From: a virus
Length of the DNA stretch: 34,152 bases
IMG/VR virus record: IMGVR_UViG_3300020190_000201
Location: 1-34,152 of that record
Direction: 5' to 3' (one strand)
The notes beneath the pieces were generated by a model, which searched no databases, was not told the DNA's origin, and saw nothing but the letters and a program-made list of their open reading frames with translations. This document shows, piece by piece, positions 1-34,152 of the stretch; within the stretch, counting starts at the first letter, position 1; each line of letters opens with the position of its first letter. A program made the translations under genes and the position numbers.

Positions 1-39
1 AAAAATGCTTATCTTTAAGTATAATAAAAAATAAGAGAT
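1..39 (+). promoter_or_regulatory. Early promoter (5' part cut by window edge) and leader
   Basis: The core TTATCTTTA lies at 9-17, followed by TATAATA and the leader AAAAATAAGAGATATG that recurs before most early genes. The upstream ATTAGGATC box, expected near -15, falls outside the window. Confidence 0.6.
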
Positions 40-429
40 ATGAAAAAAGAAATCAAAACACAGTACGGAATCCAAATTGTTAAACCTTGGAGCAAGGAAA
101 TGTATGAGCACAATGACATGGTTGCGGCAGCAGTCCGTGTATTAGTAACTCAACAATGGGAGAATGCAATGAATGCATTTGAGGAGAAATTAGAGTCTGA
201 TATTGTTGACTATGCATTGTTTGAATTAGAGTGGAGTGATGAAGCAACTCCGGAGCTTAAGCGCATCCAAAGAGCCGTTACTGTTTATAGCTTTGGCTTT
301 GGCTATGACATGGAGCGCGTAGCTGGAATAGTAATGAATGAGATAGAAGATGCTCCATTATACCGTCTCAAAGAGATTGCAGAAGAGTTGGAGTTACCAC
401 TCAAAGTAGGGTTTGTTGGCTTTAATTAG
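40..429 (+). CDS. Hypothetical early phage protein, 129 aa
   Basis: This is the first complete gene of the early cassette array, and I do not recognise the family. The start is fixed by the conserved leader AAGAGATATG that ends at the start codon. The protein is mixed helical, acidic in the middle (EEKLESDIVDYALFELEW, about residues 49-66) and has no membrane segment. The last residues GFVGFN and the stop lie just before the next promoter repeat. It has its own promoter, so it is probably made early. No function can be assigned. Confidence 0.75.
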   Translation: MKKEIKTQYGIQIVKPWSKEMYEHNDMVAAAVRVLVTQQWENAMNAFEEKLESDIVDYALFELEWSDEATPELKRIQRAVTVYSFGFGYDMERVAGIVMNEIEDAPLYRLKEIAEELELPLKVGFVGFN

Positions 430-446
430 CCAGCAAACTTTTCTGT

Positions 447-496
447 AACTTTTCTTGAAAAAGATTAGGATCGCATTGATTAATTCCTTAAATTTA
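447..496 (+). promoter_or_regulatory. Early promoter for the gene at 516
   Basis: The box GATTAGGATCGCATTGAT is at 463-480 and the core TTAAATTTA at 488-496. ATTAGG starts at 464, so the start-to-start distance is 24 bases. The 35-base stretch 447-481 is repeated exactly at 742-776. Confidence 0.7.
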
Positions 497-515
497 TAGT
501 ATAAAAATAAGAGAT

Positions 516-728
516 ATGAAAATAACAAAGAAGAATCGTTACATGGTAAAAGTATTTGGAATCCAGGGCCGCACAGTTCATGATGTTGATCTGCAATGGA
601 TCGTAACGGAAATTTCAGGCCATCATGCAATCCAATCGGTTAAGGCACAATTGCAATGGTCACGCAAGTTAACTGACTTTGAGATTGCGCAATATTCATT
701 TAGTGCCGATTATTTAGAATCTGCATAA
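516..728 (+). CDS. Hypothetical early protein, 70 aa
   Basis: A small monocistronic early gene behind the promoter at 447-496, with the conserved leader AAGAGATATG at its start. The sequence runs MKITKKNRYMVKVFGIQGRTVHDVD and looks like alternating beta strands with a basic N-terminus, followed by a helix near LTDFEIAQYSF. No signal peptide, membrane segment or metal motif is visible. Family not recognised. Confidence 0.7.
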   Translation: MKITKKNRYMVKVFGIQGRTVHDVDLQWIVTEISGHHAIQSVKAQLQWSRKLTDFEIAQYSFSADYLESA

Positions 729-741
729 AAACATTTTATGA

Positions 742-791
742 AACTTTTCTTGAAAAAGATTAGGATCGCATTGATTTTTTACTTATCTTTA
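742..791 (+). promoter_or_regulatory. Early promoter for genes at 814 and 978
   Basis: GATTAGGATCGCATTGAT is at 758-775 and TTATCTTTA at 783-791, followed by AGTATAATA. Spacing is 24 bases from ATTAGG (759) to the core. Confidence 0.75.
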
Positions 792-813
792 AGTATAATA
801 AAAAATAAGAGAT

Positions 814-972
814 ATGACAAAAGCAAGAAAAAAAGAATTAGTAAAGATGTTAGAGAAACAATTAGCTGAAGCGCAACAGCAATGGGATGATAAAGGACCA
901 GACGCAGCTGCATATTGTTACGGCTATTTGATTGGCACAGTTAGAGAAGCTATTTACCAATTGGAAAATTAA
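814..972 (+). CDS. Hypothetical early protein, 52 aa
   Basis: A short gene starting at the ATG of the leader AAGAGATATG. The product begins MTKARKKELVKMLEKQLAEA, a strongly charged helix, and continues DAAAYCYGYLIGTVREAIYQLEN. It is probably two packed helices and is cytoplasmic. The stop codon TAA at 970-972 runs directly into the AAGAGATATG leader of the next gene at 978, so the two form an operon. Family not recognised; the clean leader and promoter support it as real. Confidence 0.65.
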   Translation: MTKARKKELVKMLEKQLAEAQQQWDDKGPDAAAYCYGYLIGTVREAIYQLEN

Positions 973-977
973 GAGAT

Positions 978-1172
978 ATGACGACACAAGAAATCCAGGA
1001 CACAATTACAAAGATTGACAATCGCATCGAATTCCTTAAGACAGATAAGACAGTCTGGACAATGGCCTGGGAAGGTAGTACATATAACCACGGACCATAC
1101 CTTCGCAAATTAGAGATCCGGAAGCTAAAAGCGCGCAGAAAAACTTTAGAAAAAAAGTTGCCAAAAAATTAG
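978..1172 (+). CDS. Hypothetical early protein, 64 aa, basic
   Basis: Second gene of the two-gene operon behind the promoter at 742-791. Its leader AAGAGATATG overlaps the end of the upstream gene. The protein is lysine/arginine-rich at its C-terminus (LEIRKLKARRKTLEKKLPKN) and probably helical. The stop codon TAG (1170-1172) is itself part of the ATTAGGATC box of the next promoter, so gene and promoter are packed without a gap. Function unknown. Confidence 0.7.
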   Translation: MTTQEIQDTITKIDNRIEFLKTDKTVWTMAWEGSTYNHGPYLRKLEIRKLKARRKTLEKKLPKN

Positions 1173-1200
1173 GATCCTATCAAAAAAATGCTTAAATTTA
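1168..1200 (+). promoter_or_regulatory. Early promoter (degenerate box) for the gene at 1223
   Basis: ATTAGGATC is at 1168-1176 and TTAAATTTA at 1192-1200. The CGCATTGA part of the box is lost, but the 24-base spacing is kept. Confidence 0.6.
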
Positions 1201-1222
1201 TATAAATTAAAAAATAAGAGAT

Positions 1223-1522
1223 ATGACAAGAGACATTGAAGTAGTAGATCGCTTAGCGGCAGTAACAAATCGATTTGATCAGTACACGCTTTGCAACGCA
1301 GTACAATCCTTAACCCGACAAGCATTAGCCGATGGCTTTGATGCGGAAGATATCAAAGCAGTATTAGCTTTTATGATGGAAACGGAAGTTGATGTGACAG
1401 TGGATGTCTGGGAAACAGAACCAGATTTTGATAGCGCCGGCTTTAGCATTGCGGATCGATTTGAAGACGACGAAGAAGCATCCCATCATTGTGATGATCC
1501 CGGGTGTAATTGTTCAATCTAA
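1223..1522 (+). CDS. Hypothetical early protein, 99 aa, with Cys-rich tail
   Basis: It starts at the conserved leader. Residues 1-55 are helical and include LADGFDAEDIKAVLAFMMETEVDVTVD. The tail is acidic and ends HHCDDPGCNCSI, a possible metal-binding knuckle (HHC-x4-C-x-C). The N-terminal half is clearly paralogous to the protein at 6580 (both have the pattern (L/I)ADGFD-x2-(E/D)I followed by a helix), which lacks the cysteine tail. The pair suggests duplication of a promoter-gene cassette. Function unknown. Confidence 0.7.
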   Translation: MTRDIEVVDRLAAVTNRFDQYTLCNAVQSLTRQALADGFDAEDIKAVLAFMMETEVDVTVDVWETEPDFDSAGFSIADRFEDDEEASHHCDDPGCNCSI

Positions 1523-1591
1523 ATTGTGAATAACTTTTTTAAAAAAAGTTGCTAAAAGATTAGGATCGCATTGATTAATTCCTTATCTTTA
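1518..1591 (+). promoter_or_regulatory. Early promoter with upstream AT inverted repeat, for the gene at 1617
   Basis: AACTTTTTT/AAAAAAAGTT forms an AT-only inverted repeat at 1532-1550. The box GATTAGGATCGCATTGAT is at 1558-1575 and the core TTATCTTTA at 1583-1591 (24-base spacing). The 33 bases at 1518-1550 recur with one mismatch at 4908-4940. Confidence 0.7.
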
Positions 1592-1616
1592 TATTATTAA
1601 TTAAAAAGAGAGAAAA

Positions 1617-1832
1617 ATGAAAAAATTGTTTGTAGTAGTAGTTAGCGATTGGGGTAATGGCCTTTTGGATAGCCCAAAAATTTTCCATATCCGCGCAGAG
1701 AATTCAGCTATAGCATTAGAATGTGCAAAGGACACGTTTATTGAAGATTATTCCTTTGACGAGGAAACAATTGAAGACGACTTTGACTTCTTTGCATATG
1801 AGTTGACAGATAATGAAATAATCGAAGCTTAA
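1617..1832 (+). CDS. Hypothetical early protein, 71 aa, acidic
   Basis: The leader here is AAAAAGAGAGAAAAATG, a variant of the usual one. The protein begins MKKLFVVVVSDW (beta strand) and contains IRAENSAIALECAKDTFIEDY, then a very acidic stretch DEETIEDDFDFFAYEL. The strand-helix-strand pattern resembles small phage proteins that adapt a ferredoxin-like fold, but I cannot name a family. It shares an operon with the gene at 1845. Confidence 0.7.
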   Translation: MKKLFVVVVSDWGNGLLDSPKIFHIRAENSAIALECAKDTFIEDYSFDEETIEDDFDFFAYELTDNEIIEA

Positions 1833-1844
1833 AAAATAAGAGAT

Positions 1845-2066
1845 ATGAAAGTTAAATTTTTAAAAGATTGTTACATTGAAGTATGTATTGGTTTTGATGA
1901 TGAACAAGAACCAATGATGGAAGAGGAAAAAATAATCAAAGATGAAATTTTCGAAGTAGAATCTCTAGAAGCTTCAGAACTAGATGAGGAGTGGCTGCAA
2001 GTCCAATTCGGAGATGGTTCAGTTGGATTTATCGGTAAAGAATTATTTGAAATAATTGAGGAATAA
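1845..2066 (+). CDS. Hypothetical early protein, 73 aa, possible SH3-like fold
   Basis: Second gene of the 1617 operon, 12 bases after the upstream stop, with its own AAAATAAGAGATATG leader. The sequence MKVKFLKDCYIEV ... DEIFEVESLEASELDEEWLQVQFGDGSVGFIGKELFEII has the spacing of a small SH3-like barrel, with final strands WLQVQF and VGFIGKELFEII. It is strongly acidic. The fold is inferred from pattern only. Confidence 0.65.
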   Translation: MKVKFLKDCYIEVCIGFDDEQEPMMEEEKIIKDEIFEVESLEASELDEEWLQVQFGDGSVGFIGKELFEIIEE

Positions 2067-2125
2067 AAAAGTTTAAAAAAAGTTTGCAAAAGATTAGGAT
2101 CGCATTGAAATAAACCTTAAATTTA
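2064..2125 (+). promoter_or_regulatory. Early promoter with A-tracts, for the gene at 2148
   Basis: Two A-tracts separated by GTTT precede GATTAGGATCGCATTGA (2092-2108) and TTAAATTTA (2117-2125); spacing is 24 bases. Confidence 0.7.
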
Positions 2126-2147
2126 TATAAATTAAAAAATAAGAGAT

Positions 2148-2333
2148 ATGGCTAAAGGCACAAAGAATTCCGGAAAGTTTCAGCAAGATGCAGTAGTAGG
2201 TCGTTTTATGGCAGACTCACGCCGTCCGCAAGAGTTGAATGCTATTGTTAAAGCAGCAATGGCGCAAGCAGAGCGCAACGCAAAGTACCGCGCAGAGCAA
2301 GAGGCACGTCAAATACCACGATTCGTTAAATGA
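2148..2333 (+). CDS. Hypothetical early protein, 61 aa, basic
   Basis: It starts at the conserved leader. The product is basic and helical (MAKGTKNSGKFQQDAVVGRF ... AMAQAERNAKYRAEQEARQI), so nucleic-acid or protein binding is possible, but no motif proves it. The stop TGA overlaps the ATG of the next gene (ATGA at 2330-2333), so the two are translationally coupled. Confidence 0.65.
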   Translation: MAKGTKNSGKFQQDAVVGRFMADSRRPQELNAIVKAAMAQAERNAKYRAEQEARQIPRFVK

Positions 2334-2440
2334 TAGCGCTTGTAGTAGGTATCCTGGGGTTAACGGTAATAATCACAGGATTGGCGAGCATTGTAATCAT
2401 AATGACAGACCCGGTAGAAAATCCACTCAAAAAAAAGTAA
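2330..2440 (+). CDS. Small membrane protein, 36 aa
   Basis: The start overlaps the upstream stop (ATGA). The product is one hydrophobic helix (MIALVVGILGLTVIITGLAS continuing IVIIM), followed by TDPVENPLKKK, a short basic tail. This is the pattern of a single-pass inner-membrane peptide. Short membrane peptides are common in phage early regions, but no specific role can be read. The tail is followed at once by the A-rich region ahead of the sigma gene. Confidence 0.6.
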   Translation: MIALVVGILGLTVIITGLASIVIIMTDPVENPLKKK

Positions 2441-2455
2441 AAAAAGTTCCGGAAA

Positions 2456-2488
2456 AGGGTAACCCTAGAGCACGAAATCTGGTATAAT
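2456..2488 (+). promoter_or_regulatory. Atypical promoter of the sigma gene with small palindrome
   Basis: TGGTATAAT, an extended -10 match, is at 2480-2488. The ATTAGGATC box of the neighbouring promoters is absent. AGGGTAACCCT (inverted repeat of 5+1+5) lies at 2456-2466, where an operator could act. Promoter activity is inferred. Confidence 0.45.
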
Positions 2489-2506
2489 ATAAAAAGAGAA
2501 AGAGTT

Positions 2507-3247
2507 ATGGCAAAGAAGATTCACGTAAGTAATGGAGCAATTGTAACCGATGTTACCAGCACCCGTCAGTATGTTAAGGAGTTGAAAAAGACTCAAGGCT
2601 TATCCAAAGAGGTAGAGCAATCATTAGCAACCAAGGCGCAAGCAGGAGACATTGCAGCACGCAACCAACTTGTAGAAGCCAATCTTAAATTTGCGATCCA
2701 GGTAGCTCGTCAATATCAAGGCATGGGCTTAGAGTTAGAAGACCTCATTGCATTTGCCAACGTTGGACTCTTTGAAGCAGCAGAACGCTTTGATGCATCC
2801 AAGAACGTTAAGTTTATTACCTTTGCAGTATGGTATATCAGAGCCGAGTTGCAAAAGGCACTCAATGATTTGTCCCGTGTAGTTAGGATCCCTTCGCATC
2901 GTACCAGCACCGAAGCATTCTCAACCAAGAGCATTCACACGCCGATTGGCGATGATGAAAACAAAGAGACGTGGGCAGACCGACACTTAGAAGCTGAGGC
3001 ATCTCGTAGCGCGAGAGACTACAATGACCTTCGCTTTGATTTGCAACGCGCTTTGAGGCAATTGCCTGAGAAGCAACGCGAAGCATTGACTCGCTTCTAT
3101 GGTATTGATCGTGAGTATGCACAGTGCATGGAGCAGATTGCCGAAGAACTCAATGTTACCGGAGAGCGTGCACGACAATTGGTTAGAGCAGCTGAGAAGA
3201 ACATTGCAACACTACCAGGCATTGAATTGCTAGAACAATATCTCTAA
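2507..3247 (+). CDS. RpoD-like RNA polymerase sigma factor, 246 aa
   Basis: A sigma-70 family factor that would redirect host RNA polymerase to phage promoters. Residues 15-50 resemble region 1.2. Residues 51-120 are region 2 (ARNQLVEANLKFAIQVA, then LEDLIAFANVGLFEAAERFD and ITFAVWYIRAELQKAL for regions 2.2-2.4). VVRIPSH at 125-131 marks region 3. Residues 182-236 are region 4 with a helix-turn-helix (MEQIAEELNVTGERARQLV). It has no long acidic region 1.1. It is the only recognisable sigma factor in the early module; a gp55-like factor lies at 25502. It probably drives the ATTAGGATC promoters or a middle class; which one is inference. Confidence 0.93.
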   Translation: MAKKIHVSNGAIVTDVTSTRQYVKELKKTQGLSKEVEQSLATKAQAGDIAARNQLVEANLKFAIQVARQYQGMGLELEDLIAFANVGLFEAAERFDASKNVKFITFAVWYIRAELQKALNDLSRVVRIPSHRTSTEAFSTKSIHTPIGDDENKETWADRHLEAEASRSARDYNDLRFDLQRALRQLPEKQREALTRFYGIDREYAQCMEQIAEELNVTGERARQLVRAAEKNIATLPGIELLEQYL

Positions 3248-3327
3248 AAAAAGTTTAAAAAAGTTTAAAAAAAGTTTAAAAAAGTTGCCAAAAAGGTTGG
3301 ATCGCATTGATATTATCGGTATCTTTA
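3246..3327 (+). promoter_or_regulatory. Early promoter with four phased A-tracts, for the gene at 3350
   Basis: A-tracts start at 3246, 3257, 3267 and 3278 (periods 11, 10, 11 bases). A variant box GGTTGGATCGCATTGA is at 3295-3310 and the core GTATCTTTA at 3319-3327. GGATC to core is 20 bases, as in the other copies. Confidence 0.65.
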
Positions 3328-3349
3328 AGTATAATAAAAAATAAGAGAT

Positions 3350-3487
3350 ATGAAAAAAGGAGAAATTTTAGCATTAGCAGTAATCGGAGTTGCATTTGTT
3401 GGCGTGACGTTATTAGCATTTGGCAATCCGGTAGGAGTCTTTGTTGTAGGCGGAGCATTAATGAGTGGTCAATTATTGATTAGCTGA
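3350..3487 (+). CDS. Small membrane protein, 45 aa, two hydrophobic segments
   Basis: It starts at the conserved leader AAGAGATATG. The product is almost entirely hydrophobic: EILALAVIGVAFVGVTLLAF, then NPVG, then VFVVGGALMSGQLLI. This suggests a helical hairpin in the membrane, with a KK start. It is first in a three-gene operon (3350, 3489, 3594). Role unknown; superinfection or lysis-related functions are possible but nothing in the sequence decides it. Confidence 0.6.
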   Translation: MKKGEILALAVIGVAFVGVTLLAFGNPVGVFVVGGALMSGQLLIS

Positions 3488-3488
3488 T

Positions 3489-3587
3489 ATGATACCACAA
3501 GGCATGACACCGGAAGAGTTCCTACGGGTAGTGACTCAAGCCACCTTAGCAGTAGAAGCAGTAATCTATTCAGAAATTTATAACTAA
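3489..3587 (+). CDS. Hypothetical peptide, 32 aa
   Basis: The ATG lies one base after the stop of the membrane protein. The product starts MIPQGMTPEEFLRVVTQ and ends AVEAVIYSEIYN, a likely single amphipathic helix. No independent promoter or recognised family. It is supported only by its position in a tight operon and the absence of any competing frame. Confidence 0.45.
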   Translation: MIPQGMTPEEFLRVVTQATLAVEAVIYSEIYN

Positions 3588-3593
3588 GAAGCA

Positions 3594-3806
3594 ATGACAA
3601 GAAACCAAATATTCAAAGCGGCCTGCGTATTACGGGCATCGGACTTCTTAAACCTTATCGAGCACAATGGAGTGGACTTCGAGATCTTGATTCGCCATTC
3701 TCAGGATTATCCTGCAGATCCTAATGAAGGTATGCTGCATGTAATAGTCGAAGGATACCAGTTCACTGAGTCTTTAACATTCTTTAATGGCGAATTAACC
3801 GACTAA
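3594..3806 (+). CDS. Hypothetical early protein, 70 aa
   Basis: Third gene of the operon that starts at 3350, six bases after the upstream stop. The product (MTRNQIFKAACVLRASDFLN ... EGMLHVIVEGYQFTESLTFF) looks like two helices followed by a beta hairpin. No motif is recognised. The stop runs directly into phased A-tracts of the next promoter. Confidence 0.65.
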   Translation: MTRNQIFKAACVLRASDFLNLIEHNGVDFEILIRHSQDYPADPNEGMLHVIVEGYQFTESLTFFNGELTD

Positions 3807-3928
3807 AAAAAGTTTAAAAAAGTTTAAAAAAAGTTACCAAAAGATTAGGATCGCATTGAAAAAGTCCTTATCTTTATTATAAGGAAATAAGGGAATAGTC
3901 CCACAATTTAAAACCAAAAAAGAGAGTT
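3805..3928 (+). promoter_or_regulatory. Early promoter with phased A-tracts and 5' hairpin, for the gene at 3929
   Basis: A-tracts start at 3805, 3816 and 3826. GATTAGGATCGCATTGA is at 3843-3859 and TTATCTTTA at 3868-3876 (24-base spacing). The 5' UTR then has GGGAATAGTCCC (4-bp stem, 3891-3902) followed by CAATTTAAAACC, a combination that recurs before 4398 and 6327. Confidence 0.65.
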
Positions 3929-4312
3929 ATGAAAAAAGAAAATTTAATTGCACAGTTAGAAGCAGCAAAGGCGTTGACTTCAGTAGTATCAATCGACAAT
4001 GTGATTGCATTGATTAATAGCTTAGAGCCAGAAGTGCGTGAAGTGAAGACAGTAGGCATCAATGACGAAAGCTTTGAAAAGATAATGGAAAAGGTTGGCG
4101 ATGCAATAAGATGCCTCAGATCGGATCGTGTAGTAGACTTTGACTCAGCCCAATTCTGTATCAATTACAATAATTGTGTTGAATTAGAAGATGTTGAGTT
4201 TGATTCAGATTACATTGAAAATTCAATCCGCGAAGAATTAGAGACGCTCGTTGAAGTCGAATCTGAGGAGACAGATGACAATGATCCAAGCACAGGCACC
4301 TTCCAAAATTAA
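3929..4312 (+). CDS. Hypothetical early protein, 127 aa, acidic
   Basis: The RBS is AAAAGAGAGTTATG. The product begins MKKENLIAQLEAAKALTSVVS (helix), has a central ESFEKIMEKVGDAIRCLRSDRVVDFDSA and ends in a long acidic tail (LETLVEVESEETDDNDPSTG). Not recognised. The acidic tail could mimic nucleic acid, which is speculation. Five bases after the stop lies the element CATATCTCTC, complementary to the common early leader. Confidence 0.7.
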   Translation: MKKENLIAQLEAAKALTSVVSIDNVIALINSLEPEVREVKTVGINDESFEKIMEKVGDAIRCLRSDRVVDFDSAQFCINYNNCVELEDVEFDSDYIENSIREELETLVEVESEETDDNDPSTGTFQN

Positions 4313-4317
4313 TGTAA

Positions 4318-4400
4318 CATATCTCTCCAAATAGTCCAAAGCCCCAGCAGCAATGTTGGGGCATGCGGACGTGAAAACCAATTTAAAAAAGAGAGATATG
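4318..4400 (+). promoter_or_regulatory. Intergenic RNA element: anti-leader sequence, hairpin, leader
   Basis: CATATCTCTC (4318-4327) is the exact reverse complement of GAGAGATATG (4391-4400), which contains the start codon of the next gene. Between them is a hairpin GCCCCA/TGGGGC (4341-4346 with 4357-4362). If paired, the start of the 4398 gene would be hidden in transcripts from upstream. Function is inferred. Confidence 0.45.
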
Positions 4401-4718
4401 AAAAAGTTTAGTCAAGTTTGTGTTTGGCCCGCAACTATCATCGGTAAGTCCAACATTAAAGATTTCGAAAAGTGGGCGAAAGAAGAATTCAGTGTTCGTG
4501 TAAAGTATTGTGAAGAAGTGGAAACATTACCTACACCTGGTGAACCAAATACTGGTGGAAGAAATGATGTTTTTTTCAGAGTCCACGAAAACGATATCCC
4601 AAAGTTTGCCGTACCTCGTTTACGAATTGGTATTCGTTGGTGGGAGGATGTATTACTTAATGGCGGCGGTGTTCTCTATCCTGAAGATGTTTTGAAAAGA
4701 TACCCTAAAACTTGGTAA
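4398..4718 (+). CDS. Hypothetical early protein, 106 aa
   Basis: The start is set at the ATG of GAGAGATATG; an in-frame ATG at 4353 lies inside the upstream hairpin and is unlikely. The product (MKKFSQVCVWPATIIG ... DFEKWAKEEFSVRVKYCEEV) continues to RLRIGIRWWEDVLLNGGGVL and YPEDVLKRYPKTW. It appears as a small alpha/beta protein. Family not recognised. It belongs to the operon from the promoter at 3805 and is followed three bases later by the gene at 4721. Confidence 0.65.
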   Translation: MKKFSQVCVWPATIIGKSNIKDFEKWAKEEFSVRVKYCEEVETLPTPGEPNTGGRNDVFFRVHENDIPKFAVPRLRIGIRWWEDVLLNGGGVLYPEDVLKRYPKTW

Positions 4719-4720
4719 CT

Positions 4721-4912
4721 ATGAAAAAGTTTAAACGTTACCAAGCCAACCTCAAGTTAGTAGGCAATCAAGTATTTTCTTATACCACTCATGTAGCAAC
4801 CATTGAAGGCGCCACATTGCGCATATTAGGCACCTGGAGCAAGACAACCACCAAACATGTTAATTATGTAGCGGCTCAGTTAGGCCTTACAAAGATGTAC
4901 ACCGAGTTCTAA
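4721..4912 (+). CDS. Hypothetical early protein, 63 aa, basic
   Basis: ATG at 4721 is chosen over an in-frame TTG at 4712 that overlaps the upstream gene. The product MKKFKRYQANLKLVGNQVFS ... TTHVATIEGATLRILGTWSK is basic and mostly beta, ending VNYVAAQLGLTKMYTEF. Function not recognised. Its stop lies in the 33-base repeat (4908-4940) that is shared with the end of the gene at 1223. Confidence 0.6.
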   Translation: MKKFKRYQANLKLVGNQVFSYTTHVATIEGATLRILGTWSKTTTKHVNYVAAQLGLTKMYTEF

Positions 4913-4981
4913 ATTGTGAATAACTTTTTCAAAAAAAGTTCACAAAAAGGTTGTTAGATTGAATAAAAATACTTATCTTTA
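4908..4981 (+). promoter_or_regulatory. Early promoter (degenerate box) for the ATPase gene
   Basis: The AT inverted repeat AACTTTTTC/AAAAAAAGTT is followed by a weak box (GGTTGTTAGATTGA, 4949-4962) and a perfect core TTATCTTTA at 4973-4981. Confidence 0.55.
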
Positions 4982-5003
4982 AGTAAATAAAAAAATAAGA
5001 GAT

Positions 5004-5948
5004 ATGAAAAATGTATTTGAAGCAGTAAGAGTAAAAGGCAAGCTATTGGCGAAGAACACTACCACTGGTGAAATAGCGCCTAAGAATTTAATTCGACACG
5101 TTCAATTGTTGAATGCCGAAAAGAATCGCGAAGTATTGTTTGTATCAGCAACGGGCCGAGTAACCCGACTACCAGCAGCAGAAGCAGGAGTTGCACTTAC
5201 TCCGGCACCGGTAATGAAGTTGTCATTCCTTTCTGTCAAAGAGTCACAATGTCCGGATGAGATGTTTAAGAACATTGAGCGACTCACTAAAATGGTTGGG
5301 CGTGGATTGCAACCATCATTGGTTATCACCGGCGGTGCAGGTACCGGCAAGACGCATATTGTAAAGAGCACTTTAGAAGAGATGGGCCTCAAAGAATCCA
5401 CAGACTTTGTTCACTTCAAAGGTCGTGCTACCGCAGCCGGTCTCTTTGTTACCCTTTATGAGAACAATGACAAGATCATTGTGTTGGATGATTGTGATTC
5501 TGTATTCAAAGACGATGATGCTGTGAACATCCTCAAAGCTGCACTTGATTCCTACGACACACGCAAGATCTCTTACATCAGCACCAAGTCACTCAAAGAC
5601 GAGTTTGGTTGTGAAGTGCCACGTCACTTTGAGTTTTCAGGCCGCGTTGTATTCATTAGCAACATCAGCCAAAGCCGCTTGGATGAAGCAATCCGCTCAC
5701 GTAGCTTTGTAGCAGATGTTGATTTGACCAACGAGCAAATGTTTGAGCGCATTGAGCAATTGATGGAGAAGATGGAAAGCCGAGTTCCTGCAGCTGCAAA
5801 GGCCCAAGCATTGGAATTGATGAAGGAGCTTGATGCTGAGTTTGAAATTGAAATCAACCTCCGTAGCTTCATCAAAGCGGCTCGCATTTGTGCAATGGGC
5901 TTTGAAAATCCTAAGATGATGGTAGCAGAGCAAATTTGTAAATTGTAA
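5004..5948 (+). CDS. AAA+ ATPase, 314 aa
   Basis: A P-loop ATPase of the AAA+ type. Walker A GGAGTGKT is at residues 110-117 and Walker B IIVLDDCD at 158-165. The sensor-1 segment VVFISN ends in N220, and there are arginine-finger candidates in IRSRSF (R231, R233). Residues 1-75 form a separate N-terminal domain; the C-terminal 70 residues are helical. It starts at the conserved leader behind its own early promoter and is by far the largest early gene besides the sigma factor. Phage AAA+ proteins of this size often remodel DNA or protein complexes; the substrate is not evident. The gene is followed at once by CATATCTCTC and a GNRA-looped hairpin. Confidence 0.85.
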   Translation: MKNVFEAVRVKGKLLAKNTTTGEIAPKNLIRHVQLLNAEKNREVLFVSATGRVTRLPAAEAGVALTPAPVMKLSFLSVKESQCPDEMFKNIERLTKMVGRGLQPSLVITGGAGTGKTHIVKSTLEEMGLKESTDFVHFKGRATAAGLFVTLYENNDKIIVLDDCDSVFKDDDAVNILKAALDSYDTRKISYISTKSLKDEFGCEVPRHFEFSGRVVFISNISQSRLDEAIRSRSFVADVDLTNEQMFERIEQLMEKMESRVPAAAKAQALELMKELDAEFEIEINLRSFIKAARICAMGFENPKMMVAEQICKL

Positions 5949-5949
5949 A

Positions 5950-5993
5950 CATATCTCTCAAATAAAAAGATCCGGCGTCGCAAGGCGTCGGAT
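5950..5993 (+). terminator. Anti-leader element and GCAA-capped hairpin after the ATPase gene
   Basis: CATATCTCTC is at 5950-5959. A 10-bp stem with two G-U pairs and a GCAA tetraloop is at 5970-5993 (ATCCGGCGTC/GGCGTCGGAT, sharing one G with the loop). No clear U-tract follows, so termination may be weak; it may also be a 3' stability element. Confidence 0.45.
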
Positions 5994-6009
5994 TCTATTG
6001 TAAAAAAAA

Positions 6010-6064
6010 AAGTAAAAAAAGTTACCAAAAGATTAGGATCATGTTGATATTATTGGTATCTTTA
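6010..6064 (+). promoter_or_regulatory. Early promoter for genes 6089-6774
   Basis: A-tracts precede GATTAGGATCATGTTGAT (6031-6048) and the core GTATCTTTA (6056-6064); spacing is 24 bases. Confidence 0.65.
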
Positions 6065-6088
6065 TATTATAAATAAAAACAAAGAGAT

Positions 6089-6277
6089 ATGAAAACAAAT
6101 GATTTGAACATTGAAAACATTGACCCAGAATTGCTTCACAAGTCTATGGAAAAGGTTTTACGTAAAAGAAATGCAGAATTATTTATTGATACACTATCTG
6201 CAAAACTTACTGATGACCAACGTAAACATTTGATTAAAGTGCTTTGTAATTATGAAAAATTTTTAGATCAACAATAA
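6089..6277 (+). CDS. Hypothetical early protein, 62 aa, helical
   Basis: The leader is AAAGAGATATG. The product (MKTNDLNIENIDPELLHKSM ... AKLTDDQRKHLIKVLCNYEKFLDQQ) is highly charged and helical. No recognised family. It is first of a three-gene operon with 6327 and 6580. Confidence 0.65.
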   Translation: MKTNDLNIENIDPELLHKSMEKVLRKRNAELFIDTLSAKLTDDQRKHLIKVLCNYEKFLDQQ

Positions 6278-6285
6278 ATTAAAAA

Positions 6286-6325
6286 CGAGGGGTGCGACTC
6301 GGTAACGCACACTAATTTAAAACGC
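6286..6325 (+). promoter_or_regulatory. Possible RNA pseudoknot in the 5' UTR of the gene at 6327
   Basis: CGAG (6286-6289) can pair with CTCG (6298-6301), and GTGCG (6292-6296) with CGCAC (6306-6310). The interleaved order is that of an H-type pseudoknot. It is followed by CTAATTTAAAAC, as after the hairpins at 3891 and 4341. No known riboswitch class was recognised. Confidence 0.35.
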
Positions 6326-6326
6326 T

Positions 6327-6563
6327 ATGAAAACAAAATTAAAAACAACCAAAGAAACAAGTAAAACATTCACGATGACATTTGAATTTAATGACATTGA
6401 TGAATTGAAAGAATTAAAGGCTTTATCAATTTTACTCGGTAATTTCAATCCAATGCGAAAAGAAATGACCAATGGAAATGCAATTTTAGATATTCTGCAA
6501 GAAGAAAAAGAAAATAGTGTATTGAGTAATATTGTTTTAAAAATTTCAAATCAATTAATATAA
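6327..6563 (+). CDS. Hypothetical early protein, 78 aa
   Basis: The ATG follows the structured leader at 6286-6325 and lacks the usual AAGAGATATG. The N-terminus is threonine/lysine rich (MKTKLKTTKETSKTFTMTFE), then FNDIDELKELKALSILLGNF, and it ends in a helix VLSNIVLKISNQLI. Not recognised. It may be regulated at translation through the structured leader. Confidence 0.6.
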   Translation: MKTKLKTTKETSKTFTMTFEFNDIDELKELKALSILLGNFNPMRKEMTNGNAILDILQEEKENSVLSNIVLKISNQLI

Positions 6564-6579
6564 ATAAAAACAAAGAGAT

Positions 6580-6774
6580 ATGACATTAACCGTAGAAGCA
6601 TTAGAGAGAATGGATGGATTGGTTAACGTGGAAACCACAAAGCGCTTGCAAGGTGCAGTAGCATCCATCACAATGGCATTGATAGCAGATGGCTTTGATG
6701 ATAACGAGATTGAAGAATTCATCGGCCAATTGACTCGTTGGGTTATTGACGATGTAACGGATGACTTATGCTAA
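6580..6774 (+). CDS. Hypothetical early protein, 64 aa, paralogue of the 1223 product
   Basis: It starts at AAAGAGATATG. The product contains VASITMALIADGFDDNEIEE and VIDDVTDDLC. It aligns over its length with residues 5-65 of the protein at 1223 (ADGFD followed by an acidic helix and VD/DD-rich end) but lacks that protein's Cys tail. Helical and acidic, function unknown. Confidence 0.65.
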   Translation: MTLTVEALERMDGLVNVETTKRLQGAVASITMALIADGFDDNEIEEFIGQLTRWVIDDVTDDLC

Positions 6775-6784
6775 AAAAAGTTTA

Positions 6785-6823
6785 CAAAAGATTAGGATAA
6801 TTGAAATAAAATACTTAAATTTA
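6785..6823 (+). promoter_or_regulatory. Early promoter for genes at 6846 and 7082
   Basis: GATTAGGATAATTGA (6790-6804; shortened box) and TTAAATTTA (6815-6823). The 24-base spacing is kept in spite of the shortened box. Confidence 0.65.
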
Positions 6824-6845
6824 TATAAATTAAAAAGAGAGAGAT

Positions 6846-7058
6846 ATGAAAAACATTAATGAAATCATCCAAGACCAATTAGCCGTATTAGACAGAGGCG
6901 TCGTAAGAACTCCAGATAAGTTTGAGCACCTGCAGGCATTCGCACGCTCCAATCATGGAAACAGTGACATCCTCCTAATGCAAATGTCAATGCAGTACGG
7001 TATGCGTCTAGCATTAGAATACTTGCAACAAGAGTTAGAAGTAGAAGTAGGTAAGTAG
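6846..7058 (+). CDS. Hypothetical early protein, 70 aa
   Basis: The leader AAAAAGAGAGAGATATG contains a perfect 10-base complement of the CATATCTCTC elements at 4318 and 5950. The product (MKNINEIIQDQLAVLDRGVV ... MQYGMRLALEYLQQELEVEVGK) is helical and acidic. Family not recognised. It is first of the last two-gene early operon. Confidence 0.65.
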   Translation: MKNINEIIQDQLAVLDRGVVRTPDKFEHLQAFARSNHGNSDILLMQMSMQYGMRLALEYLQQELEVEVGK

Positions 7059-7081
7059 TATTAACGAATAATATAAGAGAC

Positions 7082-7267
7082 ATGTACGCACGCAAAGACA
7101 TAGAAAGAATATTCCTTAATCTTAATTCACTCACAGATCGATTAGAAGACCTGCAACAAGACTTAATGCCAGACAGCTTTCATGTAGCCCGACAGGTAGA
7201 ACATCTTAGAGCCACGCTGCAGCATATAGAAAGAGAGATGGAGTCAGAGATAGCCAAGGTGCAATAG
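7082..7267 (+). CDS. Hypothetical coiled-coil protein, 61 aa
   Basis: The leader is TAAGAGACATG. Heptad-like leucines in IFLNLNSLTDRLEDLQQDL and VEHLRATLQHIEREMESEI suggest two helices forming a coiled coil. It is the last gene of the early module, followed about 25 bases later by the strong terminator at 7293. Function unknown. Confidence 0.65.
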   Translation: MYARKDIERIFLNLNSLTDRLEDLQQDLMPDSFHVARQVEHLRATLQHIEREMESEIAKVQ

Positions 7268-7292
7268 CATATCAAGTATAAGGGGTATCAAT

Positions 7293-7319
7293 GGGGGGTG
7301 TAATAGCCCCCCTTTTTTT
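7293..7319 (+). terminator. Strong intrinsic terminator ending the early module
   Basis: Stem GGGGGG (7293-7298) with CCCCCC (7307-7312), an 8-base loop and a T-tract of seven (7313-7319). Confidence 0.85.
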
Positions 7320-7445
7320 ATGGGGCAGCCCCCCTGATTAGACCCCCATTAGCCCCCCATGTTTTAGGGGGGTGGGGGTGGGTTTCGTTAAGGGGTAAAA
7401 GACCCCCTGGTTGCGGAGGGAGGTTATATATGTTTTTCTCGCACG

Positions 7446-7465
7446 GGTAAAAATTTTGCTATATA
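7446..7465 (+). repeat. 20-base intergenic repeat, copy 1
   Basis: GGTAAAAATTTTGCTATATA matches 9334-9353 at 18 of 20 positions. Both copies lie 110-155 bases upstream of a tagged virion gene. Confidence 0.5.
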
Positions 7466-7562
7466 GGTGCTCTTTATTTAAATGACGGTGTCATAAAGGG
7501 TTCGCCCAACCAATTAGTACCTCATGATATCCTTCAGCCTGGCTCGAAAACACGCCTTCCTG

Positions 7563-7570
7563 ATATTTAT
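7563..7570 (+). promoter_or_regulatory. Late promoter motif ATATTTAT
   Basis: ATATTTAT followed by ATTAAAT, 29 bases before the start codon at 7600. The same octamer precedes a dozen virion-region genes. Confidence 0.5.
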
Positions 7571-7599
7571 ATTAAATTACTCTGATTAAAGGATATATC

Positions 7600-7959
7600 A
7601 TGAAAAAATTAGAACAAGTACTTGCAGAAAATATGCGACGTTTTAGTACTAAAAATTTACGAGAAGGTGTTCGAATCGGCCTAGTTGGCGTGATTCCAAA
7701 TGTTGATTATTTTACCAAGAATCCAACCGGGACACTAGTTGTAGATGATATCGGTAGTGTATTGCAGTCAGTAAACAACGAGATGGTTGATGAAGATAAC
7801 CGCAATAATAAAATGTATAGCGATCAACTCGTACGAGGTGGCGAATACCAATACCAATTTGTTCCGAATGTCAAAACCATGCGCGCACCAGCTGGCGAGC
7901 CCGTTGTAAATCTAATGCAAAATGGCAAACCGGTTAATAGTTTTATGCCGATAAAATAA
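7600..7959 (+). CDS. Tagged virion-associated protein candidate, 119 aa
   Basis: First gene of the virion module. The N-terminus MKKLEQVLAENMRRFSTKNL carries the tag LAENMxRFxxKNL, shared with the minus-strand proteins at 19706 and 21277. The L-A-E triplet fits the (L/I)xE motif of T4-type prohead proteases. The rest (GVRIGLVGVIPNVDYFTKNP ... YQYQFVPNVKTMRAPAGEP) is not recognised. A late promoter motif lies upstream. Packaging into the capsid is inferred from the tag only. Confidence 0.7.
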   Translation: MKKLEQVLAENMRRFSTKNLREGVRIGLVGVIPNVDYFTKNPTGTLVVDDIGSVLQSVNNEMVDEDNRNNKMYSDQLVRGGEYQYQFVPNVKTMRAPAGEPVVNLMQNGKPVNSFMPIK

Positions 7960-7969
7960 TGCCATCAGC

Positions 7970-8521
7970 ATGATCCGTCTACGAGACATATTAACGGAAA
8001 TCTCTTTGGCGAGCGTAGAACCCTACGCGACCCAATTTGTGTGGCGTCAACCTCACCCGGAAGACGACATATGGGAATCGGATTTTAACGCGGAAACGGC
8101 TAGCTCGTCGACGCATCGCATCAAAATGGTGATGCAACGTTGGAGAACCCCTGTACCTGACCATGAGTATGAATATCAATTTGCTTTCATGACGCGTGAC
8201 CGCAGCGATTCAGGATGGACCACTGCCAGCCATATGACCAACACAGCAGGCGCTGTTTCGGTGCTAGCGCTACTCAAAACAGTTGCGTTAGCTATACGCG
8301 ATTTTGCCGATCAACGGCCTGATTGTACGGTTATTGACATTACCGGGTCAGATCCCGCAGCACAGAAAGGCGAACAGAAGTCACGCATATATGCTGAATT
8401 GTTTCGAGAAAATGGAATGCATACGGAATTTACCATGAAATCCTATGGAGGTAAATTGTATTTAATAAGAATGGGTATACGGGGACGCACCGCAGATGCA
8501 ACGGGAGTAAGCGATGATTAA
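7970..8521 (+). CDS. Tagged protein of unknown function, 183 aa, GC-rich gene
   Basis: The N-terminus MIRLRDILTEIS matches the pattern MIxLxxLLxE seen in the following genes. The body (HEYEYQFAFMTRDRS ... ALLKTVALAIRDFADQRPDCTVIDITGSD ... RIYAELFRENG) has a compact alpha/beta layout that I associate with a phage protein family of unknown role. Base composition is unusual: 33 of 60 bases at 8041-8100 are G or C, against about 30% in the baseplate genes. That suggests recent acquisition. The stop overlaps the next start by eight bases. Confidence 0.7.
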   Translation: MIRLRDILTEISLASVEPYATQFVWRQPHPEDDIWESDFNAETASSSTHRIKMVMQRWRTPVPDHEYEYQFAFMTRDRSDSGWTTASHMTNTAGAVSVLALLKTVALAIRDFADQRPDCTVIDITGSDPAAQKGEQKSRIYAELFRENGMHTEFTMKSYGGKLYLIRMGIRGRTADATGVSDD

Positions 8522-8831
8522 ATTGAAAACATTGATGATGGAACAACCACAAGGCAACACAATGTCTGAAGGTGGATTATTAGATGTATTAGAACAATAC
8601 AAATCAATATTCGGTGTCGCAATTCAAAGTGTTGAATCGCTACAATATGATATTGATACCGAAGACATACTTAGAAAAAATGCTATCACATTGCTCAAAG
8701 CATACGTTGACTATCTTGATGCAACACGCGAAACATTTAATACCTATGGTGATTCACAAAATTTAGATGACATCATTTTGGATGCAACGGATGGAATAAA
8801 AACTTCAATTGATAGCAATTTAGAATATTAA
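8514..8831 (+). CDS. Tagged hypothetical protein, 105 aa
   Basis: The start overlaps the end of the upstream gene, indicating an operon. The N-terminus MIKLKTLMMEQPQGN fits the recurring tag, with a possible cut after M-M-E. The remainder (LLDVLEQYKSIFGVAIQSVE ... ITLLKAYVDYLDATRETFN) is acidic and helical, probably a helical bundle. No named family. Two bases after its stop the next tagged gene starts. Confidence 0.65.
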   Translation: MIKLKTLMMEQPQGNTMSEGGLLDVLEQYKSIFGVAIQSVESLQYDIDTEDILRKNAITLLKAYVDYLDATRETFNTYGDSQNLDDIILDATDGIKTSIDSNLEY

Positions 8832-8833
8832 TC

Positions 8834-9295
8834 ATGATACAATTAAAACGATTATTAATGGAATCAGACCCAAAGCTGGGTACTGGTAAAAAACCTGCAG
8901 GTTCGGGTAGAAGATTGTATACAGACGAGAACCCAAGTGATACGGTATCTGTAAAGTTTAAAACAAAACAAGATATTGTTGACACATTAAACAAAGATAG
9001 TTTCAAATCTAAACCCCATAAGAGACAATCACAAATTATTAATTTGATTCATCAGCGAGTTAGAGCCGCATATCAAAATGCAAAAGACCCCGAAACAAAA
9101 CAAAGGTTAAAACGAGGTCTTGATTATATTGAATCAGTGAAAGAAAAGTCAAAAGAAAAAACTGCAAGATTACAAAAACAAAAACAGAATGAAGCAGAAT
9201 TGACAGAAAAGTGTTGGACAGGTTACACCAAAAAGGGTATGAAAACAATGTTTGGTAAAAGATATCCTAATTGTGTTAAAAAAACAAAGAAATAA
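8834..9295 (+). CDS. Tagged protein with C-terminal CWTGYTKKGMK motif, 153 aa
   Basis: The N-terminus MIQLKRLLMESDPKLG has the tag with L-M-E followed by S, a good fit to the T4 gp21 cleavage rule. A central basic domain contains GSGRRLYTDENPSDTV and a helix QRLKRGLDYIESVKE. The tail ELTEKCWTGYTKKGMKTMFG ends KRYPNCVKKTKK. I know this two-cysteine CWxGYxxxGxK tail from many T4-like phage virion proteins of marine and freshwater metagenomes. Role inside the virion is probable; exact function unknown. Confidence 0.7.
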   Translation: MIQLKRLLMESDPKLGTGKKPAGSGRRLYTDENPSDTVSVKFKTKQDIVDTLNKDSFKSKPHKRQSQIINLIHQRVRAAYQNAKDPETKQRLKRGLDYIESVKEKSKEKTARLQKQKQNEAELTEKCWTGYTKKGMKTMFGKRYPNCVKKTKK

Positions 9296-9333
9296 ACTTG
9301 CAACAAAACATAAAAGTATATGATTATGCGAAA

Positions 9334-9353
9334 GGTAGAAATTTTGCTACATA
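9334..9353 (+). repeat. 20-base intergenic repeat, copy 2
   Basis: GGTAGAAATTTTGCTACATA, 18 of 20 identical to 7446-7465. Confidence 0.5.
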
Positions 9354-9367
9354 TCCTTTATGATGAG

Positions 9368-9448
9368 CAGGCCTGGAAGGACGCTCTATATAGCTTAAGC
9401 TGTTACAATGTACTAGTGTTGTACAACGTACTAATATTTATACGTATA
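9368..9448. promoter_or_regulatory. Palindrome-dense regulatory region before the acetyltransferase gene
   Basis: Perfect palindromes in 81 bases: CAGGCCTG (9368), CTATATAG (9386), AGCTTAAGCT (9392), ACTAGT (9412), GTTGTACAAC (9418) and TATACGTATA (9439, including the A of the start codon). The late motif ATATTTAT sits at 9434-9441. Likely operator or promoter region; inferred. Confidence 0.45.
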
Positions 9449-9948
9449 TGATTCTGCTTAAACAACTTCTTATAGAGGAACTTCGAAACAATGGTATCGC
9501 GGCATCCATTGAACCATTTCGTGCTGTAGCGGAATGGGATCCGGCGTTTCGTCGCTTTGTATTTGATGGCGGCACGTATGCTGTATTAAGAACTAGAGTG
9601 TTATCTCCTACACTTAAAGCTAAGATGCGTTGGGAATTTGTTAGAGCCGGAGAATCTGCAGATCAACCGATTGAAGTTGTTGAATTGCAGAGTATTCGTA
9701 GTCCAGAAAATGCACAAGGTCAAGGTTTAGGACGTAAAGCGCTTAAACAAATTACCAATGTAGCTGATGCTAATAATATGTGGATTATGCTCGAAGCAAT
9801 ACCATATGGACCAAAATCATTGAATTCTTGGCAACTAGTTGAATTTTATAAATCTGCAGGATTTGAAGTAATTTCATATGGTGCTAGGCCCATGATGTTG
9901 AGAAAACCAACGCAGAATGATTTTTCTGGCGTAAAAGATACTTTATAG
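9448..9948 (+). CDS. GNAT-family N-acetyltransferase with N-terminal capsid-type tag, 166 aa
   Basis: It would transfer an acetyl group from acetyl-CoA to an unknown amine or lysine. Motif A is SPENAQGQGLGRKAL (residues 85-99; the acetyl-CoA loop QGQGLG is at 90-95) and motif B is WQLVEFYKSAGFEV (128-141). The preceding strand VVELQSI is as expected for GNAT. The first residues MILLKQLLIEE match the tag of the neighbouring genes rather than a normal GNAT start. That makes it a candidate for packaging and delivery with the DNA, like T4 Alt. Delivery is inference; the GNAT call is solid. Confidence 0.85.
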   Translation: MILLKQLLIEELRNNGIAASIEPFRAVAEWDPAFRRFVFDGGTYAVLRTRVLSPTLKAKMRWEFVRAGESADQPIEVVELQSIRSPENAQGQGLGRKALKQITNVADANNMWIMLEAIPYGPKSLNSWQLVEFYKSAGFEVISYGARPMMLRKPTQNDFSGVKDTL

Positions 9949-9956
9949 ATATTTAT
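9949..9956 (+). promoter_or_regulatory. Late promoter motif ATATTTAT
   Basis: ATATTTATAAAA, 17 bases before the ATG at 9974; it overlaps no gene. Confidence 0.5.
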
Positions 9957-9973
9957 AAAATATAACAAGGAAT

Positions 9974-10438
9974 ATGATGATTAAATTAAAAAATATTTTA
10001 TCTGAAGGATATGCATGGGAACGTCAAGAAGGCAAACCGTTGCCAACGCTTAAAGATGTTCAAGAAGCTTATGATGCTAAAGGCGTTAAGGATGCAGTAG
10101 ACGAAGCCGAAGAAGGTGCTAAACCTGATTATATCGATTTAGATGGCGATGGTAACGAAGAAGAATCAATGAAGGATGCTGCTGCTGATATGCAAAAGAA
10201 GGCTGAACAAAATCCGAAAGATGAAAAATCAAAAGAAGATTTGCCTAGCAAAGATTTAGCTATTCATCAGATGAAAGAAGAAGAAACAGAAGAAGAGTCA
10301 GATCATGCTGCAGATGATGAATCAGCTAATATGGATGTTTTGAATATGGGTTCGTTAGAAGAGTCTAAGTTCTGGGGACGTGTTAAAGGTAACTTGCATG
10401 GACATGACTATATTTTGAGAGAAGCATTTAAAAAATAG
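9974..10438 (+). CDS. Tagged acidic protein with DLDGDG motif, 154 aa
   Basis: It starts ATGATG; the second ATG (9977) is better spaced from AAGGA and would give MIKLKNILSEGYAWE. The L-S-E followed by G is a textbook T4-type prohead cleavage site. YIDLDGDGNEEES (residues 53-65) resembles a calcium-binding EF-hand loop but lacks the final acidic ligand. The middle is extremely acidic and low in complexity (KEEETEEESDHAADDESAN), and the C-terminus is FWGRVKGNLHGHDYILREAF. Probably a capsid-internal or scaffold-like protein; not proven. Confidence 0.7.
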   Translation: MMIKLKNILSEGYAWERQEGKPLPTLKDVQEAYDAKGVKDAVDEAEEGAKPDYIDLDGDGNEEESMKDAAADMQKKAEQNPKDEKSKEDLPSKDLAIHQMKEEETEEESDHAADDESANMDVLNMGSLEESKFWGRVKGNLHGHDYILREAFKK

Positions 10439-10461
10439 TGCAAACCGGTGACAATAAATGA

Positions 10462-10487
10462 GTGCGTCTTTCGGGCGCACTTTTTTT
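10462..10487 (+). terminator. Intrinsic terminator
   Basis: 7-bp stem GTGCGTC/GGCGCAC with a 5-base loop, followed by seven T (10481-10487). It ends the 9974 transcript. Confidence 0.85.
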
Positions 10488-10494
10488 ATGTTCA

Positions 10495-10502
10495 ATATTT
10501 AT
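10495..10502 (+). promoter_or_regulatory. Late promoter motif ATATTTAT
   Basis: Lies between the terminator at 10462 and the ATG at 10507, only four bases before the ATG. If it is a -10-like box the transcript would start at or after that ATG. Confidence 0.4.
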
Positions 10503-10506
10503 TAAT

Positions 10507-10629
10507 ATGAATAGGTTATTTGCTTTCATTAGTGGTACTGTAATATTTTGCATTGCTGGGTTATTTTCGTTATATGAAATTATAAAAAAGGGAATAAATG
10601 GCCGCAAAAGCAAAAACAAACACAGTTAG
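10507..10629 (+). CDS. Small membrane protein, 40 aa
   Basis: The product MNRLFAFISGTVIFCIAGLF continues SLYEIIKKGINGRKSKNKHS: one membrane helix and a strongly basic tail. It overlaps the next gene by 32 bases in a different frame. If the late promoter motif gives a transcript starting at or after 10507, this ORF may be leaderless or untranslated. Supported by its composition and the absence of another explanation for the stretch. Confidence 0.45.
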   Translation: MNRLFAFISGTVIFCIAGLFSLYEIIKKGINGRKSKNKHS

Positions 10630-10744
10630 TAGTTATATTCAAAAGCCGAAAGTTAAAAGACCTGGGGTTCATGCAAAAAGCAAAACAAGTAAAAACAAAA
10701 CAAGTAAAAATTACGTGAAAGCGTATCGAGCACAAGGTAAATAA
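10598..10744 (+). CDS. Small basic protein, 48 aa
   Basis: A Lys/Ser/Thr-rich peptide: MAAKAKTNTVSSYIQKPKVK, then RPGVHAKSKTSKNKTSKNYV and KAYRAQGK. This small family (TNTVSSYIQKP...RPGVHAK...SKNYxKxYRGQG) is familiar to me from many uncultured phage genomes; its function is not known. The high positive charge suits nucleic-acid binding or packaging with DNA. Preceded by AAAAAGGGAATAAATG, which offers a ribosome-binding site. Confidence 0.7.
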   Translation: MAAKAKTNTVSSYIQKPKVKRPGVHAKSKTSKNKTSKNYVKAYRAQGK

Positions 10745-10755
10745 AATAAAAGGAT

Positions 10756-11133
10756 ATGATGTTTGAAAAATTAATTTCTACATTAATGGCTTCTAGAGAC
10801 CAAGCACACATTTTTCATTGGCAAACGACAGGCCCTGGATCATTTGCAGCACATCTAGCATTGAATGCTTATTATGATGCATTGCCGGATATGATTGATG
10901 CATTAGTTGAAACACATCAAGGTAAACATGGAATTTTAAAAGGATATGAGCCAGCTGAACGTTTTGATGAATATTCTAAAGAAACTGCAATTAAATACTT
11001 TAAAGCATTGATAACATATGTAGAACGAGTATATAATAAGATACCAAAAGAAGATACTAATATTATTAATCAGCTTGATGCATTTAAAGATCTTATTTAT
11101 ACTACAATATATAAATTGGAGAATTTACAATGA
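10756..11133 (+). CDS. Dps-like mini-ferritin (ferritin-like fold), 125 aa
   Basis: The sequence FHWQTTGPGSFAAHLALNAY continues YDALPDMIDALVETH. H21, H33, D48 and E52 are spaced 12, 15 and 4 residues apart. That is the exact spacing of the Dps ferroxidase ligands (H31, H43, D58, E62 in Listeria Dps), including the Trp after the first His. The protein is shorter than cellular Dps (about 150-170 aa) and lacks a basic tail. Phage proteins of this size fall in families such as DUF5856. A role in iron/peroxide detoxification or DNA protection is inferred. Start ATGATG; the second ATG is equally possible. The stop overlaps the next start (ATGA). Confidence 0.75.
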   Translation: MMFEKLISTLMASRDQAHIFHWQTTGPGSFAAHLALNAYYDALPDMIDALVETHQGKHGILKGYEPAERFDEYSKETAIKYFKALITYVERVYNKIPKEDTNIINQLDAFKDLIYTTIYKLENLQ

Positions 11134-11657
11134 TACAAATATTTGATCATACGAATCCTAAACACATACAAATTCTTCGTGAAGAAATCGTTCGTGCAAA
11201 AAAATTAATGTCAGAAGCATATTCAGCTGATCGTTTATGGGGTAACATGTTACCAGATGAACGCAAAGGTGCATTATATATTGCTAAAGTAGAAAATCCT
11301 GATGAATACTTAGATGCAGCTTGGGATGATATACCAGCTGACATTCAAGACTTGATTGATTTATCAGATTACGAACGAGCAACAGAAAATAATACCGGCC
11401 GTAGTTTATATCGTGGAACTAAATATGCAATGACCCAAGACCCCGCAGCAAATCGTTTTGTAATGGCATTTTTAAAGCGTTTAAATAAAGCTGCAATTGA
11501 AGAATTAACAGTTAAAGAGATGTCTGATTTAAATGTTAATCTTTGGAAATTCGTTAAACGCAATGAACCAAAGATTGATTATGATCCGTCTAAATCTGGA
11601 TTAGATGCCGATTCTTACAAGGCAGGTCAGGGTCGTGGCAACTGGCAAGGAGATTAG
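11130..11657 (+). CDS. Hypothetical protein, 175 aa, with internal LMSEA site
   Basis: Translationally coupled to the Dps-like gene (ATGA overlap at 11130-11133). The N-terminus MIQIFDHTNPKHIQILREEI leads to KKLMSEAYS (residues 24-32), where M-S-E followed by A resembles a prohead cleavage site, deeper than in the other tagged proteins. The rest is helical with DPAANRFVMAFLKRLNKAAI and a Gly-rich end KAGQGRGNWQGD. Not recognised. A reading frame without a start continues right after it (11654-11857). Confidence 0.65.
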   Translation: MIQIFDHTNPKHIQILREEIVRAKKLMSEAYSADRLWGNMLPDERKGALYIAKVENPDEYLDAAWDDIPADIQDLIDLSDYERATENNTGRSLYRGTKYAMTQDPAANRFVMAFLKRLNKAAIEELTVKEMSDLNVNLWKFVKRNEPKIDYDPSKSGLDADSYKAGQGRGNWQGD

Positions 11658-11857
11658 AATGGAATCAGGGAGATGCACGTTTTATTCATATAATTGATAC
11701 TGATAAAAATGGTATCGAAACTACTAGATTTTTAAACATATCATGTATACAACAGATATATCAACGAGGAAATGATATATACATTGAAATGACTGATTAT
11801 ACAGAAATGTGTGTAAAAAATACTAATATCAACGTATTTATGGATCGTTTTATATGA
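11654..11857 (+). pseudogene. Coding-like frame without a usual start codon (frameshifted or non-AUG)
   Basis: The frame reads ARFIHIIDTDKNGIETTRFL, NISCIQQIYQRGNDIYIEMT and DYTEMCVKNTNINVFMDRFI, then stops. It looks fully protein-like, with beta strands and a conserved-looking DRF(I) end. No ATG, GTG or TTG in frame precedes the conserved part. AAGGAG (11647-11652) is followed by ATG 11659, which is in another frame and stops after 12 codons. A one-base shift would join that start to the good frame. Alternatives are a sequencing error, a programmed shift, -1 readthrough from the gene at 11130, or ATT initiation. Confidence 0.5.
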
Positions 11858-11862
11858 TCTAA

Positions 11863-11870
11863 ATATTTAT
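11863..11870 (+). promoter_or_regulatory. Late promoter motif ATATTTAT
   Basis: ATATTTATAATAAATT, 22 bases before the histone-like gene at 11893. Confidence 0.5.
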
Positions 11871-11892
11871 AATAAATTAAAAAAAGGTTTTT

Positions 11893-12078
11893 ATGACATC
11901 ACAACAATTATTTGAAACGATGAAAGAACATTGGTTATCTTTCGAAGAAAATCATGTACGCTTTACAGAAAAAGGAACAAAAGCTGCTGGCGTTAGAGCA
12001 CGTAAATCAATTAACGAATTAAAAAAATTATCAAGCAAATATCGTTCAACACAATTAGCAGAATCTAAAACAAAATGA
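11893..12078 (+). CDS. Histone H1-like (Hc1-type) DNA-binding protein, 61 aa
   Basis: Residues 24-51 (FTEKGTKAAGVRARKSINEL, KKLSSKYR) match the pattern F-x-EKGxKAAGxRARK...ELKxLxxxxR of Hc1-like nucleoid proteins. Those are common in Bacteroidota and also known from Chlamydiae. The protein is short and basic, with no extended Lys/Pro tail. It would bind and compact DNA. It sits in the virion module behind a late promoter motif and overlaps the next gene by four bases (ATGA), so it may be packaged or act late. The family call is based on the motif only. Confidence 0.7.
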   Translation: MTSQQLFETMKEHWLSFEENHVRFTEKGTKAAGVRARKSINELKKLSSKYRSTQLAESKTK

Positions 12079-12905
12079 AATCACTGATGGAACAGGTTTT
12101 AACGCCAATTCTTCAACAACTCATTAATGAGCAAGATGATGCAACGGCTGCAGCTCCAGCACCTGCTGGGCCTGCAGGACCTGGTCCAGATGTAGAAACT
12201 AATAATGCTCCGGCAGATTCTAAAAGTTCTCCATTTACGCCTGCAGAAAAAAAATTCTTAGGTAAATTTGATGCATTTGGAAGCAGACAATTGGGAGTTA
12301 TTTATTCTATTTCTGATATTGGTATACGAGAATTTATTGCACGATCAGGAAAAGATTTAAATTTAAATTCTAATATATTGCTTTCATTATTAAAAAATGG
12401 TATAATTAAAATTGTTCCTTACACAGGTTGGGGTAGAAATGATGATTATACCATTGAATTGCAATTATCATTAGATGATATTGCTGGTTTAGGCGATGAA
12501 GATCGCAAAAAAATAGAAAAGGGTGCCGCACAAACCGATGCCGGTGCCGGCGTTCAGGTTGCTAGTTTTATGAAATATGGAGACATATTAACAGAATCTG
12601 TAAATATTGCAAAAAATTTGCTACAAAATGGACTAAATGAAGCTAAAAAGTCAGATGTAAAAATTTACGTTGAAAAATCTAGATTACTTAAGCGCTTTCC
12701 TAAAGAATTTATTTACCATTTACGCAAAATTGTTAGTACAATGGATAAAAAAACCAAAAATAACATGGAAAAAGAGCGTTTAGTTGCAGATATACTAGAT
12801 AATTTACAAGTTAATTTAAAATTAACACCAAAAGACATCAAACAATCATACGAATTTCATAGAAATCAAAAACGTTTACAAAAAACACTTGATAAGATTA
12901 AATAA
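12075..12905 (+). CDS. Tagged virion protein candidate with Ala/Pro linker, 276 aa
   Basis: The start overlaps the histone-like gene. The N-terminus MKSLMEQVLTPILQQLINEQ carries I-N-E at residues 17-19, fitting the (L/I)xE rule. A flexible linker follows (AAAPAPAGPAGPGPDV, about 25-41). Next comes a winged-helix-sized domain, FTPAEKKFLGKFDAFGSRQL to IKIVPYTGWG, then a charged helical C-terminus (KNNMEKERLVADILDNLQVN ... KRLQKTLDKIK). Family not recognised. The linker and tag suggest a processed structural or internal protein. Confidence 0.65.
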   Translation: MKSLMEQVLTPILQQLINEQDDATAAAPAPAGPAGPGPDVETNNAPADSKSSPFTPAEKKFLGKFDAFGSRQLGVIYSISDIGIREFIARSGKDLNLNSNILLSLLKNGIIKIVPYTGWGRNDDYTIELQLSLDDIAGLGDEDRKKIEKGAAQTDAGAGVQVASFMKYGDILTESVNIAKNLLQNGLNEAKKSDVKIYVEKSRLLKRFPKEFIYHLRKIVSTMDKKTKNNMEKERLVADILDNLQVNLKLTPKDIKQSYEFHRNQKRLQKTLDKIK

Positions 12906-12907
12906 TC

Positions 12908-12941
12908 TTTTGAAAATGATGTTTTTTTACTTATTATATTG
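12908..12941 (+). promoter_or_regulatory. Weak promoter candidate before 12966
   Basis: TTTTG (12908-12912) and TATATTG (12935-12941) resemble the Bacteroidota TTTG / TAnnTTTG pair with a 22-base gap. The match is imperfect. Confidence 0.3.
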
Positions 12942-12965
12942 ATATAAAAATAAAAAATATAAAAA

Positions 12966-13175
12966 ATGAGTTATTACATTGCAAAAGTCCAATTAACGGA
13001 CACCGTGGATACCCCAAAAGGTCCAAAAGAAAAAAAAGTTACCGAAACTTATTTAGTTGAAGCTCTTTCGGTTACTGAAGCAGAAGCAAAAGTAGTAAAA
13101 GATTTCCAAGGTTATACCATGGACTTTGAAGTTAAATCAGTTTCAGTAAGTAAAATCATCAAAATTATTGAATAA
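12966..13175 (+). CDS. DUF4494-like protein, 69 aa
   Basis: The protein reads MSYYIAKVQLTDTVDTPKGP, then KKVTETYLVEALSVTEAEAK and ends FEVKSVSVSKIIKIIE. The core 'K-x-T-E-x-YLV-x-A-x-S-x-TEAEA' is the hallmark I associate with DUF4494, a small beta-rich family found in Bacteroidota and their phages. The function of the family is unknown. It is first of a tight operon reaching 15672; its stop TAA shares an A with the next ATG (TAATG). Confidence 0.7.
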   Translation: MSYYIAKVQLTDTVDTPKGPKEKKVTETYLVEALSVTEAEAKVVKDFQGYTMDFEVKSVSVSKIIKIIE

Positions 13176-13447
13176 TGTATAAACCCGGAGATGAAGTAAT
13201 CGTCGTTCAAGACAATGTTAATAGAGTTGGTGTGATCTTAGATAAACATGTAATTAGTAAACAAGTTGTCTATGACGTATTATTAGAAAATCGTTCTGCG
13301 ATAATCTATGTTCCAACAACGCAATCCGCAAAAACAAGAATTAATAAGTATTTAACGAGTCTTTTATGTGAAACTGGAGTTATTAAATCTACAATTCCAT
13401 ATAAAGAAATGTTAGCAAATGAAGAACTTCCAATTTGTCATGCATAA
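13175..13447 (+). CDS. Hypothetical protein, 90 aa, KOW/SH3-like start
   Basis: Coupled to the upstream gene through TAATG. The start MYKPGDEVIVVQDNVNRVGV followed by ILDKHVISKQVVYDVLLENR is the typical beta hairpin of a KOW/SH3-like barrel (GDxVxV...GxIxxK...YxV). The second half is helical and unrecognised. Its stop again shares an A with the following ATG. Confidence 0.65.
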   Translation: MYKPGDEVIVVQDNVNRVGVILDKHVISKQVVYDVLLENRSAIIYVPTTQSAKTRINKYLTSLLCETGVIKSTIPYKEMLANEELPICHA

Positions 13448-14109
13448 TGGATAAACAAGAATTACAAAATCAAATTCTAAATAATCTTCAAAACGTTGAT
13501 GAACAATATCAACATTGGGATTCATTAGATTCTACCGAACCAGATTATATGATGTATAGTCCTAGAGCAGTAGGTTATAATACAACTGCAGAACAGCGAT
13601 ATCTAATGCAAAACTTATTAGTTGGGTATGGTGGCGGCTCTTTATTAGATGTAGGTTGTGGTCGATGTGATTTATATGACGTAGCTCGCGAAATAGCTGC
13701 GTTAAATAATGATATCGTATTATATAGTGCCATAGACCACAATCCCATAATGACTACATTAGGCGAACAAAAATGGGGCTTAGATTCAATTAACGTAGGT
13801 GCATTTGAAACTGCTAAATTTAATCCACATGAATGGGTTGTTGCGTCTGGAATATTTACTGAGCGACGTTGTGAAACAGAAGATGCAGATTTACAAAAAT
13901 TATTTGAAGATATTGATATTCTGTATAACACTGCAACTAGTGTAGTATCATTTAATCTACTTTCTCCAATTAATACTACACATCATGAAGGATTTTTTTA
14001 TATACACCCAGGCTTGATGCTAGATATGTTAATTGAAAAATATCAAAACGTTGTGTTGCGACACAATTATTCACCAGACGTATATACGATATTAATTTAT
14101 AAATTTTAA
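13447..14109 (+). CDS. Class I SAM-dependent methyltransferase, 220 aa
   Basis: Motif I SLLDVGCGRCDLY is at residues 65-77 and binds S-adenosylmethionine. The acidic post-I residue is in YSAIDHNP, and a motif-IV-like segment is EWVVASGIF. The ATG at 13447 (TAATGG overlap) is preferred over an upstream in-frame TTG. No target-recognition domain or DPPY/NPPY motif is visible, so a DNA base methyltransferase is less likely; a protein or small-molecule target is possible. It sits in an operon with proteins of unknown function. Confidence 0.8.
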   Translation: MDKQELQNQILNNLQNVDEQYQHWDSLDSTEPDYMMYSPRAVGYNTTAEQRYLMQNLLVGYGGGSLLDVGCGRCDLYDVAREIAALNNDIVLYSAIDHNPIMTTLGEQKWGLDSINVGAFETAKFNPHEWVVASGIFTERRCETEDADLQKLFEDIDILYNTATSVVSFNLLSPINTTHHEGFFYIHPGLMLDMLIEKYQNVVLRHNYSPDVYTILIYKF

Positions 14110-14115
14110 AAAACA

Positions 14116-14508
14116 ATGTTAAAAAGTATTAATCAACCTTGGGCAATTTCTAAAAAATATGCAAATCGATATGGCCAAACGTGGACTAATTTAGATTTTG
14201 TATTTGAAGATAAAATTTCAGCAGATAATTTTAAAACAGATCCGATGAATTGTACCATTGGCACTTTGCATGTATCAGGACAAAAAATTGTAATGCGTTA
14301 TAAAGATTTAATTTCATATACAAAACAAATTGATACATTTACAAATAATATGTATGCATCAAAACCATCTAAAACAGATGTATTTTCTTTAGATATTAAA
14401 GGACGTAACATGATGTTAGCAAAACACGAAGTTGCAAAATTAAATGAAACTTTGTCAGATGCATTGAATGTTTGTATGAGAAATTACGAATTGGGTTTAT
14501 ATTTATAA
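14116..14508 (+). CDS. Hypothetical protein, 130 aa
   Basis: Starts six bases after the methyltransferase. The product (MLKSINQPWAISKKYANRYG ... CTIGTLHVSGQKIVMRYKDLI ... LSDALNVCMRNYELGLYL) appears as alpha/beta with a strand pair in the middle and a C-terminal helix. No family recognised. Co-transcription with the methyltransferase suggests a shared process. Confidence 0.65.
   Translation: MLKSINQPWAISKKYANRYGQTWTNLDFVFEDKISADNFKTDPMNCTIGTLHVSGQKIVMRYKDLISYTKQIDTFTNNMYASKPSKTDVFSLDIKGRNMMLAKHEVAKLNETLSDALNVCMRNYELGLYL
14499..14506 (+). promoter_or_regulatory. Late promoter motif ATATTTAT
   Basis: Overlaps the end of the 14116 gene and lies five bases before the ATG at 14512, so it may be coincidental. 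Confidence 0.35.
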
Positions 14509-14511
14509 TAA

Positions 14512-14712
14512 ATGAAACAAGAGATTTACATTTACTATTCTAAAGCTGATACTAAGTGTGAATGTCTTGGACGTGTAATGGCAACGAGTTTGGACGAAGC
14601 ACGCGAATTGATTTCTGAAAAAAAGGCATTAGATGCTAATATTATTTCTGAATTATTTGTAATTAAAAAACTCAAAGATCATGAAAACAATATTCAACTT
14701 GATATCAATTGA
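14512..14712 (+). CDS. Hypothetical protein, 66 aa
   Basis: Three bases after the upstream stop. The sequence MKQEIYIYYSKADTKCECLG, then RVMATSLDEARELISEKKAL shows strand-helix-strand, as in small single-domain proteins with a GRVxATSLDEA signature. The C-terminus LKDHENNIQLDIN overlaps the next gene by 32 bases. Function unknown. Confidence 0.6.
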   Translation: MKQEIYIYYSKADTKCECLGRVMATSLDEARELISEKKALDANIISELFVIKKLKDHENNIQLDIN

Positions 14713-15112
14713 CAAAGTTCAATACAATTATTTTACGCAATTAGAACCTGCAGATAAATTATTCTATTTATTCGATGTATACGAAATACATACTGTGAAT
14801 AAAACAAAAGCTATTGATTTAACTGAATTTTTTTCTGGTGTACATGATTCAATTGAATCTGAAATAAATGTATCACGAGATGTTTTTCCAGACAATGTAG
14901 ATCGTGTCGATGTAATGATTGATGATCAAAACATCATGATTGAATCTAATAAATTAGGAGCAATTCGTCATATAGTAAATAAATTCATGGAATCTGGTTA
15001 TTTGTTATCACGTGATGCTAACATGGAAAAAATGTTTAAAAAAGATAAAATCACTCGTTATATGAGAATTTTTAAAATAATTAGTCGCAGTTCTATAATT
15101 TGTCTCAACTAA
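14681..15112 (+). CDS. Hypothetical protein, 143 aa
   Basis: Starts inside the end of the 14512 gene (32-base overlap, different frame). The product (MKTIFNLISIDKVQYNYFTQ ... LFYLFDVYEIHTVNKTKAID ... KFMESGYLLSRDANMEKMFK) is mixed alpha/beta and ends with a basic RYMRIFKIISRSS. Its stop TAA shares an A with the next ATG. Not recognised. Confidence 0.65.
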   Translation: MKTIFNLISIDKVQYNYFTQLEPADKLFYLFDVYEIHTVNKTKAIDLTEFFSGVHDSIESEINVSRDVFPDNVDRVDVMIDDQNIMIESNKLGAIRHIVNKFMESGYLLSRDANMEKMFKKDKITRYMRIFKIISRSSIICLN

Positions 15113-15672
15113 TGGCAAAAAAACAAAACGTTCCAGAAACAATTCAAAAACAATTTGATAAACCTCAATTTAAAATAGGAGATCCTGTATTCTTCATATG
15201 GTTGGGTTCTAAAAAATATGGTTATGTTACAGCATTTAAAACAACTAATTGGGGTATTCAATATACGGTTGAAGAAGACGATACGCGCTATCCTTGTGGC
15301 ATTGAAGTTAAAACGCATCGAACAACGTATACAACGGGATACATCCGTTACGACGAAACAAGAGCTATTGGACGAGATGAGCTCATTACACGCATCCAAA
15401 CCGGACACTCAAGCACTTATTCAGAGCTTTTTATCGACACCCGAAGGTCAACGTTACAAAGCAGAAGCGAGCCTGCAAATAGCAAACGTGTATCTACAAA
15501 AAATACTAAAAGAGTTAAATCGACAAGATCTAACATTAAGGGAAAAGATGTTGTTCAATCTAGCTCTAATGGAAATTCTACGGGAACTAGAAAAAAACGA
15601 GAAAATAATGAACTCGATGCAGCAATACAACGACAACGAGATTTTCTAAATGGTTTTATTAAAGAGTCCTAG
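15112..15672 (+). CDS. KOW/SH3-like protein with basic low-complexity region, 186 aa
   Basis: ATG at 15112 (TAATGG coupling) is chosen over an in-frame TTG at 15100. Residues 1-85 (KFKIGDPVFF-type strand: FKIGDPVFFIWLGSKKYGYV, then GIQYTVEEDDTRYPCGIEVK) form an SH3-like barrel. Residues 100-165 are Ser/Thr/Lys/Arg-rich. The end ELDAAIQRQRDFLNGFIKES is helical and conserved in related phages that I recall. The low-complexity part overlaps a second, helical-looking frame (15377-15649). The stop overlaps the convergent minus-strand gene by 14 bases. Confidence 0.7.
   Translation: MAKKQNVPETIQKQFDKPQFKIGDPVFFIWLGSKKYGYVTAFKTTNWGIQYTVEEDDTRYPCGIEVKTHRTTYTTGYIRYDETRAIGRDELITRIQTGHSSTYSELFIDTRRSTLQSRSEPANSKRVSTKNTKRVKSTRSNIKGKDVVQSSSNGNSTGTRKKRENNELDAAIQRQRDFLNGFIKES
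15377..15649 (+). CDS. Possible overprinted protein, 90 aa, inside the 15112 gene
   Basis: In the +1 frame relative to the 15112 gene. It reads MSSLHASKPDTQALIQSFLS, TPEGQRYKAEASLQIANVYL, QKILKELNRQDLTLREKMLF and ends LEKNEKIMNSMQQYNDNEIF. It has a regular amphipathic helical composition, unlike the Ser/Lys-rich frame it overlaps. The frame is open further upstream, but this ATG follows GGACGAG, a weak ribosome site. Both frames may be used, or this one may be an accident of composition. Confidence 0.4.
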   Translation: MSSLHASKPDTQALIQSFLSTPEGQRYKAEASLQIANVYLQKILKELNRQDLTLREKMLFNLALMEILRELEKNEKIMNSMQQYNDNEIF

Positions 15673-17284
15673 CATTTAACCAATTATAATAAGCTACATC
15701 ATAATCTAGTTCTGTATAATTTTTTAGGCCCATTCGTTTCATACTGATTCCCCATTGTTCATATGATGGAAATTCATTAAGATTATCATAATATCGATAT
15801 GATTTGTTACCTGATTTAGTTTTTACCATCCAATCGCGCCAACGTTTAACACCAGGATATGAGTCAAATAACGATTCCAAAGATTCCGTACCACCGGTTC
15901 TAGAACCTGTAATTTGGGGTGAATTTAAAATATTCATAATAGCTTTTTCACTAACTTCAGGCACTCTGCCACGCGTTGTTGGCCAAATTTTTATAAATTC
16001 ATTGCCAATCTTTTTTAATACAATGGCATCATTTGCACCAATACCTTTACCCATTAAACTTTGCAATTTCAACCATCGGTCCATATTCCAAGATTTAAAA
16101 TTAGGAGTTTTAATACTGAAACCGGCTCTTTGAATAATATAAGCGAGAGTGGAAGGGGGCCAAATATTATTTGGATCAATGCCCTGGGGCGATTTTTCTT
16201 TGTCTAACTTCTTTTTGTTGTCTAACTTCTTCTTGTTGTTTAGTTTCGAGTTGCTTAATAATTTATCTTCAATAGCTTGAAGCCGCGGACCTAATGTTTT
16301 TGTAAATTCTGGGTCATCAATCATTTTGATTATTTTTTGTACATTGCCTACTTTTAATGCATTAACATCGCGGCGTCTCATTGCATCCAGTACTAAATTA
16401 AATTTAACTCTATTAATATCTGATTTATTTAACTTAATCAACACTGCATATAACTCATTATATTCTTGTTGTGATATACGATTTTTTTGCTTTTCCGTTT
16501 TTAATAATTGCAAGATTTTATCTTTAGACATATTCCAGAATGATTCTTCTCGTAGTAAATATGAAAAATTGGGTCTAGCTAAACCAGTTAAATTTCTAAT
16601 AGAATAAACTCCGGCTAAAACTGGTTGTTTTTGGGCTGCAGCTGCTCTTGATTTGAAAAAGCTTTTTAACGCTTCCCATCCTGAGCTAAATCCGCCCATT
16701 TTATAAGCTGCATAAGCCGCTACTCCACTTAACATCACATAAAACCATGGATTGCTTAACAAATTTTCGTCTTTTACTTTAACACCACCTTCATCTTCTA
16801 CATTTGTAAATTGTTGTGCTAATTTTGGATATTGTTTTTCAACTAAACTCCAGTCTACTCTAGATTTATAAACTTTTAAAACGTCAGCTGGTGCACCGAT
16901 TTTTATCAACTGTCGTAGTATCGGTACCCATACATTTAGCTCATCTGAATCAATATAAGTACTAATATATTTGCTAAGATTTTGTTTTGTATTCACATTA
17001 ACTATTTTATTTACTTGCCGAAAAGTTTCCATATTAGGTATAGTTTTAAATGCAGCAACTAATTTTTTTGTATCATCTCTAGAAAAAGTACCTCTACCTT
17101 TAGTATTGTAAATAGTTTGTGCTATTTTAAATGCTTGTTTTGTATCTAATTTATTACTAGTATCTTCCGGCTTCGGCTTATTATCATCTTCCGGTTTCGG
17201 CTTCGGCTTCGGCTTTAACACCATTTGTTCAACTAATGCTAATCGTATTGATTCTTCTAGAATAATATTTGATATTGTTTTCAT
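15659..17284 (-). CDS. Large tagged virion protein candidate, 541 aa
   Basis: The N-terminus MKTISNIILEESIRLALVEQ carries L-V-E followed by Q. It is followed by a KPKPKPKPEDDNKPKPED linker (about 24-41). Residues 48-130 form a helical domain (FKIAQTIYNTKGRGTFSRDD) related to residues 36-110 of the protein encoded at 17298. A hydrophobic segment WFYVMLSGVAAYAAYKMGGF is near residue 190. A duplicated NNKKKLDNKKKLDKEK run is near 355. It is the second gene of a minus-strand pair, 13 bases downstream of the 17298 gene. Probably a virion or ejected protein; no enzymatic motif seen. Confidence 0.65.
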   Translation of the reverse strand: MKTISNIILEESIRLALVEQMVLKPKPKPKPEDDNKPKPEDTSNKLDTKQAFKIAQTIYNTKGRGTFSRDDTKKLVAAFKTIPNMETFRQVNKIVNVNTKQNLSKYISTYIDSDELNVWVPILRQLIKIGAPADVLKVYKSRVDWSLVEKQYPKLAQQFTNVEDEGGVKVKDENLLSNPWFYVMLSGVAAYAAYKMGGFSSGWEALKSFFKSRAAAAQKQPVLAGVYSIRNLTGLARPNFSYLLREESFWNMSKDKILQLLKTEKQKNRISQQEYNELYAVLIKLNKSDINRVKFNLVLDAMRRRDVNALKVGNVQKIIKMIDDPEFTKTLGPRLQAIEDKLLSNSKLNNKKKLDNKKKLDKEKSPQGIDPNNIWPPSTLAYIIQRAGFSIKTPNFKSWNMDRWLKLQSLMGKGIGANDAIVLKKIGNEFIKIWPTTRGRVPEVSEKAIMNILNSPQITGSRTGGTESLESLFDSYPGVKRWRDWMVKTKSGNKSYRYYDNLNEFPSYEQWGISMKRMGLKNYTELDYDVAYYNWLNARTL

Positions 17285-17297
17285 AATTATGAATATT

Positions 17298-19037
17298 CTA
17301 TTTAAGTTTTATATTTTGTATATCTGAAAGTTTAACCCATGCTCTATTAATTTCATCAACTCCAGTCATTACAGCCGGTATAGTTATGTATGCATATTCA
17401 TCTTGTATTTTATCTACAATAAATAAAACAGGACCGTTAGTATTAGAATCAGTTTCAATAGTTCTTGTTCCAGCTTTTTCCCATAATGGTTCCATACCCG
17501 GATTATAAGTAAATATTGTAATTTGCTGTCCTGGTTTCTTTTTAAATGAATAAAAACGTCCTTCATATTGTTTAGATAATGACTCTACATCACGAAACCA
17601 TTGTTCTTTCTGTTGTTGAGACATTTTATACTCAATCCATTGTTGCCACCAAGATAATGCTACTGGTAATCCTTCTGTAAATAATTTAGCTATCCAAGCT
17701 GCTTGAGCTCCAGCAGCTACCGGAACTACCCATTCTGAATTGATTCCTAAGCGTCGAGCTAAATCTAGTACAGCTGTTTTAGGAGCTCGAATAAATTCAC
17801 GCAATACTTTTGCTATCATACGTAAGCCATCAAATATCGGTTTAATTTCTTGAATATAATATTCAGCCGATGTTGATTTAAATGCTTGTAATGCATTAGC
17901 TGCCCAACTCTTAATAGGATCTGGTGTAGAATTTTTTAATCGTGTTAGAATATTTTTTATCATACTCAATGATTTTGCAATTCCACTTCTAATAATACCT
18001 TGAAGATTATCTATTACTTTTGCACCGCCGATTAGCAGATTACCTAGTTTAGTTTTAGAAAATGCTTCAACAATTTGAAATAAATTACTAAACATCTTTT
18101 GTGATATTTTCACAAGAATACCGCCAGATTTGATCCATTTAATAAATGAATTAAATCGTTGCGCAATTGGCCTTAATAGTTTACCAGCTCCAGCACCTAC
18201 GAACACTCCTAAAGAATCAACAAATAATTCAAACCATGCATCATCTTGACCATCAGCAATTCTTGTCACATCATCAATTGCTAATATTCCAAATAATACG
18301 GCTACTGGTATCTTTGTCCACATACTTGGCATCACTGATGCTGCAGTTGTTATTCCTATACCTGCTGGAGAATATAACATTGAGCGCAAACCGCCCGGGG
18401 CATTTATAAATGATGTCCACGTATTATGAGTCAAATAGTATTCTGTACTAACAAATGGTTTCAAAAATATATCAGATGCAGTTACACCTGTTTTTGATTG
18501 TTGATCAAATTCATCTCGTTGTGCAATATCTTTATACATTGCAGGATCTTGAATCATTTTATGTATTTGGTTTATAGATCTACCTGGCAAATCACCATAA
18601 CGCATTTCATCATAATTTGATCCTTTGCCGGCTAATGTTGATAATGCAGTTTTTAACATATCATATGAAACTAGTTTTTTAACAGTCCAATCATAATGTG
18701 ATGCTGGCAATACGTCATATAAATGAATAGCAGCTTGTATTCTATCACTATCACTTAAAAAGCTTTTTAAATATGCTGCAATGCCCGGACCATCTGTTAA
18801 TTTTTTTAATTCGGAAAATACTTGTTGATATTGTTTGATATTTTTAATTTGACGAATTGCGTCTAGAGCCGATGCTTCGTCATCTATTATACCTTTTGCA
18901 TCATAAATTTGTTGTGCAATGCGTTGAGCATTAAACTTTGCCGTAGGCGCTTGTCGAATCACAGCACCACGTTGTTCAGCTATTATTGCTTCAAATTCTT
19001 CTTGTATGATTTGTTCTAACGTTAGTGATGCATTCAT
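17298..19037 (-). CDS. Large tagged virion protein candidate, 579 aa, with hydrophobic segments
   Basis: The N-terminus MNASLTLEQIIQEEFEAIIA has I-A-E followed by Q near residue 20. Residues 36-110 (RIAQQIYDAKGIIDDEASAL ...) are a helical domain shared with the protein at 15659. Hydrophobic stretches include ITTAASVMPSMWTKIPVAVL with FGILAIDDV, and SLGVFVGAGAGKLL. The C-terminal 100 residues are beta-rich (QITIFTYNPGMEPLWEKAGT). Such membrane-active segments in a virion protein would suit injection through the host membrane, which is speculative. A late motif lies four bases before the start. Confidence 0.65.
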   Translation of the reverse strand: MNASLTLEQIIQEEFEAIIAEQRGAVIRQAPTAKFNAQRIAQQIYDAKGIIDDEASALDAIRQIKNIKQYQQVFSELKKLTDGPGIAAYLKSFLSDSDRIQAAIHLYDVLPASHYDWTVKKLVSYDMLKTALSTLAGKGSNYDEMRYGDLPGRSINQIHKMIQDPAMYKDIAQRDEFDQQSKTGVTASDIFLKPFVSTEYYLTHNTWTSFINAPGGLRSMLYSPAGIGITTAASVMPSMWTKIPVAVLFGILAIDDVTRIADGQDDAWFELFVDSLGVFVGAGAGKLLRPIAQRFNSFIKWIKSGGILVKISQKMFSNLFQIVEAFSKTKLGNLLIGGAKVIDNLQGIIRSGIAKSLSMIKNILTRLKNSTPDPIKSWAANALQAFKSTSAEYYIQEIKPIFDGLRMIAKVLREFIRAPKTAVLDLARRLGINSEWVVPVAAGAQAAWIAKLFTEGLPVALSWWQQWIEYKMSQQQKEQWFRDVESLSKQYEGRFYSFKKKPGQQITIFTYNPGMEPLWEKAGTRTIETDSNTNGPVLFIVDKIQDEYAYITIPAVMTGVDEINRAWVKLSDIQNIKLK

Positions 19038-19041
19038 ATAA

Positions 19042-19049
19042 ATAAATAT
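19042..19049 (-). promoter_or_regulatory. Late promoter motif ATATTTAT (minus strand)
   Basis: Reads ATATTTAT towards the 17298-19037 gene, four bases before its ATG. Confidence 0.4.
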
Positions 19050-19071
19050 TAAGTAAGAAAGTTTAGGATAT

Positions 19072-19104
19072 GATTGGATTCTTGTTTTTTATTTCTTATA
19101 TTAA
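19072..19104 (+). promoter_or_regulatory. Early-type promoter of the first moron gene
   Basis: GATTGGATTC (19072-19081) and TTATATTAA (19096-19104); GGAT-to-core spacing is 20, as in the early module. The leader AAAAATAAGAGACATG follows. Confidence 0.55.
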
Positions 19105-19132
19105 TAATATAAACCACTTAAAAATAAGAGAC

Positions 19133-19654
19133 ATGAAAAATTTATTTCTTTCCGTAGTAGTATTTATTTCTGCTAATGCATTTGCTCAACGAAATGCACA
19201 AGATAGTTTGAATCTTTTAAAAGTTCAAGAATTAAATGCTGTAATCAATCAAAAACTTTCCGGTTCTGTATCTGAACAAGATGTTTTAGATTTCGTAACA
19301 TATATGTGGAATTCTAAAGACACATCTGGATTGCAATATATTTCTATGATTAATCCTGATCTAACTGAAATGAATGCAGATCCGAATCAATTAGTTGATT
19401 TGAATTATATTTGTCAAGCATTTACTCAATTAAAAAATAAAAATAATGTACGTGTTGAATATATAGGCAAAGATGATTATTCAAAAAGTTATAGTAAATC
19501 ATATGAAGTAAATAGTGATTATATGGTATATTATAAAGTTTATTTTACTAATTCAACTAGTTTTGGGCCAAATACACCGAATTACTTTGATATTCGAATC
19601 GATTGTATTAATGGTAAGTTTACATTAATGTTTGGAATTTTAGCTAAAATATAA
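19133..19654 (+). CDS. Secreted protein of unknown function, 173 aa (moron candidate)
   Basis: The ATG at the leader AAAATAAGAGACATG is preferred over an in-frame ATG at 19070 that lies inside the promoter. The signal peptide MKNLFLSVVVFISANAFA is followed by Q, a cut pattern typical of Bacteroidota. The mature part (RNAQDSLNLLKVQELNAVIN ... VRVEYIGKDDYSKSYSKSYE ... FDIRIDCINGKFTLMFGIL) has helices followed by a beta sheet. It is a plus-strand gene between minus-strand virion genes, with its own early-type promoter and terminator. It probably acts in the periplasm or at the cell surface early in infection; inferred. Confidence 0.7.
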   Translation: MKNLFLSVVVFISANAFAQRNAQDSLNLLKVQELNAVINQKLSGSVSEQDVLDFVTYMWNSKDTSGLQYISMINPDLTEMNADPNQLVDLNYICQAFTQLKNKNNVRVEYIGKDDYSKSYSKSYEVNSDYMVYYKVYFTNSTSFGPNTPNYFDIRIDCINGKFTLMFGILAKI

Positions 19655-19661
19655 GATAGTA

Positions 19662-19687
19662 AAAAGGGGAGATAATTCTCCCCTTTT
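19662..19687. terminator. Bidirectional intrinsic terminator
   Basis: Stem AAAAGGGGAGA/TCTCCCCTTTT (11 bp) with loop TAAT, T-tract on + and A-tract before the stem for the minus strand. It serves the convergent genes ending at 19654 (+) and 19706 (-). Confidence 0.9.
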
Positions 19688-19705
19688 TTTTATGAAGTTA
19701 TTATT

Positions 19706-20509
19706 TTATTTTAATTTAGCTACTGCTGCGTTATATGCACTTTGTACATCTGGTAAGATTTCTCTAGAATTTAAACCTGCAACTTCTTCAGGTTGCGTTT
19801 TGATTAAATCATTCATTAATCCTTGAATTTTAGTAACTTTGTCGCCGGTTAAAGAAACAAGAATTTCGTTTGGTCCAAATGTAAATCTTCTATAAAGTTC
19901 TTTATTTGTTTCTGGATCATATACAACAGATAATCTAGCAAACTTATAAGGAATTAATACTCCTGTTGATAATCTAACGTCTTTAGCAGTCAATTGAACA
20001 TCAACACTTTTTCGAACTCCTGATTCTGCTGTATTTAATGTTTGTGTAATTTTTGGATCTAAAGATACATTACTTCCGGTTTGTTTATTAATTGATGCAA
20101 TAACATCATTTATTGCTGTTAAAGGTTTTTTAGGCGCTAAAATACTTCCACCTGAATTTACAATCCATTCCTCTGAAAAATCTTTACCAGAACCATATGC
20201 AGTATCTAACTTATATGTAGTATTATTAAATAAACGCAATTTGAATAAATTTAATTTGTTCATGACATCTGGATAGTTTATAGTAATATCTAATGGAACA
20301 CCTGCTTTTCCATTTGTTAATGGCAACAATGCTTTAACTGATCCAACAGCTTTACCGGCTGATGTCTTAACATTAAACATTTGTTCAACTTTTTGGGCTG
20401 GTGTTTTTGTCTTTGGTTCTTCTAATTGCTCTTGCAATTTGCGTAAATCTGATTCAGATAAATTTTTAACTCCGAAGCGAAGCATGTTTTCTGCTAATGT
20501 ATGTTTCAT
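19706..20509 (-). CDS. Tagged virion protein candidate, 267 aa
   Basis: The N-terminus MKHTLAENMLRFGVKNLSES carries the long tag LAENMLRFGxKNLSESD, nearly identical to that of the 21277 protein and related to the 7600 protein. It has possible prohead cleavage sites after L-A-E and L-S-E. The body (VGSVKALLPLTNGKAGVPLD ... SVDVQLTAKDVRLSTGVLIP ... FTFGPNEILVSLTGDKVTKI) is beta-rich and not recognised. A late motif ATATTTAT lies 31 bases upstream. Confidence 0.65.
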   Translation of the reverse strand: MKHTLAENMLRFGVKNLSESDLRKLQEQLEEPKTKTPAQKVEQMFNVKTSAGKAVGSVKALLPLTNGKAGVPLDITINYPDVMNKLNLFKLRLFNNTTYKLDTAYGSGKDFSEEWIVNSGGSILAPKKPLTAINDVIASINKQTGSNVSLDPKITQTLNTAESGVRKSVDVQLTAKDVRLSTGVLIPYKFARLSVVYDPETNKELYRRFTFGPNEILVSLTGDKVTKIQGLMNDLIKTQPEEVAGLNSREILPDVQSAYNAAVAKLK

Positions 20510-20540
20510 TGGTTCCTTTAAGGTTTTTAAACTTTTTTAT

Positions 20541-20548
20541 ATAAATAT
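20541..20548 (-). promoter_or_regulatory. Late promoter motif ATATTTAT (minus strand)
   Basis: ATATTTATATAAAA in minus orientation, 31 bases before the start of the 19706-20509 gene. It overlaps the start of the plus-strand early-type promoter box. Confidence 0.45.
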
Positions 20549-20585
20549 TAGGATTTTAGAAAAAAAATACTTATATTAATAGTAT
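20547..20585 (+). promoter_or_regulatory. Early-type promoter of the second moron gene
   Basis: ATTAGGAT is at 20547-20554 and TTATATTAA at 20571-20579, exactly 24 bases start-to-start. The leader AAAAATAAGAGACATG follows. Confidence 0.65.
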
Positions 20586-20598
20586 AAAAATAAGAGAC

Positions 20599-21234
20599 AT
20601 GAAAAAGTTAATTGTATTCATACTACCATTCATTGTATCCGCACAGGTTGATAATTATCAAACTTTTGATTCAATTGAATATTATTTCATTGAATTTTTA
20701 AATGACTATCGAAAAATAGAATATTCAAAAATTCCATCATTAATAAAAGGTAGTGAAATTAGCAATGCTGCATTACATCATACAAAATATTTAGTAAATA
20801 TGGAATCAGCTGATGGATTAAAACGATTAATTGGCCATGAAGAAACGCCAGCTGCATTAGGATTACAATACAAAGGTAATGATACTTTATTATACTTGTT
20901 TAGTGATCGTAGAACGTATTACGACTCAGCTGATATTTTTAGTATATATGGAGAAGTTGTTCAAATGCACGGGGCATATGAAAGAACAGTTACTATAGTT
21001 GGTCAAAAAGAAATAGCTCGACAAATTTTACAATCTTTTTTAAATAGTAAACTTCATAAAGAAATTTTAGATATATGGGAATATACTCATATTGGTATTA
21101 GTATTATTCAATCTAAAAAATCTAATGCTTTTTATATATGCATACTCCCAGGTGTTTTAAATTCATCTAAATATTTACATACAAATACATTTTTTCCATA
21201 TTATTATGGTAATAAGTTAGAAGATATCCAGTAA
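20599..21234 (+). CDS. Secreted CAP-like protein, 211 aa (moron candidate)
   Basis: The signal peptide MKKLIVFILPFIVSA is followed by Q. The mature part resembles the CAP/SCP superfamily. FLNDYRKIEYSKIPSLIKGS with AALHHTKYLV matches its first helices and H. GHEETPAALG gives the second His region. FLNSKLHKEI with HIGISIIQSKKSNAFYICIL fits its 'SxxHxxxI...vGigi......y.vq' end. The match is by pattern, not by alignment. It is a plus-strand gene between minus-strand virion genes with an early-type promoter, suggesting an early host-surface or periplasmic function, e.g. superinfection exclusion (speculative). Confidence 0.7.
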   Translation: MKKLIVFILPFIVSAQVDNYQTFDSIEYYFIEFLNDYRKIEYSKIPSLIKGSEISNAALHHTKYLVNMESADGLKRLIGHEETPAALGLQYKGNDTLLYLFSDRRTYYDSADIFSIYGEVVQMHGAYERTVTIVGQKEIARQILQSFLNSKLHKEILDIWEYTHIGISIIQSKKSNAFYICILPGVLNSSKYLHTNTFFPYYYGNKLEDIQ

Positions 21235-21235
21235 A

Positions 21236-21258
21236 AAAGCGGGCTTAAAACCCGCTTT
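21236..21258. terminator. Bidirectional intrinsic terminator
   Basis: Stem AAAGCGGG/CCCGCTTT with loop CTTAAAA, between the convergent ends at 21234 (+) and 21277 (-). Confidence 0.88.
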
Positions 21259-21276
21259 CTTTATAAATTATTTATA

Positions 21277-22905
21277 TTAATATCCGCCGGAAGCACCTTT
21301 TCGAACATTTTGATTAGTACGACGATTTTGCCAATCATCGCCGCCAACTTTTAGCGAATTTGGTCTACTTGTTAATTTTACGGTATCGCTATCTGTTGTT
21401 AATACCATTCCTAAATTTTGTAAAGATGTTTTAATTGGTCTAGCTTTAACAAGTTGTGCTTTATCCTTGCCGCCTACTATTAAACCCATTGTCAAAGATC
21501 TTTCTGTTTCGCGTTTTCCTATATAACGTAAACGTATTCCAAATTGACGAAATGATGCAGATCGACTATATGATCCTGGTTGGTCTTTTTGATATTCAAT
21601 TTGACCAGATATTGATAATTCCAATTGACCATATTGTCCTGGATTTGGGTGTGTTGATTTATTTTTTTTAGGATTTTCATCAATAACGCCATCGGTATCT
21701 GTAATGCGTACGTCGTTAGTAAAGGTTGTTTGAGATAAATCTAACCAACTAACTTTTTGTAATTGCAATCGGATTGCTTCTTGCAATGATGTATTTCTGT
21801 CTTTAGCTAATTTTTTATTTTTACCAGATCCCCCAGTGTTATCAATTGAATCATATGATTTTACTGGTTTTCCATCATTCGAATGTGAAAAATCTGTTAC
21901 GCCGGCATAAAAATTACTAGCTGAAGAAATTGTGTTCATTGTATTAACTTTTAATACACCCCCAGCGTCAACAATATCGCGGCCACTTTTTGTAATAACT
22001 TGTTTGCCTTCAGTTACTGAAAACATGTTATTTAAAATTTGATTTTCAATAGATTTTGCCATATTTGCTGCTTCGGTTGCAACAACGTCTAACTTATTAA
22101 CTGAAAATACTTTTGTATTTTTTGGAATTGATAATGTAACTGGTTTAATAACAGCAACAGTTTGTGATGCTCTTAATGTTTTTTGTCCTAAACCTTTTTC
22201 TATATTTACTAAGATAGTGCTTAATGGCTCTTTTTGTCTAGTAATAAACTCTAAATCATTTTCATATATTCTAATACTATTAGCAACATTATCAGAAATA
22301 GTGCCAGCAGTTGAGTTTGCAGTGTTTAACTCATTTAATGAAATTGATATAATACTAGCAGCTTCTTTTAATTGTTGATCAGATAATTCTTTAGTTGATT
22401 GTAATTTAATTTTTAAAATATCATCATCGGATAATTCATATGCTTCGAACGCCCATCGTTGTGATTTTCTAAAGAATTTTTTTAAATCTCGTTTTTGAGA
22501 TTGACTTAATTTTTTGATAACATCTGAATTTAAAATAGTTAATAATGCATCATAATATCCAGTAGCTAATTGATTTTTAATATCAATTGATAATTTTTTA
22601 TAATCATCAGAATCAGCTAAATCAGAGTTCATTTTATTTAACATATCAGTTGATGTTACTAAATCTATGTCTTTCTCTTTTGTTACAGTATAAGTAGCTC
22701 CGCCAATTGCGCCTCCTTTTTGTACTCCTCGCACACGATTTCGACGAGGCTCTGTTTGAAATCCGATACTTTTAGATTTAGTTACAGTTGCAGGATCTTC
22801 TTCTTGTTCACTCAAATTATTAATAATTTTTTTATCAGATTCAGATAAATTTTTTGAACCAAAACGAAGCATATTTTCTGCAAGTATTTGTTCTAATTTT
22901 TTCAT
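21277..22905 (-). CDS. Large tagged virion protein candidate, 542 aa
   Basis: The N-terminus MKKLEQILAENMLRFGSKNL continues SESDKKIINNLSEQEEDPAT: the long tag with up to three (L/I)xE-type sites (L-A-E, L-S-E, L-S-E). A helical middle (SRDLKKFFRKSQRWAFEAYE-like region near 150) is followed by a beta-rich C-terminus (LELSISGQIEYQKDQPGSYS, FRQFGIRLRYIGKRETERSL). It ends in a Gly/Asn/Arg-rich tail. No family recognised. A late motif ATATTTAT lies 29 bases upstream in minus orientation. Confidence 0.65.
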   Translation of the reverse strand: MKKLEQILAENMLRFGSKNLSESDKKIINNLSEQEEDPATVTKSKSIGFQTEPRRNRVRGVQKGGAIGGATYTVTKEKDIDLVTSTDMLNKMNSDLADSDDYKKLSIDIKNQLATGYYDALLTILNSDVIKKLSQSQKRDLKKFFRKSQRWAFEAYELSDDDILKIKLQSTKELSDQQLKEAASIISISLNELNTANSTAGTISDNVANSIRIYENDLEFITRQKEPLSTILVNIEKGLGQKTLRASQTVAVIKPVTLSIPKNTKVFSVNKLDVVATEAANMAKSIENQILNNMFSVTEGKQVITKSGRDIVDAGGVLKVNTMNTISSASNFYAGVTDFSHSNDGKPVKSYDSIDNTGGSGKNKKLAKDRNTSLQEAIRLQLQKVSWLDLSQTTFTNDVRITDTDGVIDENPKKNKSTHPNPGQYGQLELSISGQIEYQKDQPGSYSRSASFRQFGIRLRYIGKRETERSLTMGLIVGGKDKAQLVKARPIKTSLQNLGMVLTTDSDTVKLTSRPNSLKVGGDDWQNRRTNQNVRKGASGGY

Positions 22906-22934
22906 ATAGTTAACTTTAAGGAATATTCTTTGTT

Positions 22935-22942
22935 ATAAATAT
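22935..22942 (-). promoter_or_regulatory. Late promoter motif ATATTTAT (minus strand)
   Basis: ATATTTATAACAAAG in minus orientation, 29 bases before the 21277-22905 gene. Confidence 0.5.
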
Positions 22943-22966
22943 GTTAACTACATAAAACTAATGCAT

Positions 22967-22996
22967 TTTGAATCTTGCAAAAAATTCCTTATAATA
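22967..22996 (+). promoter_or_regulatory. Promoter candidate of uvsE
   Basis: TTTG (22967-22970), a 19-base gap, then TATAATA (22990-22996). It looks Bacteroidota-like in spacing, but the core differs from both phage classes. Confidence 0.4.
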
Positions 22997-23008
22997 TAAA
23001 AAAATCCT

Positions 23009-24034
23009 ATGATACGTTATGGTTATGCTTGTATCAACATGGAGTTATCGGCTCAAGGTATTCGTACCGGACGCACCATGATTGATCGCAAATTTAAATT
23101 AGGCGGATTGCAGCTTGCATCTGACATTGCTCTTGCCAATGCCCGCGACTTGTTGACTATTCTGCAATGGAATGAGGCACATGGTATTCGCTTGTTTCGT
23201 TTAGGCTCTGAGCTCTTCCCTCGTTGGAATCATTACGAGCTTGCAGATTTGCCTGACATTGCGCTTATTGCACAACATCTACGTGCAGCGGGCGATTATG
23301 CTCGTGCACATGGTCATCGCATTACAACGCACCCTGGTCCGTTTCACATCTTAGGTAGTCCTGATGCCGTAGTTGTTGACAATTCTCTTATTGGTCTTGA
23401 ACGACATTCTGAGCTCTTTGATCTTATGGGCTTTGCTCCTAGCTTTGAGAACAAGATCAATATTCACGTTGGTTCTACTTATGGTGACAAGCCCGGCACT
23501 ATTTATCGTTGGTTGCATAACTATGATCGTTTATCAGATTCCGTTAAAGCTCGTTTAGTTATTGAAAATGATGATAAGGCTTCTATGTATTCAGTTCGTG
23601 AATTGTATTCCATGTTGCACGCCGAGATTGGTATTCCTATTACATTTGACTATTGGCATCACACTTTCAATACTGGTGACTTATCCGAACAAGAAGCATT
23701 CTTTATGGCTCGCGAGACATGGCAACGTTATGGCATCACTCAATGTACTCATTACAGCGAGTCTCGTCGCCGCGAGGCACAGGTTCTTATCGAGCGTATG
23801 TTTGCACATCACAACATCGATATGGCAGATTTGCCGAAATGGCCTACCTTCCACAAACAATACAAGGAGTTTACCAAGATCAAGGAACAAGCTCACGCTG
23901 ACTATATTTTATCTACTCCTAATACATATGGTGTTGCAGATCTTGACGTCATGGTTGAGGCTAAGGCAAAAGAACAAGCATTATCTAATATAAAGTTAGA
24001 ATGTTGTCAAAAACCATCATTAATTTTATCGTAA
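23009..24034 (+). CDS. uvsE: UV-damage endonuclease (UVDE family), 341 aa
   Basis: It nicks DNA 5' to UV photoproducts and starts alternative excision repair. The start IRYGYACINMELSAQGIRTG and the LLTILQWNEAHGIRLFRLGS segment (TIM-barrel strand, 'L-x-WN-x3-GI-x-x-FR') are hallmarks of the family. Candidate metal ligands are H108 (THPGPF), H153 (NIHVGS), E186 (VIENDD), D214 and H217/H218 (FDYWHH), and H248 (THYSES). Length fits the family. Local GC is much higher than in neighbours (26 of 60 bases at 23041-23100), which points to acquisition from another genome. It would protect phage DNA from light in surface waters. Confidence 0.92.
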   Translation: MIRYGYACINMELSAQGIRTGRTMIDRKFKLGGLQLASDIALANARDLLTILQWNEAHGIRLFRLGSELFPRWNHYELADLPDIALIAQHLRAAGDYARAHGHRITTHPGPFHILGSPDAVVVDNSLIGLERHSELFDLMGFAPSFENKINIHVGSTYGDKPGTIYRWLHNYDRLSDSVKARLVIENDDKASMYSVRELYSMLHAEIGIPITFDYWHHTFNTGDLSEQEAFFMARETWQRYGITQCTHYSESRRREAQVLIERMFAHHNIDMADLPKWPTFHKQYKEFTKIKEQAHADYILSTPNTYGVADLDVMVEAKAKEQALSNIKLECCQKPSLILS

Positions 24035-24035
24035 T

Positions 24036-24043
24036 ATATTTAT
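24036..24043 (+). promoter_or_regulatory. Late promoter motif ATATTTAT
   Basis: ATATTTATTATATATAATA, 36 bases before the ATG at 24080. Confidence 0.45.
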
Positions 24044-24079
24044 TATATATAATATTAATATAAATTAATAAAGGTTATT

Positions 24080-24262
24080 ATGAAAGCATATTACAAATAC
24101 AAAAACAAAGTTACTGACGATTTAGAAGATGCATATGAAATTATCAAAATGGCTGGACGTGTAATTACTGAAGGTAAAGCTGATAAAGATTCAATATTGG
24201 ATAATTTAGCACGTGCAATGAAAAAATTAGAATCTGCAAAATACTACATCGACCGAGAATAA
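24080..24262 (+). CDS. Hypothetical protein, 60 aa, helical
   Basis: The product MKAYYKYKNKVTDDLEDAYE, then IIKMAGRVITEGKADKDSIL and AMKKLESAKYYIDRE is highly charged and predicted helical. Preceded by AATAAAGG, a ribosome site. Family not recognised. First in an operon with the zinc-ribbon gene. Confidence 0.65.
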   Translation: MKAYYKYKNKVTDDLEDAYEIIKMAGRVITEGKADKDSILDNLARAMKKLESAKYYIDRE

Positions 24263-24273
24263 ATCTTTTTTAA

Positions 24274-24435
24274 ATGAGACACAAATCAACTCCGCCCCTA
24301 AAAGGGTTTAAAAAACTACAATGTAAATATTGTGATACTATTTGTCAACGTGTAGATGAAAAGGCTACTGCCGTTACATGTTGGGAATGCACATCAAAGT
24401 TAGTTGCAGGTAAACATTTGGAAGTACGCAAATAA
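24274..24435 (+). CDS. Small zinc-ribbon protein, 53 aa
   Basis: Two CxxC pairs are visible: C17-x-x-C20 (CKYC) and C36-x-x-C39 (CWEC), separated by 15 residues. This is the layout of a zinc ribbon. The N-terminus MRHKSTPPLKGFKKLQ is basic. Small zinc-ribbon proteins of this type (STPPLxGFKKLxCxYC) are familiar from uncultured phages; function unknown, nucleic-acid binding likely. Confidence 0.7.
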   Translation: MRHKSTPPLKGFKKLQCKYCDTICQRVDEKATAVTCWECTSKLVAGKHLEVRK

Positions 24436-24452
24436 TTTCTTAATATAGATTT

Positions 24453-25229
24453 ATGTTAGAAGCAGAAAAAATTAAATCAAATTGGGAAGCATACCGCAAA
24501 GCGGTAAATGATTATTTTCCAACACGTAAAGATTCATTGAATCGAATGTATGATGCATTTGAAGATCGAATGGCACTGATGCCGGCGTCTTCAATGGCTC
24601 ATTTTCATAATGCATTTGCCGGAGGATACGTGGATCATGTACTTCGTGTTATTGCATGTACTGAGAAACTTTATGAATCTTGGTCTGAAATGGGTGCAGA
24701 TATGTCTGGATATACTTTAGAAGAACTTCGTTTTGCTGCAATGCATCATGATTTAGGTAAAGTAGGATTTCCAGGAGATGGTAATGAAGTTTATCAAATT
24801 GAAACATCTGATTGGCATCGCAAGAATCAAAACAAGATGTATAAACACAATGAAAATATTCCATTCACTATGGTACCAGATTTATCAATTTGGTTGCTAC
24901 AAGAATATGATGTTAAAATGTCATGGACTGAATATCAAGCAATCAAGATTCATGATGGCATGTACGACGATGCAAATAAACCGTATTTTGTATCTCGTTC
25001 AGCACAAGCTAAATTAAAAACAAATTTACCGATTCTTTTACATCATGGTGATCATATGGCAGCTCAGATTGAGTTTGAGCGTTGGAGAAATAAAGATCAA
25101 TCAACGCCAAAACCTGTTGCAGAAAAAAGTAAATTTACAAAAAGTAACGGTTTGAAAAACTTAGCTGAAAATAATCCAGATGTTGAAAAAACATTAACGG
25201 ATATTTTTAGTGCATTCAATCAGGATTAA
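24453..25229 (+). CDS. HD-domain phosphohydrolase, 258 aa
   Basis: A metal-dependent hydrolase of the HD superfamily. The ligands appear as H62 (YVDHVLRV), the HHD triplet at 98-100 (MHHDLGKVG) with K103, H167-D168 (IKIHDGM), and H198/D200/H201 (LLHHGDHMA). The C-terminal 40 residues are a low-complexity linker plus helix. The substrate is unknown; relatives hydrolyse nucleotides or cyclic/alarmone signals. It lies between the repair gene uvsE and the late sigma gene, with a two-base gap to the next gene. Confidence 0.8.
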   Translation: MLEAEKIKSNWEAYRKAVNDYFPTRKDSLNRMYDAFEDRMALMPASSMAHFHNAFAGGYVDHVLRVIACTEKLYESWSEMGADMSGYTLEELRFAAMHHDLGKVGFPGDGNEVYQIETSDWHRKNQNKMYKHNENIPFTMVPDLSIWLLQEYDVKMSWTEYQAIKIHDGMYDDANKPYFVSRSAQAKLKTNLPILLHHGDHMAAQIEFERWRNKDQSTPKPVAEKSKFTKSNGLKNLAENNPDVEKTLTDIFSAFNQD

Positions 25230-25230
25230 T

Positions 25231-25524
25231 ATGATAGCTGGTTTATTAATAGTAATATTGTTATTATCAACAACGTATCTTATATTTCGAGTTTGGTATT
25301 TAGCTGGAGCATTAGCTGATGCACAAGAATATATTGAAGATTTAGAATCAACTAATCAATACATGTTTGAACGCATTGCACAGTCTCATGAAGCAATGCA
25401 ACAAATTGATAGATTAGGAGCATTTGCGTCAGAAGATGAAGCAGGGACTACATTTCAACTCTTAAAGCAAGTAGTTGAAGAATTAAATGAAGAATTTGAA
25501 AATGGCGCGCAAGAAAAAAAGTAA
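25231..25524 (+). CDS. Membrane-anchored coiled-coil protein, 97 aa
   Basis: ATG at 25231 is preferred over an upstream in-frame GTG inside the HD gene. Residues 1-30 (MIAGLLIVILLLSTTYLIFR, VWYLAGALAD) are one membrane helix. The rest (AQEYIEDLESTNQYMFERIA) is a long acidic coiled coil. The end overlaps the late sigma gene by 23 bases. Its topology resembles small phage accessory membrane proteins such as spanin-like or inhibitor proteins, but there is no lipobox. Function unknown. Confidence 0.65.
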   Translation: MIAGLLIVILLLSTTYLIFRVWYLAGALADAQEYIEDLESTNQYMFERIAQSHEAMQQIDRLGAFASEDEAGTTFQLLKQVVEELNEEFENGAQEKK

Positions 25525-26200
25525 CGTTTATTTTACAAAGATTACAGATATAGCAATATCTGCATATAATAAATCAGAAGATAATCTAGCACTGCGTGAA
25601 AAAATATATAGACGATTTATCTATCCAGCATTCATGAAACTTGCTGAAAATATCATAAATAAAGTCAAACCAGATTATATTGATTCTTCATTTCAAGACT
25701 TACAAACTGATTTAGTTACATATCTAACAGCTCGTTTAGATAAATTTAATGCTGCAGCTGGCAAAGCATATTCTTATTATACTAGAACATCATTTAATTA
25801 TTTAATTGCAGAAAATCAAAAAGGATATGCTAAAGTAAAATCAGATGCTTTAGAAATTGATGTTGACGAACAACGCAATATTATTACTGAAATGCATAAC
25901 GAGGATATGTTAGAAACATTGCGTTATTTTATGGATGCGTATATTGATTATTGTTATGATAATTTAAATTATATTTTTACAAGTCCAACGGATATTCATG
26001 TAGCCGACTCAATACTTCATATTTTTGAAACTAGACAAAACATTGAAAATTTTAATAAAAAAGCTCTTTATATTTTTATTAGAGAACGTACTGGTTTAGA
26101 AACTACTAACATAACTAAGGTTATCAAGGTATTAAAACAAATCTATGAAGAAAAATTCTTGGAGTACGAACAAACAGAATTCATAAAATTGCCGTTTTAA
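25502..26200 (+). CDS. gp55-like late transcription sigma factor, 232 aa
   Basis: Starts at ATG 25502 (MARKKKSNVYFTKITDIAIS). An upstream in-frame ATG at 25487 is possible. Residues 40-115 resemble sigma region 2: IYRRFIYPAFMKLAENIINK, then FQDLQTDLVTYLTARLDKFN (region 2.1-2.2 like) and YSYYTRTSFNYLIAENQK (2.3-2.4 like). Residues 185-215 (FNKKALYIFIRERTGLETTN, ITKVIKVLKQIYEEKF) form a possible helix-turn-helix. I recognise this as the gp55/late sigma family of T4-like phages. It would recruit host polymerase to late promoters, here possibly those with ATATTTAT. Confidence 0.75.
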   Translation: MARKKKSNVYFTKITDIAISAYNKSEDNLALREKIYRRFIYPAFMKLAENIINKVKPDYIDSSFQDLQTDLVTYLTARLDKFNAAAGKAYSYYTRTSFNYLIAENQKGYAKVKSDALEIDVDEQRNIITEMHNEDMLETLRYFMDAYIDYCYDNLNYIFTSPTDIHVADSILHIFETRQNIENFNKKALYIFIRERTGLETTNITKVIKVLKQIYEEKFLEYEQTEFIKLPF

Positions 26201-26207
26201 TATTTAT
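26200..26207 (+). promoter_or_regulatory. Late promoter motif ATATTTAT
   Basis: ATATTTATTATTAAAGG, beginning at the last base of the late sigma stop codon, 18 bases before the start of the 26226 gene. AAAGGA gives a ribosome site. Confidence 0.55.
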
Positions 26208-26225
26208 TATTAAAGGATTTACGTT

Positions 26226-26666
26226 ATGGACAAATCTGATGAATTATTTAAAGGAACAACCTTTTCAGACTTAATGTCTGATGTATATCACAATTCAAAA
26301 AAGAAAGACAGACAAATAAATCAATTGATTGCACAATTGCAGCCATTGATAAAAAATGCGTCTGATGCAACAATCATTGTACCTTTAATTAAAGAATATC
26401 TAGATGTTGCAGTTAAAAATGATGATCATCTAGTTAAATTAACTGCAATTGTACAAAGATATATTTCAACCAAACAAACAATTTCTGGCGTTGATAGTTT
26501 ATTAAGTGATGAAGAAAAGCAACAATTATTACGAGTTGCTGAACAAACATTGTCTGCAGAATTGACGGATGAATTAGATATCATTACATATGAAAGTGAT
26601 ATGCTAAATCAACGCATCGAAACAGCAAAACGAAAGTTGGAAAAGGATGTTAATGAATCAAATTGA
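26226..26666 (+). CDS. Hypothetical virion-operon protein, 146 aa
   Basis: It starts MDKSDELFKGTTFSDLMSDV and contains YHNSKKKDRQINQLIAQLQP, then IIVPLIKEYLDVAVKNDDHL. It is helical and charged. I recall this LFKGTTFxDLMxDxYxNSKKKDRQI start from related phages, next to baseplate genes, but it has no named function. The gene overlaps the start of the baseplate hub candidate by 14 bases, indicating coupling. Confidence 0.7.
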   Translation: MDKSDELFKGTTFSDLMSDVYHNSKKKDRQINQLIAQLQPLIKNASDATIIVPLIKEYLDVAVKNDDHLVKLTAIVQRYISTKQTISGVDSLLSDEEKQQLLRVAEQTLSAELTDELDIITYESDMLNQRIETAKRKLEKDVNESN

Positions 26667-27678
26667 ATGGGATGTTGCTGAAGTATTAGATTATGAAAGA
26701 ACATATCAATATGTTACAACTCCTACTGAAAATTCTAATTTATCAGAATTATTTGCAATTCGAGTAAGATCTTGTAGTCAATTATACAATCAAAAAATTT
26801 ATATTGTTAAGCCTGGTAATATTAGCATAAAAAAAATACCATTGGTTGGTGAATTTGTTTTAATTTATAAATCATTTAATCAACAAACGACTGATAAAAT
26901 TTGGAGAGAAACGTGGTATTATCATTCAACTATTGATATACAATCATCTATCAATGAAAATATGATTCCAGGTATTTCTGGCCAGCGTACAGCAGAAGAA
27001 ATAAATGCAATAAAACCAGGAAATACTTTTTCAAGAAAATCTATTTCTCCAATTCAACCATATGAGGGTGATATTTTAATTGAAGGGCGAAATGGAAACA
27101 GTATACGATTTAGTAGTACATTAAATATAAATTATCCAAGTACTTACTATTATAGATTTCCATCGTGGACCGGTTCAGATAACAATATTGGCGATCCGAT
27201 TATTATATTATCGAATCGAACTATCAATAAAAATAAAAAAGAATTTGTTGTAGAAAGTGCAGAACAAGATGCATCATCATTATATTTAACTAGTACACAA
27301 GAATTGAATGATCTACAACTTACAAAGCCATTAACAATACATAATTCATTTAATGGTTCGCAATTTGCAGGAATAGCAGACCGAATCATACTTCGAGCTA
27401 AACGTGATTTAGCTGTTATCGATTCTGAAAAAGGTATCATATTAAATACTCCTAATAATATCTTGATTGGTGGTGAAAAAGCAAGTCAACCATTAGTTCA
27501 TGGAGATGTATTGGTAGATATATTGAGTAAAATATTAGATCAATTACAATTTGTTCCCATACAATGTGGAGAATTAACCGGCGGATTTCTATCAAAAACT
27601 CAATTAAAATCTGCTCGACAAAAATTAAATGATTTAGTAAGTTCAAAATATCGGATGGAATTCAATCCTAGAAAATAA
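26653..27678 (+). CDS. Baseplate hub/spike OB-fold protein candidate, 341 aa
   Basis: The ATG at 26653 has AAAAGG six bases upstream; an in-frame ATG at 26647 is also possible. The core YIVKPGNISIKKIPLVGEFV followed by LIYKSF resembles the OB-fold of T4 gp5/VgrG-type baseplate proteins. YEGDILIEGRNGNSIRFSST continues the pattern, with IGDPIIILSN. A C-terminal helical region ends at KYRMEFNPRK. No lysozyme domain is visible. Position directly upstream of gp25/gp6 supports a baseplate role; the exact T4 counterpart is inferred. Confidence 0.6.
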   Translation: MNQIEWDVAEVLDYERTYQYVTTPTENSNLSELFAIRVRSCSQLYNQKIYIVKPGNISIKKIPLVGEFVLIYKSFNQQTTDKIWRETWYYHSTIDIQSSINENMIPGISGQRTAEEINAIKPGNTFSRKSISPIQPYEGDILIEGRNGNSIRFSSTLNINYPSTYYYRFPSWTGSDNNIGDPIIILSNRTINKNKKEFVVESAEQDASSLYLTSTQELNDLQLTKPLTIHNSFNGSQFAGIADRIILRAKRDLAVIDSEKGIILNTPNNILIGGEKASQPLVHGDVLVDILSKILDQLQFVPIQCGELTGGFLSKTQLKSARQKLNDLVSSKYRMEFNPRK

Positions 27679-27687
27679 AAGTAAACC

Positions 27688-28533
27688 ATGGCAATAATAC
27701 CACCATTAGATGAAATACCTAAATTAGCTGGTAAATTAACTAATCAACTAGTTGAATTAGGTTTAAAGGAAACTGACAAGTTAATTGATAAATCATTACA
27801 GACAGTACAAGATACAATTCAACTTCCAGAAAATTGTAATTGCAATGATCCTAGAATTAAAAAACTTAAACAAGATCTAGAAGAAATTCAACGATTGATT
27901 GGAAGAGTACAACAAACTATACCAAAAGTACAACAAGTAGTTAATGTAACAAAAGGTGTAGTTAATATCGCTAATAGTATAAAGACTGCAATTACAGTTG
28001 CACAGTTATCAAATCCAATAACTGCACCATTGTTTATTGCACAACAATTGCAAGCTATTCAAGATGCAACTATTACTAATGCATTGACATGTATCAATCA
28101 ATTGGCAGAATATCCTGCGACATTAATTAATAAATTACCACCGGTGATTATGCCACCGATTCAAGAAGCATTACAAAAATTAAGTAGTTCATGTAACGGC
28201 GATGTGCCTGATATTAAAATGTTATCAACAACAGACACAGAAGTCAATAACATAAATACATATAATGATTTATACTCATCAGAATTTTATCGAGACATCA
28301 ATGTATCAGAACAAGATTTACTTGATAGGGCTACTACAATTCAAACTTTAATTTCGCGTCAATTAGATGTGTTATCTAATTTACAAGAAGCTCCCAGTGC
28401 AGTATTTCAGCAAGAAGGAATACCAACTTCAGATATCGGTAAATTAGGCGATTATTATATTGATACGCAAAACTTAATATTCTACGGGCCAAAATTATCA
28501 GATACAGAATGGCCCCCAGGCATAAAATACTAA
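27688..28533 (+). CDS. Tail/baseplate structural protein candidate, 281 aa
   Basis: The N-terminal half is helical and Gln-rich (LEEIQRLIGRVQQTIPKVQQ). A hydrophobic stretch lies around NIANSIKTAITVAQLSNPIT. There are single cysteines in NCNCND. The C-terminus TSDIGKLGDYYIDTQNLIFY, ending GPKLSDTEWPPG, resembles the GxxGDxYxDTxxxxxYGPK unit of phage fibre-tip or collar repeats. It lies in the baseplate operon between the hub candidate and gp25. Confidence 0.6.
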   Translation: MAIIPPLDEIPKLAGKLTNQLVELGLKETDKLIDKSLQTVQDTIQLPENCNCNDPRIKKLKQDLEEIQRLIGRVQQTIPKVQQVVNVTKGVVNIANSIKTAITVAQLSNPITAPLFIAQQLQAIQDATITNALTCINQLAEYPATLINKLPPVIMPPIQEALQKLSSSCNGDVPDIKMLSTTDTEVNNINTYNDLYSSEFYRDINVSEQDLLDRATTIQTLISRQLDVLSNLQEAPSAVFQQEGIPTSDIGKLGDYYIDTQNLIFYGPKLSDTEWPPGIKY

Positions 28534-28538
28534 TCTAC

Positions 28539-28546
28539 ATATTTAT
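28539..28546 (+). promoter_or_regulatory. Late promoter motif ATATTTAT
   Basis: ATATTTATTATTAAAG, 15 bases before the ATG at 28562; nearly the same sequence as the element at 26200. Confidence 0.55.
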
Positions 28547-28561
28547 TATTAAAGTATTATC

Positions 28562-29053
28562 ATGGATACAAAAACATTAGTAAAAGCACTTAAAACGGCC
28601 GTACGTGAGGTTGTAAAAGAAGAATTAACTGAAATTCTTCGCGAAGGTTTACAATCTACTATTACAGAGATGAAACAGCCGCAGACAAAAAAACAAGCTC
28701 CACCATCGCCTATGCCAAAGCGCAAGACAGTTCAATTTTCTGAAAATAAATGGGCTTCAATTCTCAATGAAACAGATGCATTGGTAGAACAAACACCAAC
28801 GGCTATGAATAGTTTTGCTGATATGATGAATGAAGGTATGGAAGAAATACGAATGACTTCTGCAGATGCAAAGAATTTTGGTGCTATGCGAGAAAATATG
28901 AAAGCTGCAATCACCGGTCAACCAGTTGCTCCTAAAATAATGGAAGATCCGGAAACAGGTAAAACGTTTGAAGTCCCGAAAGAAATACAACAAGTGTTAA
29001 CTAGAGATTATTCTGGTTTAATGAATGCTATAAATAAAAAGAAAGGTAAATAG
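28562..29053 (+). CDS. Hypothetical baseplate-operon protein, 163 aa
   Basis: The N-terminus MDTKTLVKALKTAVREVVKE, ELTEILREGL is a long charged helix. A Pro/Lys-rich linker (KKQAPPSPMPKRKTV) follows, then a helical Met-rich part (MNSFADMMNEGMEEIRMTSA). Not recognised, but this helix-linker-helix layout often precedes gp25 in related phages that I recall. The stop overlaps the GTG start of gp25 (TAGTG). Confidence 0.65.
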   Translation: MDTKTLVKALKTAVREVVKEELTEILREGLQSTITEMKQPQTKKQAPPSPMPKRKTVQFSENKWASILNETDALVEQTPTAMNSFADMMNEGMEEIRMTSADAKNFGAMRENMKAAITGQPVAPKIMEDPETGKTFEVPKEIQQVLTRDYSGLMNAINKKKGK

Positions 29054-29490
29054 TGCCATATGTTATTGTAGAAATAAATCAATCTGCAGCAAATGCATTT
29101 GGATTAGATGTTGATTTAGGTTCAGCAACACCACTTTCTACAATATACGATACAGAACAAGTTGTTTTTAATAAACTTAAAAATCTTTTATTGACTAAAA
29201 GAGGAGAACGTCCATTACAACCTAACTTCGGCACTGATTTATTTAAAATTTTATTTGAAATTAATTCTCGCGATTTGCAACAACAAATTGAAGAATATAT
29301 TTTACCTGCAATATCATTTTGGATACCTGAAATAAATAGTTCTACAATTAATGTAAAAACAATTGAAGATGATCCAACAATGATACATACATTAGAAATT
29401 ACAATTGAATATTCATCTAATGGAATAAATTTAAACACACTTACATTAGCTTTTGATGATAATGGAATAATACAGATAGTACAAGGATAA
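29053..29490 (+). CDS. gp25-like baseplate wedge protein (GPW/gp25 family), 145 aa
   Basis: GTG start, coupled to the upstream stop. The segment FNKLKNLLLTKRGERPLQPN, then FGTDLFKILFEINSRDLQQQ and EEYILPAISFWIPEIN is the GPW/gp25 signature (N-x-LLLT-x-GER-x-x-P-FG-x-L). The family forms the inner baseplate wedge and resembles tail lysozyme in fold, without activity. Directly followed by gp6, as in T4-like phages. High confidence in the family. Confidence 0.9.
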   Translation: MPYVIVEINQSAANAFGLDVDLGSATPLSTIYDTEQVVFNKLKNLLLTKRGERPLQPNFGTDLFKILFEINSRDLQQQIEEYILPAISFWIPEINSSTINVKTIEDDPTMIHTLEITIEYSSNGINLNTLTLAFDDNGIIQIVQG

Positions 29491-29494
29491 TAAC

Positions 29495-31375
29495 ATGGTA
29501 ACTAAAAAAGATGTTTCTTATTTAGGTAAAGATTTTAGTCAAATTCGAAGAAATTTAATTGAATTTACTAAACAGTATTTTCCTACAACGTATACTGATT
29601 TTAGTGAAGCATCATCTGGAATGATCATGTTAGAATTAGCTGCATATGTTGGCGATGTATTATCATATTATGCAGATAATAATTTAAAAGAATCATTATT
29701 AGAACAAGCAACTGAAAGAGGCAATGTATATGATATTGCAAAGATGTTAGGATATCAACCTAAAAATTCTATTCCAGCATATGTAACTTTAGATGTATTT
29801 CAACTAGTTCCATCAATTGGATCAGGCAGTAATGTTGCTCCTGATTATAACTATGCACTTTCAATCAAACCAGGAATGCAAGTTTCTGCTAATAATGGTT
29901 CAGCTGTATTTCGCACATTAGATTCTGTAGATTTTGCATTTTCTTCTTCATTTGATACAACAGAAGTTTCAATTTATGAAAGTGATGATGTTACTAAACA
30001 GCCTACTTATTATTTATTAAAAAAACAAGTTAGAGCAGTTTCTGGCGAAATCATTACTAGATCATTTACATTTGGATCTCCAATTGCATATGATAAAATA
30101 GTTTTACCAGAATCAAACATTATTGATATAATTTCAATGACTGAATCTGATGGTGATAATTGGTATGAAGTTCCATATTTAGCACAAGATACTATTTTTG
30201 AATCGATTCCGAATTTGGCAGAAAATGATCCGGACTTATATCAATATCGTTCATCATCTCCAAGTTTATTAAAAATGAAACGTACCGCAAAACGTTTTGT
30301 TACTAGATTGCGAAGTGACAATCTTTTAGAAATACAATTTGGTGCCGGAGTATCAGATAATAACGATGAAGAAATTATTCCAAATCCTACAAATGTTGGT
30401 AATGGTTTAGCGGGTATTAGAGTTGATGTTGATGTTGATATTGATCCATCAAACTTTTTATATACAAGAACATATGGACAAGCACCTGCAAATACTACAT
30501 TAACTGTTACTTATACAATTGGAAACGGAATTGCAGATAATGTTGTAGCAAATGTTCTTACAAATATACAACAAATTAATTATGATGAAGATGTAAATTC
30601 AACAGCATCTGTTCCAGTATTTAATTTTGTTAAAAATACAGTAGCAGTAACCAATCCAATACCTGCAACAGGTGCAAAAAATTCTGATACATTGCAGGAT
30701 GTTAAAAACAATGCTTTAGCAAATTTTGCAACACAAAATCGTACAGTGACTCGCGACGATTATATTATACGAGCATATTCGATGCCAGCAAAATATGGTA
30801 GCATTTCAAAAGCATATATTGTACCAGACGATCAAATAATACAAGAAGATTATACACAGAATCGTTTGCCAAATCCATTAGCACTTAATATGTATGTTTT
30901 AGGATTCAATGAAAACAAACAATTAGTTGCGTTGAATAATTCAATCAAAGAAAATTTAAAAACATACTTAAATCATTATAGAATATTAACAGACGCAATT
31001 AATATTAAAGATGCTTTTATAATTAATATAGGTGTTCAATTTGAAATTTCTGTATTATCAAATTATAATAGTAATGAAGTATTATTAAATTGTATAAATG
31101 CTTTAAAAACATATTTTGATGTTGATCGTTGGCAAATAAATCAACCAGTTATTAAAACTGAGGTAATGAATATTATTTCAAATGTAAACGGTGTACAAAA
31201 CTTAGTTAATATTACATTTAATAATTTATTTGACACTACATTAGGATATTCTGGCAATGTTTATGATTTAGCATCTGCTACAAAAAATGGAATTGTATAT
31301 CCTTCATTAGATCCTAGTATATTTGAAGTTAAATTTCCAAATCAAGATATTAAAGGTCGCGTAGTTAACTATTAA
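29495..31375 (+). CDS. gp6-like baseplate wedge protein (baseplate J family), 626 aa
   Basis: The N-terminus DFSQIRRNLIEFTKQYFPTT, YTDFSEASSGMIMLELAAYV and LSYYADNNLKESLLEQATERGN (cut here for length) is the signature of T4 gp6 and its relatives. The middle has AVTNPIPATGAKNSDTLQDV and TRDDYIIRAYSMPAKYGSIS, typical of the 'R-x-VT-x-x-DY' motif of baseplate J proteins. It forms the baseplate wedge dimer that connects hub and fibres. Length fits the T4 protein (about 660 aa). Starts five bases after gp25. Confidence 0.92.
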   Translation: MVTKKDVSYLGKDFSQIRRNLIEFTKQYFPTTYTDFSEASSGMIMLELAAYVGDVLSYYADNNLKESLLEQATERGNVYDIAKMLGYQPKNSIPAYVTLDVFQLVPSIGSGSNVAPDYNYALSIKPGMQVSANNGSAVFRTLDSVDFAFSSSFDTTEVSIYESDDVTKQPTYYLLKKQVRAVSGEIITRSFTFGSPIAYDKIVLPESNIIDIISMTESDGDNWYEVPYLAQDTIFESIPNLAENDPDLYQYRSSSPSLLKMKRTAKRFVTRLRSDNLLEIQFGAGVSDNNDEEIIPNPTNVGNGLAGIRVDVDVDIDPSNFLYTRTYGQAPANTTLTVTYTIGNGIADNVVANVLTNIQQINYDEDVNSTASVPVFNFVKNTVAVTNPIPATGAKNSDTLQDVKNNALANFATQNRTVTRDDYIIRAYSMPAKYGSISKAYIVPDDQIIQEDYTQNRLPNPLALNMYVLGFNENKQLVALNNSIKENLKTYLNHYRILTDAINIKDAFIINIGVQFEISVLSNYNSNEVLLNCINALKTYFDVDRWQINQPVIKTEVMNIISNVNGVQNLVNITFNNLFDTTLGYSGNVYDLASATKNGIVYPSLDPSIFEVKFPNQDIKGRVVNY

Positions 31376-31383
31376 GGAACATA

Positions 31384-32499
31384 ATGTTTAGAATATTTTA
31401 TGCAAATAAAGATGCAACGTTGTATGAAGCATATCCAACATACAATACTGGATTAGATGAAATACTAGAAGTTGGCAAACGTTTAGGTACTGATGGCTCT
31501 ACTTTATTAAAATCTCGTGCAGTTGTTAAATTTGATATGACTGAAATTTCAGCATCATTATCTAAATATTCTAAAACTGTTAATGATTGTAAATTCGTAT
31601 TACAATTATACACTGATCAAGCAAAAAACTTGCCGGCAGATTATACAATTGCAGTAAAAATGTTAGGACAAGATTGGGTTAATGGTACTGGTTATCTTAA
31701 TGAAGCTACAACTGATGGTGTTTGTTGGAATACTCCTACATCTGGTTCATCTTGGATATCAGGTAGTCAACAAATTGAAATCGGTACAAGTGATTTATAT
31801 ATATCTGGTTCAGGTAAAGGTGGTAATTATCTTTATTATTCGGGTTCAGGTACTGCTCCTGTATTAATTACATCGGAATCATTTTCATATAGAACAACTG
31901 ATTTAAATATAGATGTTACTGATCAAATAAAAATATGGTTAAGTGGTAGCAATAATAATACAATACCTAATTATGGTTTCTTAATACAATATTCAGATGC
32001 TGATGAATCTAATGTCGCAGTATCTGGTTATGTTCGTTATTTTAGTAGAGAAACACATACTATATATGTTCCTAGAATAACTATGTATTGGGATAATAGT
32101 GCTTTTACAACAGGATCATTGACAGCGGCTAATCTAGATTCATATATAATTTATACCAATGTTAAACCGTCTTATAAAGACACTGAAATTAGCAAAATTA
32201 GGATATATGCTCGCGATAAATATCCACAAAAATCGCCAACTAATTTATTTCCTATAGAAACCGTTAAATATTTATCATCAGCATCATATTATTCAGTATT
32301 AGATGCAGCTACAGATGAAGTCATAATTCCGTACGATAATATTTATACTAAATTAAGTTGTGATAGTACAAGCAATTATATTTACGTTGATATGAACGGT
32401 TTTATGCCTGAGCGCTATTATCGTTTGCAACTAAAAATTGTAGATGGCTTTACGGAACAATATATTGATGATCAAATTTATTTTAAAGTAGTTAGATGA
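31384..32499 (+). CDS. Baseplate/tail protein with DNRLRE-like domain, 371 aa
   Basis: The N-terminus ANKDATLYEAYPTYNTGLDE with ILEVGK and SRAVVKFDM follows the DNRLRE pattern (D-x-T...P-x-x-N-x-G...L-x-VG...R-x-x-x-x-FD). That is a beta-sandwich domain common in surface and tail proteins. The middle is Gly/Ser-rich (SGSGKGGNYLYYSGSGTAP), and the end has the beta-sandwich strand YYRLQLKIVDGFTEQYIDDQ. It follows gp6, where T4-like phages have further wedge proteins (gp7/gp8). Probably structural and surface exposed. The stop overlaps the next start. Confidence 0.65.
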   Translation: MFRIFYANKDATLYEAYPTYNTGLDEILEVGKRLGTDGSTLLKSRAVVKFDMTEISASLSKYSKTVNDCKFVLQLYTDQAKNLPADYTIAVKMLGQDWVNGTGYLNEATTDGVCWNTPTSGSSWISGSQQIEIGTSDLYISGSGKGGNYLYYSGSGTAPVLITSESFSYRTTDLNIDVTDQIKIWLSGSNNNTIPNYGFLIQYSDADESNVAVSGYVRYFSRETHTIYVPRITMYWDNSAFTTGSLTAANLDSYIIYTNVKPSYKDTEISKIRIYARDKYPQKSPTNLFPIETVKYLSSASYYSVLDAATDEVIIPYDNIYTKLSCDSTSNYIYVDMNGFMPERYYRLQLKIVDGFTEQYIDDQIYFKVVR

Positions 32500-33527
32500 G
32501 TGATAGCGTTTCATTAGTACAAGATTCATTTTATGATGAAAAAGGAATAACTGCGATATCAAATAATAACGCAGTAGTTTCTCGCGATCAAGGAGGCAAT
32601 GTTTTAATACAACCAACATCTTCATTATTAGTTATTGAAGCAATAACAACAAATATACTAGCTGAATCAGTATTACCTTTATTAAATACACAATTTAATT
32701 ATTTTAGATTTCCGGTTACTACTACTACAATTGATACTGATGTAGATTTAGATTTAGATTTAGATTTAGATTTAGATAATATTACTACAGAATTAAAAAT
32801 ACCAGTTGAAACTGATTCTCAAGGTCAACCTATTAATGTTACAAAAATAAATACATCGTTTCAATCTTACTGGTATTATGGACTAGATGCTAGGCAAATT
32901 TCTAAAGGATATAAACAATTACAATTTACAGGTGGCGCACAACCAGTAGTTAATGGTTATACTTTAACTAAAGATATAATAAAAACTTTAAAAGATAAAA
33001 ATCAGACATTGAGATTTGTTATAAATACACAATTTGTTCCTAATGAAGGTGTAACTGGCCCGGTGGGTATATGGTTAAAATTAAATAGAAAAAATCCAAA
33101 AATTTATAGAGAATTTGAAGAAATTGGTATTTATACAGAAGCAAAAACATCGGGTGATGCTGGTTCGGGTACTAATCCGAATGGACTTACTTCAACTGAT
33201 TATCCAATATTATTGTTAGAATATGTTGTAGATTACACTGATATACAAATTGATGATACATATTATGTAGAAGCCATGGCCAGTAGGAATAGCTGGATAT
33301 TGCCTGAAAATTCTTATTGGACCGTTGAACCAATTGATATACCGTCTGAACCAGGAATATTTGGATGGTCGCCTACAAATACACAAGGAACGGCGGGTGT
33401 TTATAATTTAAATTTTGATACTATACTATTATCTAGTAGCTCGTTTAATGAAGCCCCAAATAACTCCAATAACGGCATTATTGCAAAACGTACTCAAGGA
33501 ACTAACCAACAATTAACTGTAGTTTAA
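32496..33527 (+). CDS. Baseplate/tail structural protein, 343 aa, with DL repeat
   Basis: Coupled by ATGA overlap to the upstream gene. The N-terminal 80 residues are beta-rich. A run of alternating Asp-Leu (residues 82-94) is encoded by a 6-base tandem repeat (GATTTA x5, 32745-32774). The body (IKTLKDKNQTLRFVINTQFV ... GIWLKLNRKNPKIYREFEEI) has a jelly-roll look. Family not recognised; its position suggests a wedge or tail-fibre attachment protein. Confidence 0.65.
   Translation: MSDSVSLVQDSFYDEKGITAISNNNAVVSRDQGGNVLIQPTSSLLVIEAITTNILAESVLPLLNTQFNYFRFPVTTTTIDTDVDLDLDLDLDLDNITTELKIPVETDSQGQPINVTKINTSFQSYWYYGLDARQISKGYKQLQFTGGAQPVVNGYTLTKDIIKTLKDKNQTLRFVINTQFVPNEGVTGPVGIWLKLNRKNPKIYREFEEIGIYTEAKTSGDAGSGTNPNGLTSTDYPILLLEYVVDYTDIQIDDTYYVEAMASRNSWILPENSYWTVEPIDIPSEPGIFGWSPTNTQGTAGVYNLNFDTILLSSSSFNEAPNNSNNGIIAKRTQGTNQQLTVV
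32745..32774 (+). repeat. Tandem hexanucleotide repeat (GATTTA)5 in coding sequence
   Basis: Five perfect GATTTA units, flanked by GATGTA and GATAAT. In frame, so copy-number change keeps the reading frame and alters the (Asp-Leu) run length. Confidence 0.9.
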
Positions 33528-33530
33528 AAA

Positions 33531-34152
33531 ATGTTAACGCAATATAAAAATATCGAACAAATTGCTTCCACAAAAAATGCAGTAGTTGCTCAGCGTTTAA
33601 CTGATCTACAATTAGACTTAATATCATATACTCCTCTAGAACGAAAATATATTCCAGTAAATCAAATAAAAGAAAATTCTCAAGATAATAGAATTGAATT
33701 ACATGTTTATTCTACAAATTCTTGGCTAACTGGAAATCATAAAATACAACAAGTAACAAAAATACCTCAGTATACTGATTTAGTTACTAATCAATCAATT
33801 GATTTATATAATCCAATTGCAATTGATTTAAGAAAAGAATTTGATGCATTAAAAATAAATGCTGGATCGCTTCGAGTTGTTGTAAATTTCTTTCAGAATC
33901 TTATAGGTAGTTATGAGCAACAATATTTGCGAATTGACGAAATATCTCCAGATCGTACGGAAATACGTCTTCGTGCGATTGATATAAAAAATGCTACATT
34001 TTTAAATCAGTTAACTAATTATATAAAAGATGTAAATCAAACATCTACTGTTGATATTAGAACCGAAATTGTTTCTAGTATACGAAATCAACAATCAATT
34101 ATAAATACAATAGAAATTCCAAAAAAATTCAAAACGTATTTATTAAATTTTA
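33531..34152 (+). CDS. Tail/baseplate protein, 5' part (truncated at window end)
   Basis: The ATG lies three bases after the stop at 33527. At least 207 codons are visible, with no stop before the window edge. The product begins MLTQYKNIEQIASTKNAVVA and contains LEHVYSTNSWLTGNHKIQ-type beta strands (ELHVYSTNSWLTGNHK), then GSLRVVVNFFQNLIGSYEQQ. It is beta-rich, consistent with a baseplate or tail structural protein. Family not recognised from this part. Confidence 0.65.
   Translation, partial: MLTQYKNIEQIASTKNAVVAQRLTDLQLDLISYTPLERKYIPVNQIKENSQDNRIELHVYSTNSWLTGNHKIQQVTKIPQYTDLVTNQSIDLYNPIAIDLRKEFDALKINAGSLRVVVNFFQNLIGSYEQQYLRIDEISPDRTEIRLRAIDIKNATFLNQLTNYIKDVNQTSTVDIRTEIVSSIRNQQSIINTIEIPKKFKTYLLNF

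Follow-up and report, generated by a model that had tools for sequence, protein, structure and literature searches.

Candidate antisense RNA elements directed against a shared early-gene leader in a group of T4-like phages

The window analyzed here, a 34,152-nt stretch of DNA from an uncultured virus in IMG/VR, carries a 10-mer, CATATCTCTC, in the 3' UTRs of two putative early genes. Both copies are likely part of a trans-acting antisense RNA system that the phage encodes against the leader shared by its own early genes. We propose that this system has two kinds of carriers. The first would be a dedicated structured noncoding RNA (ncRNA) that heads the early cluster and lies shortly before the start of the window. 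Its hairpin and terminator loops would expose the complement of the upstream part of the leader (CUCUCUUAUU); in some phages, it would also present the complement of the start-codon part, CAUAUCUC, within a loop or an unpaired stretch. The second would be two early mRNAs, in whose 3' UTRs CAUAUCUCUC lies between the stop codon and a hairpin. By pairing, these RNAs would mask the leader with its start codon and block ribosome binding, the duplex might be marked for RNase III, and early translation would fall as the RNAs accumulate. We infer transcription, pairing in the cell, timing, and a repressive outcome, the last because of the position of the pairing and of known cases (LhrC and icaR). 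Early translation is thus probably repressed by the antisense RNAs, although pairing could in principle activate it instead. If this is true, a common leader and complementary RNAs make a simple global RNA timing device, which would account for the uniformity of the leaders and make the targets in each phage predictable from sequence alone.

Two Anti-Leader 10-mers among the Early Genes

We take the region to be early from its gene content and position. Most genes of the putative early region share one leader, AAUAAGAGAUAUG, which spans the start codon. As originally predicted, the 10-mer matches the leaders of the region, where 13 genes begin with AAGAGATATG or GAGAGATATG, and it is the reverse complement of the GAGAGATATG leaders at 4391–4400 and 6839–6848. 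Its two copies, elements A and B, stand where they had been reported, just past stop codons and before hairpins; 5 nt separate element A from the stop of ORF 3929–4312, and 1 nt separates element B from that of ORF 5004–5948. The hairpins were found as described, but not the spacing of 10–13 nt: 6 and 9 nt lie between the elements and the outer stems. The features are as follows.

33–42, + strand: early leader AAGAGATATG of the first gene; AAATAAGAGA matches the ncRNA loop too
509–518, + strand: early leader AAGAGATATG
807–816, + strand: early leader AAGAGATATG
971–980, + strand: early leader AAGAGATATG
1216–1225, + strand: early leader AAGAGATATG
1838–1847, + strand: early leader AAGAGATATG
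2141–2150, + strand: early leader AAGAGATATG
3343–3352, + strand: early leader AAGAGATATG
4318–4327, + strand: anti-leader element A, CATATCTCTC, in the 3' UTR of ORF 3929–4312; exact pattern match
4334–4370, + strand: hairpin A, GUCC-(internal loop)-8-bp stem-loop-GGAC, with no U-tract; alignment A2
4391–4400, + strand: leader GAGAGATATG of the gene whose start is at 4398; it complements element A exactly and pairs with it in the local fold
4997–5006, + strand: early leader AAGAGATATG of the ATPase gene
5004–5948, + strand: AAA ATPase gene, T4 NrdC.10-like (Pfam AAA, 1.2e-06; phrog_1250, 4e-46)
5950–5959, + strand: anti-leader element B, CATATCTCTC, in the 3' UTR of the ATPase gene; exact match
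5969–5994, + strand: hairpin B, following element B; predicted fold and alignment A3
6082–6091, + strand: early leader AAGAGATATG
6573–6582, + strand: early leader AAGAGATATG
6839–6848, + strand: early leader GAGAGATATG; exact complement of elements A and B

With one mismatch allowed, the window contains 16 sites in 34 kb, against 1.8 expected from dinucleotide shuffles. Fourteen of them are leaders, and the only ones on the sense strand are elements A and B. Within the first 7.3 kb, the expected number of sense 10-mers is about 0, and none of 500 shuffles of that region reached two copies, in line with the original argument that such a pair is unlikely by chance. We also considered whether genes on the minus strand might begin at GAGAGATATG across from the elements and rejected this, as only very short frames are found there.

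Conservation of the Elements in Related Phages

Relatives of the ATPase were taken from IMG/VR, giving 29 distinct relatives with 58–89% identity, in which genes were called mechanically. A tblastn search also found distant ATPase relatives in T4-like phages, one match being annotated nrdC.10. Conservation in related phages had been named as a test of the original prediction: element B, as CATATCTCTC or a near form, follows the ATPase stop codon in 23 of the 29 relatives, with some copies diverged or displaced, and element A is kept at the same place in 16 genomes. No element follows the ATPase stop in L015, L019, L025, L030, L083, and L086; in L019, L086, and L025, it is present in the ncRNA instead. 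An inserted tRNA or reading frame displaces element B in L021 and L082.

Element B is followed in relatives by a hairpin, for example CCGGCGTCGAAAGGCGTCGG. Hairpin B ends in a short UUU(C) run and is U-poor in most relatives; true U-tract terminators are seen in two places, at hairpin B of L090 and behind the sigma gene of L027. A strict pattern search for 3' UTRs gave no matches, the pattern being too narrow. Past hairpin B, at window positions 5995–6010, lies a tail, (C)T(A/G)CTGTAAAA, without a U-tract, which recurs in most relatives. At L021:7019–7130, a tRNA is flanked by two anti-leader elements. In L082, element B is doubled (CATATCTCTCAATAATATATCTCGG), and a homing-endonuclease-like frame (L082:6937–7530) lies between the ATPase stop and the element. 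A homing endonuclease as the carrier of element B was rejected, such a frame being found in L082 alone.

Hairpin A shows covariation: 97.7% of its pair cells are standard, four pairs are changed on both sides, and none of 500 shuffles reached its covariation score. The gene downstream of element A varies among phages while the element and its hairpin stay constant; therefore, the element is a feature of the 3' UTR and not of the next gene. Sense copies of CATATCTCT number about one to three per contig, in contigs of up to 170 kb, and nearly all are at such sites. The backwards pattern, used as a control, occurs 0–1 times per contig, and leaders up to 12 times.

The clearest case for real pairing is L090, where, judging from the sequences, leader and element have changed together in one compensatory case. 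The ATPase leader of this phage, AGAGACATG, is matched by the element CATGTCTCT, and most of its other leaders are AGAGATATG. Since leaders differ so little, covariation between leader and element is nearly confined to L090. The ncRNA of L022 has CATGTCTCTC, yet there is no AGAGACATG leader within the stretch examined. The distant relative L030 has different leaders, such as AAAAAGAATATG, without AGAGA. In the 23 kb of L030 that were examined, there is no element, no ncRNA, and no AGAGATATG leader, and none of the matches listed there is an anti-leader sequence fitting its divergent leader. Matches over the whole L030 contig are few and scattered.

A Predicted Structured ncRNA Heading the Early Cluster

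In 20 relatives, the early cluster is headed by a predicted structured ncRNA. L165 also has it, about 230 bases upstream of the point corresponding to window position 1, that is, outside the window. L165 and the window are 98–99% identical over the first 535 bases and over 966–1189, which shows that the phage of the window has this predicted ncRNA too. In a cmscan search against Rfam, the window had no match and the loci of ten relatives matched two tRNAs only. At gathering score, the ncRNA loci had no Rfam match, including to c4 antisense RNA, GOLLD, and ROOL, the latter two being much larger than the early-cluster ncRNA. This ncRNA is previously undescribed.

Anti-leader sequence is present in 19 of the 20 ncRNAs, at one to three sites each, as loops UUUCUCUCUCUUAUU and/or CAUAUCUC. 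Loop UUUCUCUCUCUUAUU is the complement of AAUAAGAGA, the leader segment that immediately precedes the start codon. It occurs, itself or in a near form, mostly in one or two hairpins per ncRNA, in many cases the terminator itself, so that about 20 different stems bear a nearly constant loop. In eight ncRNAs, CAUAUCUC or CAUGUCUC is present, either single-stranded or in a loop. The predicted probability of being unpaired is mostly 0.93–1.00 for the UUUCUCUCUCUUAUU loops; its mean is 0.87 for all 35 anti-leader stretches, compared with 0.45 over the full length of the RNAs. The start-codon element CAUAUCUCUC is about half unpaired in the predicted folds of the long ncRNAs (0.35–0.82). The L025 ncRNA has a single hairpin loop with two CAUAUCUCU and one CUCUCUUAU, and the loop of the L090 ncRNA contains CATATCTCTT, the exact complement of AAGAGATATG. 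L017 has an ncRNA that has lost the loop, and it keeps elements A and B. No ncRNA was found within 9.5 kb upstream in L027.

By their sequence, most of the ncRNAs have U-tract terminators and an AT-rich promoter-like sequence upstream. They hold further sequence beyond the anti-leader loops, for instance GACGGGGTCCGGG..CCCGGCGGATCG. A conserved module, GAC(A/G)GGGTCCGGG..CTCGAAAGAC..CCCGGCGGATCG, lies beside these loops in L155 (− strand), L020, L022, L135, and L138, and has no Rfam match. In L062 (1501–1574), which is the genome of L025, a tRNA-Met stands directly ahead of an ncRNA with two CATATCTCT in one loop. Several relatives have, before the head of the early cluster and upstream of the ncRNA, a repeat array with many TATTTTTAGA(C/T), as at L020:720–1020 and at about 6860–6680 of L077 (− strand). 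Another conserved noncoding stretch upstream of the early cluster, AGACTGAATAGGTTATATATCTCCCTGCCGGTCC..GGGGCATAGTCTC, was seen at L005:345, L007:1007, L081:167, and L024:970.

Complementarity of Early Leaders to the ncRNA

Complementarity was measured in 20 genomes as contiguous exact bases, early leaders being defined as starts with a promoter-like box (n = 241). At least 8 nt are complementary to the phage's own ncRNA in 66.8% of these early leaders; the controls gave 17.8% for other starts, 4.7% for ORF-internal windows, and 6.7% for shuffled ncRNAs. At least 9 nt are complementary in 48.5% of early leaders, against 1.2–1.9% for ORF-internal windows and shuffled ncRNAs. For the leaders of the window, the predicted pairing energy is about −7 to −16 kcal/mol with the L165 loop and about −11 to −16 kcal/mol with the 3' UTR element. 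All that unites the two different motifs is that they complement neighboring parts of one leader. At the level of sequence, then, the elements, their conservation, the predicted exposure of the ncRNA loops, and a complementarity to leaders far above the controls are established, and they support the original idea of a small-RNA seed acting in trans.

Alternative Explanations

We weighed the trans-acting reading against explanations confined to a single mRNA. Leaders were ranked with permutation tests in which relatives were counted without correction for shared ancestry. Element B could pair with the leader of its own mRNA and silence the ATPase gene only, in an autoregulation between 5' and 3' UTRs of the icaR type. 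We consider this unlikely, even though element B fits the ATPase leader better than most early leaders (mean rank 0.835, n = 20, permutation p < 1e-4, kinship ignored). The joint alteration of ATPase leader and element in L090 also speaks for it, as does L027, where complementarity extends past the ATG for the ATPase leader alone (GAGATATGCA). However, the ATPase leader also ranks high with element A (0.778), with CATATCTCT of the ncRNA (0.752), and with the ncRNA loops (0.721). As it is high for all anti-leader sequences, it is the canonical leader and not a private partner. Moreover, element A has no preference for the leader of its own gene (rank 0.416), and the ncRNA copies stand outside the ATPase mRNA. 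Sequestration in cis, by which the element would hide the next start codon in readthrough transcripts, had been proposed along with the seed. The structure prediction then suggested was run on the window, and the 10-mer at 4318 pairs perfectly with 4391–4400, in a 10-bp fold around hairpin A. This fold is poorly conserved in relatives: the next leader is an exact 9-mer complement at only 5 of 16 type-A sites, and L020 and L028 keep element A and its hairpin yet have no start codon downstream. The leader downstream of the ATPase gene has its own promoter-like site, and its rank with element B is at chance (0.545, p = 0.27). Sequestration in cis is thus not generally conserved, and we regard it as very improbable.

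The trans-acting reading must also be set against those in which the leader match is incidental. CAUAUCUCUC and the hairpin might be a signal for protein or nuclease binding or for 3'-end processing, given that the 3' UTRs keep element and hairpin as a pair and that hairpin A covaries. Yet hairpins A and B, the ncRNA stems, and the L025 loop are mutually unrelated, and the second motif, CTCTCTTATT, unlike in sequence, is explained only as a complement of the same leader. The co-change of leader and element in L090 also speaks against such a signal, which we find quite improbable. Finally, purine-rich leaders are easier for CU-rich stretches to match, so that composition might create the complementarity by chance. 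The shuffle and database controls refute this explanation, to which we give practically no weight: dinucleotide-shuffled ncRNAs fall an order of magnitude short of the real ones, the two sense 10-mers were not reproduced by shuffling, and the 18-base loop pattern, searched against 2.9 million viral contigs, was found in 17, all of this phage group.

Comparison with Known Regulators

LhrC of Listeria has three redundant CU-rich sites, in a stem-loop, a single strand, and the terminator, and targets the translation start region (PMC4132741). Like LhrC and sRNAs of the RsaE/FsrA type, the phage ncRNA has redundant CU-rich sites in loops, single strands, or the terminator. As with LhrC, it complements the translation starts of several mRNAs above chance (66.8% vs. 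4.7–6.7%). Unlike LhrC, a stress sRNA of bacteria whose motif is UCCC, it is phage encoded, unrelated in sequence, and fits one leader common to the early genes. In the icaR mRNA of Staphylococcus aureus, a 3' UTR motif blocks initiation and creates a substrate for RNase III (PMC3868564). The short 3' UTR motif described here is similarly complementary to a translation start, as the rank of element B with the ATPase leader illustrates. The target of the icaR motif is its own mRNA, whereas the 10-mer recurs downstream of different genes, is also present in a separate ncRNA, and is complementary to many mRNAs.

Phage RNAs that pair with phage or host RNAs include 24B_1, c4 antisense RNA, and VpdS (PMC12197685; PMC2864571). 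These three are from temperate phages, and none is described in those papers as targeting the leader of a whole early set. The phage sRNAs reviewed to date have mostly one or few targets, often in temperate phages. GOLLD and ROOL are structured ncRNAs of unknown role, some of them in phages (PMC12286853). T4 RegA damps the translation of about 30 phage mRNAs at the start-codon region (PMC3014915). RegA is a protein, whereas the candidate in this phage group is an RNA. A search for RegA (PF01818) found it in 0 of 17 records of the group, which are possibly incomplete and in which a diverged RegA could be missed, and recovered the T4 control at E = 2.3e-75. The ncRNA and the 3' UTR seeds might together form a global switch, a whole-phage RNA regulon that would be the RNA counterpart of RegA; for this wider reading, we see the case as evenly balanced.

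The Phage Group and Its Sampling

The window encodes T4-type baseplate proteins and has a sigma factor gene. Its genes are short, and many are preceded by an AT-rich promoter-like box (TTG..TAnnTTTA), which we take to be of the Bacteroidota type, the host being inferred. A comparison of window positions 3000–9000 with 50,697 phage records gave no near DNA match, and no cultured-phage record had one to the region. A scan of GTDB yielded no reliable host. It found one lake contig, from a Lake Pavin MAG in a Chloroflexi bin, where it is probably misbinned; the ATPase gene of this contig has the element too. In the window, a GC-rich stretch containing G runs and C runs (ggggggtgtaatagccccccttttttta..) at 7260–7440 separates the early genes from the next block and looks like a terminator or boundary.

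Follow-up and report, generated by a model that had tools for sequence, protein, structure and literature searches.

The N-terminal peptides described here are very probably capsid-targeting propeptides of the T4 type that are removed by a prohead protease, a reading drawn from sequence comparison, and it is likely, though less firmly so, that at least several of the proteins behind these tags are ejected into the host. Directly supported are the motif itself, its anchoring at the N-terminus, its portability, the swapping of tags, and the protease together with corresponding sites in the other proteins that it would be expected to cut. Beyond these we infer core binding, packaging, cleavage, retention, and ejection or delivery into the host. 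During assembly, the tags would bind the prohead core and carry the attached protein inside the head, and the prohead protease would cut the tags off after (L/I/M/V)xE. Tags of one type (type A) have a single such site, and those of another (type B) have several, which would make their removal redundant.

The tagged proteins and their genome

The window, meaning the whole stretch of DNA analysed, is a complete IMG/VR virus record of 34,152 bases, from an uncultured relative of T4 whose lineage is represented mainly in metagenomes. At least eleven of its proteins had been predicted to start with a similar peptide, and all eleven reading frames lie where the original prediction placed them and begin with the N-termini it gave (every protein in Table 1 other than 11130). 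Seven are recognised by a profile made from tags outside this phage, and the remainder are tied to the set by homologues or a shared motif. The frame at 9974 begins MM, with the tag proper starting at the second Met. A twelfth candidate tagged protein, absent from the earlier list, starts at 11130 (KKLMSE-A).

Baseplate genes of T4 type are present in the window, a gp25-like gene at 29053 and a gp6-like gene at 29495. For gp6, identity is 55% with Microcystis phage Mel-JY01 and 41% with Flavobacterium phage immuto, and relatives of this protein are encoded in 239 IMG/VR stretches. The window overlaps a second contig, IMGVR_UViG_3300020204_000162 (G012; Table 1), which extends the genome by 29 kb and reaches the prohead protease and core genes, and we treated the two as a single 63-kb phage genome. 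A Bacteroidota-type promoter motif, counted in the window as a possible host clue, occurs 4 times against 3.1 expected and gives no indication of the host. The literature searched, a partial coverage in which absence is no proof, had no report of such tags in this lineage, nothing on Mel-JY01, and no virion proteomics for the lineage, the last of which counts against the targeting reading.

Table 1. Tags and the shared stretch in the window (residue after the tag given where noted)
Feature	Position	Strand	Next residue	Protein	Remarks
Type B tag MKKLEQVLAENMRRFSTKNLRE	7600..7665	+		119 aa, 7600-7959	matches outside-tag profile
Type A tag MIRLRDILTE	7970..7999	+		183 aa, 7970-8521	profile 22.5 bits; homologues in G001, G002 and G005, all with a type A tag
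Type A tag MIKLKTLMME	8514..8543	+	Q	105 aa, 8514-8831	profile 11.3 bits
Type A tag MIQLKRLLME	8834..8863	+		basic, 153 aa, 8834-9295	profile 13.7 bits; body matches PHROG 9737
Type A tag MILLKQLLIE	9448..9477	+		GNAT-like acetyltransferase, 9448-9948	profile 17.7 bits; Pfam GNAT match weak, below cut-off
Type A tag MIKLKNILSE	9977..10006	+		acidic, 153/154 aa, 9974-10438	profile 22.9 bits; tagged orthologues in G001 and G002
Candidate 29-residue tag MIQIFDHTNPKHIQILREEIVRAKKLMSE	11130..11216	+	A	11130-11657	homologues retain NPxHxxILxEExxRxKxIxxE
Type C helical tag MKSLMEQVLTPILQQLINE	12075..12131	+	Q	276 aa, 12075-12905	E19 invariant in 14 homologues
Type C tag MKTISNIILEESIRLALVE	17228..17284	-	Q	541 aa, 15659-17284	N-terminal domain weakly similar to 17298 family
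Type C tag MNASLTLEQIIQEEFEAIIAE	18975..19037	-	Q	579 aa, 17298-19037	type A tags on homologous bodies
Type B tag MKHTLAENMLRFGVKNLSESDLRKLQE	20429..20509	-	Q	267 aa, 19706-20509	(L/I)xE at 7, 19, 27; shares LAENMLRFGxKNLSE
Type B tag MKKLEQILAENMLRFGSKNLSESDKKIINNLSE	22807..22905	-	Q	542 aa, 21277-22905	(L/I)xE at 10, 22, 33
Stretch shared with G012	25214..34152	+			blastn, 8,939 bases, 99.94%

Tag types and motif controls

The tags fall into three types, all of which end in (L/I/M/V)xE with Q or A most often as the next residue. Type A (MIxLKxLLxE) has about 10 residues, type C (12075, 15659 and 17298) is a helical tag of about 19-21 residues, and type B (M(K)xxILAENMLRFGxKNLSE) is mostly followed by a third (L/I/M)xE, giving up to three sites that are spaced by about 12 and then 8-11 residues. 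The expectation that a tag ends at L/I/M-x-E within 10-21 residues fails for the ENMLRF tags of type B, whose shared region extends to about residue 27-34. In a set of 49 type B proteins with distinct bodies, the sequence is strongly conserved through the second site, then less so, and falls to background after a further (L/I)xE, which is present in 39 of the 49, mostly at +20 to +26, as against 16% of equal body windows. Directly after this further site, 21 proteins have Q, 5 have A and 4 have G (30 of the 39). Over the tag sites in general, Q as the next residue is about five-fold enriched (Fisher p about 2e-7, with relatedness ignored), and N follows the inner ENML site. The prediction that P1' residues are often not G/A/S was partly wrong, Q being strongly favoured there and A common. 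A P1' broader than A/G/S counts against the targeting reading.

The test profile covers 10 residues and was built from 42 tags, all of them outside this phage. It gives 11.3-22.9 bits to 7 of the 11 N-termini in the window (7600, 7970, 8514, 8834, 9448, 9974 and 21277), scores that come up among shuffled N-termini no more than 0.006 times per window. The top score among 198 internal Met decamers is -2.2. In the reverse direction, with a threshold of 12 bits, a profile of the seven window decamers picks up 37 of 1410 N-termini from other records versus 4 of 5896 internal Met, the four being apparent mis-called (wrongly extended) starts of tagged genes. The test in which the outside-tag profile is applied to the window, the second of the reciprocal pair, is free of circularity. 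The longer helical tags of 12075, 15659 and 17298 receive no score from a 10-residue profile and are supported by their homologues.

Both patterns are anchored wherever they occur. Across 2.9 million viral contigs the B-core pattern is found in 77 stretches, all 97 of its 97 in-frame copies lying 5-11 residues from an in-frame Met, and it has no match in bacterial and archaeal genome sequence totalling 257 Gb. Isolated phages yielded no type B tag and a single chance match (E=8). The type A + Q pattern is found in 45 stretches, with 42 of 42 peptide copies at an ORF start, no more than 30 aa from the upstream stop. A lipoprotein-like false positive, immuto 76244, was easy to distinguish from the tags.

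The bare (L/I)xE rule proved a poor marker, its loose version being hardly enriched: (L/I/M/V/F)xE is found in 39% of N-termini versus 33% of internal Met. Since loose (L/I)xE counts scarcely exceed the controls, they were not used as evidence, and the informative signal is the longer motif with its N-terminal anchoring and portability. The near-equal frequency of the loose pattern at N-termini and at internal Met might be taken to mean that the similarity is a generic start-of-gene bias, or a membrane or secretion signal, without shared function. This explanation is barely credible, given that the strict motif far exceeds the internal-Met and shuffle controls, that it is specific to viral contigs, and that the tags lack a hydrophobic stretch of signal-peptide length.

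The prohead protease and its expected substrates

The original prediction had proposed that the rest of the genome be searched for a prohead protease and for the same tag on scaffold or core proteins, and both searches were productive. A gp21-type (S77) prohead protease is encoded on the minus strand of the overlapping contig (G012:2047-2661) and is 60% identical to the Mel-JY01 protease. The window alone has no match to PF03420 because it stops before the head genes. Of 13 large relatives, 12 have a gene for a gp21-type protease and 10 have one for a gp23-type capsid protein. Among 22 records with tags, 8 contain PF03420 above cut-off, and the others are fragments without a capsid gene, except for G033, a 30-kb tag-bearing contig in which a capsid gene is present and no protease was detected. 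This contig counts against the targeting reading.

Judged by sequence alignment, the capsid, protease and core proteins of the clade carry predicted tag-like (L/I/V)xE sites of their own. The N-terminus of the protease has L/I-x-E followed by S/Q/N/T in 14 of 14 sequences, at the place where T4 gp21 has LIE-T, and activation of T4 gp21 is thought to involve loss of nine N-terminal residues (PMC9958956). In the capsid protein, QLVKE-A or -S aligns with FLTE-A of T4 gp23, the counterparts being QLISE-A in Mel-JY01 and QIVSE-A in immuto. Core proteins adjoining the protease have N-termini similar to the tags (MSIFKKLYKEFFGLTE-Q, GLTE-A and GLKE-Q), and one core protein begins MxxxKKLYxxFFGLxE-Q/A. 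Within mature tagged bodies, internal (L/I)xE occurs at 0.95 of the shuffle expectation versus 1.22 in untagged proteins. Any purging of sites from these bodies would be weak, being below the excess in untagged proteins yet not below the shuffle expectation, and this too counts against the targeting reading, which passes the other sequence tests.

An alternative is that the peptide is an uncleaved docking helix for some part of the virion, with the E belonging to the binding face, as in P1. The type C tags do look like amphipathic helices, and the P1 protein DarB gains entry to the capsid through an N-terminal signal that is sufficient to bring in a reporter, no consensus being reported among Dar N-termini (PMC9024508). 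We consider this role improbable for the present tags, as three tags of different build share the ending (L/I)xE-Q/A, conservation stops at this point, and a gp21-type protease is present along with matching sites in the capsid protein and the protease. P1 is apparently without a separate scaffold system, unlike the phage described here. Removal by a prohead protease, the reading that we prefer, has a parallel in the heads of phiKZ, 201phi2-1 and SPN3US, where gp175-like proteases cleave many propeptides with redundant sites (PMC9026906). The phiKZ rule is S/A-x-E, whereas here the residue two before the E is L/I/M/V and the head genes are of T4 type.

Portability, cargo and delivery

The proposal that the downstream bodies are unrelated and the tag portable stands. 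BLASTP sorts 82 tagged proteins into 41 body clusters, the collection-wide type B set into 32 and the type A + Q set into 19; as unrelatedness was judged by BLASTP only, very distant homology between some bodies is possible. Tags also interchange within families. Bodies of the 17298 family carry MNASLTLEQIIQEEFEAIIAE-Q, MIQLKSLFNE-Q, MIHLKTLLVE-Q or MIRLKHLLFE-Q, nearly all of the differing tags on the homologues of 17298 ending in (L/I/V/F)xE-Q. In the C5 family some members have type B tags and others type A, and in the 12075 family E19 is kept and is followed in most cases by A or Q. Different tags on one body family with the same (L/I)xE-Q or -A end are as predicted for an interchangeable label. 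Copying of tags at the DNA level is supported by sequence for 7600 and 21277, in whose tags the synonymous third positions are identical in 15 of 15 cases (expected about 0.61 each), and for one pair in G002 that also has the upstream 20 bases in common; for most type A pairs, likeness at the DNA level looks like chance.

The most widely kept tagged protein is encoded in G012 downstream of the window (L113:2077-2610). In its structure model (pLDDT 84) tag residues 1-8 are disordered. The proteins that it matches in the PDB have a kinase fold, with APH phosphotransferases at the top (best E 3e-4, TM 0.3-0.45). Sixteen sequences show no variation at the glycine-loop residues, K50, E57, D158/D160, N165 and D177, and the model predicts a minimal, kinase-like protein of this fold. 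The 12075 body is possibly a winged-helix protein, judging from a model with pLDDT 66 and weak matches to MarR-type folds. Other tagged bodies match Phage_lysozyme2, Phage_lysozyme with LysM, or LysM, and many have no match at all. Peptidoglycan hydrolases of myoviruses are usually located in the tail or active in lysis, and such bodies count against the targeting reading. No homologues of the 21277 and 17298 bodies were found in isolated phages.

In T4, cleavage follows L/I-x-E, the 10-residue CTS of IPIII suffices for targeting, and many IPs and Alt are ejected, IPI blocking a restriction enzyme and Alt modifying RNA polymerase (PMC9026906). The tags described here resemble the gp21-cut CTS of IPII/IPIII, Alt and IPI in being short N-terminal (L/I)xE peptides on unrelated proteins and in being accompanied, within the genome or the clade, by a gp21-type protease and head genes of T4 type. 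They share only the overall pattern of the CTS MKTYQEFIAE, without a close sequence match, and there are a dozen candidates in 34 kb compared with four tagged proteins in T4. The multi-site type B, the helical type C and a P1' that is mostly Q or A are further differences, as are bodies in which no likeness to IPs or Alt is recognised (the tagged window proteins have no match to these families in Pfam or PHROG).

Of known peptides, the one most like type A is the N-terminus of the T4 vertex protein gp24, MAKINELLRE in the T4 record, a 10-residue propeptide near the type A consensus that is removed by gp21 (PMC9958956). It is conceivable, if somewhat unlikely, that tag and cleavage are the same here and that many of the tagged proteins stay on as structural, core or decoration parts of the head without ever being ejected (cf. 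T4 gp24, gp67 and gp68). The similar N-termini of the clade's core proteins would fit such a role, as would several type B bodies of 200-550 aa without an enzyme match. The gp24 propeptide, however, sits on a shell protein, whereas the tags sit on a set of proteins that differs greatly from one relative to the next and has kinase-fold, GNAT-like and lysozyme bodies in it, a cargo more akin to variable internal proteins than to conserved parts of the shell.

The tag set is much larger than that of T4, and multi-site type B is found only in uncultured relatives. On balance we lean towards a large, almost uncultured T4-related lineage in which a standardised three-site propeptide (ENMLRFGxKNLSE...LxE-Q), with shorter and helical versions, would serve as an interchangeable label by which dozens of families, peptidoglycan hydrolases and the kinase-fold protein among them, are loaded into the head and delivered at infection. 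Virions of the phage described here probably carry a far larger protein load into bacteria than T4 does. Capsid-carried proteins act ahead of any phage gene expression, and with a readable label the question of which phage proteins are injected becomes a sequence search. The label singles out as candidate first-strike effectors tens of protein families, almost none of them with an assigned function. It also suggests new delivery tags besides the single CTS of T4 and offers a test of co-evolution between prohead-protease specificity and tags.

Predicted bodies behind the tags

One group of tagged proteins in related viral records carries peptidoglycan-hydrolase or LysM bodies behind type A or B tags (predicted capsid-targeting propeptides), with Phage_lysozyme2 at L118, Phage_lysozyme plus LysM at L123, LysM at L151 and, by eye, a SleB-like domain at L239. 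Such bodies would be unusual as capsid cargo for a myovirus.

Three clustered genes of Microcystis phage Mel-JY01 have in common the tag MIKLxSLxxE and a VWHLT...SVARSP...EMEDR-type body, which by eye looks ADP-ribosyltransferase-like; Pfam gave no match for the first gene. T4 Alt, likewise capsid-targeted, is an ADP-ribosyltransferase.

Sequence comparison of the predicted kinase-fold protein of G012, the contig extending this genome, indicated that catalytic positions are kept, and the protein ends directly past the DFG-like Asp. It has about 20 relatives among the records searched, and a shorter one occurs in Flavobacterium phage immuto (103366).

Features in the window and related records
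Feature	Record or locus	Position	Strand	Remark
Sigma-70-like factor	window	2507-3247
Protein 8834	window	8834-9295
DUF5856/rI.-1-like	window	10756-11133		untagged; within tagged cluster
Histone H1-like Hc1	window	11893-12078		61 aa; within tagged cluster; Pfam E 3e-15
Protein 15659	window	15659-17284
Protein 17298	window	17298-19037
UvdE UV endonuclease	window	23009-24034
Hydrolase/LysM	L118	14545-16311	minus	tagged
Hydrolase/LysM	L123	14467-15246	minus	tagged
Hydrolase/LysM	L151	3024-3401	minus	tagged
SleB-like (by eye)	L239			tagged
Three genes of a small cluster	Mel-JY01, L002	10276-12718		common tag and body type
Kinase-fold (predicted)	G012, L113	2077-2610	minus	178 aa; tagged

A tag-bearing contig with no protease detected

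G033 (locus L284), a 30-kb contig bearing tags, has capsid and scaffold genes, and no gp21-type protease was detected in it; the contig may be rearranged, diverged or truncated.

Window proteins and their families

Protein 8834 has a C-terminal CWTGYTKKGMKTMFGKRYPNCVKK motif, in a region with matches to several function-unknown PHROGs. Longer members of the 12075 family (L175, L176, L171 and L204) have an additional C-terminal region past the shared domain, and their tag is of the same kind as in the shorter ones. Proteins 15659 and 17298 have in common an N-terminal helical domain (IAxxIYxxKG), and both contain long hydrophobic segments, which, judged from sequence, might fit a membrane-active ejection protein.
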